Below are positions 1 to 48,720 of a stretch of DNA of 48,720 bases, one piece after another. Location: assembly GCF_002802985.1 (NCBI RefSeq), contig NZ_NVPT01000016.1:1-48720 (forward strand), given 5' to 3'. How positions within the stretch are numbered: position 1 is the stretch's first letter; every line of letters starts with the position of its first letter. The position numbers were made by a program, and so were the translations under genes. The notes beneath the pieces are model-generated. The model saw only the letters and a list, made by a program, of their open reading frames with translations. It had not been told where the DNA came from and searched no databases. This DNA comes from Geodermatophilus chilensis (lineage in GTDB: Bacteria > Actinomycetota > Actinomycetes > Mycobacteriales > Geodermatophilaceae).

Positions 1-1
1 C

Positions 2-1129
2 GAGCTGCGCACATACCCCGAGGACCTGCTCGCCTCGCCGCTCGACGTGCGCTCCTTCGAGGTGGCGACGGAGCCCGGCGAGAACACCGCCGCAGGCGCG
101 AGCGCCGTCGCCCCGTCGTCCAGCGACCCGTTCGGGTCCGCGATGGCCGCCCTCGACCGCCGCCTGCAGACCATGATCGGCGACGGCCGGCTGACGCCGC
201 TCGTGGGCGCTCTGGCCGTCGGCCTCGCCGTCCTCCTCGGGTGCGGCCACGCGCTGCTGCCCGGCCACGGCAAGACCGTCATGGCCGCGTACCTAGCCGG
301 CCGGCGAGGCCATTCCCGGGACGCTGTCCTGGTCGGGGCGACGGTCACCGCCACCCACACGGTCGGGGTACTCGTCCTGGGCCTGGCCGTCTCGTTGTCG
401 AGCTCCTTCGCCGGTGACCAGGTGCTGCGGTGGCTCGGTGTCGTCAGCGGCGCGCTCGTCGCATCGATCGGCGCCCTCATGCTCCGCGGAGCCGTGCGCA
501 CCCGCCGGTCGGACGACGCCGCCGTTGTCGAGGACGCGCCGCTCGCCGTCGGAGTTGGCGCGCTCGTGAGCGCCGGAGTAGGCACCCGTCCCCACGTCCG
601 TGCGACGGACGTCCGGACGCGCGACCACTCGCACGGTCACGATCACTCGCACGATCACGACCACCCGCACGATCACGACCACTTGCACGCGGACAACCAC
701 GACCACGTTGATGGTGGCGTGCGCGCCTGGTGGTCGGGTCGGCACAGCCACCACCCAGGCGGGCACACCCACGCGCCGCACGCTCACGGTCACCGATCCG
801 GCCGCGGCGGCCTCGTCGGGATGGGCATCGCCGGCGGGCTGGTGCCCAGCCCCTCCGCGCTCGTCGTCCTCCTCGCCTCGATCGGCCTGGGACGGACTGT
901 GTTCGGTGTCTTCCTCGTCGTCGCCTACGGGCTGGGCATGGCAACCACGCTGACCGCTGTCGGGCTGGCGCTCGTTCACATGCGTGACCGATTGAGCCGA
1001 CGGCTGACTGTGACCGGCTCATCGAACCCGCTGCGGCGAATCGCCCGGACTGCGCCGCTGCTCACGGCGGCGTTGGTGTTGACGGTCGGCCTGGCGCTGG
1101 TCGTTCGGGGCGCCGTTCTCGGAGCCTGA
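2..1129 (+). CDS. NicO/RcnA-family nickel/cobalt transporter, 5' end outside window
   Basis: The frame is open from the first codon of the window (reading ELRTYPEDLLASPLDV), so the true start lies upstream and only the C-terminal part is seen. The family moves Ni2+ or Co2+ across the cytoplasmic membrane. The motif GHALLPGHGKT, followed by further hydrophobic segments, is the NicO signature. A His/Asp-rich cytoplasmic loop (bases about 615-800, repeated HDHSHDHDH-type units) separates the two membrane halves and is a likely metal-binding loop, as in RcnA. The last helices lie around bases 830-1120. NicO proteins can export (RcnA) or import, and the sequence alone does not decide which. It lies 19 kb from a nickel-enzyme island, so a link to nickel supply is possible but not shown. 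Confidence 0.85.
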   Translation, partial: ELRTYPEDLLASPLDVRSFEVATEPGENTAAGASAVAPSSSDPFGSAMAALDRRLQTMIGDGRLTPLVGALAVGLAVLLGCGHALLPGHGKTVMAAYLAGRRGHSRDAVLVGATVTATHTVGVLVLGLAVSLSSSFAGDQVLRWLGVVSGALVASIGALMLRGAVRTRRSDDAAVVEDAPLAVGVGALVSAGVGTRPHVRATDVRTRDHSHGHDHSHDHDHPHDHDHLHADNHDHVDGGVRAWWSGRHSHHPGGHTHAPHAHGHRSGRGGLVGMGIAGGLVPSPSALVVLLASIGLGRTVFGVFLVVAYGLGMATTLTAVGLALVHMRDRLSRRLTVTGSSNPLRRIARTAPLLTAALVLTVGLALVVRGAVLGA

Positions 1130-1386
1130 CGAATGAGTTCCTGGATCAATGGCGGCTCCATCACTTCCAGAGGGAGTCGTCGGACACGCCCTAGCGTCAC
1201 CGGACGCCGCGCAGGACCGCCCCGAGGATGGCCACCGGACTGCGACGGCGGCGTTCCGCTCGGCGTAGTAAGCCAGCGCCGCCGGCGTGTTGCCGGAGGT
1301 CAGGTGATCCGGTGGCCGGACCTCATACGAAGACATGACGTGACAGTCGAAGCGGGGTCGTGTTCCTTGTCCACGAGGAGTTCCGG

Positions 1387-1701
1387 ATGCTCTATAGGGC
1401 GGCTGCGTCACTTCCAACCGAGGACCGGGAGCAAGCGAGCGCCGAGCTCCGTGGGCAACTCCGCGTCATGGCCGGCGCTATCGGGTCCACCCCGGACTGG
1501 ACGACCTTCCGTGTCGACGGCCCCACCCACGTTCCGGGACGGGGCGGCCAGAGCAGGTTCGAGTGGAGTGCGACCGTCAGCGCAGAGGATGGCGATGAGG
1601 ATGTCGACCCCGATGCACTTGTCGGCCACGCCGAACCGACATCTCCTGCGGCGGGAGAAACGCAACCCTTCGCGACGCCGAGGCCTCGCCAAGCAGGCTG
1701 A
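1387..1701 (+). CDS. Hypothetical protein, 104 aa
   Basis: A small protein of unknown family. The ATG is chosen because GAGGAG lies about 8 bases upstream. The N-terminal half is helical with a regular amphipathic pattern (ASLPTEDREQASAELRGQLRVM). The C-terminal 40 residues are acidic and proline-rich and look disordered. No signal peptide or membrane segment is visible. It stands alone between the transporter and the Crp-like gene. No function can be assigned; the case for coding rests on the ribosome site and non-random composition. Confidence 0.5.
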   Translation: MLYRAAASLPTEDREQASAELRGQLRVMAGAIGSTPDWTTFRVDGPTHVPGRGGQSRFEWSATVSAEDGDEDVDPDALVGHAEPTSPAAGETQPFATPRPRQAG

Positions 1702-2049
1702 TACGTCGGCAGAGCGCGAGGACATCGCTCCGCGGCCGACTCGCAATCCCGAGCTCTTACACAGACCATCTGACAGGGCCTGTGAAGGATGTCCCGCGAC
1801 AGCTGTGCACGATGTCCTGAACTCAGACACCCCCTCGGACACCGCACCGCCCCGGGATCCCTGCAGGTAAGGAACTCGGGGCGCTTCCATGTTCGGGGCC
1901 TTGCGAGACCCATACCGGGTCGCGCTTCCGAAAACGGCACTCGGGGACTCGGGTAGAACCGGGCCAAGCTCGGACGGCATCCACGACGGGATCCGAAGTC
2001 GGATAGCGGAAGAAGCAGTCCCGTGCATGGGCGCGATGATCCTGCCGCC
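1702..2049. other. Stretch without a recognisable gene
   Basis: About 350 bases between the 104-aa protein and the end of the Crp-like gene. Open frames occur on both strands but none has a credible ribosome site or family resemblance. I see nothing assignable. Confidence 0.5.
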
Positions 2050-2815
2050 TCAATCCCCTCCGTGTCTCGAAGGGCGAGGGCGCCCGTAATCCCACTGCTC
2101 GGCGACGGCTCGCAGCCCCTCCACGTCCAGGACGACGATTTCGCCCCGGCGGAGCGTGACGAGACCGGCCCCCCGTAGCTCACCCAGGAGCTTCGTTGCT
2201 GTCTCCCGGGTGGTGCCCACCAGTTCGGCCAACTGCTCGTGCGTCAGCCGGATGTGGGACCCCCGCTGCGCGAAGAGCCCGGACTCCGGTGCCGCAGCGG
2301 CCAGGCGGCAGAGGACTGCGGCCACCCGCTGCGGCGCGGTCTTCAGGACGGTGTCGGCGAGCCGTTGCTCCACCTCGGCGAGCCTCCGGCCCAGCCCCGT
2401 GACGATGCGGGTCACGATGCGGGTGTCGGACAGGAGCATCGTGCGGACGTCGTACTCGCTGATCAGGCACAGCACGCTGGGCTCCTGCGCCTCGGCGAAC
2501 CCCTCACCCATGCGCTGGCCGATCAGCTCCATCTCCCCGAACAGCGCTCCGGGGCCGAGCACGGCCAAGGTCACGCGCCTCCCCTCCGGTGAGATCCGGT
2601 AGATGCGCACCGAGCCGGCCTTGACGATGAACAGCACCTTCTGCGGCTCGTGGGGTGACCAGAGCAGGGTCCCCGCGGCGACCGTCCGCATGGGCGCGCG
2701 CGGCGAGGTCAACCATCTCCTGCTCGCTGAGGTCCTGGAAGACCTCGACCTCCGAAAGGCAGAAGACGGGCGTCCTGGAGAATGGCACGGCCGCTCCGCC
2801 GGCCTCGGCCGTCAC
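2050..2815 (-). pseudogene. Crp/Fnr-family transcription regulator, frameshifted
   Basis: Two frames together make a full-length Crp/Fnr protein. The first, from a GTG at 2815, reads ...FCLSEVEVFQDLSEQEMVDLAAR. The second continues APMRTVAAGTLLWSPHE through a cyclic-nucleotide-binding fold (LFIVKAGSVRIYRIS, GALFGEME) to a C-terminal winged helix with recognition helix TRETATKLLGELRGAGLV. The switch falls in a GC-repeat run at about 2693-2705 and is explained by one extra base. Without correction the second frame lacks the first ~30 residues of the sensor domain. It could be a real inactivating indel, a sequencing error in the GC run, or less likely a translational frameshift. It is divergent from the gene at 3000, with a CRP-like palindrome between them. 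Confidence 0.75.
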
Positions 2816-2912
2816 GATGCTTCTCGCCCCTCCCACCGCTTCTTCGCCCCCGTCAGCCCGGCGTAGAAACCCGCCCGTCGGGCTCACTGTCGCACCCACC
2901 GGATGCTTGAAG

Positions 2913-2928
2913 TGTGTCCTGGCACACA
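2913..2928. promoter_or_regulatory. CRP/FNR-type palindrome
   Basis: TGTGTCCTGGCACACA: 5-bp arms TGTGT/ACACA with a 6-bp centre, close to the CRP consensus TGTGA-N6-TCACA. It lies between the divergent Crp-like gene and the membrane-protein gene, a natural place for autoregulation. Seen directly; function inferred. Confidence 0.5.
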
Positions 2929-2999
2929 GATCGGCGCAGCGCTCCTCCCTAGCGTCCGGTCCAGCGGGTGACCGACGCCCGCCGGAGAGGAGCACGACG

Positions 3000-3455
3000 A
3001 TGCGCGCGACGACTGCTGGAACGACAGCCGGGGCGGGACAGGCGGCCCTCATTCAGCGGGTGATTGCCGGGGTAGTCGGTGGCCTCGCCGGCGGAGTGAT
3101 CTTCGGCGCCATGATGCAGTTCATGGGGATGATGGGGATGATCGCCCAGCTGGTGGGGAGCAGCTCGGCAGCGGTCGGGTGGGTGGTCCACCTGGCGATC
3201 TCCGCCTTCTTCGGCGCGGCGTTCGCCGTGTTGCTCGGTGGCTTGCTGCGTGGCCTCGGCAGGGCCGTGCTTCTCGGCGCCGTGTACGGCGTGCTCCTGT
3301 GGGTCGTCGGGCCGCTGCTGCTGATGCCCGCGTTCCTCGGGATGCCGCTCTTCGCCATCAACGACATGGCGCTCATGAGCCTGCTCGGCCACGTGATCTT
3401 CGGGCTGGTGCTGGGCCTCGTCGCGGGCGCGATGCTGCGCCGCCGACCGGCCTGA
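3000..3455 (+). CDS. Small integral membrane protein (about four helices)
   Basis: A 151-aa hydrophobic protein. After a short Ala/Thr/Gly-rich N-terminus there are membrane segments at about residues 19-45 (rich in Gly and Met, FGAMMQFMGMMGMI), 58-80, 86-112 and 120-147. It ends with Arg residues consistent with the positive-inside rule. The ATG follows a GGAGAGGAG ribosome site. It resembles YagU/DUF1440-type membrane proteins in size and glycine spacing, but I am not sure of the family. It is the first gene of a run with two thioredoxin-fold proteins, so a role in envelope redox or metal handling is possible but speculative. Confidence 0.7.
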   Translation: MRATTAGTTAGAGQAALIQRVIAGVVGGLAGGVIFGAMMQFMGMMGMIAQLVGSSSAAVGWVVHLAISAFFGAAFAVLLGGLLRGLGRAVLLGAVYGVLLWVVGPLLLMPAFLGMPLFAINDMALMSLLGHVIFGLVLGLVAGAMLRRRPA

Positions 3456-3463
3456 GGGCCCAG

Positions 3464-3799
3464 GTGCCAGCCGCGCGGGAGGGCGCGCGCAGGCAGACCA
3501 CCGCATTCGGCCGGGCTCCGCGGCTGCAGGTCTACGTCAGCGCGGGTTGCCCGAGCTGCCTGCGGACCCGGGAGCTGATCGCCCAGCTCCGCCGGCTCCG
3601 CTCGGGGGCCGCGGTCGAGGTGATCGATCTAGATCGCCTGGCCGCCGGGGCCGGCCGGGCGGACGTGGTCGGCACGCCGGCCTACGTGCTCGGGGGGCGA
3701 GTCCGCTGGCTGGGCAACCCCTCGGCCGAGGAACTGCTTGCGGCCTGGGACGAGGAATCCGCGCACGACCTGGAGGGGGCTACCGATCATGGCCGTTGA
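3464..3799 (+). CDS. Glutaredoxin/thioredoxin-fold protein with CxxC
   Basis: A 111-aa protein. After a basic ~20-residue leader it starts with the strand RLQVYVSAGCPSCLRTRELIAQL, a typical beta-alpha thioredoxin-fold opening with redox motif CPSC. The conserved cis-proline follows in GTPAYVLGG. The GTG at 3464 lies 8 bases after the upstream stop codon. The protein lacks a signal peptide, so it should be cytoplasmic. Its stop overlaps the start of the next gene by 11 bases, which points to translational coupling. A disulfide reductase or thiol-transfer role is inferred from fold and motif. Confidence 0.7.
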   Translation: MPAAREGARRQTTAFGRAPRLQVYVSAGCPSCLRTRELIAQLRRLRSGAAVEVIDLDRLAAGAGRADVVGTPAYVLGGRVRWLGNPSAEELLAAWDEESAHDLEGATDHGR

Positions 3800-4373
3800 G
3801 GGGCGGGCACGAGCGTCCGTCCGTCACCGCCTGCTCGGTCCGGCGGTGGTCGTGGCGGTGGTCGTGCTGACCGCCTGCTCGCCGAGCGCCGGACCCACCG
3901 CAACCTCGGCCGGGGCAGCCCCTCCTGACGCACAGAGTGCGCGGGGTGCCGGCCCGGCGGCCGTCGGGGCTGACGCCCTGGGCGGCCAGACGCTCGACGG
4001 GCAGCCGTTCTCCTGGAGCCGGCTGGCGGGCCGTCCCGCGGTTCTGTGGTTTTGGGCGCCGTGGTGCACCATCTGCCGGGCGGAGGCTCCAGAGGTCGCC
4101 GAGGTGGCCGCCGAGTACACGGGGCGGGTCGAGGTGATCGGGGTGGCCGGGCGCGGGGATCGCACCTCGATGGAGGCGTTCGTGGCCGACACCGGGACCG
4201 GCTCCCTCACCCACCTCGTCGACGAGAACGGTGAGCTGTGGAACCGCTTCGGCATCGTGTCCCAGCCGGCGTTCGTGTTCGTCGACCCTTCAGGAGACGT
4301 CGAGACCTTCGCCGGCTCCCTCGGCGAGGCGGAACTCCGAGCTGTCCTCGACGACCTGGCAACGGGAAGCTGA
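3789..4373 (+). CDS. TlpA/ResA-like thiol-disulfide oxidoreductase lipoprotein
   Basis: A 194-aa protein with a signal peptide ending in lipobox LTACS (Cys at about residue 31), so it should be anchored outside the membrane. A low-complexity linker leads to a TlpA-like domain with active site WAPWCTIC. This is followed by VIGVAGRGD, a cis-Pro segment (SQPAFVFVDPSGD) and a C-terminal helix. Proteins of this class reduce extracytoplasmic cysteines, for example in cytochrome c or metal-site assembly. It is coupled to the CxxC protein upstream and directly followed by an IS element, which may have cut an operon. Confidence 0.8.
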   Translation: MAVEGRARASVRHRLLGPAVVVAVVVLTACSPSAGPTATSAGAAPPDAQSARGAGPAAVGADALGGQTLDGQPFSWSRLAGRPAVLWFWAPWCTICRAEAPEVAEVAAEYTGRVEVIGVAGRGDRTSMEAFVADTGTGSLTHLVDENGELWNRFGIVSQPAFVFVDPSGDVETFAGSLGEAELRAVLDDLATGS

Positions 4374-4393
4374 CATGGACCCGGCCCTGTTCG

Positions 4394-5424
4394 CACTGAG
4401 CCTTTCCCAGTAGCGGGTGGCTGGCAGGTCGGACAGGACACGCCGACGAGCGCGAGGTGACGGGAGGAAGCGCAGGACCTCGGTAGGAGGGACGTCTTCT
4501 CACGGATCGTCTTCCCCATCCGAGGTCGTGGGCGTGTCCGATCCTGTCACCTACACCGCCGTGCTTCCGGTCGCCGAGCAGACCGTGCAGTTCGTGTCGG
4601 GCCTGCTGGCCGCCGAGCGGCGGCGTCGAGGCACCCGCGGCCGCCGCCGGGCGCTGGGCTGCTACCGGCAGGCGGTGCTGGTGCTGCGCTGGTTTCTCGA
4701 CGGCACCCGGCTGGCGCAGTTGGCCGCCGACAACCGGATCGGCCGCTCCACGGCCTACCGGTATCTGCACGAGGGCATCGACGTCCTCGCCGCCGCCGCA
4801 CCGGGGCTGCGCGGAGCGCTGCTGGCCGCCCGCGCCGCCGGCCATTCCCATGTGACGGTGGACGGCACGCTGATCCGTACCGATCGGTGTCGCGTCGCCG
4901 GGCCGACCGCCCGCGCCGACCGGCCCGAGCGCCGAGTGGATCTGTGGTGGTCGGGCAAGCACGCCGCGCACGGCGGCAACGTGCAGGTCCTCGCCGCCCC
5001 GGACGGCTGGCCGCTGTGGACCTCGGGCGTGCGGCCCGGCCGTGAGCACGACACCACCGCCCTGCGCGGCCACCCCGAGGCGTGGCCGCTGCTGACCGAG
5101 TGGACCGACGACACCCACGCCGTGCTGGCCGACCTGGGCTACGAGGGCGAGCGGGCGGCGCTGACCACGCCGATCAAGAAGACCACCGACGCACCGCTGA
5201 CCGACGACCAGCGCACCGTCAACCTGCTGCACGCCGCCACCCGCGCCCCGGCCGAACGCGGCAACTCGCTGCTCAAGACCACCTTCAAGGCGCTGCGCCG
5301 GGTCAGCCTCTGCCCCTGGCGCGTCGGCGCGATCACCGCCGCCGCCCTTGTTCTCCTCCATCACCAGCACGGCCGGACCACATGATCACCGACCTGGCCC
5401 AGCCGCTACTGGGAAGACTCACTT
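4394..5424 (+). mobile_element. IS5-type insertion sequence, about 1.03 kb
   Basis: Imperfect terminal inverted repeats flank a DDE transposase gene: left end 4394-4416, right end 5403-5424. They share TTCCCAGTAGCGG and a GAG-C block nearer the tip. I could not fix a target-site duplication, so the outer base of each end is uncertain by 1-2 nt. The element looks intact. Confidence 0.75.
4534..5385 (+). CDS. IS5-family (DDE_Tnp_4-like) transposase
   Basis: A 283-aa transposase. An N-terminal helix-turn-helix region (RLAQLAADNRIGRSTAYRYLHEGIDVL) is followed by the DDE core. VTVDGTLIRTDR carries the first Asp, LADLGYEGE the second, and APAERGNSLLKTTFKALRRV the Glu. The GTG at 4534 is preferred because the upstream part of the frame is low-complexity basic sequence; a longer reading to 4417 is possible but unlikely. 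The gene fills nearly the whole element and has no frame lesion, so the copy may be active. Confidence 0.85.
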   Translation: MSDPVTYTAVLPVAEQTVQFVSGLLAAERRRRGTRGRRRALGCYRQAVLVLRWFLDGTRLAQLAADNRIGRSTAYRYLHEGIDVLAAAAPGLRGALLAARAAGHSHVTVDGTLIRTDRCRVAGPTARADRPERRVDLWWSGKHAAHGGNVQVLAAPDGWPLWTSGVRPGREHDTTALRGHPEAWPLLTEWTDDTHAVLADLGYEGERAALTTPIKKTTDAPLTDDQRTVNLLHAATRAPAERGNSLLKTTFKALRRVSLCPWRVGAITAAALVLLHHQHGRTT

Positions 5425-5509
5425 CATCGCCCCGGTGTTCCTGCAGGTCAGGTGCCCGGGGTGTTTCGCTGAAGAGGCCTCTGAGGCCCTCGTGATACTT
5501 CGTTGCCGG

Positions 5510-6712
5510 TCAGCCCTCCAGCAGCGCGCCGAAACGGTCCGCCGCCTCGCGCCCCATGCCGGGGTGCACGTGCTGGTAGACGGTCAGCGTGATCCTGGCA
5601 CTCGCGTGGCCCAGGCGCTCCGAGACGACCTTCACCGGCACGCCGTCGGCCAGCAGCAGGGTGGCGTGGGTGTGGCGCAGATCGTACGGCCGGATCACCG
5701 GCAGTCGCTCCTCCCCCAGCGCCTTACGCGCCTGGACGACCTGGCCGGCGAAGCGGCGGGAGAACCGCTCGGGGTGCCGATAGGTGCCGTCCAGGTTGCT
5801 GAGCACGAGCGCCGAGTCGCGCACGAGGTCGAGAGCCAGCAGGCCCCGAGCTGCCCGGTAGGCACGAAGCGCAGCCACGGTGCCCGTGTCCAGGTCGACG
5901 ACCCGGGACCGGCCCGTCTTGGTCGGCCCCTCGACGAGGCGCTCGCCGGCGCCCCTGGCCTTGACAACGCCGGCGCTGCGGCGGACCGCGCGCCGGCCGG
6001 CGTCCAGGTCGACGTCCCGCCAGCGCAGGGCCAGCGCCTCACCGCGGCGCATCCCGGTGGCCGCGAGCAGCCGCCAGCCCATGGCGAGGTCCCGGTCCTC
6101 GGCGTGGGCCCAGCCGAGGAACCGGCCGAGCTCGGCCCCGGTCCAGGCCTGCATCTCCGGAGGGCGGGCCTCCGACGGGCTCGGTGGTGTCGACCTGTCG
6201 GTCGGGTTCACGGAAAGGCGCCCCTGCTTGACCGCGCCGCCCAGGGCCGACCGCAGGATGGTGTACACGTAGCGCACCGTGCGGGCGGAGAGGCCGCCCT
6301 GCGCGTCGGCCCGGCCGGACGCCTCGAGCTTCTGCATCCACGCGTCGACCGCCGAGCCGGTGAGACGGGCGACCGGCTGCGCACCGAGGTAGGGCTCGAT
6401 GTGCAGCCGGATGTTCTTCCGGTAGGAGGCCAGTGTGGCGGGACTGAGCCGCTGCCCCTGCACCCACTCGGCGAGGTAGGCGTCGAGGCGCTGCTTCGAC
6501 GGCTCGACCCACTCCCCCACCTCGGACGTGCGGATCTCCGCGCGCAGAGCCGCAGCGGCGTCCTTCCTGGTCTTGAAGCCCCGCTTGAGAATGACGCGCT
6601 TCGTCCCGTCCTCCCGCTGGGCGGTGAACTTGATCAGGAAGCGCGGGCCGGCCTTGGTCGTGTACTCACTGATGCTGCCCTCGCCCGCCTGACGTCGCCG
6701 TGGCTTGGCCAT
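5510..6712 (-). CDS. Tyrosine recombinase / phage-type integrase
   Basis: A 400-aa integrase. It has an N-terminal arm-binding beta domain (MAKPRRRQAGEGSISEYTTKAG), a SAM-like core-binding domain (about residues 75-170) and a C-terminal catalytic domain. Catalytic residues seen are Arg in ATGMRRGEALALRWRDVD, His-x-x-Arg-type RPYDLRHTHATLLLADG, HA in LGHASARIT, and Tyr in TLTVYQHVHPGM. The start is the ATG at 6712; upstream in-frame codons do not resemble the family. No tRNA gene or excisionase was found next to it, so the attachment site is unknown. It may mark an old integrative element whose other parts have been lost. Confidence 0.9.
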   Translation of the reverse strand: MAKPRRRQAGEGSISEYTTKAGPRFLIKFTAQREDGTKRVILKRGFKTRKDAAAALRAEIRTSEVGEWVEPSKQRLDAYLAEWVQGQRLSPATLASYRKNIRLHIEPYLGAQPVARLTGSAVDAWMQKLEASGRADAQGGLSARTVRYVYTILRSALGGAVKQGRLSVNPTDRSTPPSPSEARPPEMQAWTGAELGRFLGWAHAEDRDLAMGWRLLAATGMRRGEALALRWRDVDLDAGRRAVRRSAGVVKARGAGERLVEGPTKTGRSRVVDLDTGTVAALRAYRAARGLLALDLVRDSALVLSNLDGTYRHPERFSRRFAGQVVQARKALGEERLPVIRPYDLRHTHATLLLADGVPVKVVSERLGHASARITLTVYQHVHPGMGREAADRFGALLEG

Positions 6713-7098
6713 CGCCGGAACCCCGTTGCTCGACCGTGAACCGCTGCCAGCCCGCTGACCGCTGCTGCATCGGAGGCACCTGGTTGTGTAGCAGCGAGGA
6801 GCAGCCCGACGGGCGACGCCGTCCCTCATCTGTGGATGCACGCCGACCTTGTGGACCAGGGGTGACCAACGGGCCGTGCCGCCGCGTGCTGGTGTCCGCG
6901 AGCCTTCTCAGCAGGCTTCCAATTTCCTCCAGATTCTCCTCGGTCAGCCTCCTGAGGAGCTGGCGTGGGCCCGATGACCTCAACCTGAGAAGCGGCCGCT
7001 CAGCGTCACCTCGCCGGAGCATCGGCTGCACCCGGTCGTGGAGTGGCGCGGCCATCGTGCAACCGACTCGCAGGAAGGTCGCATGGCCGTGGTGCTCG
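6713..7098. other. Gap with a possible coding remnant
   Basis: About 390 bases without a convincing gene. On the minus strand one frame reads RQLLRRLTEENLEEIGSLLRRLAD (around 6890-6965), which resembles the last helix of a MarR-type regulator, but no DNA-binding part is left. I treat it as a possible remnant only. Confidence 0.3.
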
Positions 7099-9267
7099 TC
7101 AGCGTCCGGCCATCGCCTGGTCGACCGCTGCTGCCAGCACCGGTGTGAGCCACTGGGCGTAGCCGACCGTGAGGTGGTTGTCGTCGCGGTAGACCAGCTG
7201 GTTGCCGACGATCAAAGGGCACCGGGTCGCGGTGCAGAAGAGGGAGGTCAGGTCGGCATAGTGGCCGCCGCCTGCCGCCGTCGCCGCCGCTTCGGCGGCG
7301 ATGCCGCCGTCGTTGACGGCGCGGGTGCGGTCGGGCGCGCAGGCGGCTGCTGACGTGAGGTGCCCGGACAGGCAGCGGGGGACGTTCGTGAGCGGATCGG
7401 GAACCGGTCCCAGCACCAGCACGACCGCTCCGGTGGCGCGGAGGTCCGCCACCGTGCGCGTCAGGCTGTCGAGCCACTGCGGGCCGTACACGGTGAAACC
7501 AAAGTCGAGCCCGTAGCGGCGGGTCATGCCGAGCACCACCACCGCGGGCGGATCGGCGTGGATTCGGTCCAGGACCTGGGAGCGCCACTGCTCGCACTCG
7601 GTGTAGCGCCGGCCGAGGTAGGGGCTGGTGATGGGCAGGTCCAGCAGGGGGCAGGTGACCTTGCCGAGGGTCTCCAGTCGCCACTGCCGCTGCTGGGCGA
7701 CCTGCTCGAGGGCCGGCTCCCACTGGGCGGCATGGGAGTCCCCTATCAGGGTCACCGTGGTCCTGGCCTCCGTCGCCCCGTAGGTGCAGGTGTCCACGCC
7801 CACAGCCGTCCACGTCAGCACGCACCCGTCCCGGAACGGAGCGGGCCGGTCGGCCGCCGCCCCGGCCAGGGGCGGGGTCAGGTTCGAGGGGACGGCCTGG
7901 ATCTCCACCGAGCCGGCGACGGCCGCCTGGACCTGCGCGGTCAGGGCCTGCACCGCCGCCTGCTCCGGCGGCAGGGTGGGGCTTGTGGAGCTCGCTGGGA
8001 CACCGCTCTCCGGCGGTTCGGGGTCCCCGATTCCCGGTGCCCGCGCCGCAACGCCCGGCCCCACCGGGACGGGGACGACGGAGAGCACGACCAGCACCGC
8101 CGCGACCCCCGCCGCCGTGACGCCGCCGCCGAGCAGCAGGCTGCGGCCGGCCGACCGCCGCAGCGTCGCGGCGAACCGGAGCGGGTTCTCGACGGCGTGC
8201 AGGGTGAGCACCGCCAGGCCCCCACTGAGCGCAGCGGCTGCCAGTCGGCCGCCCAGGCCGAGCGGGTGTCCAAGGAGGAACGGCGCCAGGACCAGGACCG
8301 GCCAGTGCCACAGATACCAGGAGTACGAACACCGCCCGATCAGCCGCATCGGCGCGACGGACAGCGCAGCGCCCACCCCTCCCCGAGGCAGCGCGCACCC
8401 TGCTCCGACCACGAGCGCGGCGCCGAGGACCGGAGCCAGCGCGGCCGGCCCGGGAAACGCAGTCGAGGCGCCGAGCCGCGCGCAGCTGAGCACCACCAGC
8501 GCCAGGCCGGTCCACCCCGCCAGTCGGGCCACCGCCGGCGGCAGCCGGCGCCACCACGAGACGGTCAGGGTCACCAGGCCGCCGACCGCCAGTTCCCATG
8601 CACGCGCCGGGAGCGAGAAGAAGGCCCACGGCGGTGCGGTGCGGGTCCAGTGCACCGACAGGGCGAACGACGCCGCGGCGACGGCCGCGAGCACCACCAG
8701 CAACGGCACCACCGAGCGGCGCTCCTGCGCGGCCCGGCGCCGTCTGGCCCGGGAGCTGACCAAGCCGGCGGTCCCCGCAACGATGATCAGCAGGGCCGGC
8801 CACAGCAGATAGAACTGCTCCTCCACACCGAGCGACCAGTAGTGCTGCACCGGCGACGAGGGCTCGTCGGCGGCCAGGTAGTCGGTCCCGCTGAGGGCGA
8901 ACCGGTAGTTGCCCGCGTAGATAGCGCTGGCGAGCACGTCACCCAAGACGCTGCGCGCCTGCAGCGGCGGCAGCAACCAGGCGCACGCGACCGCGACGAC
9001 GACGAGCACCGTCACGGCGGCGGGCAGCAGGCGCCGGGCGCGGGCACCGTAGAACCGGGCCAGGCGCACCGAGCCGGTGTCCTCCACCTCCCGCCACAGC
9101 AGGCCGGTGATGAGGAAGCCCGACACCACGAAGAAGACGTCGACCCCGACGAAACCACCGGGAAAGCCGGGGACCTCGACGTGGTAGAGCACCACGGCCA
9201 GCACGGCGACCGCCCGCAGACCCTCGACGTCGGGCCGGAAGCCCCGACGCTCCTCGGCGTCGGCCAT
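7099..9267 (-). CDS. OafA/YrhL-type acyltransferase with C-terminal SGNH domain
   Basis: A 722-aa membrane acyltransferase. The N-terminal acyltransferase-3 domain (about residues 8-380) has some ten helices and opens with FRPDVEGLRAVAVLAVVLYH, which holds the conserved His. A later block reads SLGVEEQFYLLWP. A proline/Ala-rich linker leads to an extracytoplasmic SGNH-hydrolase-like domain with GDSH block (TVTLIGDSHAAQWEP) and the C-terminal Asp-x-x-His motif RDDNHLTVGYA. Such two-domain enzymes O-acetylate cell-wall or exported polysaccharides. The length is normal for the family. It stands alone, and its acceptor cannot be told from context. Confidence 0.9.
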   Translation of the reverse strand: MADAEERRGFRPDVEGLRAVAVLAVVLYHVEVPGFPGGFVGVDVFFVVSGFLITGLLWREVEDTGSVRLARFYGARARRLLPAAVTVLVVVAVACAWLLPPLQARSVLGDVLASAIYAGNYRFALSGTDYLAADEPSSPVQHYWSLGVEEQFYLLWPALLIIVAGTAGLVSSRARRRRAAQERRSVVPLLVVLAAVAAASFALSVHWTRTAPPWAFFSLPARAWELAVGGLVTLTVSWWRRLPPAVARLAGWTGLALVVLSCARLGASTAFPGPAALAPVLGAALVVGAGCALPRGGVGAALSVAPMRLIGRCSYSWYLWHWPVLVLAPFLLGHPLGLGGRLAAAALSGGLAVLTLHAVENPLRFAATLRRSAGRSLLLGGGVTAAGVAAVLVVLSVVPVPVGPGVAARAPGIGDPEPPESGVPASSTSPTLPPEQAAVQALTAQVQAAVAGSVEIQAVPSNLTPPLAGAAADRPAPFRDGCVLTWTAVGVDTCTYGATEARTTVTLIGDSHAAQWEPALEQVAQQRQWRLETLGKVTCPLLDLPITSPYLGRRYTECEQWRSQVLDRIHADPPAVVVLGMTRRYGLDFGFTVYGPQWLDSLTRTVADLRATGAVVLVLGPVPDPLTNVPRCLSGHLTSAAACAPDRTRAVNDGGIAAEAAATAAGGGHYADLTSLFCTATRCPLIVGNQLVYRDDNHLTVGYAQWLTPVLAAAVDQAMAGR

Positions 9268-9438
9268 CTCCGAAGGCTACGGACGATGCCCGGCGGTGGC
9301 CACAGCCGCGTCCGCAGGCTGACCGGCCGGCAGAGGGACGGTCGACTCTCGTGCTGTGCCGCGATGGCGCGTGTCCGGGGCAGATCGTCAGACACTGCCT
9401 CATCCCACGCCGTGACCCGACTTCGCCGAAGACAATGC

Positions 9439-10362
9439 CTAACGAAGCAGCGGTTGCAGGCGGCGTTGGGCGGACAGGTAGTGCGGCCAGTAGCGCACGT
9501 GCGCAGGTAGGGCGGGCACCGCGGTTCGGGTCACGAGGCGGGCGGCGGAGAATGCCTGCTGCTCCCGCCAACCCCAGCTCAGCCGGTAGCCGGCACGGAG
9601 CCGGGGCGGGAGCAAGCCGGCCGCGAGGACGCCGGTCAGCCCACCGGCACCGATGTTCAGGGGCCAGGCCAGCCCTGAGGCGCCGGCGGAGAGGATCTCC
9701 CCGGCCAGCGCCCGCGCCTGGGGGCCGACCTCGAGCACCCCGTCCTCGTCCATGCAGCGCACGTAGCGCTCGAGATCCGCATGACTGCGCGGCAGCAGCT
9801 CCTCCGGCACGCCGAAGAGCCGGCCGAATCGGGACATCTCCGCCTGATAGCCGGCCCGGCGCTGCAGGGTCAGCGGCGCGATGAACCCGTCGTAGAGCTC
9901 CAACGCCGTCCACACCAAGGTGGCGTGCACCCACAGCGCCAGCTGCGGATCCTCAGCCCGGTAGGCGGTGCCGGCGGGAAAGCCGCCGACGGCGGTGCCG
10001 ATGCGCCCGGCGACATGCCGGTGCCGCGCCCGAACCCGGGCGGCTGCGGCGGCGGCCTGTCCGCGGTCGCCGAAGACGACGGTGAGAGTGGCGTCCAGGG
10101 TGGCGCGCAGCCGGTGCAGCGGATCCGCGCGGAAGCCGCTGTGCTGCCCGACGCCGGCGGCGACGAGAGGATGGGCCAGCTGCAACAACAGGGCGGCCGG
10201 GCCGGCGGCCAGCAGCACCCGCTCCCGGCCGATCCGCCAGACCTCCGAGCCCGGCCCGAACAGGCCCGGATCGCCCGGCACGCCCGGGGCCGGGTCGGCA
10301 GGGAACAGCGAGGCGAGATAGCCGACCGGCCCGACACCGCCGCCCGATCCCGACCACCGCAT
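9439..10362 (-). CDS. MpaB/rubber-oxygenase-like protein (DUF2236)
   Basis: A 307-aa protein of the oxygenase MpaB/DUF2236 family, which includes the haem-containing latex-clearing protein Lcp. Family features seen are WRIGRERVLLAAGPAALLLQLAHPLVAAGV near residues 42-71, the HRHVAGRIG region (residues 114-122), the family block DPQLALWVHATLVWTALELYD with its conserved His, and a C-terminal RLSWGWREQQAF. It has no signal peptide, unlike secreted Lcp. Actinobacteria carry many paralogues whose substrates are unknown. The start at 10362 is an ATG. Neighbours are hydrolases and a PHA synthase, which fits a lipid or polyester setting without proving it. Confidence 0.8.
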   Translation of the reverse strand: MRWSGSGGGVGPVGYLASLFPADPAPGVPGDPGLFGPGSEVWRIGRERVLLAAGPAALLLQLAHPLVAAGVGQHSGFRADPLHRLRATLDATLTVVFGDRGQAAAAAARVRARHRHVAGRIGTAVGGFPAGTAYRAEDPQLALWVHATLVWTALELYDGFIAPLTLQRRAGYQAEMSRFGRLFGVPEELLPRSHADLERYVRCMDEDGVLEVGPQARALAGEILSAGASGLAWPLNIGAGGLTGVLAAGLLPPRLRAGYRLSWGWREQQAFSAARLVTRTAVPALPAHVRYWPHYLSAQRRLQPLLR

Positions 10363-10853
10363 CTAGACCACCCCATTCACGTCGCCCAGCCACTCTTCCT
10401 GCCTCAGCACCCGCACCTCCCGCCACAGCCCCCGGTGGTTTTCACAGCAGGGGGGCGTTACGGAGCGGCGGGACGGCATCCGTGCCCCCCTCCCCGAAGA
10501 AGCCGCGTGGGGTTGCGGAGTAGTTCCGCTCTCTGCATGGCGCATCTTCGACACCGCCATCTCCGTCGTGAGGGTGACGCTCGCTGTCGCCTTGGTCGTC
10601 AGCTGTGGGAGGGGCGGGCACCGATTTCCATACCCTGTCGACCGGTGTGGATGGCGCCGGCAGGTGGCTCGCCGCTGTGCGCCATGCGCGGGACGGAGGG
10701 GCCGAGACGGTGGGCTGACCGGACGCTGGAGCCTCGTGCGGAGGCCGATCCCGCTGCCGGCGGCTGCGGCGTGCCCGGGGCGGGCCGGAGCCGGTTCGGT
10801 AGATTCGCGCGGGTGCCGCTGCCTGTCCCGCATCCGTACGCCGTTCTGTCCTG
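10363..10853. other. Intergenic stretch, 490 bases
   Basis: Lies between the divergent MpaB-like gene and the alpha/beta hydrolase and so should hold both promoters. No convincing small gene or strong hairpin is visible. Confidence 0.5.
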
Positions 10854-11759
10854 GTGAGCAGCCGCGAGGTCCGCAGCGCGGACGGAACCAGCATCCGCGC
10901 CTGGTGCAACGACGGCGACGGCACCCCGGTGCTGCTGTGCAACGGGCTGGGCGCCCCGGCTGCGGCGTGGCCCCGGCTGGTCGCCCGAGGCAGCGGCTAC
11001 CGGGTCATCAGCTGGGACTACCGCGGCCTCGGCGGCTCGCAGCGTCCTGCCGACCGGGAACGGGTGCAGGTGGAGGATCACGCCGCCGACGCCCGCGCGG
11101 TGCTGGACGCCTTCGGAGTGCGCGCGGCGACTCTGGTGGGCTGGTCGCTGGGGGTCAATGTCGCGTTCGAGCTGGCCCTGCAGGACCCGGCGCGGGTCGC
11201 CGGAGTGCTGGCCGTCGCCGGGGTGCCCGGCGGCAGCTTCTCCTCCCTGTTCGCCCCGCTCGGTGTGCCGCGGCCGCTGCGAACCCGGATCGGGCACCTC
11301 AGCAGCTGGTGGCTGCCGGTGATCGGGCCGCTGCTGCCGCCGGTCGCGGCGGGTCTGACCGCGTGGGAGGACGCGCTGTGGCTGGCCGCCTCGGGCGGCG
11401 CGGCGAGAGAGGGCGCGCCTCTGGGCGCGCTGACCGCGGTGCTGCGCGAGTTCGCCGACCACGACTGGCGGTGGTATCGGCGCCTGGTCGCCGCGGTCGC
11501 CGCCCACGCGCCGCTGGATGTGTCGGCCGTGCGCTGCCCGGTGACCTTCCTGGCCGGCCGCTACGACCTGTTCGTCGACACCGCCGACCTGCGCCGGGCG
11601 GCCCGCACCCTGCCGGCCGCCCGGTACCGTGAGCTGGCCGGCACCCACTTCCTGCCGCTGCACTACCCGCAGGTGATGCTCGCCGAGCTGCGCCACCTCA
11701 CCGGCGCCACGTCCGTCGCGGGAGTGACCCCGTCGCCGGCAACCGTTCGGCGAGGGTAG
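10854..11759 (+). CDS. Alpha/beta-fold hydrolase
   Basis: A 301-aa alpha/beta hydrolase beginning at a GTG. Seen in order are the oxyanion region (LLCNGLGAPAAAWPRL), strand-turn VISWDYRGLGGSQRP, the nucleophile elbow GWSLGVNVAFELAL (Ser), the acid in FLAGRYDLFVDTADL, and the catalytic His in AGTHFLPLHYP. The helical cap lies about residues 125-205. The family covers esterases, lipases and epoxide hydrolases, and the substrate is not determinable. A second, broken hydrolase of the same fold follows 41 bases downstream and a PHA synthase is near, suggesting an ester or lipid catabolic group. Confidence 0.85.
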   Translation: MSSREVRSADGTSIRAWCNDGDGTPVLLCNGLGAPAAAWPRLVARGSGYRVISWDYRGLGGSQRPADRERVQVEDHAADARAVLDAFGVRAATLVGWSLGVNVAFELALQDPARVAGVLAVAGVPGGSFSSLFAPLGVPRPLRTRIGHLSSWWLPVIGPLLPPVAAGLTAWEDALWLAASGGAAREGAPLGALTAVLREFADHDWRWYRRLVAAVAAHAPLDVSAVRCPVTFLAGRYDLFVDTADLRRAARTLPAARYRELAGTHFLPLHYPQVMLAELRHLTGATSVAGVTPSPATVRRG

Positions 11760-11800
11760 GAACGCCGCACGGAGCGCCGTTTCGGGAAGGCAGCGTCCGA

Positions 11801-12636
11801 TTGACGGACGGGCGGCGGGTGTCGTACGCGGAGTTCGGGGACCCGGACGGCGTGCCCGTCGTCAATTGTCACGGCGCGCCCAGCAGCCGGCGCGAGCGCT
11901 ACTTCCCGGACGGCGAGGAGTGCCGCCGGCTGGGGGTGCGGCTGGTGGGGATCGACCGCCCGAGCTCCGGCCGGTCGGATTCGGCGCCGCGGCGGCGAAT
12001 CGTGAACTGACCGGCCGACGCCCGACAGGTGCTCGATGCCCTGGGCCTCGGCGAGGTCCTCGTGCTGGCGCTGTCCGCCGGCGTGCCGTACGCGTTGGCC
12101 CTGGCCCGCGCGCTGCCGGACCGGGTCCGCCGGATCGCGGCGGTCGGCGCCAGCCCACCGCCGGACGTGCCGTGGCCCTGGCCGCCCGTGCCGGCTGCCC
12201 TCCGCTCGCTGCTGCTGCGCCCCGGCCGGCTGTCGACAGCCGCCTCGCTGCCCGTCCTGGGCCCGGCGGCGCTGCACCCGCCGCTGTTCGCCTCCTACCT
12301 GCGCCGGCGGCTCGGACCGCCCGATCGGAAGCTGCTCGACCGGCCCGACGTGCGCAAGACGCTGGAGGAGACCTTCGCGGAGGGCTGCGCCAGGGCTGGC
12401 GGCCCGGGGCGTACGACCGGGCGCTGCTGCGGCGACCGTGGGGATTCGCCGTCCGCCAGGTGCCTCGACCGGTGCAGCTCTGGCACGGCCGCGCCGACTG
12501 GCAGGCTCCGCTGCCCGGCGCCCGGCTGCTCGCCGCCGAGATGCCCACGGCGCAGCTGCGGGTGCTGCCCGGGGCGGGCCACCTGCTCGGCTTCCACCAC
12601 GGCGCCGAGATCCTCACCGACCTCACCGCCCCGTGA
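11801..12636 (+). pseudogene. Alpha/beta hydrolase, broken by a stop and a frameshift
   Basis: The first part (11801-12010) reads VSYAEFGDPDGVPVVNCHGAPSSRRER...LVGIDRPSSGRSD, then hits TGA where a Trp is expected. The same frame resumes without a gap as PADARQVLDALGLGEVLVLALSAGVPYALALA with the nucleophile Ser. At about 12385-12400 the reading moves to another frame, giving YDRALLRRPWGF...VQLWHGRADWQAPLPGARL and the catalytic His in GAGHLLGFHHGAEI. All hydrolase elements are present but in three pieces. Either it is a true pseudogene or two sequence errors are present. One base change and one indel would restore it. Confidence 0.8.
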
Positions 12637-12747
12637 CCGCGGACCCGGGTCAGGGAGGCGGCACTCCACGGAGCCGGTACGCGGCGGCCAGCGTGCCCAG
12701 ATGGTCCGCCCCGTCGTCCCGCGGACGGCCGGTTCCTGGATCAGATT

Positions 12748-13077
12748 TCAGGCTTGGTCCGGCTGGGCGGGCGGCAGCCCGAACATCGACCGGTCGGCCG
12801 CGGCGACCAGGTCGAGCTCGGCGGGATGGGTGCGCAGGACGTGGCGGACGAAGGGGCAGTAGGGCCGCACCCGCAGCCGGCGCTGGCGGGCGGCGGTCAA
12901 GACACCGCGCACCAGGATGGTGCCCAGCCCCCGGCCGTGCCTAGTGGGGTCGATCTCGGTGTAGGGCAGGGTCATGGCGTCGTCAGCCACGTGATAGCTC
13001 GCCCAGCCGAGGACCTCATCGTCGATCCGCAGCTCGAAGCGGGCGAGGTCGGGACGGTCCACCACGGTGATCCTCAT
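12748..13077 (-). CDS. Short GNAT-family N-acetyltransferase
   Basis: A 109-aa minimal GNAT domain. The acetyl-CoA-binding loop is in HGRGLGTILVRGVLTAARQRRLRVRPYCPFV, preceded by a beta strand ending in YTEIDPTRH. Such short proteins (YjdJ-like) acetylate small amines or protein N-termini, and the acceptor is unknown. The ATG at 13077 is preferred to an upstream GTG because homology-like sequence begins with RITVVDRPDLARFEL. It is monocistronic on the minus strand. Confidence 0.8.
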   Translation of the reverse strand: MRITVVDRPDLARFELRIDDEVLGWASYHVADDAMTLPYTEIDPTRHGRGLGTILVRGVLTAARQRRLRVRPYCPFVRHVLRTHPAELDLVAAADRSMFGLPPAQPDQA

Positions 13078-13276
13078 GGCCTGCTGTCTCCTGCCCGCCG
13101 GGGAGCCTGGCTGGGCGTGCCTGGCGGTCATCGAGCCGGTGCGGCCACCGGCACGGTGCGGGGCGAGCGCCGGAATGTGCGGCCGTCCCGCCGCTGCCGC
13201 CCGACTGCCGCTGCGCCGGTTGACGTTGGCGAGGGCGTCGCTGCGATTCGGACCTGCCCGCCGCGGAGGGTGCGGA

Positions 13277-14968
13277 TCAGGGGGGCGGCCGGTCGAGGAC
13301 GTAGGAACCGGGCGCGGGCTGCAGCGGCGGGTGGAGGTCGCTGCCGAGCTCGACGGGCGCGGGCACCTCGTCGCCGGAGCGCTCGATGGTCCACGGCGCC
13401 CAGGCCTGCCACCAGCTGCCGGTGTGCCGCTCGGCCGCGGCGCGCCAGTCTTCTGGGTCCGGCCCCGGGGCCCCGCCGGTCCAGTAGCAGTCCCTCGGGT
13501 TGCCCGGCGGGGTGGCCAGGCTCTGGAGGTGGCCGCCGGAGCTGAGCAGGAAGGTGGCGGGGCCCGAGAGCAGCTGGGTGGTCCGGTAGCAGCCGGTCCA
13601 CGGGGTGAGGTGGTCGTCGGCCGCGGCGATGACGAGCGTGGGCAGCGTGATCTCGGCCAGATCCACCGGGGTGCCTAGCACTGTCATCGCGCCGGGCCGG
13701 AGGAGCGTGTTGTCCCGGAAGCTCTGCAGGAACTGCTCGTGCAGCGCGGCCGGCAGGTTGGTGCCGTCGGCGTACCAGGCCAGGAGGTCCGACGCCGGTG
13801 GGTCCTCGCCCATCAGCCACTGGTGAACCAGGGAGCCGAACACCAGCTCGTCGGGGTGCATCCAGCTGAAGGTCGACTGCATCGTCCGCGCGGGGATCAC
13901 CCCGCGGGGCCGGGAAACGCGCCGGCCGGCGCCGAGGCGGCGCCCCGCGAACGCCGCGATCGGCGCCGGAGTGGCGAAGTCCAGCAGGGTGGCGGCGTAT
14001 CCGGCGCTGTGCACGCTGTGGTCGGCGATCGCGGCGGGATGGGTGAGCAGCGTGGTCAGCAGGATTCCGCCGGCGCAGAAGCCGATGGCGTTCACATCCG
14101 GCGATCCGGTGATCTCCCGGGCCACCCCGATTGCCCGGCGGATGCGCTCCGCATAGGTGTCAAGGGTCCAGCCGGCGTGCTTGCGCGTCGGGTTGCGCCA
14201 GCTGATCAGGAATACCTGCAGCCCCTGGGCGACGGCGTATTCCACGAAGCTGCGCCCCGGCCGCAGATCGAGGAAGTAGAAGCGGCCGATCGGCGGCGGC
14301 ACGACCACCAGCGGACGCTGCCGCACCCGCTCCGTGGACGGCTGGTACTGCAGGAGCTCGATGACGTCGTCGCGGTACACCACCACCCCTCGGGTCGCCC
14401 CCAGGTTCCGGCCGACGGTGAACTCCGATCGGTCGGCCGGCGCGGGCAGCCCGCCGTGGTGCCGCAGATCCTCGACCAGATGCCCCACGCCCTGCAGGAC
14501 GCTGCGGCCGCCGGTGTCGATCGCCCGCCGCAGCGCCGCCGGATTGCCCAGCAGCGTGTTGGTCGGCGCCATGCCGCTGATCAGCGCGTTCAGTGCAAAT
14601 CGGGCCCGCTCGACCGCGCGCCAGTCGGCGCCTTCGGCCTCGTACTGGTCGACCAACCGAGCCAGCGAGGAACCCCACGCCAGATAGGCCTGGCCCAGCC
14701 GTCGATAGCCGGGGTGCTCGCGCCACGCCGGATCGGCGAAGCGCTCGTCCTGCTCCGACGGCGCCAGCCGGTCGGTGCCCCGCAGGATCGCGGCGAAGTC
14801 CCGGCCGAGACGGACGGTCTCCCGAGCGAGAGGGCGCGGCCGGGCGAGCGCACCGACCAGGCCGCCGGCGACGCCGCGGACGGACGGCAGGGCGACCACC
14901 TCGGCGGCCTCCGGCAGAAGGACCGGCTCGGGAGCTCGCTCGTCGGGGGAAGCGACGGACGCAGACAC
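13277..14968 (-). CDS. phaC: Poly(3-hydroxyalkanoate) synthase, class I-like
   Basis: A 563-aa PHA synthase, which joins hydroxyacyl-CoA units into storage polyester. Seen are the N-terminal substrate-loading region (PNTLLGNPAALRRAIDTGG, then VGRNLGATRGVVVYRDD), the core ISWRNPTRKHAGWTLDTY, and the lipase-like box GFCAGG with the catalytic Cys (replacing Ser). The catalytic Asp is in AAADDHLTPW and the His in SGGHLQSLATPPGN. The GTG start at 14968 has AGGAGG 4 bases upstream. Length and motif order match class I enzymes that act without PhaE or PhaR. No phaA, phaB or phasin gene is adjacent, so precursors must come from elsewhere. Confidence 0.92.
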   Translation of the reverse strand: MSASVASPDERAPEPVLLPEAAEVVALPSVRGVAGGLVGALARPRPLARETVRLGRDFAAILRGTDRLAPSEQDERFADPAWREHPGYRRLGQAYLAWGSSLARLVDQYEAEGADWRAVERARFALNALISGMAPTNTLLGNPAALRRAIDTGGRSVLQGVGHLVEDLRHHGGLPAPADRSEFTVGRNLGATRGVVVYRDDVIELLQYQPSTERVRQRPLVVVPPPIGRFYFLDLRPGRSFVEYAVAQGLQVFLISWRNPTRKHAGWTLDTYAERIRRAIGVAREITGSPDVNAIGFCAGGILLTTLLTHPAAIADHSVHSAGYAATLLDFATPAPIAAFAGRRLGAGRRVSRPRGVIPARTMQSTFSWMHPDELVFGSLVHQWLMGEDPPASDLLAWYADGTNLPAALHEQFLQSFRDNTLLRPGAMTVLGTPVDLAEITLPTLVIAAADDHLTPWTGCYRTTQLLSGPATFLLSSGGHLQSLATPPGNPRDCYWTGGAPGPDPEDWRAAAERHTGSWWQAWAPWTIERSGDEVPAPVELGSDLHPPLQPAPGSYVLDRPPP

Positions 14969-15295
14969 AGGGCCTCCTGGTCTCGGATATCGACCGACGC
15001 TATCGAGCAGACCGGCAACGGCAACAGGGCGCTTCCACGCCGTTTCGGCACGTGACCGTCACCCGTGACAGGTGGTCCGCGCGGCCGTTGCCGCCAGGGT
15101 TCGGTTCACCACGCAGGGTTCCGGCTGCCGCAGGAGAAGACCGAGGAGCTCCTCGCGACTTTCCCGGCGGCCGGGGTGGGCAAGGCCGCAACAGTGGGCC
15201 ATGACCGTGGAGGTGGGCCATGAGCGAGGACGGCGCATCCCGCCGCGAGTCCGGGCTGGGATCGAGGCTGAAACCGAACAGTGTCATGGGGAGGT
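14969..15295. other. Upstream region of the PHA synthase
   Basis: About 330 bases between the PHA synthase start and the end of a broken small membrane-protein gene. It presumably holds the phaC promoter. I see no gene or strong repeat. Confidence 0.45.
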
Positions 15296-15578
15296 TCAGG
15301 CGGCGACAGCCGCGAGCTGGCGGGATGAGCGGATGGCCACCCCGAGGACGGCCAGGGCGGCGAGCACGGTGAAGGCGACCACGACCGGGGGCGTCTGCGG
15401 GGGAAGTCGGCCAGCGCCGGTAGGCGTCGGCCCAGTAGGCCGATGACGGCGGCCGTGGCGACGGCACCCCGGCGGTCCCGGCGCCCGACCCAGAAGAGGC
15501 GGCGCCCACAAGGGCGCCGGCAACCACGGCCAGGACCGCCCAGATGATGATCTGCGCGCTGTTCAGGGAGTACGGCAT
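15296..15578 (-). pseudogene. Two-helix small membrane protein, frameshifted twice
   Basis: Three frames on the minus strand join into one sensible small membrane protein. It starts MPYSLNSAQIIIWAVLAVVAGALVGAA (first helix), continues in a second frame as AVATAAVIGLLGRRLPALADF, and ends in a third frame as VVVAFTVLAALAVLGVAIRS (second helix) to the stop at 15296. Each piece alone is out of place. The breaks lie near 15455-15480 and 15375-15400. The family is unknown. Either two indels have inactivated the gene or the sequence has errors here. Confidence 0.5.
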
Positions 15579-15639
15579 CGCGGGACAGTCACCGATCATC
15601 CTGAGGTAGTGGCCGCGGTCGCAGGGGTAAGCGGCCCCC

Positions 15640-16431
15640 GTGGGTGTGGCATTGCTCTTCGGCGCGGTCGCGTCGAGCGCCCTGCTCATCGGCGCCGGGA
15701 TCGGACTGCGCGCCCGGCTGCCGGAACGCCTGCTGGCGGCACTGCTCGCCTTCGCCTCCGGTGCGCTCATCACCGCGCTGGCGTTCGAGCTGTTCGAGGA
15801 CTCCTTCGAGCAGGGCGGCCTATGGCGCGCCGGTCTCGGCATGGTCGTCGGTGCCGTCGTCTTCACCACGCTCAGCGCCCTGCTGGACCGGTGGGCCGAG
15901 CCGGACGACGGCGGTTCCCCTGACGCCACGGAGGGCGGCAGCCCCAAACTGGACAAAGACGCCGCCGCCGCGGAGCGCCCGCCGACCGCCGCCTCGGCCA
16001 AGAGCACCGCGGGCCTCGCCCTGCTGGCGGCCGTCACCCTCGACGGTGTTCCGGAGAATGTCGCGCTGGGAGTCTCCCTCGGCGAGGGAACCGGCGGCCT
16101 CGCCCTGTTGGCGGCCATCTTCGTCTCCAACCTGCCCGAGGCGCTGGTCGGCAGCGCCTCGATGCGCGCACAGGGCCGCTCCCCCGCGTTTGTTCTGGGG
16201 ACGTGGACGGCCGCCGGGGTCCTGCTCGCGCTCGCAGTCGCGGTGGGCGCCGGACCGCTGTCGGCCGCCGATCCGACGACGATCTCCCTACCGCTCGCGT
16301 TTGCCGCCGGCGCCGTGCTCGCGTCGCTGGCGGACACGCTCATGCCGGAGGCCTACGAGAAGGGCGGCCCGCTCGTGGCGCTGAGCACGACGGGCGGCTT
16401 CGTCCTGTCGTTTCTCCTGGCAACGCTGTAG
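15640..16431 (+). CDS. ZIP-family metal transporter
   Basis: A 263-aa protein with eight membrane segments. Helix IV carries DGVPENVALGVSL and helix V SNLPEALVGS, which form the transport site in the ZIP family (Zn2+, Fe2+ and other divalent metals moving toward the cytoplasm). Both have Asn/Pro-Glu instead of the His-rich HxxxE seen in many ZIPs, typical of the bacterial ZIP subgroup. The intracellular loop (about residues 92-125) is acidic rather than His-rich. The GTG at 15640 is the first plausible start. It is monocistronic. Confidence 0.85.
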   Translation: MGVALLFGAVASSALLIGAGIGLRARLPERLLAALLAFASGALITALAFELFEDSFEQGGLWRAGLGMVVGAVVFTTLSALLDRWAEPDDGGSPDATEGGSPKLDKDAAAAERPPTAASAKSTAGLALLAAVTLDGVPENVALGVSLGEGTGGLALLAAIFVSNLPEALVGSASMRAQGRSPAFVLGTWTAAGVLLALAVAVGAGPLSAADPTTISLPLAFAAGAVLASLADTLMPEAYEKGGPLVALSTTGGFVLSFLLATL

Positions 16432-17057
16432 GGCCCATCCCTCCCCCGCACCGCCCTTCGCACGTGGAGCCTGCTATAGCCGTCGGAGAAGAACGGCTCG
16501 TGTGGCCGACGAGGGCGCGGACGTCCCGGGCTCCCGCGGTCGTCGAGGTCCCCTCCACCGCGGACTTCGCCGCGACCAGGGCGGCCGCGGCCGACCCCGG
16601 TCGCGGCGCGCGGACGCGGCACAGGGTCCGCGTTGGGCACCGATCCCGCGGCCGCCGTGGCGGAGATCGCCGTACGCGTGCTTCGGCTCATCGACACCCC
16701 AGGACGGCACCGAGCTCGTGACAACGAGCTCGGGCGGCATGCGGCTCAGGGACTACCTGCCCACGTACGTTCAAGCAGGCCGCCCACACGGCGCCCCCCG
16801 CCACAGCCCTGAGGGTCGGTCACTTGTCAGGCTGGCGCATGAAATAGTTCGGCTGACGGTAGGCCTGCGGCACACCCGTGGTCAGTCGTCGGAGGACCAG
16901 CGCAGGGCGCGCCGCTCGTCTGGCGTGGTACGCCCCAGACGCCGAAGCGCTCATCGGCCGCCAAGACATAGGCAAGACACGCTCCGCGGCGGGGCACCGC
17001 CGGCAGGACATCACCGCTGCATCTGTCGCCCCACCTCTCTCAGAACAGTAGAGCCAG
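16432..17057. other. Gene-poor stretch, 626 bases
   Basis: No frame has a convincing start, ribosome site or family resemblance. A few short helix-like fragments appear on the plus strand (for example DPAAAVAEIAVRVLRLIDTP near 16640-16700) and may be decayed coding sequence, but I cannot name a source gene. Confidence 0.4.
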
Positions 17058-17243
17058 ATGATCTTGCATGACGAGACCGTGGCCATGCTGGAACTCCAAG
17101 CCTTCGCCGACGAAGCGCCCGCCCGGGCCGCCGCACCTCAACGCCGAGCCGCCCGGCACCGCGCCTGGGCACAACGACTACGCCGACACATCCAGCAGGC
17201 GCTGCGACCCGAGACCATCAAGCCCGATCCCCCTTCGCACTGA
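17058..17243 (+). CDS. Small Ala/Arg-rich protein, 61 aa, uncertain
   Basis: A short frame from an ATG: MILHDETVAMLELQAFADEAPA, then an Arg/Ala-rich helical tail (RRAARHRAWAQRLRRHIQQAL). The composition resembles a small basic helical protein, but there is no clear ribosome site. Its 3' end overlaps the convergent gene at 17218 by 26 bases. Function unknown and reality uncertain. Confidence 0.3.
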   Translation: MILHDETVAMLELQAFADEAPARAAAPQRRAARHRAWAQRLRRHIQQALRPETIKPDPPSH

Positions 17244-17457
17244 TACACGCGGCCGCCGCGTCGATCCATGGCTGGGCGACGTCTAGGCCCTCCGCCGTAG
17301 CCGCCGCACGCAGAGTCGACGCCGCGACCTCCACCGGCTGACCGGCCGCCCGATCACTGGCGAGCTCGAACACGGCAATGGCCTTCAAGCGTGCCTCCAG
17401 AGGCAGGTGCTCCAGGTGGCTCTTCCAGTCAGTCGAACCGGTCACCTGCCCTGCCAT
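17218..17457 (-). CDS. Hypothetical protein, 79 aa
   Basis: A small, apparently all-helical soluble protein with no Cys-rich or membrane feature (STDWKSHLEHLPLEARLKAIAVFELASDRA, then QPVEVAASTLRAAATAEGLD). Balanced composition and helix periodicity make it more credible than the surrounding frames. No family is recognised. It lies just upstream of the IS3-type element. Confidence 0.45.
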   Translation of the reverse strand: MAGQVTGSTDWKSHLEHLPLEARLKAIAVFELASDRAAGQPVEVAASTLRAAATAEGLDVAQPWIDAAAACISAKGDRA

Positions 17458-17639
17458 GCCCGATTGCGGAACCGCTCATGCCGATGAGCCCCAAGCAAGG
17501 GGCAACCCTGCGTTGCCACGTCCCCACGGGGGTTGAGTAGCCGAACCCAGTGGTCAAGCAGCCGGCCGCCGGGACCTCGGCTCGTCATCCCCGCCCTATG
17601 TGATACGGCGCTTGGCAGTGAACCGTCCCCGGTTCTGTA

Positions 17640-18483
17640 GCGGGGTGATTATGCCGGCAGCGGTTGCTGCTCGGCGGTGATGGAACGGTAGTACTCCTGC
17701 TCGACCTCGATTGGCGGCCTGTGGTCGAGGGCGCTGTGCAGGCGGGTGGTGTTGAACCAGTGCACCCAGGACAACGTGCCGAGCTCGAGTCGAGGCGACC
17801 GCGCCGGCATCGGTCAGGCGGGCCTGGTAGCGAATCGCTGTGTATTGACTACCGGCGTCGCTGTGTTGGATCACGCCAGTGACGTTTCACCTGCTCGTTC
17901 CCGGGGTCCACAGGGCCATCTTCAGTGCCTCCAGGGGCAGCTCGGTGGGCATCGCCGAGGAGGTGCGCCAGCCGACGATGCGACGGCTGAACGCGTCGGA
18001 GACGAAGGCGGTGAACGCCATGCCCGACCAGGTCGGCACGTAGGTGAAGTCCACCAGCCACAGGCGGTTGGGCGCCGGTGCGGTGAAGTCGCGCTACACC
18101 AGGTCTGGCGGCCGGGCCGCCGCCGCACCAGGCCGGGTGGTCCGGACGACCCGGCCACGGCGGGCTCCCTGCGGGACCTCAGCGCGCAAGAGCCGCTCCA
18201 CCTGGCGGCGCGAGACCGGGCGGCCGGCCACGCCACCCTCGCCGCCCAGCTGGGCGTGCACCTTGCGCACGCCGTAGAGCCCCCGGCCGATCTCGCGGTC
18301 GCTGTGCACGGCACGGATCCGCTCGAGGACGACCGCATCCCGCTGCGCGCGGGCCGCAGACGGGCGGGTCTTGGCCGACCGGTAGGTGCTCGGGGCGATC
18401 TGCAGGCCGTGCTCGCGCAGGACCCGGCAGATCGGCTCGACCCCGAACTCCTCCTTGTGCTCGTCGATGTAGTCGACGATCAC
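17640..18483 (-). pseudogene. IS3-family OrfB (DDE integrase), broken
   Basis: The reading starts MIVDYIDEHKEEFGVEPICRVLREHGLQIAPSTYR, with HTH_21-like sequence GLYGVRKVHAQL. It meets an in-frame TAG at about 18094-18096 (DLV-stop-RDFTA). The catalytic part resumes as NRLWLVDFTYVPTWSGMAF (first Asp), then shifts frame near 17880 to QHSDAGSQYTAIRYQARL, which would carry the second Asp block. The region with the Glu is scrambled. At least one stop and one or two frameshifts separate the parts, so no active transposase is expected. Normally OrfB is made as an OrfAB fusion by -1 frameshifting at the 18480 overlap. Confidence 0.8.
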
Positions 18484-18803
18484 CGCTGTGGGCGGTCGAG
18501 CTCCGCCGCGAAGAAGGCCGACGCCGTCTTCAACATCGCGTTGGCCCGGCGCAGCTCGCGGACCTCCCGCTGCAGCTCGCGCAGCCGGGCCCGCTCGCCG
18601 ATGGTCAGTCCCGGCTCGGCGCCGGCGTCGACGCGGGCCTGTTTGACCCAGTTCCGCAGCGTGTCCGGCTGGATGCCCAGCTGCTCACCGACCCGTCGGC
18701 AGGCGGAGTTCACGCTCAGCTTCTCCGGGCCGTCGACGAGGTCGCAGGCGAAACGGATCGACCGCTCACGCAGCTCGTCGGGGTACTTCCTCGGTGCAGG
18801 CAC
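18480..18803 (-). CDS. IS3-family OrfA (helix-turn-helix)
   Basis: A 107-aa protein: MPAPRKYPDELRERSIRFACD, a helix-turn-helix (SVNSACRRVGEQLGIQPDTLRNWVKQA), then a leucine-zipper-like coiled coil (RARLRELQREVRELRRANAMLKTA). This is the usual IS3 OrfA layout, which binds the element ends. The frame is intact, and its end overlaps the start of OrfB by four bases. Confidence 0.9.
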   Translation of the reverse strand: MPAPRKYPDELRERSIRFACDLVDGPEKLSVNSACRRVGEQLGIQPDTLRNWVKQARVDAGAEPGLTIGERARLRELQREVRELRRANAMLKTASAFFAAELDRPQR

Positions 18804-19081
18804 GATTCCACTCTCCCGTGGATTCGGACCCGCTACGAGACCGGGGACGGTTCACCCGCTAGCTACTCGACCAGCGCCGGAACCTGAGCCCTCGCCCCAC
18901 ACCGGGCGGGGGCGCTGCCACATCCAACACCCCGGTCTTGTGCGGACCGGCGTGTGCCGGGGTGCGCGGGGGAGACCATGGGGCCGCCATGCTCTCTTCG
19001 GGCCGCGAACTGTCGGCCCGCGGTGGTGTGCTGGGCGCCATGAGCGACGAACCGGAGCTTGGACGTGCGCCCCGGCCACAG

Positions 19082-19119
19082 AGCGCCCCCGGCGGGCTCC
19101 CTTGACCGCCGGGGGCGCT
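19082..19119 (-). terminator. Strong hairpin, likely terminator
   Basis: Perfect 13-bp arms AGCGCCCCCGGCG / CGCCGGGGGCGCT around a 12-base loop. It begins 9 bases beyond the stop of the minus-strand gene at 19128. There is no clear U-run, as is common in high-GC actinobacteria. Confidence 0.7.
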
Positions 19120-19127
19120 GGCCTCGA

Positions 19128-19358
19128 TCAGGCCGAGTGCAGCCCGACGACGACGTCGCTGTCGTTGCCCTTGCCGGCCGGATGCGCCTCCATCCCGCTG
19201 AGGAGCCGCACCGTCTGCCAGCGCCCAGGCGCCCATGCTCGCGTCAGGACGCCCTCCAGGGAGAGTGCGACCAGCGCGCCGCCCTCGGTGGCCAGGATGC
19301 CCGCCTCGATCCGCTCCTCCGTGCCGTCCGCCGCCTGGACCAGCCACACACCCGGCAT
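19128..19358 (-). CDS. Hypothetical protein, 76 aa
   Basis: A compact beta-rich protein: MPGVWLVQAADGTEERIEAGILATEGGALVALSLEG, then APGRWQTVRLLSGMEAHPAGKGND. The strand-turn pattern suggests a small beta-barrel or sheet domain. There is no signal peptide, membrane segment or Cys. It has its own downstream hairpin terminator, which supports it being a real transcribed gene. No family recognised. Confidence 0.65.
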   Translation of the reverse strand: MPGVWLVQAADGTEERIEAGILATEGGALVALSLEGVLTRAWAPGRWQTVRLLSGMEAHPAGKGNDSDVVVGLHSA

Positions 19359-19513
19359 GCTGTGCTCCCCCTCCAGGCGCCGCGACTCAGCGCCGTACCC
19401 GAACACAACGGGGCTGGATGCGAGGCGGCAACTTGAGCTGGGCGCGGCATAACCCCCGGTTACCGGAACAGTATCGTGCGGCATCGAGCTGCGGCGGAGG
19501 TTCACCGTGCGGC

Positions 19514-19762
19514 TCAGAACTGGGAGTGCTGCTCCGGCCCGCCCCGCATGTACTGATACAAGCGGTCGGCCAGTGGCCAACCCTGATCGGCGCGGCGCCG
19601 CAGCACCGTCGGTTCGCGCTCGGTGGCCAGCTTGGCACGCTGCTCCAGCATCAAGGCCGTCTCGCGATGCAGCGCGATCTCCTGGACCAGCTCGTCTGTC
19701 TCCCGGTTGCTCAGCGGCGACACGCCAGCTGAGAGCCTGCCACGACCCTTGGCTGGAGCCAT
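19514..19762 (-). CDS. Hypothetical protein, 82 aa
   Basis: A helical small protein starting at an ATG (MAPAKGRGRL). The central part SNRETDELVQEIALHRETALMLEQRAKLATERE reads as a long amphipathic, coiled-coil-like helix, followed by a short tail. The start is uncertain, since no strong ribosome site is visible. Function unknown. It could be a partner of the neighbouring 76-aa protein on the same strand. Confidence 0.5.
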   Translation of the reverse strand: MAPAKGRGRLSAGVSPLSNRETDELVQEIALHRETALMLEQRAKLATEREPTVLRRRADQGWPLADRLYQYMRGGPEQHSQF

Positions 19763-19783
19763 CCAAGAATCGTTAGGCCACAA

Positions 19784-20208
19784 CTACCACCTGGGGCTAC
19801 AGCGGATCCCCGAAACCCAGTCGCCTGCGTTCCACGAGTCGTGCATGCGGAGCCCATGTCGGCGCGGTCGAGAGAGCCGCCCGCGACCGGCTCAGGCTTC
19901 CGGCCGCTGAGCCCAGGGGTCGGGGCCGCCTTTACAGACGCTGAGCCCGGCGAGAGTGTCGGCCCGCGGTGGTCGACTGGCCGCCGGAGTCGGCATCTCG
20001 CTGACCGTCGTTCCCGAGCACGCGCGGCAGGGTCATGCTTGTGGCGGCCGCCACTGTCACGAGCAGTGACGCGTTCACGACCGCCCATGATCGCTTGTCC
20101 CCAGACGTCGGCCGCGAGTCCACAGCGGTTCACTCCAGCCCGTCTACGCAGCTCAGACGGGATACGGAACGAGCGCACACATGGACGAAGGCCGGGGCAC
20201 GGACCGAA
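19784..20208. other. Gap without a recognisable gene
   Basis: About 425 bases of lower coding character between small unknown genes and a decayed SDR fragment. No repeat or RNA gene seen. Confidence 0.4.
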
Positions 20209-20363
20209 ATGGTCAAAATGGGTGGTCAAGCAGTTCCGTTCCGAGCGCGTCCTTCGGGGAGTGGCGGGCCCTACACGATCGTCCGCCCGGGATCGTTCGA
20301 CGCCGTCCCACCCGACGACGACCGCCTGAGGTGGTCTGCAGGACACGCCCGGTCGCGAGTCAC
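20209..20363 (+). pseudogene. Fragment of an NAD(P)-binding SDR/NmrA-type protein
   Basis: A short stretch reads GGPYTIVRPGSFDAVPPDDDRLRW. This matches the substrate-side block of YwnB/YtfG-type NAD(P)-binding proteins (typically PYTIVRPGWFD, then RRLV). The Rossmann GxxGxxG start and the C-terminal part are absent nearby. I read it as a decayed remnant next to the hydrogenase island, not a functional gene. Confidence 0.35.
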
Positions 20364-20477
20364 GATGTCGGGAAGACACGGCGCCAGTTCTTGCCCTGCC
20401 CATCGGTCGAGGCGGAGGTCAGCCTGCACTGCTTACCAGGCTGGTGTCCCACCGGCGGTGGCCGTCTGGCCGTGGGG

Positions 20478-22808
20478 TCATGAGGACGGCGACCGTGATC
20501 GAGTCGTCGACTTGGCGAGTGGCTCGCCGCAGATCGTTTCCGGGGCGGTCCCCGGCTCGCGCAGGAGGGCAGCTGCTACGGCCGCCTGACCCGCACTGAG
20601 GGCGCCGTCATTGCACGGCAGCTCCTCGTGGAGGAGCACGTGCAGGCCGGCGCGGCGGAGGTGCTCGGTCAGCAGCTCGGTCAGGTAGGCGTTCTGGAAC
20701 ACCCCTCCGGTCAGCGCGACGGTGTCGACCCCGTGCGCGCCGGCCAGCCCACAGGCCAGTTGGGCGGCCGACGCGGCGAGACCGGCGTGAAAGCCGGCGG
20801 CGATCCGCGCCGGCGGGAGGCCGCGCGCCCGGTCGGCGACGACCTGGCCGAGCAGAGGGCCGGGGTCCAGCACACCGTCGACGAGCGCCATGGGATAGAC
20901 CGGAGCCCGGGCCCCGTCGACCGTGCACGCCAGCGCTTCGAGCTCTACGGCGGCCTGCCCCTCGTAGCTGACCCGCGATCGGACGCCGAGGAGGGCGGCC
21001 ACCGCGTCGAACAGCCGCCCCACGCTGGAGGTCTCCGGCGAGCGGCCCGAGCGCACGAGGGAGAGCACGGCCGCCCACCGCGGGTCCAGGGCCGGGCCGA
21101 GCCCCGCCGCCACGTCCTCTCCGAGCGCCCGGTGCAGCCACGACAGCGCGGTGCGCCACGGCTCCCGGACGGCGGCGTCCCCACCCGGCAGGGCCGCGGA
21201 GGTCAGGTGCCCGACGCGCCGGAAGCCGGTGAGGTCGGCGAGCAGGAACTCCCCACCCCACAGGGTGCCGTCGGTACCCAGGCCCAGTCCGTCGAAGGCG
21301 ATGCCGAGCACGGGCTCGGTCCGGCCGTGCTCGACCAGGCAGGAGGCGACGTGCGCGTGGTGGTGCTGCACCCCGACCAGCGGCAGCCCCGAGTCACGAG
21401 CCCAGGCGGTCGATCGGTAGTCCGGGTGCAGGTCGTGGGCGACCGCGGCGGGCCGGACCCGGGCCAGCCCGGTCAGGTGCTCGATCGCCTGCTCGAAGGC
21501 CACGGACGTCGCCCAGTGCTGCAGGTCGCCGAGATGCTGGCTGAGCACCAGCGCGCGGCCCCGGGCCAGCGCCACGGTGTTCTTCAGCTGCGCGCCGACG
21601 GCCAGCACCGGCCGGTCGGCGTCGACGGGCAGCCGCACCGGCTGCGGCACCCACCCCCGGGCACGCCGCAGCACCTGCAGCCGGCCCCCGGCCGCGCGGA
21701 CCACGGAGTCGTCGGCACGGACGGCGATCGGGCGGTCGTGACCGAGGACGCCGTCGACGAGCGGCCCCAGGCGGTCCCGGGCCTCGTCGTCGTCGCAGGC
21801 GACGGGCTCGTCGCTGAGGTTGCCGCTGGTCATGACCAGTGGCCGGTCGAGGGCCGCGAGCAGGAGGACGTGCACCGGACTGGGCGGCAGCATCACGCCC
21901 AGCTCGGGGAGGCCGGGGGCGACCTCGTCCGCGACGGCGGCACCGGCCCGGCGCGGGGCCAGGACCACCGGCCGCCGGGGCGAGGCCAGCATCGCGCGGG
22001 CCACCGGGTCGAGCAGACACAGCGCATCGGCGGCGGCCGGGTCGCGCACCATGACGGCGAAGGGCTTGTCGGGACGCTGTTTGCGGGCACGGAGCCCGGC
22101 CACCGCCGCCGGCAGGGTGGCATCGCAGGCGAGGTGGTAGCCGCCGACCGACTTGACCGCGATCGTCCCGCCTCCGGACAGGCAGGCCACGGCGGCCGCG
22201 AGCGCTCCCGGACCGCTGACCGGCTCGCCCTGCGCGGTCCACGTCAGGCGGGGGCCGCACTCGGGGCAGGCGTTCGGCTGGGCGTGGAACCGGCGGTCGG
22301 ACGGGTCGTCGTACTCCGACTGGCACGCCGGGCACATGGCGTAGCCGGCCATGGTGGTGGCCGGGCGGTCGTAGGGCACCGCCCGGACGATCGTGTAGCG
22401 GGGGCCGCAGTCGGTGCAGTTGGTGAACGGGTACCCGAAGCGTCGGTCACGCGGGTCGGACAGCTCGGCGAGACACGCGTCGCACGGGGCGACGTCCGCG
22501 CTGACCCGCAGGTCGGGATCAGCACCGGGCGTGCTGGCCACGATCCGGAAGCCGGTGCCACCGGCCGGAGCCACGGACTCCACCTCGACCGTCTCGACGG
22601 CGGCCAGGGGCGGAGGCCGCTCGCGCACGGTGCGGACCAGCTCGTCGAGGGTCGGTTCGGAACCCTCGACCTCGAGGACGACGTCGCCGCCCTCGTTCGC
22701 GGCCCAGCCGGTGAGGCCGAGTTCGGTGGCCCGCCGGTGGAGGAAGGGACGGAACCCGACGCCCTGCACGGTGCCCCGGACACGGATGCGGCGCCGCGCC
22801 ACGGTCAT
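20478..22808 (-). CDS. hypF: HypF carbamoyltransferase for NiFe-hydrogenase cyanide ligands
   Basis: A 776-aa HypF. It turns carbamoyl phosphate into a carbamoyl-adenylate and passes the carbamoyl group to the C-terminal Cys of HypE, the source of the CN ligands of the NiFe site. Domains in order are acylphosphatase (VRGTVQGVGFRPFLHRRA, residues ~5-95), two zinc-finger blocks with four CxxC pairs (CDACLAE, CTDCGPR, CPACQSE, CPECGPR), a YrdC-like domain (~190-370) and a Kae1-like domain with VQHHHAHVASC and GGVFQN. All family landmarks are present and the length is normal. It is the last gene of the operon starting at hypC (26754), 23 bases after hypE. Confidence 0.97.
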   Translation of the reverse strand: MTVARRRIRVRGTVQGVGFRPFLHRRATELGLTGWAANEGGDVVLEVEGSEPTLDELVRTVRERPPPLAAVETVEVESVAPAGGTGFRIVASTPGADPDLRVSADVAPCDACLAELSDPRDRRFGYPFTNCTDCGPRYTIVRAVPYDRPATTMAGYAMCPACQSEYDDPSDRRFHAQPNACPECGPRLTWTAQGEPVSGPGALAAAVACLSGGGTIAVKSVGGYHLACDATLPAAVAGLRARKQRPDKPFAVMVRDPAAADALCLLDPVARAMLASPRRPVVLAPRRAGAAVADEVAPGLPELGVMLPPSPVHVLLLAALDRPLVMTSGNLSDEPVACDDDEARDRLGPLVDGVLGHDRPIAVRADDSVVRAAGGRLQVLRRARGWVPQPVRLPVDADRPVLAVGAQLKNTVALARGRALVLSQHLGDLQHWATSVAFEQAIEHLTGLARVRPAAVAHDLHPDYRSTAWARDSGLPLVGVQHHHAHVASCLVEHGRTEPVLGIAFDGLGLGTDGTLWGGEFLLADLTGFRRVGHLTSAALPGGDAAVREPWRTALSWLHRALGEDVAAGLGPALDPRWAAVLSLVRSGRSPETSSVGRLFDAVAALLGVRSRVSYEGQAAVELEALACTVDGARAPVYPMALVDGVLDPGPLLGQVVADRARGLPPARIAAGFHAGLAASAAQLACGLAGAHGVDTVALTGGVFQNAYLTELLTEHLRRAGLHVLLHEELPCNDGALSAGQAAVAAALLREPGTAPETICGEPLAKSTTRSRSPSS

Positions 22809-22831
22809 CGCCGGACGCCTCGGCGAGCGCG

Positions 22832-23935
22832 TCAGCAGATCCGGGGCAGCGGATCGCCGACCAGCATGTCGACGATCCGGCTGCCCCCGAACGAGGTCTC
22901 CAGCAGCACGATGCGCTCCGGCTCGGCGGCGACGCGCCCGATCACGGCGGCGTCCGCTCCCAGGGGATGCGCCCGCAGCGCCGCCAGCGCCGGAGCGGCC
23001 TCCTCCGGCGGGACGACGGCGACGAGCTTGCCCTCGTTGGCGACGTAGAGCGGGTCGATGCCCAGCAGGTCGCAGGCTCCACCGACCGGACGGCGGACGG
23101 GCAATGACGACTCCTGGAGCACGACGGCCACCTCCGCCTGCGCCGCGAGCTCGTTGCAGACGGTGCCCACCCCACCGCGGGTGGGGTCGCGCAGCCACCG
23201 CGTGCCCGGCGCGGCGGCGAGGAGGACCTCCACGAGGTCGGCCAGCGGTGCGGTGTCCGAGACGACGTCGGCCTCGAGGTCCAGGTCGCCGCGGGCGAGC
23301 AGCACCGCCACGCCGTGGTCGGCCAGGGTGCCGCTCACCAGCACCACGTCCCCCGGCCGGACCCGATCGGCGCCCAGCCGCCGCCCGGCGGGGACCAGGC
23401 CCACCCCGGCCGTGGTGATGAAGACGCCGTCCGCCGCCCCGGTGTCGACGACCTTGGTGTCCCCGGTGACGACCGTGACGCCGGCCGCGGCTGCGGCCTC
23501 GGCCATGTCCGCGGCGAGCGCGGCCAGCTCCGCCACCGGGAAGCCCTCCTCGATCACGAACGCTGCCGACAGCCAGGCCGGCCGCGCCCCGCACATCGCC
23601 AGGTCGTTGACCGTCCCGTGGACGGCCAGCGAGCCGATCGACCCGCCGGGGAACCGGTGCGGACGCACCACGTAGGAGTCGGTGGCGAAGGCGAGCTGGT
23701 GGCCCGAGGGCAGGGGCAGCAGCGCTCCGTCGCCGAGGGGCTCCAGGGCCTCGTTGCGGAACGCCTCGAGGAAGACCGCGTCGACCAGGGCGGCCGAGGC
23801 CTTGCCCCCGGCGCCGTGGGCCAGCGTCACGACCTCGTCGGTGAGCCGCGGCCGCCGGCGCCGGAAGGCCTCGATGCGCTCGAGCACCAGCTCCTGGCGT
23901 CCCTCCGGCGTGAGGGGCCGCCCGCGCCCGTTCAC
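22832..23935 (-). CDS. hypE: HypE, thiocarboxamide/cyanide donor
   Basis: A 367-aa HypE of the AIR-synthase (PurM-like) fold. It dehydrates its C-terminal thiocarboxamide with ATP to a thiocyanate and hands CN to iron held by HypC-HypD. Seen are LAHGAGGKASAALVDAVF near the N-terminus, the ATP-site block VHGTVNDLAMCGARP, TGDTKVV, RDPTRGGVGTVCNELA, and the invariant C-terminal PRIC carrying the acceptor Cys. The GTG at 23935 overlaps the hypD stop by four bases (GTGA), so the two are translationally coupled. Confidence 0.97.
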   Translation of the reverse strand: MNGRGRPLTPEGRQELVLERIEAFRRRRPRLTDEVVTLAHGAGGKASAALVDAVFLEAFRNEALEPLGDGALLPLPSGHQLAFATDSYVVRPHRFPGGSIGSLAVHGTVNDLAMCGARPAWLSAAFVIEEGFPVAELAALAADMAEAAAAAGVTVVTGDTKVVDTGAADGVFITTAGVGLVPAGRRLGADRVRPGDVVLVSGTLADHGVAVLLARGDLDLEADVVSDTAPLADLVEVLLAAAPGTRWLRDPTRGGVGTVCNELAAQAEVAVVLQESSLPVRRPVGGACDLLGIDPLYVANEGKLVAVVPPEEAAPALAALRAHPLGADAAVIGRVAAEPERIVLLETSFGGSRIVDMLVGDPLPRIC

Positions 23936-25071
23936 GAGGAGGCCGCCGCGAGGCCGGCCGCGGTGCGGTGCAGGCGACCGAAGGTGTAGTACGCCGCGCA
24001 CGCGCCCTCGGACGACACCATGCATGTCCCGATAGGTGTCTCCGGGGTGCAGGCGGTGCCGAACACCTTGCACTCCCAGGGCTTGATCGCGCCCTTGAGC
24101 ACCTCGCCGCACTGGCACGCCTTGGGGTCGGCGACGCGGATCCCGGGCAGCTCGAAGCGCCGCTCGGCGTCCCAGTCGGCGAACTCCTCCGACAGGGCGA
24201 GCGCGCTCTGCGCGATGAAGCCGAGCCCCCGCCACTCGAAGTGCGGTCGCAGCCGGAAGACCCGTTGCAGCATGGCCAGCGCGATCGGGTTGCCCTCGTC
24301 GCGGACGACGCGGGTGTACTGGTTCTGCACCTCGCACCGGCCCTGGGCGTACTGCTCGAGCAGCATGACGATCGACTGCAGGATGTCCAACGGCTCGAAC
24401 CCCGCCGTCACCAGCGGCTTGCCGTAGCGGCGAGCCACGAACTCGTAGGGGCGGTTGCCGATCACCGTGCTGACGTGCCCCGGGCCGAGGAAGCCGTCGA
24501 GCCGCAGGTCCGGGGACTCCAGGATCGCCTTGAGCGGCGGGACGATCGTCACGTGGTTGGAGAAGACGCTGAAGTTCCGGACGCCGGTCTCCTGCGCCCG
24601 CAGCAGCGTCACCGCGGTCGACGGCGCCGTCGTCTCGAACCCGACGGCGAAGAAGACCACCTGACGGTCGGGGCTCGCCTCGGCGATCCTCAGCGCGTCC
24701 AGCGGCGAGTACACCATCCGGACGTCGGCGCCGCGGGCCTTGGCCTCCAGCAGGCTGCCCGCGCTGCCGGGCACCCGCATCATGTCGCCGAAGGAGGTGA
24801 AGACGACGCCGGGCTGCTCGGCCAGCGCGATGGCGTCGTCGACCCGCCCCATCGGGATGACGCACACGGGGCAGCCCGGCCCGTGCACCAGCTCGACCGT
24901 CTCGGGCAGCAGCTGCTCGATGCCGTGCCGGTAGATGGTGTGCGTGTGGCCGCCGCAGACCTCCATGAAGGCGTACGGCACGCCGTCGCGGCCGGCCTCG
25001 GCGAGCTCGGTGATCCGGCGCACCGCCACCCGCGCCGCTGCCGGATCGCGGTACTCGTCGACGAACCTCAC
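23932..25071 (-). CDS. hypD: HypD, Fe(CN)2CO scaffold protein
   Basis: A 379-aa HypD, which with HypC assembles the Fe(CN)2CO group. Conserved blocks are MEVCGGHTHTIYRHGI (the catalytic Cys region), LVHGPGCPVCVIP, FFAVGFETTAPSTA, GFLGPGHVSTVIG and GFEPLDIL. The C-terminal [4Fe-4S] Cys set is CQCGEVLKG, WECKVFGTACTPETPIGTCMVSSEGACAAYY. The GTG at 25071 gives VRFVDEYRD, the usual N-terminus, and overlaps the stop of the SIS gene by four bases. Everything needed for function is present. Confidence 0.97.
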   Translation of the reverse strand: MRFVDEYRDPAAARVAVRRITELAEAGRDGVPYAFMEVCGGHTHTIYRHGIEQLLPETVELVHGPGCPVCVIPMGRVDDAIALAEQPGVVFTSFGDMMRVPGSAGSLLEAKARGADVRMVYSPLDALRIAEASPDRQVVFFAVGFETTAPSTAVTLLRAQETGVRNFSVFSNHVTIVPPLKAILESPDLRLDGFLGPGHVSTVIGNRPYEFVARRYGKPLVTAGFEPLDILQSIVMLLEQYAQGRCEVQNQYTRVVRDEGNPIALAMLQRVFRLRPHFEWRGLGFIAQSALALSEEFADWDAERRFELPGIRVADPKACQCGEVLKGAIKPWECKVFGTACTPETPIGTCMVSSEGACAAYYTFGRLHRTAAGLAAASS

Positions 25072-25724
25072 GGGGCTCCCTCCCGCTCGAACTCGTGCTG
25101 CACCCGCTGCCACAGGGCGTGGGCCAGCGCCGACTGCGCCTCCTGGGTGCGGTGGACGCTCTGGCCCTCGACGGCCAGGCAGTGGTCGAGGTCCGGGCAG
25201 GTCGCCATGGCGCCCCCGCCGTAGCCGGCCAGCCCGACGGTCAGCAGTCCCCGCCGGCGGCCCTCCGCGAAGGCCTTCAGCACGTTGGTCGAACCCCCGC
25301 TGGTCGACAGGCCGACGGCGATGTCGCCGGGGCGGCCGTGCGCGATCAGCTGCCGGGAGAAGACCACGTCGACGCCCACGTCGTTGGCCAGCGCGGTCAG
25401 GACGGCGGTGTCGGCCACCAGGGAGCGCGCCGGCAGCGGACGTCCGGCCACCGGCGAGGCGAACAGCGCGGCCAGGCCGGCGGCGTCGGTGGCCGAGCCG
25501 CCGTTGCCGAAGGTGAGCAGGCGCCCGCCGGACCGGAACGCGGCGGCCATGGCGGTCGCGACCCGGTCGAGGTCGTCCGCGAGACCGGCGATGCTCGTCC
25601 TGCGCAGTCGGACGCTCTCGGCGGCCTTGGCCTCGGCGGAGGAGGCCAGGTCCGCGAGGAGCGCCGACGCGTCGGTCTCCTCCGACTCGAGGAACGGGTA
25701 GAGGAAGCTGCCGCCGCCGGTCAC
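25068..25724 (-). CDS. SIS-domain protein (GmhA/phosphoheptose-isomerase-like) in hyp operon
   Basis: A 218-aa single SIS domain. The sugar-phosphate-binding loops are seen in LLTFGNGGSATDAAGLAALF and VGLSTSGGSTNVLKAFAEG, as in GmhA. A C-terminal His-containing helix reads EAQSALAHALWQRVQHEFE. GmhA makes a heptose precursor, but no heptose genes are here. It sits between hypD and the SIS-HypC fusion with 4-bp overlaps on both sides, so a hydrogenase-related role is likely. SIS proteins are known to accompany actinobacterial group 1h-type clusters, but their job there is unknown to me. Confidence 0.85.
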   Translation of the reverse strand: MTGGGSFLYPFLESEETDASALLADLASSAEAKAAESVRLRRTSIAGLADDLDRVATAMAAAFRSGGRLLTFGNGGSATDAAGLAALFASPVAGRPLPARSLVADTAVLTALANDVGVDVVFSRQLIAHGRPGDIAVGLSTSGGSTNVLKAFAEGRRRGLLTVGLAGYGGGAMATCPDLDHCLAVEGQSVHRTQEAQSALAHALWQRVQHEFEREGAP

Positions 25725-26437
25725 GATGCCGGGTCCAGTCGGGTGATCGCCATGCCGGCGTGCACGACCAGCAGGTCGTGCACCTCCACGGTCCCGACGA
25801 GGGCGAGATCCACGCGTTCGGCCCGCTGGCCGGCCCGGACCACTGCGGAGACGCCGTCCACCTCGATCACCTCGGCCAGCCGGCCCTCGTCGGAGCAGGT
25901 GGTGCAGACCGGCCCCTCGCAGGCGGCGTCCGGCTGCAGCAGCCCGGGGTGCTCGAGCCACACGTGCGCCAGTTCCCAGAGCAGGTGGTAGAGCAGGATG
26001 AAGCCCCCGTCGTGCTCCGCGGCCTCGTCGGGCAGCCACAGCACGTGGTCGGCGACCCCGGCGGCCGGCCGCTCGCCGCCGCCGATCCACACCGAGGTGA
26101 CCCCCCAGGCCGGCGTGCGGCGGACCAGGTCGAGCACGCCGGCCGAGCCGGCCGGTCCGATGGCCACCAGGACGTCACCCGGTCGTGCGTTGGCGCGGGC
26201 GGACGCCGTCAGGTCGTGCGGTGGCAGCGCCACCGCGGCCAGCGCCGGCTTGCCGACGATCACCGGATGGACGAACTCCACCGCGACGTGCTGGGCGTGG
26301 TGGGGCGACGCCGGGGAGGCGCACCACATGGTCCCTCCCGCGGCCAACCGCCGGGCCAGCACCCGCGATGCCGAGGCCAGGTCCTCGGCCAGACCCGGAG
26401 GCAGCCCCGTCCCTGCGGGCACGCGGGTGGTGGTCAC
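25721..26437 (-). CDS. SIS-like domain fused to a HypC domain
   Basis: A 238-aa protein in two parts. Residues ~15-160 look like a divergent SIS-type domain (HAQHVAVEFVHPVIVGKPALAAVAL, PGDVLVAIGPAGSAGVLDLVRR, VWIGGGERPAAGVADHVLWLPD). Residues ~173-238 are a HypC domain: GRLAEVIEVDGVSAVVRAG...VHDLLVVHAGMAITRLDP. In stand-alone HypC the iron ligand is the Cys right after the start Met. Here the domain is internal, and the nearest cysteines are C173, C178 and C181 (CEGPVCTTC). It is coupled by 4-bp overlaps to hypC upstream and the SIS gene downstream. A sugar-phosphate- or partner-binding HypC paralogue is inferred. Confidence 0.8.
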   Translation of the reverse strand: MTTTRVPAGTGLPPGLAEDLASASRVLARRLAAGGTMWCASPASPHHAQHVAVEFVHPVIVGKPALAAVALPPHDLTASARANARPGDVLVAIGPAGSAGVLDLVRRTPAWGVTSVWIGGGERPAAGVADHVLWLPDEAAEHDGGFILLYHLLWELAHVWLEHPGLLQPDAACEGPVCTTCSDEGRLAEVIEVDGVSAVVRAGQRAERVDLALVGTVEVHDLLVVHAGMAITRLDPAS

Positions 26438-26754
26438 GACCGGCTCGCCTGCGCTCCCGCCCGGTCGACGTCGAGCCCCTCGACGCGTGCCGAGTAGTCC
26501 GACAGCTCCTGCTCGTACATGTCACCGAGCCGCTTGAGGGCGTCGAGGGTCTCGCGTGCCTCGTCCTCGTCGATGCGCGCCATGGCGAAGCCGACGTGCA
26601 CGAGCACCCAGTCGCCGACCCGGGCGCCGTCCGGACCGTCGAGGCCGATCAGGGCCACCGAGACCTCCCGGCGGACACCGTCGACGTCCACCTTCGCCCG
26701 CAGCGCGGCGGGATCGCTGATCGCCACGATCTGGCCGGGAATGCCAAGGCACAT
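26434..26754 (-). CDS. hypC: HypC-family hydrogenase chaperone
   Basis: A 106-aa HypC starting MCLGIPGQIVAI, with the essential Cys2 that becomes the N-terminus after Met removal and binds the iron group and the large subunit. The OB-fold continues with AKVDVDGVRREVSVALI and VGDWVLVHVGFAMARIDEDEA. The C-terminal ~35 residues form a longer helical tail than the usual ~80-aa HypC. It is the first gene of the minus-strand hyp operon. The divergent promoter region to 26860 is only 105 bp long. Confidence 0.95.
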   Translation of the reverse strand: MCLGIPGQIVAISDPAALRAKVDVDGVRREVSVALIGLDGPDGARVGDWVLVHVGFAMARIDEDEARETLDALKRLGDMYEQELSDYSARVEGLDVDRAGAQASRS

Positions 26755-26776
26755 GGGTGAGCCCCCTGAGTGTCGG

Positions 26777-26790
26777 GTGACCTCCGTCAC
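26777..26790. promoter_or_regulatory. CRP/FNR-like palindrome in divergent hypC/ATPase promoter
   Basis: GTGACCTCCGTCAC is a perfect GTGA-N6-TCAC palindrome, the core of the CRP/GlxR/FNR-type site. It is central in the 105-bp region between hypC and the first CooC-like gene, so it could control both. Seen directly; the regulator is inferred. Confidence 0.5.
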
Positions 26791-26859
26791 TGTAGGGCGT
26801 GGACTAGATGTGCGGAACCAGTAGCGGAGGACGCGCGGTCCCCGCCTACAGTCCCGCCC

Positions 26860-27618
26860 ATGCGGGTGGCCTTCGTGGGCAAGGGCGGAGCCGGCAAGTC
26901 GTCGCTGGCCGGGACGTTCGCGCGCGTGCTCGCCGCCGCCGGCGAGCAGGTGCTGGTCCTGGACTCCGACCCCATGCCCGGCCTGGCGCTGTCCCTCGGT
27001 GTCCCCTCGGTCGACACCGGGCTGCCCGACGACGCGGTCGAGGAGTACCAGGAGGGCGGCCGCCGCCGGTACCGCCTGCGCTCCGGGCTGACCGGGCAGG
27101 GGGCCGTCGAGCAGTACGCCGTCGCAGGGCCGGACGGAGTGCGCTTCCTGCAGCTAGGCAAGGCGCGCGGCCCCCGGTGGGACAACAGCCGCCCGCACTG
27201 GGCCTTCCAGCGCGTGCTGGACGACCTGCCCGGGGACGACTGGAGCATCGTCGGCGACCTGCCCGGGGGCACCCGCCAGCCGTTCATGACCTGGGGGCGT
27301 TACGCACGGACGTACCTGGTGGTCGTCGAACCCACCCCGGCGTCCCTGCTCTCCGGGCGGCGCCTGGCCCGACTGGCCGCGAGCCGCGGCACACCGCAGG
27401 TCCTGGCGGTCGCCAACAAGATGCGGCAGCCCGACGATCCGGACCGGGTGGCGGCCGGGACCGGACTGGACGTCCTGGGCGCCGTTCCGTTCGACCCCGC
27501 CGTGGCCGAGGCCGACCGGCAGGGCCGGGCGCTCCTGGACGCCGAGCCCGCCGCGCCGGCCGTCGCCGCAGTACGGTCCCTCGTGGAGGCCCTGCGCAGC
27601 CGGGAGGCACCGTCGTGA
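26860..27618 (+). CDS. CooC/MinD-like ATPase without CxC motif (paralogue 1)
   Basis: A 252-aa deviant-Walker-A ATPase of the SIMIBI class. The P-loop is GKGGAGKSS (residues 7-15) with the signature lysine, followed by VLDSDPMPGLALSLG (switch-like) and LVVVEPTPASLLSGRRLARL. The family includes CooC, which loads nickel into CO dehydrogenase through a CxC motif. Here that motif is missing; the segment reads LGKARGPRWDNSRPHW. The start is an ATG following a TACAGT that could serve as a -10 box. It is coupled by 4 bases to paralogue 2. It may act as a non-metal partner in a heteromer, which is inference. Confidence 0.8.
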   Translation: MRVAFVGKGGAGKSSLAGTFARVLAAAGEQVLVLDSDPMPGLALSLGVPSVDTGLPDDAVEEYQEGGRRRYRLRSGLTGQGAVEQYAVAGPDGVRFLQLGKARGPRWDNSRPHWAFQRVLDDLPGDDWSIVGDLPGGTRQPFMTWGRYARTYLVVVEPTPASLLSGRRLARLAASRGTPQVLAVANKMRQPDDPDRVAAGTGLDVLGAVPFDPAVAEADRQGRALLDAEPAAPAVAAVRSLVEALRSREAPS

Positions 27619-28352
27619 AGATCGCTGTGGTCGGCAAGGGCGGGTCCGGGAAGACCACCACGGCGGCGGTCCTCGCCCGCACCTACGCCCGACGGGGGCA
27701 CGAGACCCTCGCTCTGGACTGCGACACCAACCCCAACCTCGGCATCTCGCTGGGCCTCGGCGAGGACGCGACCGAAGCCCTGGTCACCGTCCGCGACGCC
27801 CTCGACGCGGGTGAGGAGGAGCACGCGTCGAGCGCGGACGACCTGGTCGAGCGCTTCGGTGCGACCGCTCCCGACGGCGTCCGCCTCGCGGTCGTCTCGG
27901 CGATCCAGAACCCCGAACCGGGCTGCCCGTAGTGCGGCATCTCACCTGAGCAGTTGCTCGGGCAGCTGGAACGTCCCGGTCGCGCCGTCATCGCCGACTT
28001 CGAGGCCGGCCTCGGCACGGTGCTGCGGATGGACGGCCGGCCGGTCGACGTGGTCGTCGTGGTCGTCGAGCCCACGGCCAAGTCGCTGGAGGTCGGCCGC
28101 CGTGCGGCCGACGCCGTCCGCGAGGGCGGCCTGGGCCGCGTCGTGGTCACGGCCAACCGGGTCCGCGACGACGACGACGTCGCCCGGGTCCGCGCGGCCT
28201 TCCCAGGGCTCGACCCGGTCCTGGTGCCGGACGAGCCGGCGATCGTGGCCGCGGAACGGCGCGGCGAGGCGCCGCTGGACGCGGCTGCCGACTCCCCCGG
28301 GGTGCGGGCCCTGGTGCAGCTGGCCGAGAGCCTGCTCCCCGGCCGCGGCTGA
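27615..28352 (+). CDS. CooC-like ATPase interrupted by in-frame TAG at its Cys motif (paralogue 2)
   Basis: Reading starts at a GTG (VKIAVVGKGGSGKTTTAAVLA) with an intact deviant Walker A and LDCDTNPNLGISLGL. At 27930-27932 an amber codon falls between C104-P105 and the next Cys (EPGCP-stop-CGISPEQLLGQL). The same frame then continues through DFEAGLGTVLRM and VVVVVEPTAKSLEVGRRAADAV to a normal end at 28352. Without read-through the product is 105 aa, lacking half the fold. If the TAG codon were absent, the motif would be CPC, matching the CxC of paralogues 3 and 4. A nonsense mutation, a sequence error, or recoding are the options; the rest of the frame shows no decay. Confidence 0.7.
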
Positions 28353-28359
28353 GGTACAG

Positions 28360-29148
28360 CTAGCCGAGCCCGGCGGGGTCGGCGGCGTCGACGGCGTCGA
28401 GCACGTCGTCGAGCGCGGTTCGGACCGCCGGAGAGGGCGTCAGGGCGCCGGTCGTGCCGGCGCGGTCGGCCTGGGCGACCTGCTCCTCGTAGGGGAGGAC
28501 ACCGGCGACCGCCAGCCCCTCCTCCGCCAGCGCACCCCGGAGGTACTCCTCGTCCTCCGGGGTGCGCGCCTTGTTGCCCACGGCCAGCACCTGCGGGATC
28601 CCGAGCTCGGCCGCCAGTGCCGCCGTCCGCGCCGCCGTGAGCACGGACTTGCGAGTGGGTTCACAGACCACGAGCAGGAGGTCGGCGTGCGCCAGCGTCC
28701 CGCCGGACCGGCTCAGGTGCTCCAGCCCCGCCTCCATGTCCACCAGCGTCAGGTCGACGTCGGCGAGGGCGTCGGCGAGCAGGCTGCGAACCGTGGCGTG
28801 CCCACCACAGGTGCACCCGGCGCCCGCTTCGGCGACCCTGATCGCCGAGATCAACGTGGGCCCGGCCGGTGTCGGCCGTCCGTACTGCTCGACCAGGTCC
28901 GCCGCCGCGAGGCCTCCTCCTCTGCCGACCACGACGCTGCGCGGCAGGACCGGAACGGCCTCGGTCTCGGCCAGCGACAGTCCGAGGGACAGTCCCAGGT
29001 TGGGGTTGGAGTCGGTGTCGACGGCCACGACCGTGCGGCCACGTTCGGACCAGGCCCGGGCCAGCAGGCCGGCGATGGTCGTCTTGCCGACTCCGCCCTT
29101 CCCCACCACGCCGACCTTGAGGGCGGTCGGACGTGCCACGGTCCTCAT
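28360..29148 (-). CDS. CooC-like ATPase with CxC motif (paralogue 3)
   Basis: A 262-aa ATPase. The deviant Walker A is GKGGVGKTT (from residue 16), and VDTDSNPNLGLSLGL follows. The metal-type motif C112-T-C114 is in AGAGCTCGGHATVRSLL. Walker-B-like LTLVDMEAGLEHLSR and LVVCEPTRKSVLTA are also present. Position and spacing match CooC, in which a dimer binds one Ni(II) through two CxC motifs and inserts it on ATP hydrolysis. The gene faces paralogue 2, with 7 bases between their stops. Its promoter lies in the region shared with the NfuA-like gene, where a candidate operator palindrome occurs. Confidence 0.88.
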   Translation of the reverse strand: MRTVARPTALKVGVVGKGGVGKTTIAGLLARAWSERGRTVVAVDTDSNPNLGLSLGLSLAETEAVPVLPRSVVVGRGGGLAAADLVEQYGRPTPAGPTLISAIRVAEAGAGCTCGGHATVRSLLADALADVDLTLVDMEAGLEHLSRSGGTLAHADLLLVVCEPTRKSVLTAARTAALAAELGIPQVLAVGNKARTPEDEEYLRGALAEEGLAVAGVLPYEEQVAQADRAGTTGALTPSPAVRTALDDVLDAVDAADPAGLG

Positions 29149-29173
29149 CGCGTCCTCCTCGCGGCATGCAGTC

Positions 29174-29196
29174 GGTAGTGGTGCAGGTCACCTACC
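29174..29196. promoter_or_regulatory. Candidate island operator, copy A
   Basis: A 23-bp imperfect palindrome with outer arms GGTAG/CTACC and a 13-bp centre. Its minus strand begins GGTAGGTG. The same layout recurs at 39142-39164 and, more weakly, at 32323-32345. It sits between paralogue 3 (start 29148) and the NfuA-like gene (start 29273). Confidence 0.5.
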
Positions 29197-29272
29197 AGGG
29201 GCAGACTGCCACCACGCTGCCGAACCGTCGACAGGCAGGAGGGCTGCACGGTGACCAGGGTGCGGACCGCTC

Positions 29273-29821
29273 GTGGCTGAGGAGACCCCGACGGACCGGA
29301 CGCTGGCCGAACTCGGGCCGCTGCTCGACCGGCTCGAGGACTTGCTGTGCGAGGTGGACGAGTTCGACGACGCGGCACGGAGCCGGGTGTTCGAGCTGCT
29401 CGACGGCGTCGATGCGCTCCACCGGCTGGCGGTGACCCGGCTGGCCGATGCGCTCGGCGCGGACACCGACAGGCTGCGGTCGAGCGATCCAGCGGTCGCC
29501 TGGCTGTTCGAGGCCTACGGCGTGGGTGTCGACGACGTCGCGGCCGCCTCGGCGGCGCTCGACCCGGTCCGCCCGTACATCACCGAGCACGGCGGGGACG
29601 TCGAGGTGCTCGCCGTTCAGCGCGGGGTGGTCCGCGTGCGGCTGAGCGGCACCTGCTCGGGCTGCACCTCGGCCGCCCAGACCCTCCGGTACGGGGTGGA
29701 GGACGCCCTGCGGGAGAACCTGCCCGGCTTCGTCGCGATGGAGGTCGCACCCGACAGCGGCGCCGCCCCCCACCCGCCGCCCGGCCCGGTGCTGCTGCAG
29801 ATCCAGCCGCGACCGGCGTGA
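29273..29821 (+). CDS. NifU/NfuA-like Fe-S scaffold protein
   Basis: A 182-aa protein. Residues 1-95 are acidic and helical, unlike other NfuA N-domains, with LGPLLDRLEDLLCEVDEFD. Residues ~98-160 form the NifU C-terminal domain: VRPYITEHGGDVEVLAVQRGVVRVRLSGTCSGCTSAAQTLRYGVEDALRE, with cluster ligands C128 and C131. Such proteins carry and deliver [4Fe-4S] clusters. Beside a hydrogenase small subunit needing three clusters, a delivery role is reasonable. The GTG at 29273 is the start. NifU-like genes are known neighbours of actinobacterial uptake hydrogenases. Confidence 0.88.
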   Translation: MAEETPTDRTLAELGPLLDRLEDLLCEVDEFDDAARSRVFELLDGVDALHRLAVTRLADALGADTDRLRSSDPAVAWLFEAYGVGVDDVAAASAALDPVRPYITEHGGDVEVLAVQRGVVRVRLSGTCSGCTSAAQTLRYGVEDALRENLPGFVAMEVAPDSGAAPHPPPGPVLLQIQPRPA

Positions 29822-29831
29822 CCGTGGCTCG

Positions 29832-30326
29832 TCAGCCTCCGCTCACGACGTGCTCCGCCAGCAGCCGGCCGACCTCCGCAACGGCCACGTCCACGGCTCG
29901 CGCGGTGGCCGCGGACAGCCCCTGCCCGACCCGGTCGGTGTCGGTTGTCTGCACGCCCACCACGAGCGTGGTCTCCGGCAGCACGCCGAGGGCCCGCGCC
30001 ACCATCAGCGCTTTCTCCGGGGTCGCCAGGTGCATGTCCGCCAGTTCGTCGCGCCGCCGGTCGGGCGACAGGGCCGCGACGTCTAGCACGTCCGGGCGCT
30101 GGACCACCACCGTGCCAGCCGGCCGGCCGAGGTCGACGGCATCGACCACGATCAGCACCTCGGCCCCCGGCATCAGCTCCTGCACCAGGTGGATGCCCCC
30201 GATGCCGACCTCGAGCACGCTGACCCCGGCGGGCAGGCCCACCGCCAGGAGGCGTTCGGCCACCGCACTGCCGAACCCGTCGTCCCCCCGCAGCACGTTG
30301 CCGAAGCAGGCGACGATCGCGGCCAC
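29832..30326 (-). CDS. Hydrogenase maturation protease (HyaD/HybD/HoxM family)
   Basis: A 164-aa nickel-dependent endopeptidase that removes the C-terminal tail of the large subunit after nickel insertion. From the GTG at 30326 it reads VAAIVACFGNVLRGDDGFGSAVAERLL. The metal-ligand positions of HybD (Glu16, Asp62, His93) correspond to D16 in GDDGFG, D62 in VVDAVD and H99 in ADMHLATPEKAL. An upstream ATG at 30347 exists, but its codon would overlap the divergent TPR start by two bases. This is the catalytically complete protease of the island. Confidence 0.9.
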   Translation of the reverse strand: MAAIVACFGNVLRGDDGFGSAVAERLLAVGLPAGVSVLEVGIGGIHLVQELMPGAEVLIVVDAVDLGRPAGTVVVQRPDVLDVAALSPDRRRDELADMHLATPEKALMVARALGVLPETTLVVGVQTTDTDRVGQGLSAATARAVDVAVAEVGRLLAEHVVSGG

Positions 30327-30345
30327 GGCAGCAGGGTAGGCGGCC

Positions 30346-31584
30346 ATGACGGCAGCCCAGCCGGATCCGCTCGCCGCACGGCTCGACCGCTATCCGGTCA
30401 CCCGGTATCCGGTACAGCACGCCACGACGCAGTTCCACCTCGGTGCCTCGCGGCTGGCGGCCGGGGACCCGACCGCCGCCCTCGATGCGCTGACCGTGGC
30501 CCGGCGCGTCTTCGGCGAGGCGAGCCTGCGCCTGGAGGAGGCCAAGGCCACCACCATGCTCGGCATCGCGCTGCGGGAGTCCGGCCGGCCGGCGGAGGCC
30601 GCGACGGCGTTCCGCGCGGCGGCGGAGTCGTTCGCGGAGCTGGGCCAGCCGGTCGAGCAGGCCGCAGCCTCCTACAATCTGGGGCTGGTCCTGCGCGACG
30701 GTGGGGACGTCGCCGCAGCCCAGGCCGCCTGGTCGACCGCGCGGGAGGCCTTCCGCGCCAGCGGGCAGCCGGCCCAGGCGGCGGCCTGCGCCCGCGAGCA
30801 CGGCGCGTGTCTGCTCACGGCCGGCGACCCCGAGGCCGCGCAACCGCTGCTCGAGGAGGCGGCCGTCCTCGCCGAGCGGGCGGGCGACCTGCCTGGGCTC
30901 GGAGCCGCTCTCAACGCGCTGGGGCTGGCGTTGCTGGCGACTGACCGGCCCGCCGAGGCCGCGGAGACGTTCCGCCGGGCGCTCGGCGCCTCCCCCCGCA
31001 CGGTCCGCCCGGCCGAGTACGCCATGGCCAAGGCCAACCTGGCGCTGGCCGCTGCTCGCGCCGGGCAGGACGCGCGTGCCCGGCTCGCCGCCCGGCAGTC
31101 GCTGGCCGTGCCCGCGGCCGCCGCACCCGTCCGGGCCCAGGCCCGCCAGGTGCTGGCCCAGCTGCCGCCCCCACCGGGGAACGACCTGCTGGACGTGCTC
31201 GACGAGGAGCCGCCCGACCGGTGGACCGCCACGGTCCGCGAGGAGGTGCTGCGACTGGTCGAGGCACCGGCTCCCGAGCGTCGAGCCGCCGTGGCCGGCT
31301 TCCTCGAGGGTGCGCTCGCCCGTCCGGGGACGGCTCACGCGCTGGTCCAGAGCTTCCTGCACGTGCTCCTCGAGCTCCCGCCGTCGGGGTACGACCCGAT
31401 GGTGCAGGCCGTGGTCGGAGCCGCGGTCGCCGGTGGGCCCGAGGCCTCGCCGCGGAACCGCGACGCGCTGCGCCGGGTGATGCGCTCGGCCATGGCCAGG
31501 TTCCCCGTCCCGCAGTGGGACCGGCTCGCCGCGAGCTTCGACGCGGTGGCGGCCGAGAGCGGTGCGCCGCTCGGTTGGCGATGA
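30346..31584 (+). CDS. TPR-repeat protein of the hydrogenase island
   Basis: A 412-aa soluble protein. Residues ~25-265 hold about six tetratricopeptide repeats (for example QFHLGASRLAAGDPTAALDALTVARRVF, TMLGIALRESGRPAEAATAFRAAAESF, AALNALGLALLATDRPAEAAETFRRAL), forming a superhelix for protein binding. Residues ~285-412 are a separate helical domain (RWTATVREEVLRLVEAPAPERRAAVAGFLEG, DALRRVMRSAMARFPVPQWDRL). No signal peptide. Its stop overlaps the next start (ATGA), so it is coupled to the biotin-ligase-like gene. An assembly-scaffold role is inferred from fold and position. Confidence 0.8.
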   Translation: MTAAQPDPLAARLDRYPVTRYPVQHATTQFHLGASRLAAGDPTAALDALTVARRVFGEASLRLEEAKATTMLGIALRESGRPAEAATAFRAAAESFAELGQPVEQAAASYNLGLVLRDGGDVAAAQAAWSTAREAFRASGQPAQAAACAREHGACLLTAGDPEAAQPLLEEAAVLAERAGDLPGLGAALNALGLALLATDRPAEAAETFRRALGASPRTVRPAEYAMAKANLALAAARAGQDARARLAARQSLAVPAAAAPVRAQARQVLAQLPPPPGNDLLDVLDEEPPDRWTATVREEVLRLVEAPAPERRAAVAGFLEGALARPGTAHALVQSFLHVLLELPPSGYDPMVQAVVGAAVAGGPEASPRNRDALRRVMRSAMARFPVPQWDRLAASFDAVAAESGAPLGWR

Positions 31585-32327
31585 GCGCAGACCTGGCCGC
31601 CGAGGAACTGACGCGCCTGCTCGGCACGCGCCCGTTCCGCTCCTACCCGGCGCTGCTGTTCACCGAGCCGGCGGCGATGGCCTGGGCCCGAACCGGAGCA
31701 CCGGCCGGTGCGGTGGTCGTCGCCGACTACCAGGCCTCGCCGCGGGGCCGTGGCGGCTGGCCGTGGCAGGTGCGTCCCGGGCACGGACTCGGTTTCTCCC
31801 TGGTCCTGCGCCCGGACCTGCCGCCGGAACGGGAGGGCTGGCTCTACGTCGTCGCCTCCGTCGCACTGGCCGACGAACTGGGCGACGTCCGGTTCGCGTG
31901 GCCGGACACCGTCACAGCTCCGGACGGCGGCACCGTTCTCGTTCGGCTCGGCGCCTTCGTGCAACTGGGGCCGCAGCGCACCGAGTGGGCGGTGGCCACG
32001 GTGCTCGTCGAGGACGCCGCCCCACCGCGAGGCCGGCTGCTCGCCCGGCTCGCCGCGGCCGTCGAGCAACGACTGACCCAACCGCCCGCCGCGGTGCTCG
32101 AGGCCTACGCGCCGCGGTGCCTGACCCTCGGCCGGTTCGTCCGGGCGCGCATGATCCCGCTGGGACCGGGCGGACCCGCGGTCGTCGGTGAGGCGGTCGA
32201 CGTCCTTGCCGACGGTGCCCTGGTCCTGCGCACGGCCCGGGGCAACCGCGTCGCCGTCCGCCCACCCAACCTCGGCCTGCTCGAACCGGCCGAACCGCCC
32301 GACGAGGGGAAGCAGGAGGGCATGTAG
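31581..32327 (+). CDS. Biotin-protein-ligase-fold protein lacking the usual active-site lysine
   Basis: A 248-aa protein resembling the catalytic and C-terminal domains of biotin protein ligases. The biotin-loop counterpart is ASPRGRGGWPWQVRPGHGLGFSLVLRP (residues 52-78; ligases have GRGRxGRxW...GxGLYxS). The second landmark, KWPND in ligases, reads FAWPDT (105-110), with Ala for the lysine and Asp for Asn. A small C-terminal SH3-like domain follows (VVGEAVDVLADGALVLRTARGN). It has no DNA-binding domain and no biotin acceptor nearby. It is coupled to the TPR gene. It may bind a ligand or modify a partner differently; the family call is by motif pattern only. Confidence 0.65.
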   Translation: MSADLAAEELTRLLGTRPFRSYPALLFTEPAAMAWARTGAPAGAVVVADYQASPRGRGGWPWQVRPGHGLGFSLVLRPDLPPEREGWLYVVASVALADELGDVRFAWPDTVTAPDGGTVLVRLGAFVQLGPQRTEWAVATVLVEDAAPPRGRLLARLAAAVEQRLTQPPAAVLEAYAPRCLTLGRFVRARMIPLGPGGPAVVGEAVDVLADGALVLRTARGNRVAVRPPNLGLLEPAEPPDEGKQEGM

Positions 32328-32345
32328 GTGTTCCTGACATGTAGT
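32323..32345. promoter_or_regulatory. Candidate island operator, copy C (weaker)
   Basis: Begins TGTAGGTG and matches copies A and B at GTAGGTG-N2-C-N3-AC-N3-TA, but its second arm is degenerate. It overlaps the stop codon of the biotin-ligase-like gene and precedes the first small membrane protein by about 14 bases, so it could be an internal control point or chance. Confidence 0.3.
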
Positions 32346-32358
32346 AGCGTCCGGCCGC

Positions 32359-32643
32359 GTGATGCTGGTCACACCAGGCGCCTCGGCACCGTCGGTCCGG
32401 TCCGCGCTCAGCAGCGCCTCCGTGCGATGGAAGGTCGGCTGGTGCGTGGGCGGAGCGGTCGTGGTCGTCAGCGCCGGGCTGCTGCTGACGATCATCGGGT
32501 ACGCCCGGCGCATCGCGCGGCAGGCCGACGAGATCACCGCAGCGCTCGAAGCGGCCCGCGCCAACACCGCCCCCCTGTTCGACCTCGTGCGCACCAACGG
32601 TCACCTCGATCGCATCGCCGCGCCGTCGCAGGAGCGTCGGTGA
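32359..32643 (+). CDS. Mini membrane-anchored coiled-coil protein 1 of 4
   Basis: A 94-aa protein. After ~26 polar residues comes one membrane helix (VGWCVGGAVVVVSAGLLLTIIGYA), then a charged amphipathic helix RRIARQADEITAALEAARANTAPLFDLV. The block with NT followed by hydrophobics recurs in the next three proteins. GTG 32359 or ATG 32362 are both possible starts. Its stop overlaps the next start by four bases. The fold predicts a membrane-tethered bundle in the cytoplasm. No known family recognised. Confidence 0.75.
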   Translation: MMLVTPGASAPSVRSALSSASVRWKVGWCVGGAVVVVSAGLLLTIIGYARRIARQADEITAALEAARANTAPLFDLVRTNGHLDRIAAPSQERR

Positions 32644-32897
32644 GGCGCGCCGAGCGCCTGGCCGCCGTCGTCGGGCTGGGTGCGGGGGCCGCGGTCGTGG
32701 GCGTGGCCGGTCTGCTGTTGCACCGCACGCTGGCCGTGGCCCAGGAGATCGGGCGGTACGCCGGGGACATCGCGACGGCGGCCTCGGCGCTGCGCGACAA
32801 CACCGACCTGGCGGGGCACCTGACGACCCTGGGGGCGGGGGCGGCCCGTCTCCGTGCTGCCGCGGACGGTTCACCGGCGGAGGGGGCGGTTCGATGA
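32640..32897 (+). CDS. Mini membrane-anchored coiled-coil protein 2 of 4
   Basis: An 85-aa protein starting at a GTG (VRRAERLAAVVGLG). The membrane helix is at residues ~7-27, then TLAVAQEIGRYAGDIATAASALRDNTDLAGHL, a helix with heptad-like hydrophobics and the shared NT motif. The C-terminus is short and polar. The basic start places the N-terminus inside, so the orientation of the helix after the membrane needs testing. Both ends overlap neighbours by four bases. Confidence 0.75.
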   Translation: MRRAERLAAVVGLGAGAAVVGVAGLLLHRTLAVAQEIGRYAGDIATAASALRDNTDLAGHLTTLGAGAARLRAAADGSPAEGAVR

Positions 32898-33160
32898 CAC
32901 ACGCAGACCCCAACCAGGTGCGGTGGCTGGTCACGCTGGCAGGCGGAGGGGTCGCCGTCCTCGCCGTCGCCGGCCTGCTCGAGACACTGCGTCGGAGCGT
33001 CGCCGACGTCGACGCGGCGGTCGACCGGGTCTGGACGGCGGGGAAGCTGGTAGCGCAGAACACCCAGGCGGGGCACCTGCTCCGGGAGACGACGGCGCGG
33101 ACCGCGGCACTACATGGGGCGCTCGGCGCACCCGACGGGTCGAAGGAGCGTGCTCGGTGA
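32894..33160 (+). CDS. Mini membrane-anchored coiled-coil protein 3 of 4
   Basis: An 88-aa protein starting MTHADPNQVRW. One membrane helix (residues ~10-29, LVTLAGGGVAVLAVAGLLETL) is followed by RRSVADVDAAVDRVWTAGKLVAQNTQAGHLLRET. This is the same layout as proteins 1 and 2, with an NT-x5-L motif at the same distance from the membrane. It ends in a basic tail. Coupled by ATGA and GTGA overlaps to its neighbours. Confidence 0.75.
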   Translation: MTHADPNQVRWLVTLAGGGVAVLAVAGLLETLRRSVADVDAAVDRVWTAGKLVAQNTQAGHLLRETTARTAALHGALGAPDGSKERAR

Positions 33161-33387
33161 GAAGAGGCCTGATCGCACTCACCCTCGGCGAGGTCGCCGT
33201 CCTGGTCGGCGCGCTGGCCGGCTACCTCGTCGCCATCACACGGACACTGCGCCAGGTCTCGCAGACGCTGGCCCGGATCACGATGGGGGTACGCGCCATC
33301 GAACGCCAGACAGAACCGATCGGACCCGCGCTCCAGGCGGTCAACGCCGACCTCGACGCGGTGGCCTCTGCGCTCGAGCGCGGCTGA
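33157..33387 (+). CDS. Mini membrane-anchored coiled-coil protein 4 of 4
   Basis: A 76-aa protein starting at a GTG (VRRGLIALTLGEVAVLVGALAGYLVAI). The membrane helix is followed by TRTLRQVSQTLARITMGVRAIERQTEPIGPALQAVNADLDAVASAL. It is the most diverged of the four (QT instead of NT) and has the longest helix after the membrane. It is the last gene of the coupled series that starts with the TPR gene. Confidence 0.75.
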   Translation: MRRGLIALTLGEVAVLVGALAGYLVAITRTLRQVSQTLARITMGVRAIERQTEPIGPALQAVNADLDAVASALERG

Positions 33388-33444
33388 TTCGCCGGCGCCG
33401 AGGTCCGGTTCCGGAGCTGTGCGGAAGACAGCCCGCCCGGAGGG

Positions 33445-34239
33445 TCAGGAGCCGGCCTGCTCCAGTGCCTCGGTCGGCACCGTGTAGCTGCCGCTCATCG
33501 TGAACTGCACGTCGCGGAACTCACCGAGCTCCGCACACCCCTCCGGGGCGAAGCAGAAGAAGTACCCGGCGATGGCGCCCTCGCCGCGCAACTGTTCGTA
33601 CGGCCCGGTCCCGCCGACGATCTCGAGGGAGCCCTGCCAGACGACCGTCTCGTCCGTCGCCTCCACCGCCTGCGCCGTCCACTCGAAGCGGATGCGGTCC
33701 TTCTGGGGATCCGGCACCGGATCGGGATCCGGCGTCACCCCCGGCCGCAGCTGGCAGACGGTGAGCTCCAGTGCGCCTTCCAGCTGCATCGCACCGTCGT
33801 CCCCCTCGCTGACCTCGAACTCGAGGGGGTGAGCGCGGGTCGACGCCGGGACGCGGCTGCCCGGCACCAGCGCGTTGAACGTCGGGAGGTCGCCGGAGAT
33901 GTTGTTGACCGGCGCGTTCCCGGTGCAGGGGATGGCGGCGTACCGGTACGGACCCTCGCCCTGCGCGGTGCCGTCCCAGGGGTTGGGCTGCTGTTCCCCG
34001 ACGTCGGCGCCCGCGTACGGCGTCGTGTGGGCCATCTCGACCAGGCTGAACGACCCGCGGATCTGGTCCTCGCCCTGCCGCAGGACCGGGTCGCCCGCCC
34101 CGGTGCTCGGCGAGGTGCTCTCCGAATCGCTCGGAGCCGGCTCAGCGCCTCCCCCCTCGGCTGCCGGATCACCGCTGCAGGCGCCGAGGAGCAGGGCCGA
34201 CGCCACCGCGAGGACTGCGGACGAGGATGTGTGGGACAT
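33445..34239 (-). CDS. Secreted lipoprotein of unknown function
   Basis: A 264-aa lipoprotein. The signal peptide ends in lipobox LLGACS (Cys at ~21), then a Ser/Glu/Pro linker to ~residue 50. The mature domain is beta-rich and carries a few cysteines (AAIPCTGNAPVNNI, ELTVCQLRPG, FFCFAPEGCAEL), possibly disulfides. One segment, EIVGGTGPYEQLRGEGAIAGYF, resembles the allene-oxide-cyclase/dirigent-like beta-barrel pattern, but I do not press that. It faces the mini-protein operon and lies inside the island. Whether it belongs to the hydrogenase system is unknown. Confidence 0.75.
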   Translation of the reverse strand: MSHTSSSAVLAVASALLLGACSGDPAAEGGGAEPAPSDSESTSPSTGAGDPVLRQGEDQIRGSFSLVEMAHTTPYAGADVGEQQPNPWDGTAQGEGPYRYAAIPCTGNAPVNNISGDLPTFNALVPGSRVPASTRAHPLEFEVSEGDDGAMQLEGALELTVCQLRPGVTPDPDPVPDPQKDRIRFEWTAQAVEATDETVVWQGSLEIVGGTGPYEQLRGEGAIAGYFFCFAPEGCAELGEFRDVQFTMSGSYTVPTEALEQAGS

Positions 34240-34381
34240 GCTTCCCCTCCCGGGAAACGGCGGGCTCCACCCTGGCCGGAGTCAACCAGCGCGGAGCGAT
34301 CGGCGCATCTCCCGACGACGGTTGACGGCACCCCGCGGCGGTGACACCGTCAGCCGGGACACCGGCGTCGGTGGAGGTGCG

Positions 34382-35011
34382 ATGGTGCGCGGCATCGTGA
34401 TCGGGCTCTGTAGCACGCTGTTCCTGGTCGTCACCGCGACGGGCGCACTCGCCTGCGACACCAGCTCCTGGCTCCAGGTGCGCGGCACGGCCGCCCCGGG
34501 CGCCGCCGTGACGGTCTACGGGGGCGGTCTCGAACCGGGCCCGATGACGCTGGTCTGGGACCGTTCCGGTGGCGAGGTCGTCGGTGCTGCCTCCGTCTCG
34601 CCGGACGGCCGCGTGGAGGCCGACGTCGAGATCCCCGCCACCGCCGCCGGACGGCACACGATCATCGCGGTGCCCGCCGCTGCGGCCGAGTCGCCGGTCG
34701 ACCTGCACGCCTGGACCGACGTGATCGTCCCCGGGGGCGCCGTCGAGCCACAGCCGGTACCGGTGCCGGTGCCGGCGGGCCGGGCCACCGCGGAGTCCTC
34801 GCTGGCGGGCCAGGTCGGGCTCGGGCTCGCCGCCCTCACGATCGCCGTTCTGGTCCTGGCTGTCCGGCGCCGGCGCGCCGCCGGTCGCGCTGCGGCGGCA
34901 GGCATCGGCGGAGTCGATGCCCTCGACGCCGAGCTGCGCGGCCTGCTCGACGAACAGCAGCGCGACCCCTCCTCCGCCACCGGCACACCCGGCTCGCCGG
35001 TCAGCCGCTGA
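34382..35011 (+). CDS. Exported single-pass membrane protein, Ig-like extracytoplasmic domain
   Basis: A 209-aa protein. The N-terminal signal is VRGIVIGLCSTLFLVVTATGALAC. A beta-sandwich-like domain follows (RGTAAPGAAVTVYGGGLEPGPMTLVWDRSGG...GRVEADVEIPATAAGRHTIIAV), then a Pro/Val linker (EPQPVPVPVPAG), a membrane helix at ~145-163 and a basic cytoplasmic tail with an acidic helix (ALDAELRGLLDEQQRD). No sorting motif such as LPxTG. Divergent from the lipoprotein at 34239. A surface or envelope role is inferred only from topology. Confidence 0.75.
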   Translation: MVRGIVIGLCSTLFLVVTATGALACDTSSWLQVRGTAAPGAAVTVYGGGLEPGPMTLVWDRSGGEVVGAASVSPDGRVEADVEIPATAAGRHTIIAVPAAAAESPVDLHAWTDVIVPGGAVEPQPVPVPVPAGRATAESSLAGQVGLGLAALTIAVLVLAVRRRRAAGRAAAAGIGGVDALDAELRGLLDEQQRDPSSATGTPGSPVSR

Positions 35012-35044
35012 TCGCCACGGGCCGACGGATCGAGCGCCCCCCGA

Positions 35045-35800
35045 TCAGGGCACGGGACGAGCCTCCAACGCCTCCAGGCGGTCGAGTTCCTCGATGAGTG
35101 CCCACCACAGGCCCCAGTCGCGGTGGTCCATGCCCTCGCTGCTCGCCCCGGCCGCGATCCCGAGCCTCAGCCGGTCGCGCAGCCGGAAGGTCGCCCCCCA
35201 GCGGCCGTCCCGGTCCAGGCGGACGAGTTCGTCGAGCAGTGCGTGCAGCGCACGGAGGGACGCCGAGTCCCCCAGCCGGTAGCCCTCCAGCAGTGTCCGC
35301 AGCTCGTCGGCGAGCCGGAGCAGGGGAGCCCGCCGCACCTCGTCCCGCACGATCGCGAGGGCCGCGCCGAGACCGGCGGCGGCCGACGGGCTCAGCCCCT
35401 CCCCCGGATCGACCTCCTCCGGCTCCACCTCCACCGTCACCGTCCGGCCCGGGAGCACCCGCAAGCCGGCGGCCACGTCGACGACGAGGTCGACGTGCAC
35501 GTAGCCCACGACGGCGTTCCCGACCGCCGCCTGCAGGTCGTCCGGTGCCAGCTGTGGCGGGTCGATGCGCCGACGCTCGACCGTTCCGGGCGCCCGTCCG
35601 CGTCGCACAGCGGCCACGAGCACGAGCGAGTCGGGCCGCAGGTCCTCCAGCCGCTGCGCGACGGCCACCGCGCCGTAGTGCAGGTCCTCGACGAGGACGT
35701 CCGGGCCCAGGCCCTCGGCGGCGAGCCGCTCCGCGGCGAGCCGGCCGAGGTCGAGATCGCCCTGGAACAGCTCGCTCACCCCGCCGACGAGGACGGTCAT
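35045..35800 (-). CDS. Hydrogenase-protease-like protein lacking metal ligands
   Basis: A 251-aa protein whose first ~150 residues follow the HybD/HycI pattern but have lost its active site. The opening is VLVGGVSELFQGDLDLGRLAAERL; the Glu16 position is Leu. The block matching HybD LIIADAI...APGT reads LVLVAAVRRGRAPGT, so the Asp62 position is Ala. No His matches His93. The C-terminal ~95 residues (LADELRTLLEGYRLGDSASLRALHALLDELVRLD) are an added helical domain. It is the third gene of the structural operon, 16 bases after the large-subunit gene. A chaperone or gatekeeper for the large-subunit tail is inferred. Confidence 0.75.
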   Translation of the reverse strand: MTVLVGGVSELFQGDLDLGRLAAERLAAEGLGPDVLVEDLHYGAVAVAQRLEDLRPDSLVLVAAVRRGRAPGTVERRRIDPPQLAPDDLQAAVGNAVVGYVHVDLVVDVAAGLRVLPGRTVTVEVEPEEVDPGEGLSPSAAAGLGAALAIVRDEVRRAPLLRLADELRTLLEGYRLGDSASLRALHALLDELVRLDRDGRWGATFRLRDRLRLGIAAGASSEGMDHRDWGLWWALIEELDRLEALEARPVP

Positions 35801-35816
35801 CGGTGCCGAGCGGTCC

Positions 35817-37718
35817 TCAGTCGCCGCCGCAGGAGCAGGTGTTGACCTCGCGGACCACCTCGCCGGCACCGGTGTGCACGTGCGTGGTGCACGGCATGCA
35901 CGGATCGAAGCTGCGGATGGCCCGGAGCATGTCGATGCTGGTGAAGGACGACGGGTCGGACATCTCCTCGATGATGGGGGTGTTCATCACCGCCTCCTCG
36001 TACGGGCCGGGCTGACCCCAGGGGTCGCGCGGTGACGCGTTGATCGTCGACGGGGTGCAGATCTGGTAGTTGGTGATCTTGCCCTTGTCCATGACGAGGT
36101 GGTGGGTGAGCCAGCCCCGGCCGGCCCCCCACCACCCGACACTCACCCGTTCGTCGTCCGGGATGGCGTTCTCCAGCTCCTCGGGTGTCATGGCGGCGAC
36201 CCGGCGTTCGCCCTGCTTGTGCATGTCGTAGGCCTGCAGCAGGCTCTCCAGCGCCACGAGCTGGCTGAACAGGTAGTGGTAGGCGCGGCCGCGGTTGCGC
36301 TCGAAGGCGTTCCACTTCTCGGGTACGCGCCACTCCACCTCGCGCTCGCCGGTCTCCCCCTTCGGCACCAGGAAACGCATGCCGGAGCCGGTGGCGGTCA
36401 TGAACTCGCTCTCGGGCATCTTCTGCGCCTTGGCGGTCATGAGCAGGCGGGAGTAGCAGCCGGCCTCCACGACCTGGCGGTCCCAGCGCGGGGTGCACGC
36501 CCAGGTGTACTTGTCCTTCCAGTTCTTGGCGCCGGGCTTGGGCAGCGTCCGCTTGTTCCAGGGGTGGTAGGGCGACAGCGGGTTGCCGAGCGAGTCGGTG
36601 GCGAAGCGGGTGGTCGAGGACTCCTCGTAGTAGGAGTGCTCGACGAACTCCTCCCACCCGATGTTGATGTCGGTGAGCCGGGTGGTCAGCAGCTCGCCAC
36701 CGATCACGACGCCGGGCGTCGACCAGCGCTTCTCCCCCCAGGAGTTGCAATTCTCGTAGGTCGCGTCGTAGGCGTGGGGGTCGTCCCAGTAGCCCGGGTC
36801 GATGTGGTTGGTCGGGCGGTAGCCGGTCAGCTGGAAACGGTCGTCGGCCTCGTAGAAGAAGGCGGGGATGTCGTCCCAGACCGCCATCATCCGCTGCGCG
36901 TAGTCGAAGATCTTGCCGAGTCTCGAGTGGTACTCGTTCAGCGTCTGCAAGGTCAGCGTGGTCGACACGCCCCCGGGCACGACGTTCTCCGGATGCGGGT
37001 ACTTGCCGGTGAGCAGGACGACCATCTCCCGCGAGAGCCGGGTGAACTCCAGGCCCTCGCGGTACAGCTTGCCGGTCAGCGGGTTGAGCGCCGTCATGAG
37101 GTCGGCCATGGTGGCGAATCCGTGGATGTGCACGTTCGGGCACTTCCACGCCTCGGCCTTCGGCCACAGCTCGGGATTGGTGGTCCTGACCACCGACTCG
37201 GAGTAGTCGGGACCGGCGAGCAGGTAGAGGTGCAGCGGGTTGTCGTACCCCATCTCCGCGGCCTCGGTCATGTTGCGGACGACGGTGCCGAGGGGCGGCG
37301 GCTTGATGCCCATCGCGGACTCGATGGCGTAGGCCGCCGCGTGCGCGTGCACGCCGCCGCAGACGCCGCAGGCACGCGACGCCACGAAGATCGCGTCCCG
37401 CGGGTCCCGGCCCATGAGGATCACCTCGTAGCCGCGGAACAGGGTCGCCACGGCGTGCGAGTCCAGGTACGCACGGTTCTCCAGGTCGGCCGTCACGTGC
37501 ACGGCCATGGCCCCGGCGATGCGGGTGACCGGGTCCATGTTGAGGTCCTTGACGTGCCCGTTGCGGGCCACCAGACGCGCGATCCGCGCGGTGCGCTCCT
37601 CCTCGGTCATCCCGACGTCCGGCTTGGTCAGGGTGACGTCGTAGGGGTTGGGGATCCCGCCGCGCAGGGTGGCCCGCCCGCGCTCGTCGAACTCGACGGG
37701 CAGCGTCTTGAAGCACAT
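35817..37718 (-). CDS. [NiFe]-hydrogenase large subunit
   Basis: A 633-aa catalytic subunit holding the NiFe(CN)2CO centre, which splits H2. Nickel ligands are C117 and C120 (ASRACGVCGGVHAH) and C607 and C610 (SFDPCMPCTTH). MDPVTRIAGAMAVHV is the RxxG-type motif near the N-terminus. The late block AGRGWLTHHLVMDKGKITNYQICTPSTINASPRD is typical of group 1 enzymes. Maturation should cut after H613, removing a 20-residue tail ending in CSCGGD. Group 1h (Hhy/Hof type) or a relative is my best placement; the subgroup needs a tree. It starts 32 bases after the small-subunit stop. Confidence 0.95.
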   Translation of the reverse strand: MCFKTLPVEFDERGRATLRGGIPNPYDVTLTKPDVGMTEEERTARIARLVARNGHVKDLNMDPVTRIAGAMAVHVTADLENRAYLDSHAVATLFRGYEVILMGRDPRDAIFVASRACGVCGGVHAHAAAYAIESAMGIKPPPLGTVVRNMTEAAEMGYDNPLHLYLLAGPDYSESVVRTTNPELWPKAEAWKCPNVHIHGFATMADLMTALNPLTGKLYREGLEFTRLSREMVVLLTGKYPHPENVVPGGVSTTLTLQTLNEYHSRLGKIFDYAQRMMAVWDDIPAFFYEADDRFQLTGYRPTNHIDPGYWDDPHAYDATYENCNSWGEKRWSTPGVVIGGELLTTRLTDINIGWEEFVEHSYYEESSTTRFATDSLGNPLSPYHPWNKRTLPKPGAKNWKDKYTWACTPRWDRQVVEAGCYSRLLMTAKAQKMPESEFMTATGSGMRFLVPKGETGEREVEWRVPEKWNAFERNRGRAYHYLFSQLVALESLLQAYDMHKQGERRVAAMTPEELENAIPDDERVSVGWWGAGRGWLTHHLVMDKGKITNYQICTPSTINASPRDPWGQPGPYEEAVMNTPIIEEMSDPSSFTSIDMLRAIRSFDPCMPCTTHVHTGAGEVVREVNTCSCGGD

Positions 37719-37750
37719 GGGGACTCCTCGATCGGTCGCGACGGAGTTGG

Positions 37751-39112
37751 TCAGACGCGGGGCTCGGGGCTGCCGCCGCTGGGGGCCTCCTCGCGCTTGC
37801 CCCACACGTCGGCCTTGGCCTTCCCACGGTCACCGGAGCGGCGGAGCGCGTCGTAGAACCTGTGGTTCACCTGGGCGATGGCCGACGGTTCGGGCATCTC
37901 GCGCCCGAAGCCGCTGGGCGTGGCGCCCTGCCGGTCCCAGCGCACCTCACGGTTGAGGTTGTTGTTGCTGAACCTGCGCAGCGGCCGGATGACGCTGCCC
38001 ACCATGCGCGAGACCGTGGTCGAGGCGAACGAACCCGGCGGCCGCTTGTAGAACGGGGTGAACTTGTCGGGGAAGCCGGGCATGGTGCAGCCGATGCACG
38101 GCCCGCCGGCGTTCATGCAGCCCCCGACGTGGTTGATCATGCCGCGGGAGGTGATGTTGCAGTTGACGACCGGCCCCCAGCAGCCCACCTCGACCAGGCA
38201 CTCGGGGTCGCCGAACTCCTGCGCGAACGTGCCCTCCTCGTAGTAGGCGCCGCGCACGCAGTTGCGGTGCACCGTCTCGCCGAACAGCCAGGCCGGCCGG
38301 CCCAGCTCGTCGAACTCCGGCAGGGGGCCGAAGCCCTGCAGGAAGTAGAGGATGGCCGCCACGGTCTCGGTGAAGTTGTCGCCGATCGGCGGGCAGCCGG
38401 GGACGTTGACCACCGGGACGCCGAAGGTCGAGCGGTAGTCCTTGCCGAGCCAGTCCATCAGGCTCATCGCCCCGGTCGGGTTCCCCTCGGCCGAGGGGAT
38501 CCCGCCCCAGGTCGCGCAGGTGCCGATGGCGATCATCGCGGCCGCGTTGGGGGCCAGCCGTGCCACCCACTCCGAGGCGGTCACCGTGCGCATCTCGCCG
38601 TCCGGACCCCACGGCTCCTCGCCCTGACCGGACCAGTAACCGCCGGAGGCGGCGGCGGCCAGCTCGTCGGAGATGGAGCCCTCGAGGACGACAGCGTAGG
38701 GGGCGTTGAGCGTGCCGGCGATGGCTTCCTCCGCCGCCCGCGTGTAGTGCGGCCCCGACTCCATGTTGAGCACCGGGTGGTGCAGCACGACGCGGGGCAG
38801 GCCCGGGTGAGCGCCCAGCAGCAGGCTCTCCACCGACGGGGTCGTCGCCCCGGTGGTGGCCACGCTGCAGCCGTCGCAGCTCATCCCGGCGAACCAGAAG
38901 ACGTGCAGCTTCTCCAGTGGGCCGAACCGCGCCGGGTTGGAGCCCTGGGCGTCAGCCGGGAGCATGTCCTCGGTCACCTGCCCGGAGGGCAGGCCGAAGG
39001 CGCCGAACTCCTCGATGTCGTGGAAGCGCTCCACGGGGCCCAGCTCGTCGAGCAGCTCCTGCGCTGGTGTGCGCGGCTGCAGCCGGGGTGAGCGGGTCTG
39101 TCGGTCCGCCAT
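37751..39112 (-). CDS. [NiFe]-hydrogenase small subunit (three Fe-S clusters)
   Basis: A 453-aa electron-transfer subunit. Proximal-cluster ligands are C79 and C82 (GMSCDGCSVATTGATTPS) with GTCATWGG and VPGCPPIGDN. Medial and distal ligands are in GETVHRNCVRG, DPECLVEVGCWGPVVNC and CMNAGGPCIGCTMPGFPD. There is no twin-Arg signal and no C-terminal membrane helix, so the enzyme should be cytoplasmic-facing. It has an N-terminal extension of ~65 residues and a ~100-residue tail after the last cluster motif. In group 1h enzymes I recall Asp at the second position of the first pair (CDGD); here it is Cys. First gene of the structural operon. Confidence 0.95.
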   Translation of the reverse strand: MADRQTRSPRLQPRTPAQELLDELGPVERFHDIEEFGAFGLPSGQVTEDMLPADAQGSNPARFGPLEKLHVFWFAGMSCDGCSVATTGATTPSVESLLLGAHPGLPRVVLHHPVLNMESGPHYTRAAEEAIAGTLNAPYAVVLEGSISDELAAAASGGYWSGQGEEPWGPDGEMRTVTASEWVARLAPNAAAMIAIGTCATWGGIPSAEGNPTGAMSLMDWLGKDYRSTFGVPVVNVPGCPPIGDNFTETVAAILYFLQGFGPLPEFDELGRPAWLFGETVHRNCVRGAYYEEGTFAQEFGDPECLVEVGCWGPVVNCNITSRGMINHVGGCMNAGGPCIGCTMPGFPDKFTPFYKRPPGSFASTTVSRMVGSVIRPLRRFSNNNLNREVRWDRQGATPSGFGREMPEPSAIAQVNHRFYDALRRSGDRGKAKADVWGKREEAPSGGSPEPRV

Positions 39113-39141
39113 TCGACGCTCCGGTGGCGAGGAGGGACGCC

Positions 39142-39164
39142 GGTAGGTGCACCGTACAGCTACC
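39142..39164. promoter_or_regulatory. Candidate island operator, copy B
   Basis: A 23-bp imperfect palindrome with outer arms GGTAG/CTACC and a 13-bp centre, the same design as copy A at 29174. It lies 30 bases before the small-subunit start and 52 bases before the divergent winged-helix gene, in their shared promoter region. Confidence 0.55.
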
Positions 39165-39176
39165 AGGCCGATCCGG

Positions 39177-39192
39177 TGTAGCGTGCGTCACA
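39177..39192. promoter_or_regulatory. Half-conserved CRP/FNR-like site
   Basis: TGTAGCGTGCGTCACA keeps the right half TCACA and the 6-bp spacing of the CRP consensus, while the left half is TGTAG. It also sits in a GGTGT/ACACC inverted repeat (39175-39194). It is in the structural-operon divergent promoter. Weak by itself, but comparable with the site at 26777. Confidence 0.35.
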
Positions 39193-39216
39193 CCTGGTCA
39201 GTGTGGAGGAGCGGAC

Positions 39217-39603
39217 GTGGACGACCTGCACCCGCCCAAGTCCGAGGCCCTACGCGCCCTCTACTGGCGCAGCGAGATCCTCCAGGTGATGTTCTGGCTC
39301 CGGGGCGAGGGCCTCGGTGACGTCGTCGATGCCGCGCTGCTCGAGCGCTTCCTGGGCGTCGACGCCGCGGTCGGGGTCGGCTACCTGGACCGGCTGGTGG
39401 CCGGCGGCTACCTCGACCGCACGCCGGGCGGCTACGTGCTGTCCGAGAGCGGCCTGGCCGAAGGCCGGACCGAGTTCGCCCTGGGCTTCTCCGACCTCAC
39501 CCGACCGGCGCACGGCGAGTGCAGCGCCGACTGCTGGTGTCACAACTCGGTGGAGGAGGCGCTCGCCTGCGCCGCAGAGCGCGCGACAGGCACGGACGCA
39601 TGA
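39217..39603 (+). CDS. Winged-helix protein with C-terminal His/Cys cluster
   Basis: A 128-aa protein starting at a GTG. Residues ~1-85 look like a winged helix: KSEALRALYWRSEILQVMFWLRGEG, then VGYLDRLVAGGYLDRTPGGYVLSESGLAEGR. The tail HGECSADCWCHNSVEEAL has H99, C102, C106, C108 and H109, a likely metal or Fe-S site. It is divergent from the structural operon and followed by a PadR gene with a 4-bp overlap. It could be a redox- or metal-sensing regulator of the island, or a maturation factor that keeps the winged-helix fold. It has no identified family name. Confidence 0.75.
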   Translation: MDDLHPPKSEALRALYWRSEILQVMFWLRGEGLGDVVDAALLERFLGVDAAVGVGYLDRLVAGGYLDRTPGGYVLSESGLAEGRTEFALGFSDLTRPAHGECSADCWCHNSVEEALACAAERATGTDA

Positions 39604-39974
39604 GCGGCGCACCCCGGGAGGAGGTCCCCGTCGGGCTGCCGCGCAACTACCTGCGGCCGTGCCTGCTCCTGCTCCTCGCCGAGGGAACCTCCCACGGGTA
39701 CGAGCTGCTGGAGCAGGTGTCCGCCCTCGGCCTGGACCGGGTGGACCCGGGCGGCCTCTACCGAAGCCTGCGGGCCATGGACGAGGAGGGGCTGGTCCGC
39801 TCCAGCTGGCAACCCTCGGCGAGCGGACCGGCGCGCCGCACCTACCAGCTGACCGACGAGGGGCGGGAGTGGCTGCACGCCGTCGCCGGTTCGCTGGCCG
39901 AGATCTCCCGCAGCCTGGAGGCCTACCGCGCCCGCTACCAGGCCGTCCTGGAGCAGAGCAGGCCTGCGCGGTGA
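39600..39974 (+). CDS. PadR-family transcription regulator
   Basis: A 124-aa PadR protein. The N-terminal winged helix is LPRNYLRPCLLLLLAEGTSHGYELLEQVSALGL, then DPGGLYRSLRAMDEEGLVRSSWQPS and ARRTYQLTDEGREWLHA. A C-terminal dimerisation helix follows (LAEISRSLEAYRARYQAVLEQ). PadR proteins are usually repressors released by a small ligand. It is sandwiched by 4-bp overlaps between the Cys-rich winged-helix gene and the fourth CooC-like ATPase. Control of the hydrogenase operons through the shared palindrome is a reasonable inference. Confidence 0.88.
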   Translation: MSGAPREEVPVGLPRNYLRPCLLLLLAEGTSHGYELLEQVSALGLDRVDPGGLYRSLRAMDEEGLVRSSWQPSASGPARRTYQLTDEGREWLHAVAGSLAEISRSLEAYRARYQAVLEQSRPAR

Positions 39975-40741
39975 GACTGGCCGTCGCCGGCAAGGGCGGC
40001 GCCGGGAAGACGACACTGTCCGCCACGCTGGCCCTCCTGGCCGCCCGGAGCGGCCGGCCGGTCGTCGCCGTCGACGCCGACGCCAACCCCAATCTGGCCA
40101 CCGCCCTCGGCGTGCCGCCGCACGCCGCTTCCCTCCGCCCGGTTCCACCGTCCCTCGTCTCCCGTCGCCGGGGTGGCGCCGGGCTGCTCGAGCCGATCGA
40201 CGAGGTGCTGGACCGGTACTCGGCGTCCGGACCGGACGGCATCCGCCTGCTCGGCATGGGGGGTCCGGCGCACGCCGACGAGGGGTGCCTCTGCGCCGCG
40301 CACGCGGTGGTCTCCGCGGTGCTCGAGGACCTGGGCGGCCCGGAGCGGCTCGTCCTCGTCGACATGGAGGCCTCGCCGGAGCACCTGAGCCGGGGCACCG
40401 TCCGGCACGTCGACGCGGTCCTCCTGGTCGCCGAGCCCTACTACCGGTCCCTCGAGACGGTGCGGCGGATGAGTGCCCTCGTCGCCGAGCTGCCGGTGCC
40501 CTCGACGTCGGTCGTCGCCAACAAGGTGCGCTCGCCGGCGGACCGCGACGCGGTCGAGGAGTACTGCGGACGACACGGTCTCGCCTTCGCCGGGGCGGTC
40601 CCGTGGAGCGACGCCGTGGGGCTCGCCGACCGGGCCCGGGTGCCGGTCGCGGACGGGCCGGGCACGGGTGACGTGGTCGCGGCCGTGCACGACCTCGCCG
40701 GCACCCTCGGCCGCCTCACGGGCCATCGGCTGCTGGGCTGA
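39971..40741 (+). CDS. CooC-like ATPase with CxC motif (paralogue 4)
   Basis: A 256-aa ATPase. The deviant Walker A is GKGGAGKTT (residues 7-15), followed by VDADANPNLATALGV. The metal-type motif C106-L-C108 is in HADEGCLCAAHAVVSAVLEDL. VLVDMEASPEHLSRGT and LLVAEPYYRSLETVRRM follow. The GTG overlaps the PadR stop by four bases, so regulator and ATPase are made together. Like paralogue 3 it keeps everything needed for CooC-type nickel binding. Its 3' end overlaps a truncated ABC gene by 26 bases. Confidence 0.88.
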   Translation: MRLAVAGKGGAGKTTLSATLALLAARSGRPVVAVDADANPNLATALGVPPHAASLRPVPPSLVSRRRGGAGLLEPIDEVLDRYSASGPDGIRLLGMGGPAHADEGCLCAAHAVVSAVLEDLGGPERLVLVDMEASPEHLSRGTVRHVDAVLLVAEPYYRSLETVRRMSALVAELPVPSTSVVANKVRSPADRDAVEEYCGRHGLAFAGAVPWSDAVGLADRARVPVADGPGTGDVVAAVHDLAGTLGRLTGHRLLG

Positions 40742-41444
40742 TGGTCCGGACCTCGGCGTACAGGCAGGCGCTGGGATGGTCGCCGCCCGGGCGCACGACC
40801 AGTGCAGGGACCTCCCGGGCGCAGTCGTCGGTCGCCTTCCAGCACCGGGTGCGGAAGCGGCAGCCCGACGGCGGGTCCACGGGGTCGGGGACGTCACCGG
40901 CCAGCAGGATGCGGGAGCCGGACCCGCGCCGGGCCGGGTCGGGGACGGGCACCGCCGAGAGCAGCGACTGCGTGTAGGGGTGTGAGGGCCGCGCGTAGAC
41001 CTGCTCCCGGGTGCCGGTCTCGACGACGGTGCCCAGGTACATGACCGCCACCCGGTCGCTGATCTGCCGCACCAGCGCCAGGTCGTGGGCGATGAACAGG
41101 TAGGACAGCCCCAGGTCCCGCTGCAGACGGTCGAGCAGGCCCACCACCTGCGCCTGGATGGAGACGTCGAGGCTGGACACGGGCTCGTCCAGGACGAGCA
41201 GCTCCGGATCGAGGGCGAGGGCGAGGGCGAGGGCGAGGGCGAGGGCGCGGGCGATGCCGATCCGCTGGCGCTGCCCGCCGGAGAACTCCGCGGGGTACCG
41301 GTGCACCGCACCGGCCGGCAGCCCAACCAGGTCCAACAGCTCGGTCACCCGCCGCGCTCCTCCCGCGGCGCGGTAGCGGCCAGCCGTCCGCAGCGGCTGG
41401 GCGACGATCTCGCCCGCGCTCATGCGGGGGTTGAGCGAGGCGTA
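40716..41444 (-). pseudogene. Oligopeptide ABC transporter ATPase (DppF/OppF type), 5'-truncated
   Basis: The family reading begins abruptly at YASLNPRMSAGEIVAQPL, the region just after the Q-loop, and runs to the normal end. The ABC signature FSGGQRQRIGIARA, Walker B LLVLDEPVSSLD, the His switch FIAHDLALV and the C-terminal oligo-transporter Cys block (CRFRTRCWKATDDCA) are present. The first ~120 residues with Walker A are missing; the open frame upstream is unrelated low-complexity sequence. No permease gene is near. It is a remnant whose 5' part was lost by deletion or rearrangement at about 41445. Confidence 0.85.
41211..41246. repeat. Hexanucleotide tandem repeat, GAGGGC x6
   Basis: Six perfect copies of GAGGGC. 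Read on the minus strand it is GCCCTC, encoding an Ala-Leu run (ALALALALALAL) between ARALAL and DPELLVLDEP, where intact homologues have only one or two such pairs. Confidence 0.9.
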
Positions 41445-41705
41445 CGAGGAAGGACAAGGACGTCCCCACCGGCTCACCGCTGCGCCGGACGCTCCTTCCC
41501 GCGGTCCGCGCGGACCTGCCGCCCGCCGCGCGGTCGACGCCGCCGGGGGCATGCGGCGAGCACTGGGTCCGCTGCTGTGGTTGTCCATGGGACGGGGTGG
41601 GTAGCGCGAGCGACGGACGGGAGCCCGCCCGGCTTGGACCCAACAGGTCGGCGGTTCCCCTGCTCCGGTCGTGGGTCTCGTGTCCGCGGCCAGGAGGACG
41701 TCACC

Positions 41706-41912
41706 ATGAGCACGAGTGAGCGTGTCACCTGGGAGACCTGCCCGACCTGCGGACGGTGTGCAGCGGTGGGCTGGCGGGACGGGATCCCGGTCGAGGTCGA
41801 CTGTCCCGGCGGCTGCGGGCTGACCGCCGCGGAGTTCACCGGGCGGACCCGCCCGAGCGTCCTCTCCTCCTCGGTCGGGCGGTGGACGACCGCGGCCAGC
41901 ACCTGGAACTGA
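41706..41912 (+). CDS. Small Cys-rich (zinc-ribbon-like) protein, 68 aa
   Basis: MSTSERVTWETCPTCGRCAAVGWRDGIPVEVDCPGGCGL carries a CPTCGRC knuckle and a second CPGGC knuckle, a pattern typical of a short zinc ribbon. The rest is Thr/Ser-rich. The ATG follows a GGAGG ribosome site. No partner gene is obvious. It could be a nucleic-acid- or protein-binding ribbon; function unknown. Confidence 0.65.
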   Translation: MSTSERVTWETCPTCGRCAAVGWRDGIPVEVDCPGGCGLTAAEFTGRTRPSVLSSSVGRWTTAASTWN

Positions 41913-41976
41913 GGCCCACGTCGGTCCCGACCGGCGTCCCAGCGAGTCGCGTGCCCGGTCGGTGGAGCGCCGCTCC

Positions 41977-42288
41977 TCACCCGGTCGGCTCGGGTGGCGG
42001 TGCGGGCCGGTCCCCGGATTCGTCCGGTCGCCGGCGGCAGGACGGCCACGGTCGGACGTAGGGGACGTCGCGGGGCAGCCCCAGCTCACCGAGCCGCTCG
42101 TTGAGCGCGTGAGCCAGGATGTCGTACTGGTGGTCGTCGAGCGGCATGAGGCCGACCGTGTAGGCCTCGAGCTCCAGCGGAGCCGCAGTCCCGCCCAGGG
42201 CGATGTAGCGGAACCACAGCTGCTCGAGGTCCAGCTGCCCGCGCCGACACGCCGCGGTGACGGCCTCTCGCCGCCGGTCGCCCGTCAT
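41977..42288 (-). CDS. Hypothetical actinobacterial protein, 103 aa
   Basis: Starts MTGDRRREAVTAACRRGQLDLEQLWFRYIALGGTAAPLELEAYTVGLMPLDDHQYDILAHALNERLGELG. This is a helical soluble protein type I recognise as common in high-GC actinobacteria and lacking a known function. The ATG at 42288 has GAGGAG at good distance. It follows a GAF-ANTAR regulator on the same strand, and the frame of that regulator runs ~200 bases into it. Confidence 0.75.
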   Translation of the reverse strand: MTGDRRREAVTAACRRGQLDLEQLWFRYIALGGTAAPLELEAYTVGLMPLDDHQYDILAHALNERLGELGLPRDVPYVRPWPSCRRRPDESGDRPAPPPEPTG

Positions 42289-43057
42289 GAACACCGCTCC
42301 TCCCTGCCGACGGACCCGAAGCGTCGGCGCTGGTGGAGGACAGGATTTCCCACGCGAGGTCGCGCGCCTTCGTGTTCGTGCGCTGCGACCGCTCCGCCAG
42401 CATGCGGAAGGCGGTGTGCTCGTCGACGTGGTGGCGTTCGCGCAGGACCCCCTTGGCCTGACCGATCAGGTCGCGGGTGACCAACGCCTGGTGGAGGTGC
42501 GCGTTGAGCCGGCGCAGCTCCTCCTGGGACCGGGCATTGGCCAGGATCACCGCCGCCTTCTCGGCGAACAGGGCGAGGATCCGCTCGTCGCGGTCGGTGA
42601 ACGCCGCCTCCTGTCGGGCGTAGACCTTGACCGCCCCGAGACTCTCCCCGCGCACGACCAGCGGGGTGCTCAGGCTGCTGCCCAGGCCCAGGTGCGCCAC
42701 CGACGCGGTCCAGTTCGGCCACCGCGTCTCGTTCCACGTCGAGTCGACGCGGTAGCCCACCTGGTCCCGGGCGGCCGACAGACAGGGGCCCTCGTCGAGC
42801 TCGTACTGCAGGGCGTCGGCCTCCTCCACCAGCGGATCCGTGGCAGCCGCGGTCGTCCTCGTCGGCCCGTCCAGCAACGTCACCCCCGCACCGTTGCTGC
42901 CGGGGAGGGTCTCCGCCGCCAGGGTGGTGACCAGTTCGAGGACGCTGCTCAGCGTCTCCTCCGCCAACAACACGCCGCTCAGGCGACTCAGCGCCGCCGA
43001 CAGGCCCGCGGCTCCGAGCGCACCCAGATCGCCCGAGGATCCCTGCGCCCCGGTCAC
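42086..43057 (-). CDS. GAF-ANTAR regulator, probable 3' frame lesion
   Basis: A GAF sensor domain (about residues 10-160: TLPGSNGAGVTLLDG, YELDEGPCLSAARDQVGYRVDST, LSTPLVVRGESLGAVKVYA) is followed by an ANTAR RNA-binding domain (LHQALVTRDLIGQAKGVLRERHHVDEHTAFRMLAERS). ANTAR proteins act as antiterminators by binding paired hexaloops. The frame then continues ~70 residues beyond the domain, entirely inside the next gene, which is unusual. A one-base indel near 42290-42330 would give a normal short end. The start is the GTG at 43057. Which RNAs it controls is unknown. Confidence 0.8.
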   Translation of the reverse strand: MTGAQGSSGDLGALGAAGLSAALSRLSGVLLAEETLSSVLELVTTLAAETLPGSNGAGVTLLDGPTRTTAAATDPLVEEADALQYELDEGPCLSAARDQVGYRVDSTWNETRWPNWTASVAHLGLGSSLSTPLVVRGESLGAVKVYARQEAAFTDRDERILALFAEKAAVILANARSQEELRRLNAHLHQALVTRDLIGQAKGVLRERHHVDEHTAFRMLAERSQRTNTKARDLAWEILSSTSADASGPSAGRSGVHDGRPAARGRHRGVSARAAGPRAAVVPLHRPGRDCGSAGARGLHGRPHAARRPPVRHPGSRAQRAAR

Positions 43058-43285
43058 GTCACACCTGCGGGTGGGTGCTGGGAGACGGAGGGACGGCACC
43101 GCGGCCCCTGCGCAACCTCCGCAAGCCGGCCGGTCGACAGGACGGGTTCGAACACAGACATGACCACTCCTCGCCCGGCGCGGGACGGGGAAGGCCATCG
43201 GCTTCTGCTTCCGCCACCGCCACGGCAGGCCTGAGTCTGCTCCGCGTGCCGATGACCCCACGGTCCTCCGGGCCCAGGACTTGTC

Positions 43286-43295
43286 AACGATCGTT
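43286..43295. promoter_or_regulatory. Perfect 10-bp palindrome
   Basis: AACGATCGTT, in the non-coding region upstream of the HTH gene at 43420. A nearby TAACGATT (43315-43322) repeats part of it. It could be an operator half-set; not proven. Confidence 0.3.
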
Positions 43296-43318
43296 TCGGT
43301 AGCCATGCTTGCGGTAAC

Positions 43319-43352
43319 GATTCTTGCCGCAACCCCTATTGCGGCAAGAATC
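43319..43352. promoter_or_regulatory. Perfect 14-bp inverted repeat upstream of HTH gene
   Basis: Arms GATTCTTGCCGCAA and TTGCGGCAAGAATC around CCCCTA. It ends 67 bases before the ATG of the HTH protein. There is no T-run after it, so it is more likely an operator, or a 5'-leader hairpin, than a terminator. Confidence 0.7.
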
Positions 43353-43419
43353 CTTGCCCACACAGCCCCTGCCACGGCCCGGTGGACCGGCGCCCGACCT
43401 CGAAGGAGTGAACAGCCAC

Positions 43420-43923
43420 ATGAGACACGAGGACGCCGGTCGCCAGGTCCGCGAGGACGCCGACCGCCCACCGGACGCCGCGCGGGAGGCGCCCCAGCAC
43501 GACCCGACGCTGCTGGCGCTGGAGGAGCTCGTCGCCGCCGCGGAAGAGGTGTGCCGAATGGCCGCGCACGTCACCACCCGCGCCGCACACATCCGCACCC
43601 GCCGCATGGAGGGACTCCCCTACCGGCAGATCGTCGCGGGCGAGGACGTCCCTCTGATCGCCGCCCTGCTGACCCACAACATCCAGCGACTGGAGGCGGC
43701 CGGTACCCGGTTCCGGCAGGCCGAGGCCCACGCCCTGCACGACGAGGGCATGACGATGGAGGAAATCGGCCGGCTCTTCGGACTCACCCGCCAGCGCATC
43801 TCCGCACTGATCCGCGGCGCATCGGCTCCAGCACCGGACCAGGCCATCCACCAGAACGGCCCCCTGCCGAACACCGCTGGCGCACCGGACCTCCCCGATG
43901 AGTCCGGCCAGTCCGGTCGATGA
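43420..43923 (+). CDS. Helix-turn-helix protein (sigma region-4-like)
   Basis: A 167-aa protein with ATG at 43420, preceded by GAAGGAG. Residues ~25-110 are helical (LALEELVAAAEEVCRMAAHVTTRAAHIRTRRMEGLPYRQIV). Residues ~108-130 form a helix-turn-helix, DEGMTMEEIGRLFGLTRQRISALIRG, of the kind in sigma-70 region 4. The tail is disordered. It lacks other sigma-factor regions, so it is a DNA-binding regulator rather than a sigma factor. The strong palindrome just upstream suggests autoregulation. Confidence 0.75.
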   Translation: MRHEDAGRQVREDADRPPDAAREAPQHDPTLLALEELVAAAEEVCRMAAHVTTRAAHIRTRRMEGLPYRQIVAGEDVPLIAALLTHNIQRLEAAGTRFRQAEAHALHDEGMTMEEIGRLFGLTRQRISALIRGASAPAPDQAIHQNGPLPNTAGAPDLPDESGQSGR

Positions 43924-44206
43924 CCGGACGGGCGCAGCCCGGCGCAAGCTGCACGTGGGCCACGCCCACGCTGGCGTCGATGCTGCTCGGTCACGGCGAC
44001 TGCTTCTGCCATCCTCCAGTGATGGGCCCTGCCGGGATTCCATGCCCGCCGCGACCTGCGGGTGCGTGACGCACGAGGCTCCGCTCCACCACCGATGACG
44101 GCAGGCAGTGAGGCGCTGGCGCACTCGACCGCTGTCCGATCCGCTCCGGCGCCCCAGCTGTTCCGGCATCGGGCCCCCCGACGCCGGGTAGCCGCAGCTG
44201 GTGGAG

Positions 44207-45835
44207 ATGCTGCAGCGACTTGCCGGCCGGGTGCGCGGGAAACCGCGCGGCAGAGTGCGGGTGGTCGACCCCAGCCCGTTGAACTGGCTGTACATCACGT
44301 ACAACACCGTCGAGGAGCCGGTGCGGGTCACTCACCGCGGCAAGGTGCGCCCGGCGGCGATGCGCAGCTACCGGTGGCGGGGCAGGCGGACGCTGGAGAT
44401 CCGGGTGCGGCCCGGCGACCGCTTCGCGGACGGCACCACGCTCACCGCCGACTCCGTGCGCCGGGCTCTGGAGGAGCAGTTCCGGTGGGAGGCGCCGCAC
44501 CCGCCGGGCACCCACTTCAACATCGACCGGCGCAGCCGGGTGGAGATCGTCGACGAGCACATCGTGCGGCTGCACATGCCCGAGGTCGACGGGCTCGTGC
44601 TGGGCAAGCTGCGGGCCACGCACGTGATGAGCGACCGGTTCTGGGCAGACCTCGGCTTCGGCTACGCCCGCAACCGCTCGGGCGAAGGCCACTGGTAGGT
44701 GATCGACGCGCCGGGGCCGTGGGCCTCGGGAGCCTTCACCCTCATCGAGGGGCACTCCGTCATCGACACCGAGGCCATCGTCACCGATGGCGCCGACCGC
44801 ACCTGGCTGCAGACCGAGGACCGCTCCCCCACCCTGCGGCTGCGGGCCAACCCGCACTACTGGGACCGCCGCCGCGGGCCCCGCGTGGCGGAGGTCGAGT
44901 TCCGCAACGACCTTCCGCCCGAGCGAGCGCTGGAGCTCGTGTGCGACACCGTCGGGGAGGTCGACCTGGTGACCGAGGTGCCACCCACCGCCGCCGGGCG
45001 CGTACGCCGCTCCCGGCACGCGCGGCTCGTCGCGGTCGACGCCGTGCGCGTGCTGGCCGGGGCAATCGACCGCAGCGCCGAGGGCCTGCCGCTGGTCGAC
45101 GTCCGCGCCCGGCGGGCACTCAACCTGGCCGTCGACCGCCGCGCCCTGGCCGACGACGTCCTCGACGGCCATGCTCACCCGTTGGCCGGGCTCACCCCGC
45201 CGACGCCGCTGACCGCCCTGCACCGCGCGCCCGGACGGCTCCGCCCGTACCCACACAATCCGGACGAGGCCGCGCGGCTGTGGCGGGCCGTCGGCGGGGC
45301 CCACCGGCCGCTGCGGCTGGCGACCTTCGGCTCCTGGGAAGCCGTCGCGCACGCCGTCGCCGCCCAGTGGCACACCGCCCTGGGGCTGGCCGTGGACGTG
45401 ACGGCGCTCCGCGGTGCCGACGCCGAGCGCGACGCCCGCCGCCGACAGGCCGCCAAGCTGCCGCGCGACTGGGACGTGCTGCTGGTCGACCACGGCGCCC
45501 AGTCGGTCGACGTCCCGCCGTTGGAGCTGCACCGGGCCTTCGTCGGCCGCTCCGGTGAGTTCCGCGCCGGCCCCGTCGACCCGGAGTTCGAGCGGCTGTT
45601 CACCCGGCTGCGGAGCCGCACCTCGCAGCTGGGGCAGGTGCTGGCCGCCAACCGGATCGACCGTTACGTCAGCTCTCAGGCTCTCGCCCTGTTCCTCGTC
45701 GCACCACGGGCGCTGTACGCGGTCAACCACGACGTCGACTTCCGGCCGTACGCGACCACCTTCGAGCTCGCCGACACGTCCGTCCGACGCGGCCACTGGT
45801 CGACGCGGCAGCGAGGGACGCCCGTGGCAACGTAG
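44207..45835 (+). pseudogene. SBP_bac_5-like peptide-binding protein gene, interrupted by TAG
   Basis: The first part (GTG 44201 or ATG 44207) reads NWLYITYNTVEEPVRVTHRGKVRPA...LEIRVRPGDRFADGTTLTADSVRRALEEQ, the family-5 solute-binding pattern. A TAG at 44696-44698 follows GEGHW. The same frame continues without loss as VIDAPGPWASGAFTLIEGHS and LRLRANPHYWDRRRGPRVAEVEF, to RRALNLAVDRRALADDVLDGHAHPLAGLTPPT and the end at 45835. No secretion signal is seen at the start, which is unusual for a binding protein. One codon change would give a ~540-aa protein. Confidence 0.8.
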
Positions 45836-46209
45836 GGCGGTCGTCGTATGACCCCCAGTCACATTCGAGGGGTTCTCCGCCATCCGTTGTGATGCCGTTC
45901 GCGCAGGTCCCGGACCCCTACGACGTTCGCTGCCGTCCGCCCCGGAGCGCTGCCGTACAGGCCGGGTTGCTGTACCGGTTGCTGTAGCTCTCCTCCCGCG
46001 TTCCGGCGTGTCGACCGGTCCGAGTCTTGGCCTCAGTGGAGCGTGCGCCGGGACTGCGCCGGCCGCCCTCCCTCGCGGAGGCTGACGCGCCAAAGCGCTG
46101 GTTATGCGTGTCTGGCCTCGGAGGATGGAGGCCACTCCGCCTCGTCCAGTGCTCGGCTCTCCGTTTGCCTCGGCTCGGCCAGGTGACCAACTGCGCGCCA
46201 CTCTGCACC
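45836..46209. other. Gap of about 370 bases
   Basis: No credible gene. A short direct repeat of GGTTGCTGTA occurs twice in a row at about 45963-45986. The rest presumably holds the promoter for the SRPBCC gene. Confidence 0.4.
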
Positions 46210-46773
46210 GTGGTCGGGTCGGTCCTGGCCGGACGTGCCGCCCGCTCAGGCGACGTGGTCGCGGTCCGCCTCGTGGGCGCGGCCCCGGAGCGGGTCTTCG
46301 AGTTCCTCGCCGACCTGCACAACCACTGGCTGCTGGAGGACCGCTTCGTCGAACTCAGCGGCCTCGACGGCGACGAGGGCAGCGGCCCCCGCGGGGGCCG
46401 GGTGCGGCTCAAGGGGCCACTCGGCATCAGCCGGGAAGCACGGACCCGCGTGCTCTCGGCCCGCCCCCCCACCGCGGTCCGTCCCGGCAGGTTGGCCGGA
46501 CGCGCGGACATCGGCAGGGGGACCACCGGACGGGTGGCCTGGGAGATCGCCGTCGGGGAGAACGGCGGGTCGCGGGTCACCTTGAGGGCGGCCGCGGAGC
46601 GCGCGTCCCTGCTCGATCGGACGCTGCTGCTGCTCGGCCGCTGGTGGCTACAGCACACCTTCGACCGCGCCCTCGCCAACCTCGACCGCATCCTCGAGCC
46701 GGCAACGACAGCGCCGGAGACCTCACCGGCTCCATCCGTGCGGCCCGTCCTCGAGCAGAAGGCGGCCGGGTGA
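46210..46773 (+). CDS. SRPBCC (polyketide cyclase/START-like) protein
   Basis: A 187-aa protein with a Bet v1-like helix-grip fold. A first strand and helix (VVAVRLVGAAPERVFEFLADLHNHWLLEDRFVELS) are followed by beta strands (GRVRLKGPLGISREARTRVLS, GRVAWEIAVGENGGSRVTLRAAAE) and a long C-terminal helix (LLLLGRWWLQHTFDRALANLDRIL). The GTG start could be 46210 or 46255. Such proteins bind hydrophobic ligands. The stop overlaps the next gene, so it is coupled to a nitroreductase-like protein. Confidence 0.75.
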   Translation: MVGSVLAGRAARSGDVVAVRLVGAAPERVFEFLADLHNHWLLEDRFVELSGLDGDEGSGPRGGRVRLKGPLGISREARTRVLSARPPTAVRPGRLAGRADIGRGTTGRVAWEIAVGENGGSRVTLRAAAERASLLDRTLLLLGRWWLQHTFDRALANLDRILEPATTAPETSPAPSVRPVLEQKAAG

Positions 46774-47273
46774 TGCGCGACCGGAAACGGCGGCTCACCA
46801 CGGCACTGGCCCGCCACGTCGTCAACCCGGTCATGCGCAGAGCCATCGAGCGGGGCATCGCGCCGCCCGGGTACGCCCTCCTCGAGACGACCGGGCGCAA
46901 GTCGGGACTGCCGCGCCGCACCCCCGTGGGGAACGGACTGGACGGCGACACCTTCTGGATCGTCGCCGAGCACGGCCGCAGCGCCGACTACGTGCGCAAC
47001 ATCGAAGCCGACCCCCGGGTGCGGATCACGGTCGGCAGGAGATGGCGCACGGGAATCGCGGTCCTCCTTCCCGAGGACGACGCACGCGAGCGCCAGCGTC
47101 TGATCGGCCGCAGGTTCAACGCCGCCGTCGTGCGCATGATGGGCATCGACCTGCTCACCGTGCGCGTCGACCTGGAGTCGTCGACCCTTTCAGGAAAGAA
47201 GCCCGACAACGAACTGGCCGCGCAACCGCAGACGTCCGCCGGCCCGGCGGATCCTGACCGGAAGAGGAACTGA
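46773..47273 (+). CDS. Deazaflavin (F420)-dependent nitroreductase-family protein
   Basis: A 166-aa DDN-type split beta-barrel. ALLETTGRKSGLPRRTPVGNGLDGDTFWIVAEHGRSADYVRNIEADPRVRITVGRRWR is the family signature, with GRKSG near the F420 phosphate site. Length is normal. Members reduce quinones or nitro compounds with F420H2 in actinobacteria. It starts at the ATG overlapping the SRPBCC stop, and its own stop overlaps the mini-lipoprotein start, so the three genes form a coupled operon. Confidence 0.88.
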   Translation: MRDRKRRLTTALARHVVNPVMRRAIERGIAPPGYALLETTGRKSGLPRRTPVGNGLDGDTFWIVAEHGRSADYVRNIEADPRVRITVGRRWRTGIAVLLPEDDARERQRLIGRRFNAAVVRMMGIDLLTVRVDLESSTLSGKKPDNELAAQPQTSAGPADPDRKRN

Positions 47274-47458
47274 TGACCCTGGACCTGGCAACGCGTAATC
47301 GTCCTCGACGCCGCTCGACCTGTTGCCGGACCGCACTCGTCGGCGTCGCGGCGCTCCTGAGCTGGACTCTGGCCGGGTGTGGGGACCCCGACGACGATGA
47401 GGGCGGCGGTGGCGGTGGCTACTTGTCTCAACAGTCGATCCAGCAGGAGCTCGGCTGA
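47273..47458 (+). CDS. Mini-lipoprotein, 61 aa
   Basis: Basic N-terminus (RNRPRRRSTCC), hydrophobic segment TALVGVAALLSWTLAGCG with lipobox LAGC (Cys at ~36), then an acidic and Gly-rich short tail DPDDDEGGGGGGYLSQQSIQQEL. This makes a surface lipid-anchored peptide of ~25 residues. Coupled to the nitroreductase gene. Function unknown. Confidence 0.65.
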   Translation: MTLDLATRNRPRRRSTCCRTALVGVAALLSWTLAGCGDPDDDEGGGGGGYLSQQSIQQELG

Positions 47459-47520
47459 GCCACGACGGACCCACGGAGCTACGCCCGCCCGTGGCGATGG
47501 AGTGGAGGAGAGAAGAGTCA

Positions 47521-47850
47521 GTGGAGCTATGGATCAACCCGTCGTGCTCGAAGTGTCAAGTGGCCACTGAACTGCTCGACGGAGCGGGCGCCCAGTACAC
47601 GGTCCGCCGACCCGCCCACGGGCGATGAGCTGGACGCCGTGCTGCGCCGGCTGGGTCTCGATTTCTGGGACATCGCATGATCCAACGAGCCTCTCGCCGA
47701 CGAACTGGACCTTGCGCATCTGCCGCGCGACCGCAGACGCTGGCTCAACGTCATGGCCGCCAACCCGCTGCTCATCCAGCGGCCGCTGATCACCGCCGAT
47801 GACGGCACGACCCGTGATCGGACGGTCGGAGGAGGCGGTGCGTCAATCGC
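47521..47850 (+). pseudogene. arsC: Arsenate-reductase-like (ArsC/Spx fold) gene, frameshifted
   Basis: Pieces in different frames make an ArsC: VELWINPSCSKCQVATELLDGAGAQYTVRR carries the catalytic Cys region, then GDELDAVLRRLGLDFWDIA, a TGA, NEPLADELDLAHLPRDRRRWLNVMAANPLLIQRPLITADDGT, and finally a shifted end. RRPLI-type Arg (here QRPLI) is the arsenate-binding region. Frame changes occur near 47610-47625 and after 47805, with a stop at about 47679-47681. The gene cannot make a full protein as written. Confidence 0.75.
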
Positions 47851-48200
47851 TCCGAGCTTCCACACCTTCCTGGTCGTCCGGCCCGCCGCGCTGACCGTTG
47901 ATGCGTGCACCGTCCGGCCTGGGCGAAACTTCGCGACCGCGCATCAGGACATCCAACGCCGCGTCCTCATGTTCGCCGTCACCTCCCCCTTTCCGGTCAG
48001 CGCGGGAAACGGACGGAACACCGACCGCGGGTCGCCGAGCGCTCGACGGTCGCGGTGAGCGCTGGGGGCCCGGCGGAGCAAGTAGGACCGAGCCCCCAGC
48101 CCATAGGACACACACGACAGCCCGCGCGATCATGACCATGGGGCTCTTCCTTCGCCGGTTGCGCTTGTGATCACGGCCGGTGGGAGGCGGCGGCACGCGG
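47851..48200. other. Gap of about 350 bases
   Basis: No credible gene on either strand between the broken arsC and the broken membrane-protein gene. Some GC-rich inverted repeats occur near 48030-48075 but none stands out. Confidence 0.35.
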
Positions 48201-48570
48201 CTACGTCGCCTCCTGACGCACGGCGACGGCAGATGGGGCCGCCAAGCCGCCCGCGGCGGCGACGGTCATGGCGGCGCTGCCAGCGTCCACGCGCCCGCGC
48301 GCCACGCTGAGCAGTCCCGACAGCGCGGTCCCGATGCTCACGCCGGTGGCCACGCGCATCATCTCGATCGGGTCCGAGCCGGGCGCAGCGTCGCCATTCC
48401 GAGGCCCATCAGACTCAGGCCGTACACCCGGATGAGGTGCGGGACGACGGGAGCCGAATCCGAGGCCGGTCCCCAGAACCGGCCGGAGACGACTGGCACC
48501 GCCGCGAGCTGAGCTCCGATCGTCAGCGTTCTGACTGCAACGGTCTGCGGGATCCGAGAGGTCGTGCGAC
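48201..48570 (-). pseudogene. Small membrane protein (DUF4267-like), frameshifted
   Basis: Two minus-strand frames join into one hydrophobic protein. VRTLTIGAQLAAVPVVSGRFW...VVPHLIRVYGLSLMGLGMATLRPA comes first, then in another frame MMRVATGVSIGTALSGLLSVARGRVDAGSAAMTVAAAGGLAAP. The switch is near 48375-48385. The pattern of an RVYG...GL helix followed by a VATG...ARG helix resembles small DUF4267-type membrane proteins. The start codon is unclear. Confidence 0.5.
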
Positions 48571-48720
48571 GGGTGACGGCAGAATCGGCGGTCGGCGGGT
48601 AGAGACAGCACCATGGACCCTCCGCGACTCCTCCCGTGCCTTCCGGCCACACCTCAGAAGGCGGTGTGCTGGTCGGCAGCGACAACGCCCGCCGCCGACT
48701 CGTCGTCTTCGAGGACCCGC

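Follow-up and report, generated by a model that had tools for sequence, protein, structure and literature searches.

The window (the whole stretch of DNA analysed, 48,720 nucleotides; positions 1-48,720, forward strand, of contig NZ_NVPT01000016.1, assembly GCF_002802985.1) belongs to Geodermatophilus chilensis, whose genome is 99.98% complete and encodes a single [NiFe]-hydrogenase. The structural genes of this enzyme are found together with a hyp set and with four genes encoding MinD/CooC-type ATPases, designated here ATP1 to ATP4 (Table 1). Family matches agree with the first-pass annotation on the composition of the hyp set, which consists of HypC, a SIS-HypC fusion, a SIS protein, HypD, HypE and HypF.

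Table 1. Features of the hydrogenase region in window coordinates
Feature	Position	Strand	Basis
HypF	20478..22808	-	family match
HypE	22832..23935	-	family match
HypD	23932..25071	-	family match
SIS-domain protein (GmhA-like)	25068..25724	-	family match
SIS-HypC fusion	25721..26437	-	HypC part PF01455; SIS part, weak GmhA-like matches
HypC	26434..26727	-	family match
ATP1 (paralogue 1), MinD/CooC-type ATPase, deviant Walker A	26860..27618	+	translation, Pfam CbiA
ATP2 (paralogue 2), CooC-type ATPase, predicted C-P-U-C, TAG read through, final stop TGA	27615..28352	+	
Predicted Sec codon TAG in ATP2, residue 106	27930..27932	+	stop/Cys exchange among species
Predicted bacterial SECIS hairpin	27945..27962	+	fold and identical block in stop-bearing species
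ATP3 (paralogue 3), CooC-type ATPase, motif CTC	28360..29148	-	translation, PDB CooC match
NifU-domain Fe-S protein	29273..29821	+	PF01106, 9.9e-21
Hydrogenase maturation protease (M52/HycI family)	29832..30347	-	TIGR00072, 4e-28, over cut-off
TPR protein	30346..31584	+	
BirA-like protein	31581..32327	+	TIGR00121, 1.3e-10, under cut-off; no Pfam match
Small ORFs (65, 85 and 88 aa)	32446..33160	+	ORF calling alone
Second, divergent maturation-protease-like protein	35045..35800	-	TIGR00072, 2.8e-10, under cut-off
[NiFe]-hydrogenase large subunit, group 1m type, HhmL	35817..37718	-	ligand motifs RACGVCGGVH and DPCMPC; C-terminal tail CSC
[NiFe]-hydrogenase small subunit, group 1m type, HhmS	37751..39112	-	
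PadR-type regulator	39600..39974	+	best match under curated cut-off
ATP4 (paralogue 4), CooC-type ATPase, motif CLC	39971..40741	+	translation, PDB CooC match

Matching of the gene content to the published description (PMC9561532) places the cluster with the group 1m-type [NiFe]-hydrogenases, given that it contains adjacent large- and small-subunit genes besides genes encoding a peptidase, an Fe-S protein, CooC-type ATPase, a TPR protein and a BirA-like protein. The published cluster likewise includes a HybD-type peptidase, an Fe-S assembly protein and small proteins, among them two membrane proteins of 82-92 aa, and the best template, 5AA5, is also the same. The 1m cluster is described as 'typically' having a DUF1059 protein (PMC9561532), and none was detected among the Pfam-scanned cluster proteins, which are those of the cluster apart from the PadR gene product and several of the small ORFs. 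Group 1l was rejected, since it has HylTM genes between the subunits (PMC9561532) and the window cluster fits 1m. This enzyme class has been inferred to consume atmospheric hydrogen in desert soils (PMC9561532), and the host soil bacterium probably scavenges hydrogen.

Metal-site motifs of the four ATPases

The translations agree with the earlier view that four CooC-like ATPases stand beside the hydrogenase. ATP1, ATP3 and ATP4 carry the deviant Walker A motif KGGxGK[TS]; a deviant Walker A together with MinD/CooC family membership is found in ATP2-4 and weakly in ATP1. Among PDB sequences the best match of both ATP3 (E 6.7e-25) and ATP4 (E 1.5e-22) was CooC (3kje), with the CxC motifs aligned, and CooC was also the best match of ATP2, whose predicted CxU is in register with the CxC of CooC. 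For ATP2-4, CooC leads the next family by 7 to 17 orders of magnitude. The best match of ATP1 was MinD (1hyq, 1e-9), followed by CooC at 1.7e-8, so that its CooC-type membership is weak. Fold comparison was dropped as a CooC discriminator because ATP2 matched MinD, FleN and NifH as well as CooC, with ApbC slightly lower. A plasmid collection queried with ATP2 gave no matches.

The CxC motifs claimed for paralogues 3 and 4 are indeed present, as GCTC in ATP3 and GCLC in ATP4, but the total of two has to be raised to three CxC-type motifs, given that a stop codon in ATP2 occupies the second Cys position. ATP1 has no such site, and Cys is absent there in every ATP1 row of the relatives' alignment. 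All ATP3 rows of at least 66% identity have CTC (two more, close to 44%, belong to paralogue 4), and 12 of the 13 ATP4 rows have CLC, the remaining one, L073, having a stop at the first Cys.

The in-frame TAG of ATP2

Paralogue 2 had been correctly listed as an ATPase, while the in-frame TAG at its codon 106, aligned with the second Cys of the CxC of paralogues 3 and 4, had been overlooked. The genomes compared form a set of 19, of which 16 hold a window-type large subunit and three (G459, G462 and G464) were chosen for ATP2 alone; G504 and G419, G507 and G401, and G509 and G496 are identical in contig numbers and coordinates, and each pair was counted once. The codon was read in 13 of the 19 genomes, the unread ones being G464, G505, G511, G513, G515 and G516, and the 13 species have TAG (five), TGA (four) or Cys (four, including TGC in G506), that is, a recoded stop with Cys in homologues. 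A scan of 24 window genes in 15 relatives, limited to pieces with 50% identity or more, covered 45,931 distinct genome-residue pairs. Codon 106 alone among the window residues was paired there with an in-frame stop, and this in eight other species, so that the stop is not a chance event; lone stops also occurred in C-terminal-region insertions, in the divergent protease-like gene of G514 and in paralogue 4 of G512. At 40% identity the scan also detected the stop at the first Cys of the CxC in the paralogue-4-like gene of L073, and another within a stretch of paralogue 4 whose alignment with L063 has 47% identity.

Selenocysteine encoded by TGA was ruled out for the window ATP2, whose codon reads TAG, and a tRNA-Sec with anticodon CUA was therefore sought. 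Such a tRNA (anticodon CTA in the gene) was found, scoring 65.1 bits with Rfam model RF01852 against a gathering score of 47, and it adjoins selA, selB and selD, all over cut-off. ARAGORN labels this tRNA 'Pyl', presumably on the basis of the anticodon, but that it reads UAG as pyrrolysine, Cys or another amino acid is very improbable, given the match to the tRNA-Sec model, the adjoining sel genes and the TGA or Cys carried by relatives at this codon, and since UAG-encoded selenocysteine has already been published for Geodermatophilaceae (PMC5330540). Among the species compared, the CUA anticodon was found in all five with TAG and UCA in three of the four with TGA, and no tRNA-Sec was detected in the four Cys species at a search E of 1e-7. 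The fourth TGA species, G459, has the codon yet no tRNA-Sec was found in its genome, which is 82% complete. The five CTA genomes belong to one family, and therefore these counts are not independent events; likewise, independent Sec/Cys or codon switches were left uncounted because 7 of the 11 inner branches of the ATP2 tree are unresolved.

The TAG is followed, 19 nt downstream, by a predicted hairpin with a 7-bp stem (27945-27951/27956-27962) and the loop AGUU (27952-27955). The bacterial SECIS model (PMC13188914) specifies a loop of 3-9 nt with G within positions 1-2, a stem of 4-16 bp, a distance of 16-37 nt from the codon and an MFE of at most -7.5, and the ATP2 hairpin has a 4-nt loop with G at position 2, 7 bp, 19 nt and -11.7 kcal/mol. 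Its stability showed no excess over that of shuffled sequences. A search of the 20-42 kb region against Rfam (E up to 10) gave three weak matches, all to miRNA or viral families. The 26-nt block containing the hairpin is identical in all nine stop-bearing species and is kept only in these. In codons +1 to +12 past the stop, 9 of 11 are identical over nine species, compared with 12 of 120 at other positions (Fisher's test, p 5.7e-7), in a test that omits G506, whose ATP2 was split into two pieces by tblastn.

Taken together, these comparisons make it almost certain that paralogue 2 encodes, by way of UAG, a selenoprotein with the predicted motif Cys-Pro-Sec-Cys, selenocysteine being presumably inserted at this codon in the cell. 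The gene is interrupted by a stop, and a TTG at 27954 could start a second half, but it is hardly credible that paralogue 2 is a pseudogene or two separately translated halves: nine species share a stop at this codon, and its two types match the tRNA-Sec anticodon in the eight where the tRNA was found. Moreover, purifying selection persists past the stop, where third-position differences make up more than half of the total in 8 of 8 comparisons, and the block downstream is conserved in the stop-bearing species only.

HypA and HypB in the host and its relatives

The first-pass annotation had reported hypA and hypB missing near the hydrogenase and no CO dehydrogenase in view, and these absences extend to the genome. 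HypA is absent genome-wide, no Prismane/CooS match was found, and the sole match to the HypB model (TIGR00073) reached 46.4 bits, where the cut-off is 121.2, in a gene that we take to be UreG-like from its UreG features; TIGR00073 is also absent from the NCBIfam tables of the four ATPases. The genome check for hypA, hypB, ureG and cooS proposed earlier thus returned only the UreG-like gene, and neither of the outcomes named as refuting, hypAB at another hydrogenase locus or a cooS gene accompanying the ATPases, was found in the window genome. The UreG-like gene could in principle assist nickel supply.

The survey of related clusters extended this pattern. In the 13 genomes with a single detected large subunit, the window's included, HypB over the cut-off was found in none, and the one HypA that was detected is truncated. 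Four relatives bearing HypA and HypB have a second large subunit, of the 1h type (a label given here to enzymes that share about 40% of residues with the window's large subunit), which adjoins hypA and hypB in three of them, the fourth having hypB only, with hypA on another contig. G462 and G464 also have HypA and HypB, which were not assigned to a second hydrogenase because each genome has one large-subunit fragment. In 28 1h-type genomes, a hand-picked subset of 75 excluding G000 and G244, HypA was present in 28 and HypB in 24. Four 1h-type genomes are thus without HypB over the cut-off, and therefore absence of HypB alone is not peculiar to the window-type cluster. Absences outside the family are weaker, because most such relatives are MAGs.

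A candidate route of nickel insertion

In [NiFe]-hydrogenases the Fe(CN)2CO unit is assembled and put in place by HypC, HypD, HypE and HypF, and CooC1 binds Ni at its CxC motif, in a nucleotide-gated dimer interface. In the window genome HypCDEF would have this established role as well, and nickel would next be delivered by ATP2, ATP3 and ATP4, which may bind Ni at CxC in a CooC1-like, nucleotide-gated dimer interface and load the window hydrogenase. In ATP2 Sec would take the place of the site's second Cys, being put in at UAG by the CUA tRNA-Sec with SelA, SelB, SelD and the SECIS hairpin closely downstream, and ATP1, without a metal site, could be a partner or regulator. The earlier suggestion that CooC-type ATPases insert the nickel is well supported by the comparisons (the CooC match and the HypA/HypB pattern in relatives), as far as sequence can speak for such a function, and we consider it probable that the 1m hydrogenase is matured without HypA and HypB, which CooC-type ATPases, one of them selenium-containing, would replace in nickel insertion.

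It is unlikely that the ATPases, with ATP2 a selenoprotein all the same, handle Fe-S clusters or Fe(CN)2CO, or act in other assembly in the manner of Mrp or NifH, nickel being supplied via UreG or entering unaided. The adjoining NifU-domain gene, the UreG-like gene and the fold matches, in which MinD and NifH equal CooC and ApbC is slightly lower, are consistent with such a role, but the sequence matches of ATP2-4 favour CooC by the large difference given above, with CxC in register. In addition, the HypB model found nothing at E 0.001 in nine of the 13 genomes with one detected large subunit (G401, G416, G506, G508, G510, G512, G513, G514 and G516), and with this model as a proxy, which catches UreG-like genes elsewhere, a UreG-like helper therefore does not look general.

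Nickel insertion by the CooC-type set could also involve the large subunit itself, whose tail, read in 15 of the 19 genomes, has CxC in 15 of 15 window-type and 0 of 15 1h-type enzymes, and this motif may be a docking or relay site. A fuller reading, whose chances we judge evenly balanced, is that of a selenium-dependent nickel insertase: the CooC-type set, with ATP2 binding Ni via Cys/Sec at the dimer interface, would have displaced HypA-HypB in an aerobic H2-scavenging hydrogenase, Ni would pass a CxC relay in the cleavable large-subunit tail, and, inside a single bacterial family, the Sec codon would be UGA or UAG according to the anticodon of the tRNA-Sec.

ATP2 would represent an additional selenoprotein family and a further member of the few proteins using UAG for selenocysteine. 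Such genes are easily overlooked, because standard annotation would call them truncated, and the natural Cys and Sec versions of ATP2 in relatives offer a ready comparison of the benefit of selenium to a nickel chaperone. A CooC-type ATPase for Ni insertion was already noted for the 1m cluster (PMC9561532, section 6), but the main text of that paper has one such ATPase, versus four paralogues here, and contains neither 'selen' nor 'hypA'; we did not find selenocysteine, four paralogues or loss of HypA and HypB described in print for this cluster (for PMC9561532, in the main text). Table 1 of a 2026 review (PMC13188914) includes no CooC- or MinD-type selenoprotein family. The nearest entry there is NF041053, which is likewise predicted to contain selenocysteine and akin to NTPase metallochaperones, but is a CobW/G3E GTPase relative with UxxC, in contrast to a MinD/CooC ATPase with CxU. 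The Geodermatophilaceae selenoproteins described in the accessible part of PMC5330540 (FDH, a UGSC protein and AhpC) share with ATP2 the bacterial family, the CUA tRNA-Sec, a TAG Sec site and, for AhpC, a downstream bSECIS, but they belong to different protein families, and no CooC-type ATPase is among those described there.

Among nickel-insertion systems, HypA and HypB, absent here, would serve the same step, although the ATPases belong to different protein families. ATPase-type HypB, a MinD/Mrp-type ATPase that matures [NiFe]-hydrogenases in place of the GTPase form, with HypA as partner, appears among the fold matches of the ATPases (we take PDB 3VX3 and 5AUN-5AUQ to be this protein from Thermococcus), but HypA is missing here, and the sequence match to 3VX3 (E 0.0015) is far below that to CooC. 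CooC1 itself (PDB 3KJE, 3KJG, 3KJH and 3KJI) is the top PDB match of ATP2-4, with a deviant Walker A and CxC at the same aligned place. Whereas CooC1 serves Ni insertion into CO dehydrogenase, the window genome, without cooS, has four paralogues adjoining a [NiFe]-hydrogenase, one of which, ATP2, has a predicted Sec in place of the second Cys and an extra adjacent Cys (C-P-U-C).

Predicted selenocysteine at an in-frame stop codon of ATP2

The second of the four CooC-like ATPases, ATP2, carries an in-frame TAG codon (...PEPGCP*CGISPE...) that aligns with the second cysteine of the CxC motif that paralogues 3 and 4 (ATP3 and ATP4) share with CooC; in CooC this motif binds metal. The codon is also TAG in the relatives B. 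mobilis, B. saxobsidens, Modestobacter sp. DSM 44400 and genome G416, TGA in genomes G459, G462, G508 and G510, and TGC or TGT in G244, G506, G512 and G514. When 24 genes were compared with 15 relatives (pieces of at least 50% identity), the ATP2 site was the only window residue opposite an in-frame stop among 45,931 distinct genome-residue pairs, and two lone stops both fell within insertions near C-termini. At 40% identity the survey added a stop at the first cysteine of CxC in an ATP4-like gene on L073, a stretch from the MAG G515, and a paralogue-4 piece (47% identity) on the relative's stretch L063 with a stop inside an insertion.

A tRNA-Sec search of 22 genome entries, representing 19 distinct genomes (E 1e-7), found that each of the five TAG species has anticodon CTA and three of the four TGA species have TCA, none being found in the remaining one, G459 (82% complete). 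None was found in the four Cys species, where matches, if any, were to tRNA-Ser. Anticodon TCA was also present in G464 and G511, in both of which the ATP2 codon is unreadable. In the window's genome (G000), tRNA-Sec adjoins selA, selB and selD, each above its curated cut-off. Within this bacterial family the anticodon is UCA in G462 and G464 and CUA in G000, G401, G416, G419 and G496, and the ATP2 codon matches it in all six members with both readable; this split is a natural record of switching between UGA and UAG. Because TAG also terminates 10 of 54 crude gene predictions, the ATP2 codon itself among the ten, recoding must be local. We consider selenocysteine in paralogue 2 nearly certain. 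UAG-encoded selenocysteine was reportedly first described by Mukai et al. in 2016.

After the stop, all nine stop-bearing species share TCTCACCTGAGCAGTTGCTCGGGCAG without change, and the Cys species have diverged there. Over codons +1 to +12, invariant residues use a single codon across the nine species in 9 of 11 cases, the figure for the rest of the gene being 12 of 120 (p 5.7e-7); the same test in three Cys species gave 2/8 against 35/144. The ATP2 hairpin falls within all four constraints of the bSECIS model set out in PMC13188914; its free energy is unexceptional, with 26, 58 and 68 of 200 shuffles folding as well at three lengths. Support for this putative SECIS element comes from selective conservation, not stability.

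The L073 gene belongs to a more distant 1m-type cluster and has TGA at the first Cys of its motif (GTG*LCS). The hairpin downstream of this codon lies within the bSECIS limits and is no more stable than shuffles; no tRNA-Sec was found in G515. This TGA is possibly a second selenocysteine site in this ATPase group.

The hydrogenase island and its ATPases

Features of the island (20.5-40.7 kb), its flanks and two related loci
Feature	Coordinates (strand)	Remark
hypF, hypE, hypD, SIS protein, SIS-HypC fusion, hypC		in island
ATP1	26860-27618 (+)	in island
ATP2	27615-28352 (+)	in island
ATP2 TAG codon	27930-27932	residue 106
ATP3	28360-29148 (-)	in island
ATP4	39971-40741 (+)	in island
NifU-domain protein, TPR protein, BirA-like protein, small ORFs		in island
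Two maturation-protease-like proteins		in island
[NiFe]-hydrogenase small subunit		in island
[NiFe]-hydrogenase large subunit	35817-37718	in island
Tyrosine recombinase / phage-type integrase	5510-6712 (-)	
IS3-family transposase	17887-18803 (-)	broken pieces just beyond hypF
ATPase with oligo_HPY domain	40716-42089 (-)	adjoins paralogue 4
SBP_bac_5 protein	44699-45835 (+)	weak nickel-binder match, near paralogue 4
ATP4-like gene with TGA	L073:10849-11583 (+)	
HypA-like start	G512:C267 (L136:9791-9943)	stops after ~50 residues

The oligo_HPY ATPase and the SBP_bac_5 protein resemble what is left of an ABC transporter of the Opp/Dpp/Nik type. The best solved relative of the large subunit is HofG (5AA5), and identity to the enzymes that we provisionally label 1h-type, from this value, is about 40%.

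Scanning of genome contigs yielded 14 named loci, and ATP2 was present in 8 of 112 genomes of the bacterial family, the window's included. All four ATPases occur in the window and on stretches from eight other species (L061, L064, L065, L066, L067, L069, L070 and L120); L072 shows three plus the beginning of the fourth, L063 has three up to its end, and the remaining stretches end too early to show all four. G459 and G462 depart from the window's arrangement, their order being ATP3-ATP1-ATP2, and L073 bears a lone ATP4-like ATPase. Full-length orthologues are ~61-90% identical (45% for the L073 copy) and paralogues 32-44%.

For ATP2-4 the best PDB match is CooC, 7 to 17 orders of magnitude above the next family, and for ATP1 MinD scores slightly above CooC. 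The AlphaFold model of ATP2 has a MinD/CooC fold (mean pLDDT 86.7, near 60 at the Sec-site motif), and its fold matches did not discriminate among CooC, MinD and NifH.

Nickel insertion and the distribution of HypA and HypB

The first-pass annotation had proposed that CooC-type ATPases serve a hydrogenase lacking HypA and HypB. Both absences hold genome-wide, neither protein being found in the 99.98% complete assembly (5.51 Mb, 374 contigs), which also gave no CooS/Hcp match and only one [NiFe] large subunit; hence neither a hypAB pair near another hydrogenase nor a cooS gene, the two findings named as counting against the proposal, occurs here. Among cobW/G3E matches the top two are genes that, from their features, we presume to be UreG-like and COG0523-like.

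Nineteen genomes were compared, 16 with the window-type large subunit and three (G459, G462, G464) with ATP2 alone. Matches over cut-off were found for HypA in seven and HypB in six, as against 28/28 and 24/28 in a hand-picked set of genomes with a 1h-type enzyme. Six genomes have both proteins: a 1h-type large subunit shares a stretch with hypA and hypB in G496, in G515 and, as a fragment at a contig end, in G459; in G505 it lies beside hypB with hypA on a different contig, and G462 and G464 each show a single large-subunit fragment. Thirteen genomes have one large subunit when matches above the Pfam cut-off are counted; G508 and G513 each have an additional weak match below that level, and a contig end truncates the large subunit of G516. 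No HypB was found in any of these thirteen, and HypA was found in one, G512. The HypA-like start in G512, which has one detected hydrogenase and no HypB, is apparently a relic. Both proteins are missing from the four best-assembled examples (G000, G401, G416 and G419, 99-100% complete).

The C-terminal tail of [NiFe]-hydrogenase large subunits is expected to be cleaved once nickel is inserted. In this tail, C-[SA]-C is present in 15/15 window-type and 0/15 1h-type sequences; in the window's subunit and 14 relatives the conserved end has CSC or CAC after DPCMPCTTH, which is absent from the 15 1h-type enzymes read. The motif hints at a nickel role, and it may be the site at which the CxC/CxU ATPases pass on or proofread nickel. 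It is quite probable that these ATPases insert nickel in place of HypAB; that this holds jointly with selenocysteine in paralogue 2 is, slightly less firmly, also likely.

Comparison with known systems

No report of a CooC-type selenoprotein, or of CooC-type ATPases in place of HypA/HypB, was found among the titles and abstract openings from literature searches on CooC, selenocysteine, HypA/HypB and 'group 1m', whose coverage mostly excludes subscription journals. Table 1 of PMC13188914 has no CooC- or MinD-type selenoprotein, its closest entry being CobW-related. UAG-encoded selenocysteine is published for this bacterial family, with a CUA tRNA-Sec and FDH, UGSC and AhpC selenoproteins (PMC5330540). 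'Group 1m' clusters were described from cold-desert MAGs in PMC9561532, in whose main text 'selen' and 'hypA' are absent; as far as the cluster is presented there, the island's gene content fits it, and a CooC-type nickel-insertion ATPase is already named in it.
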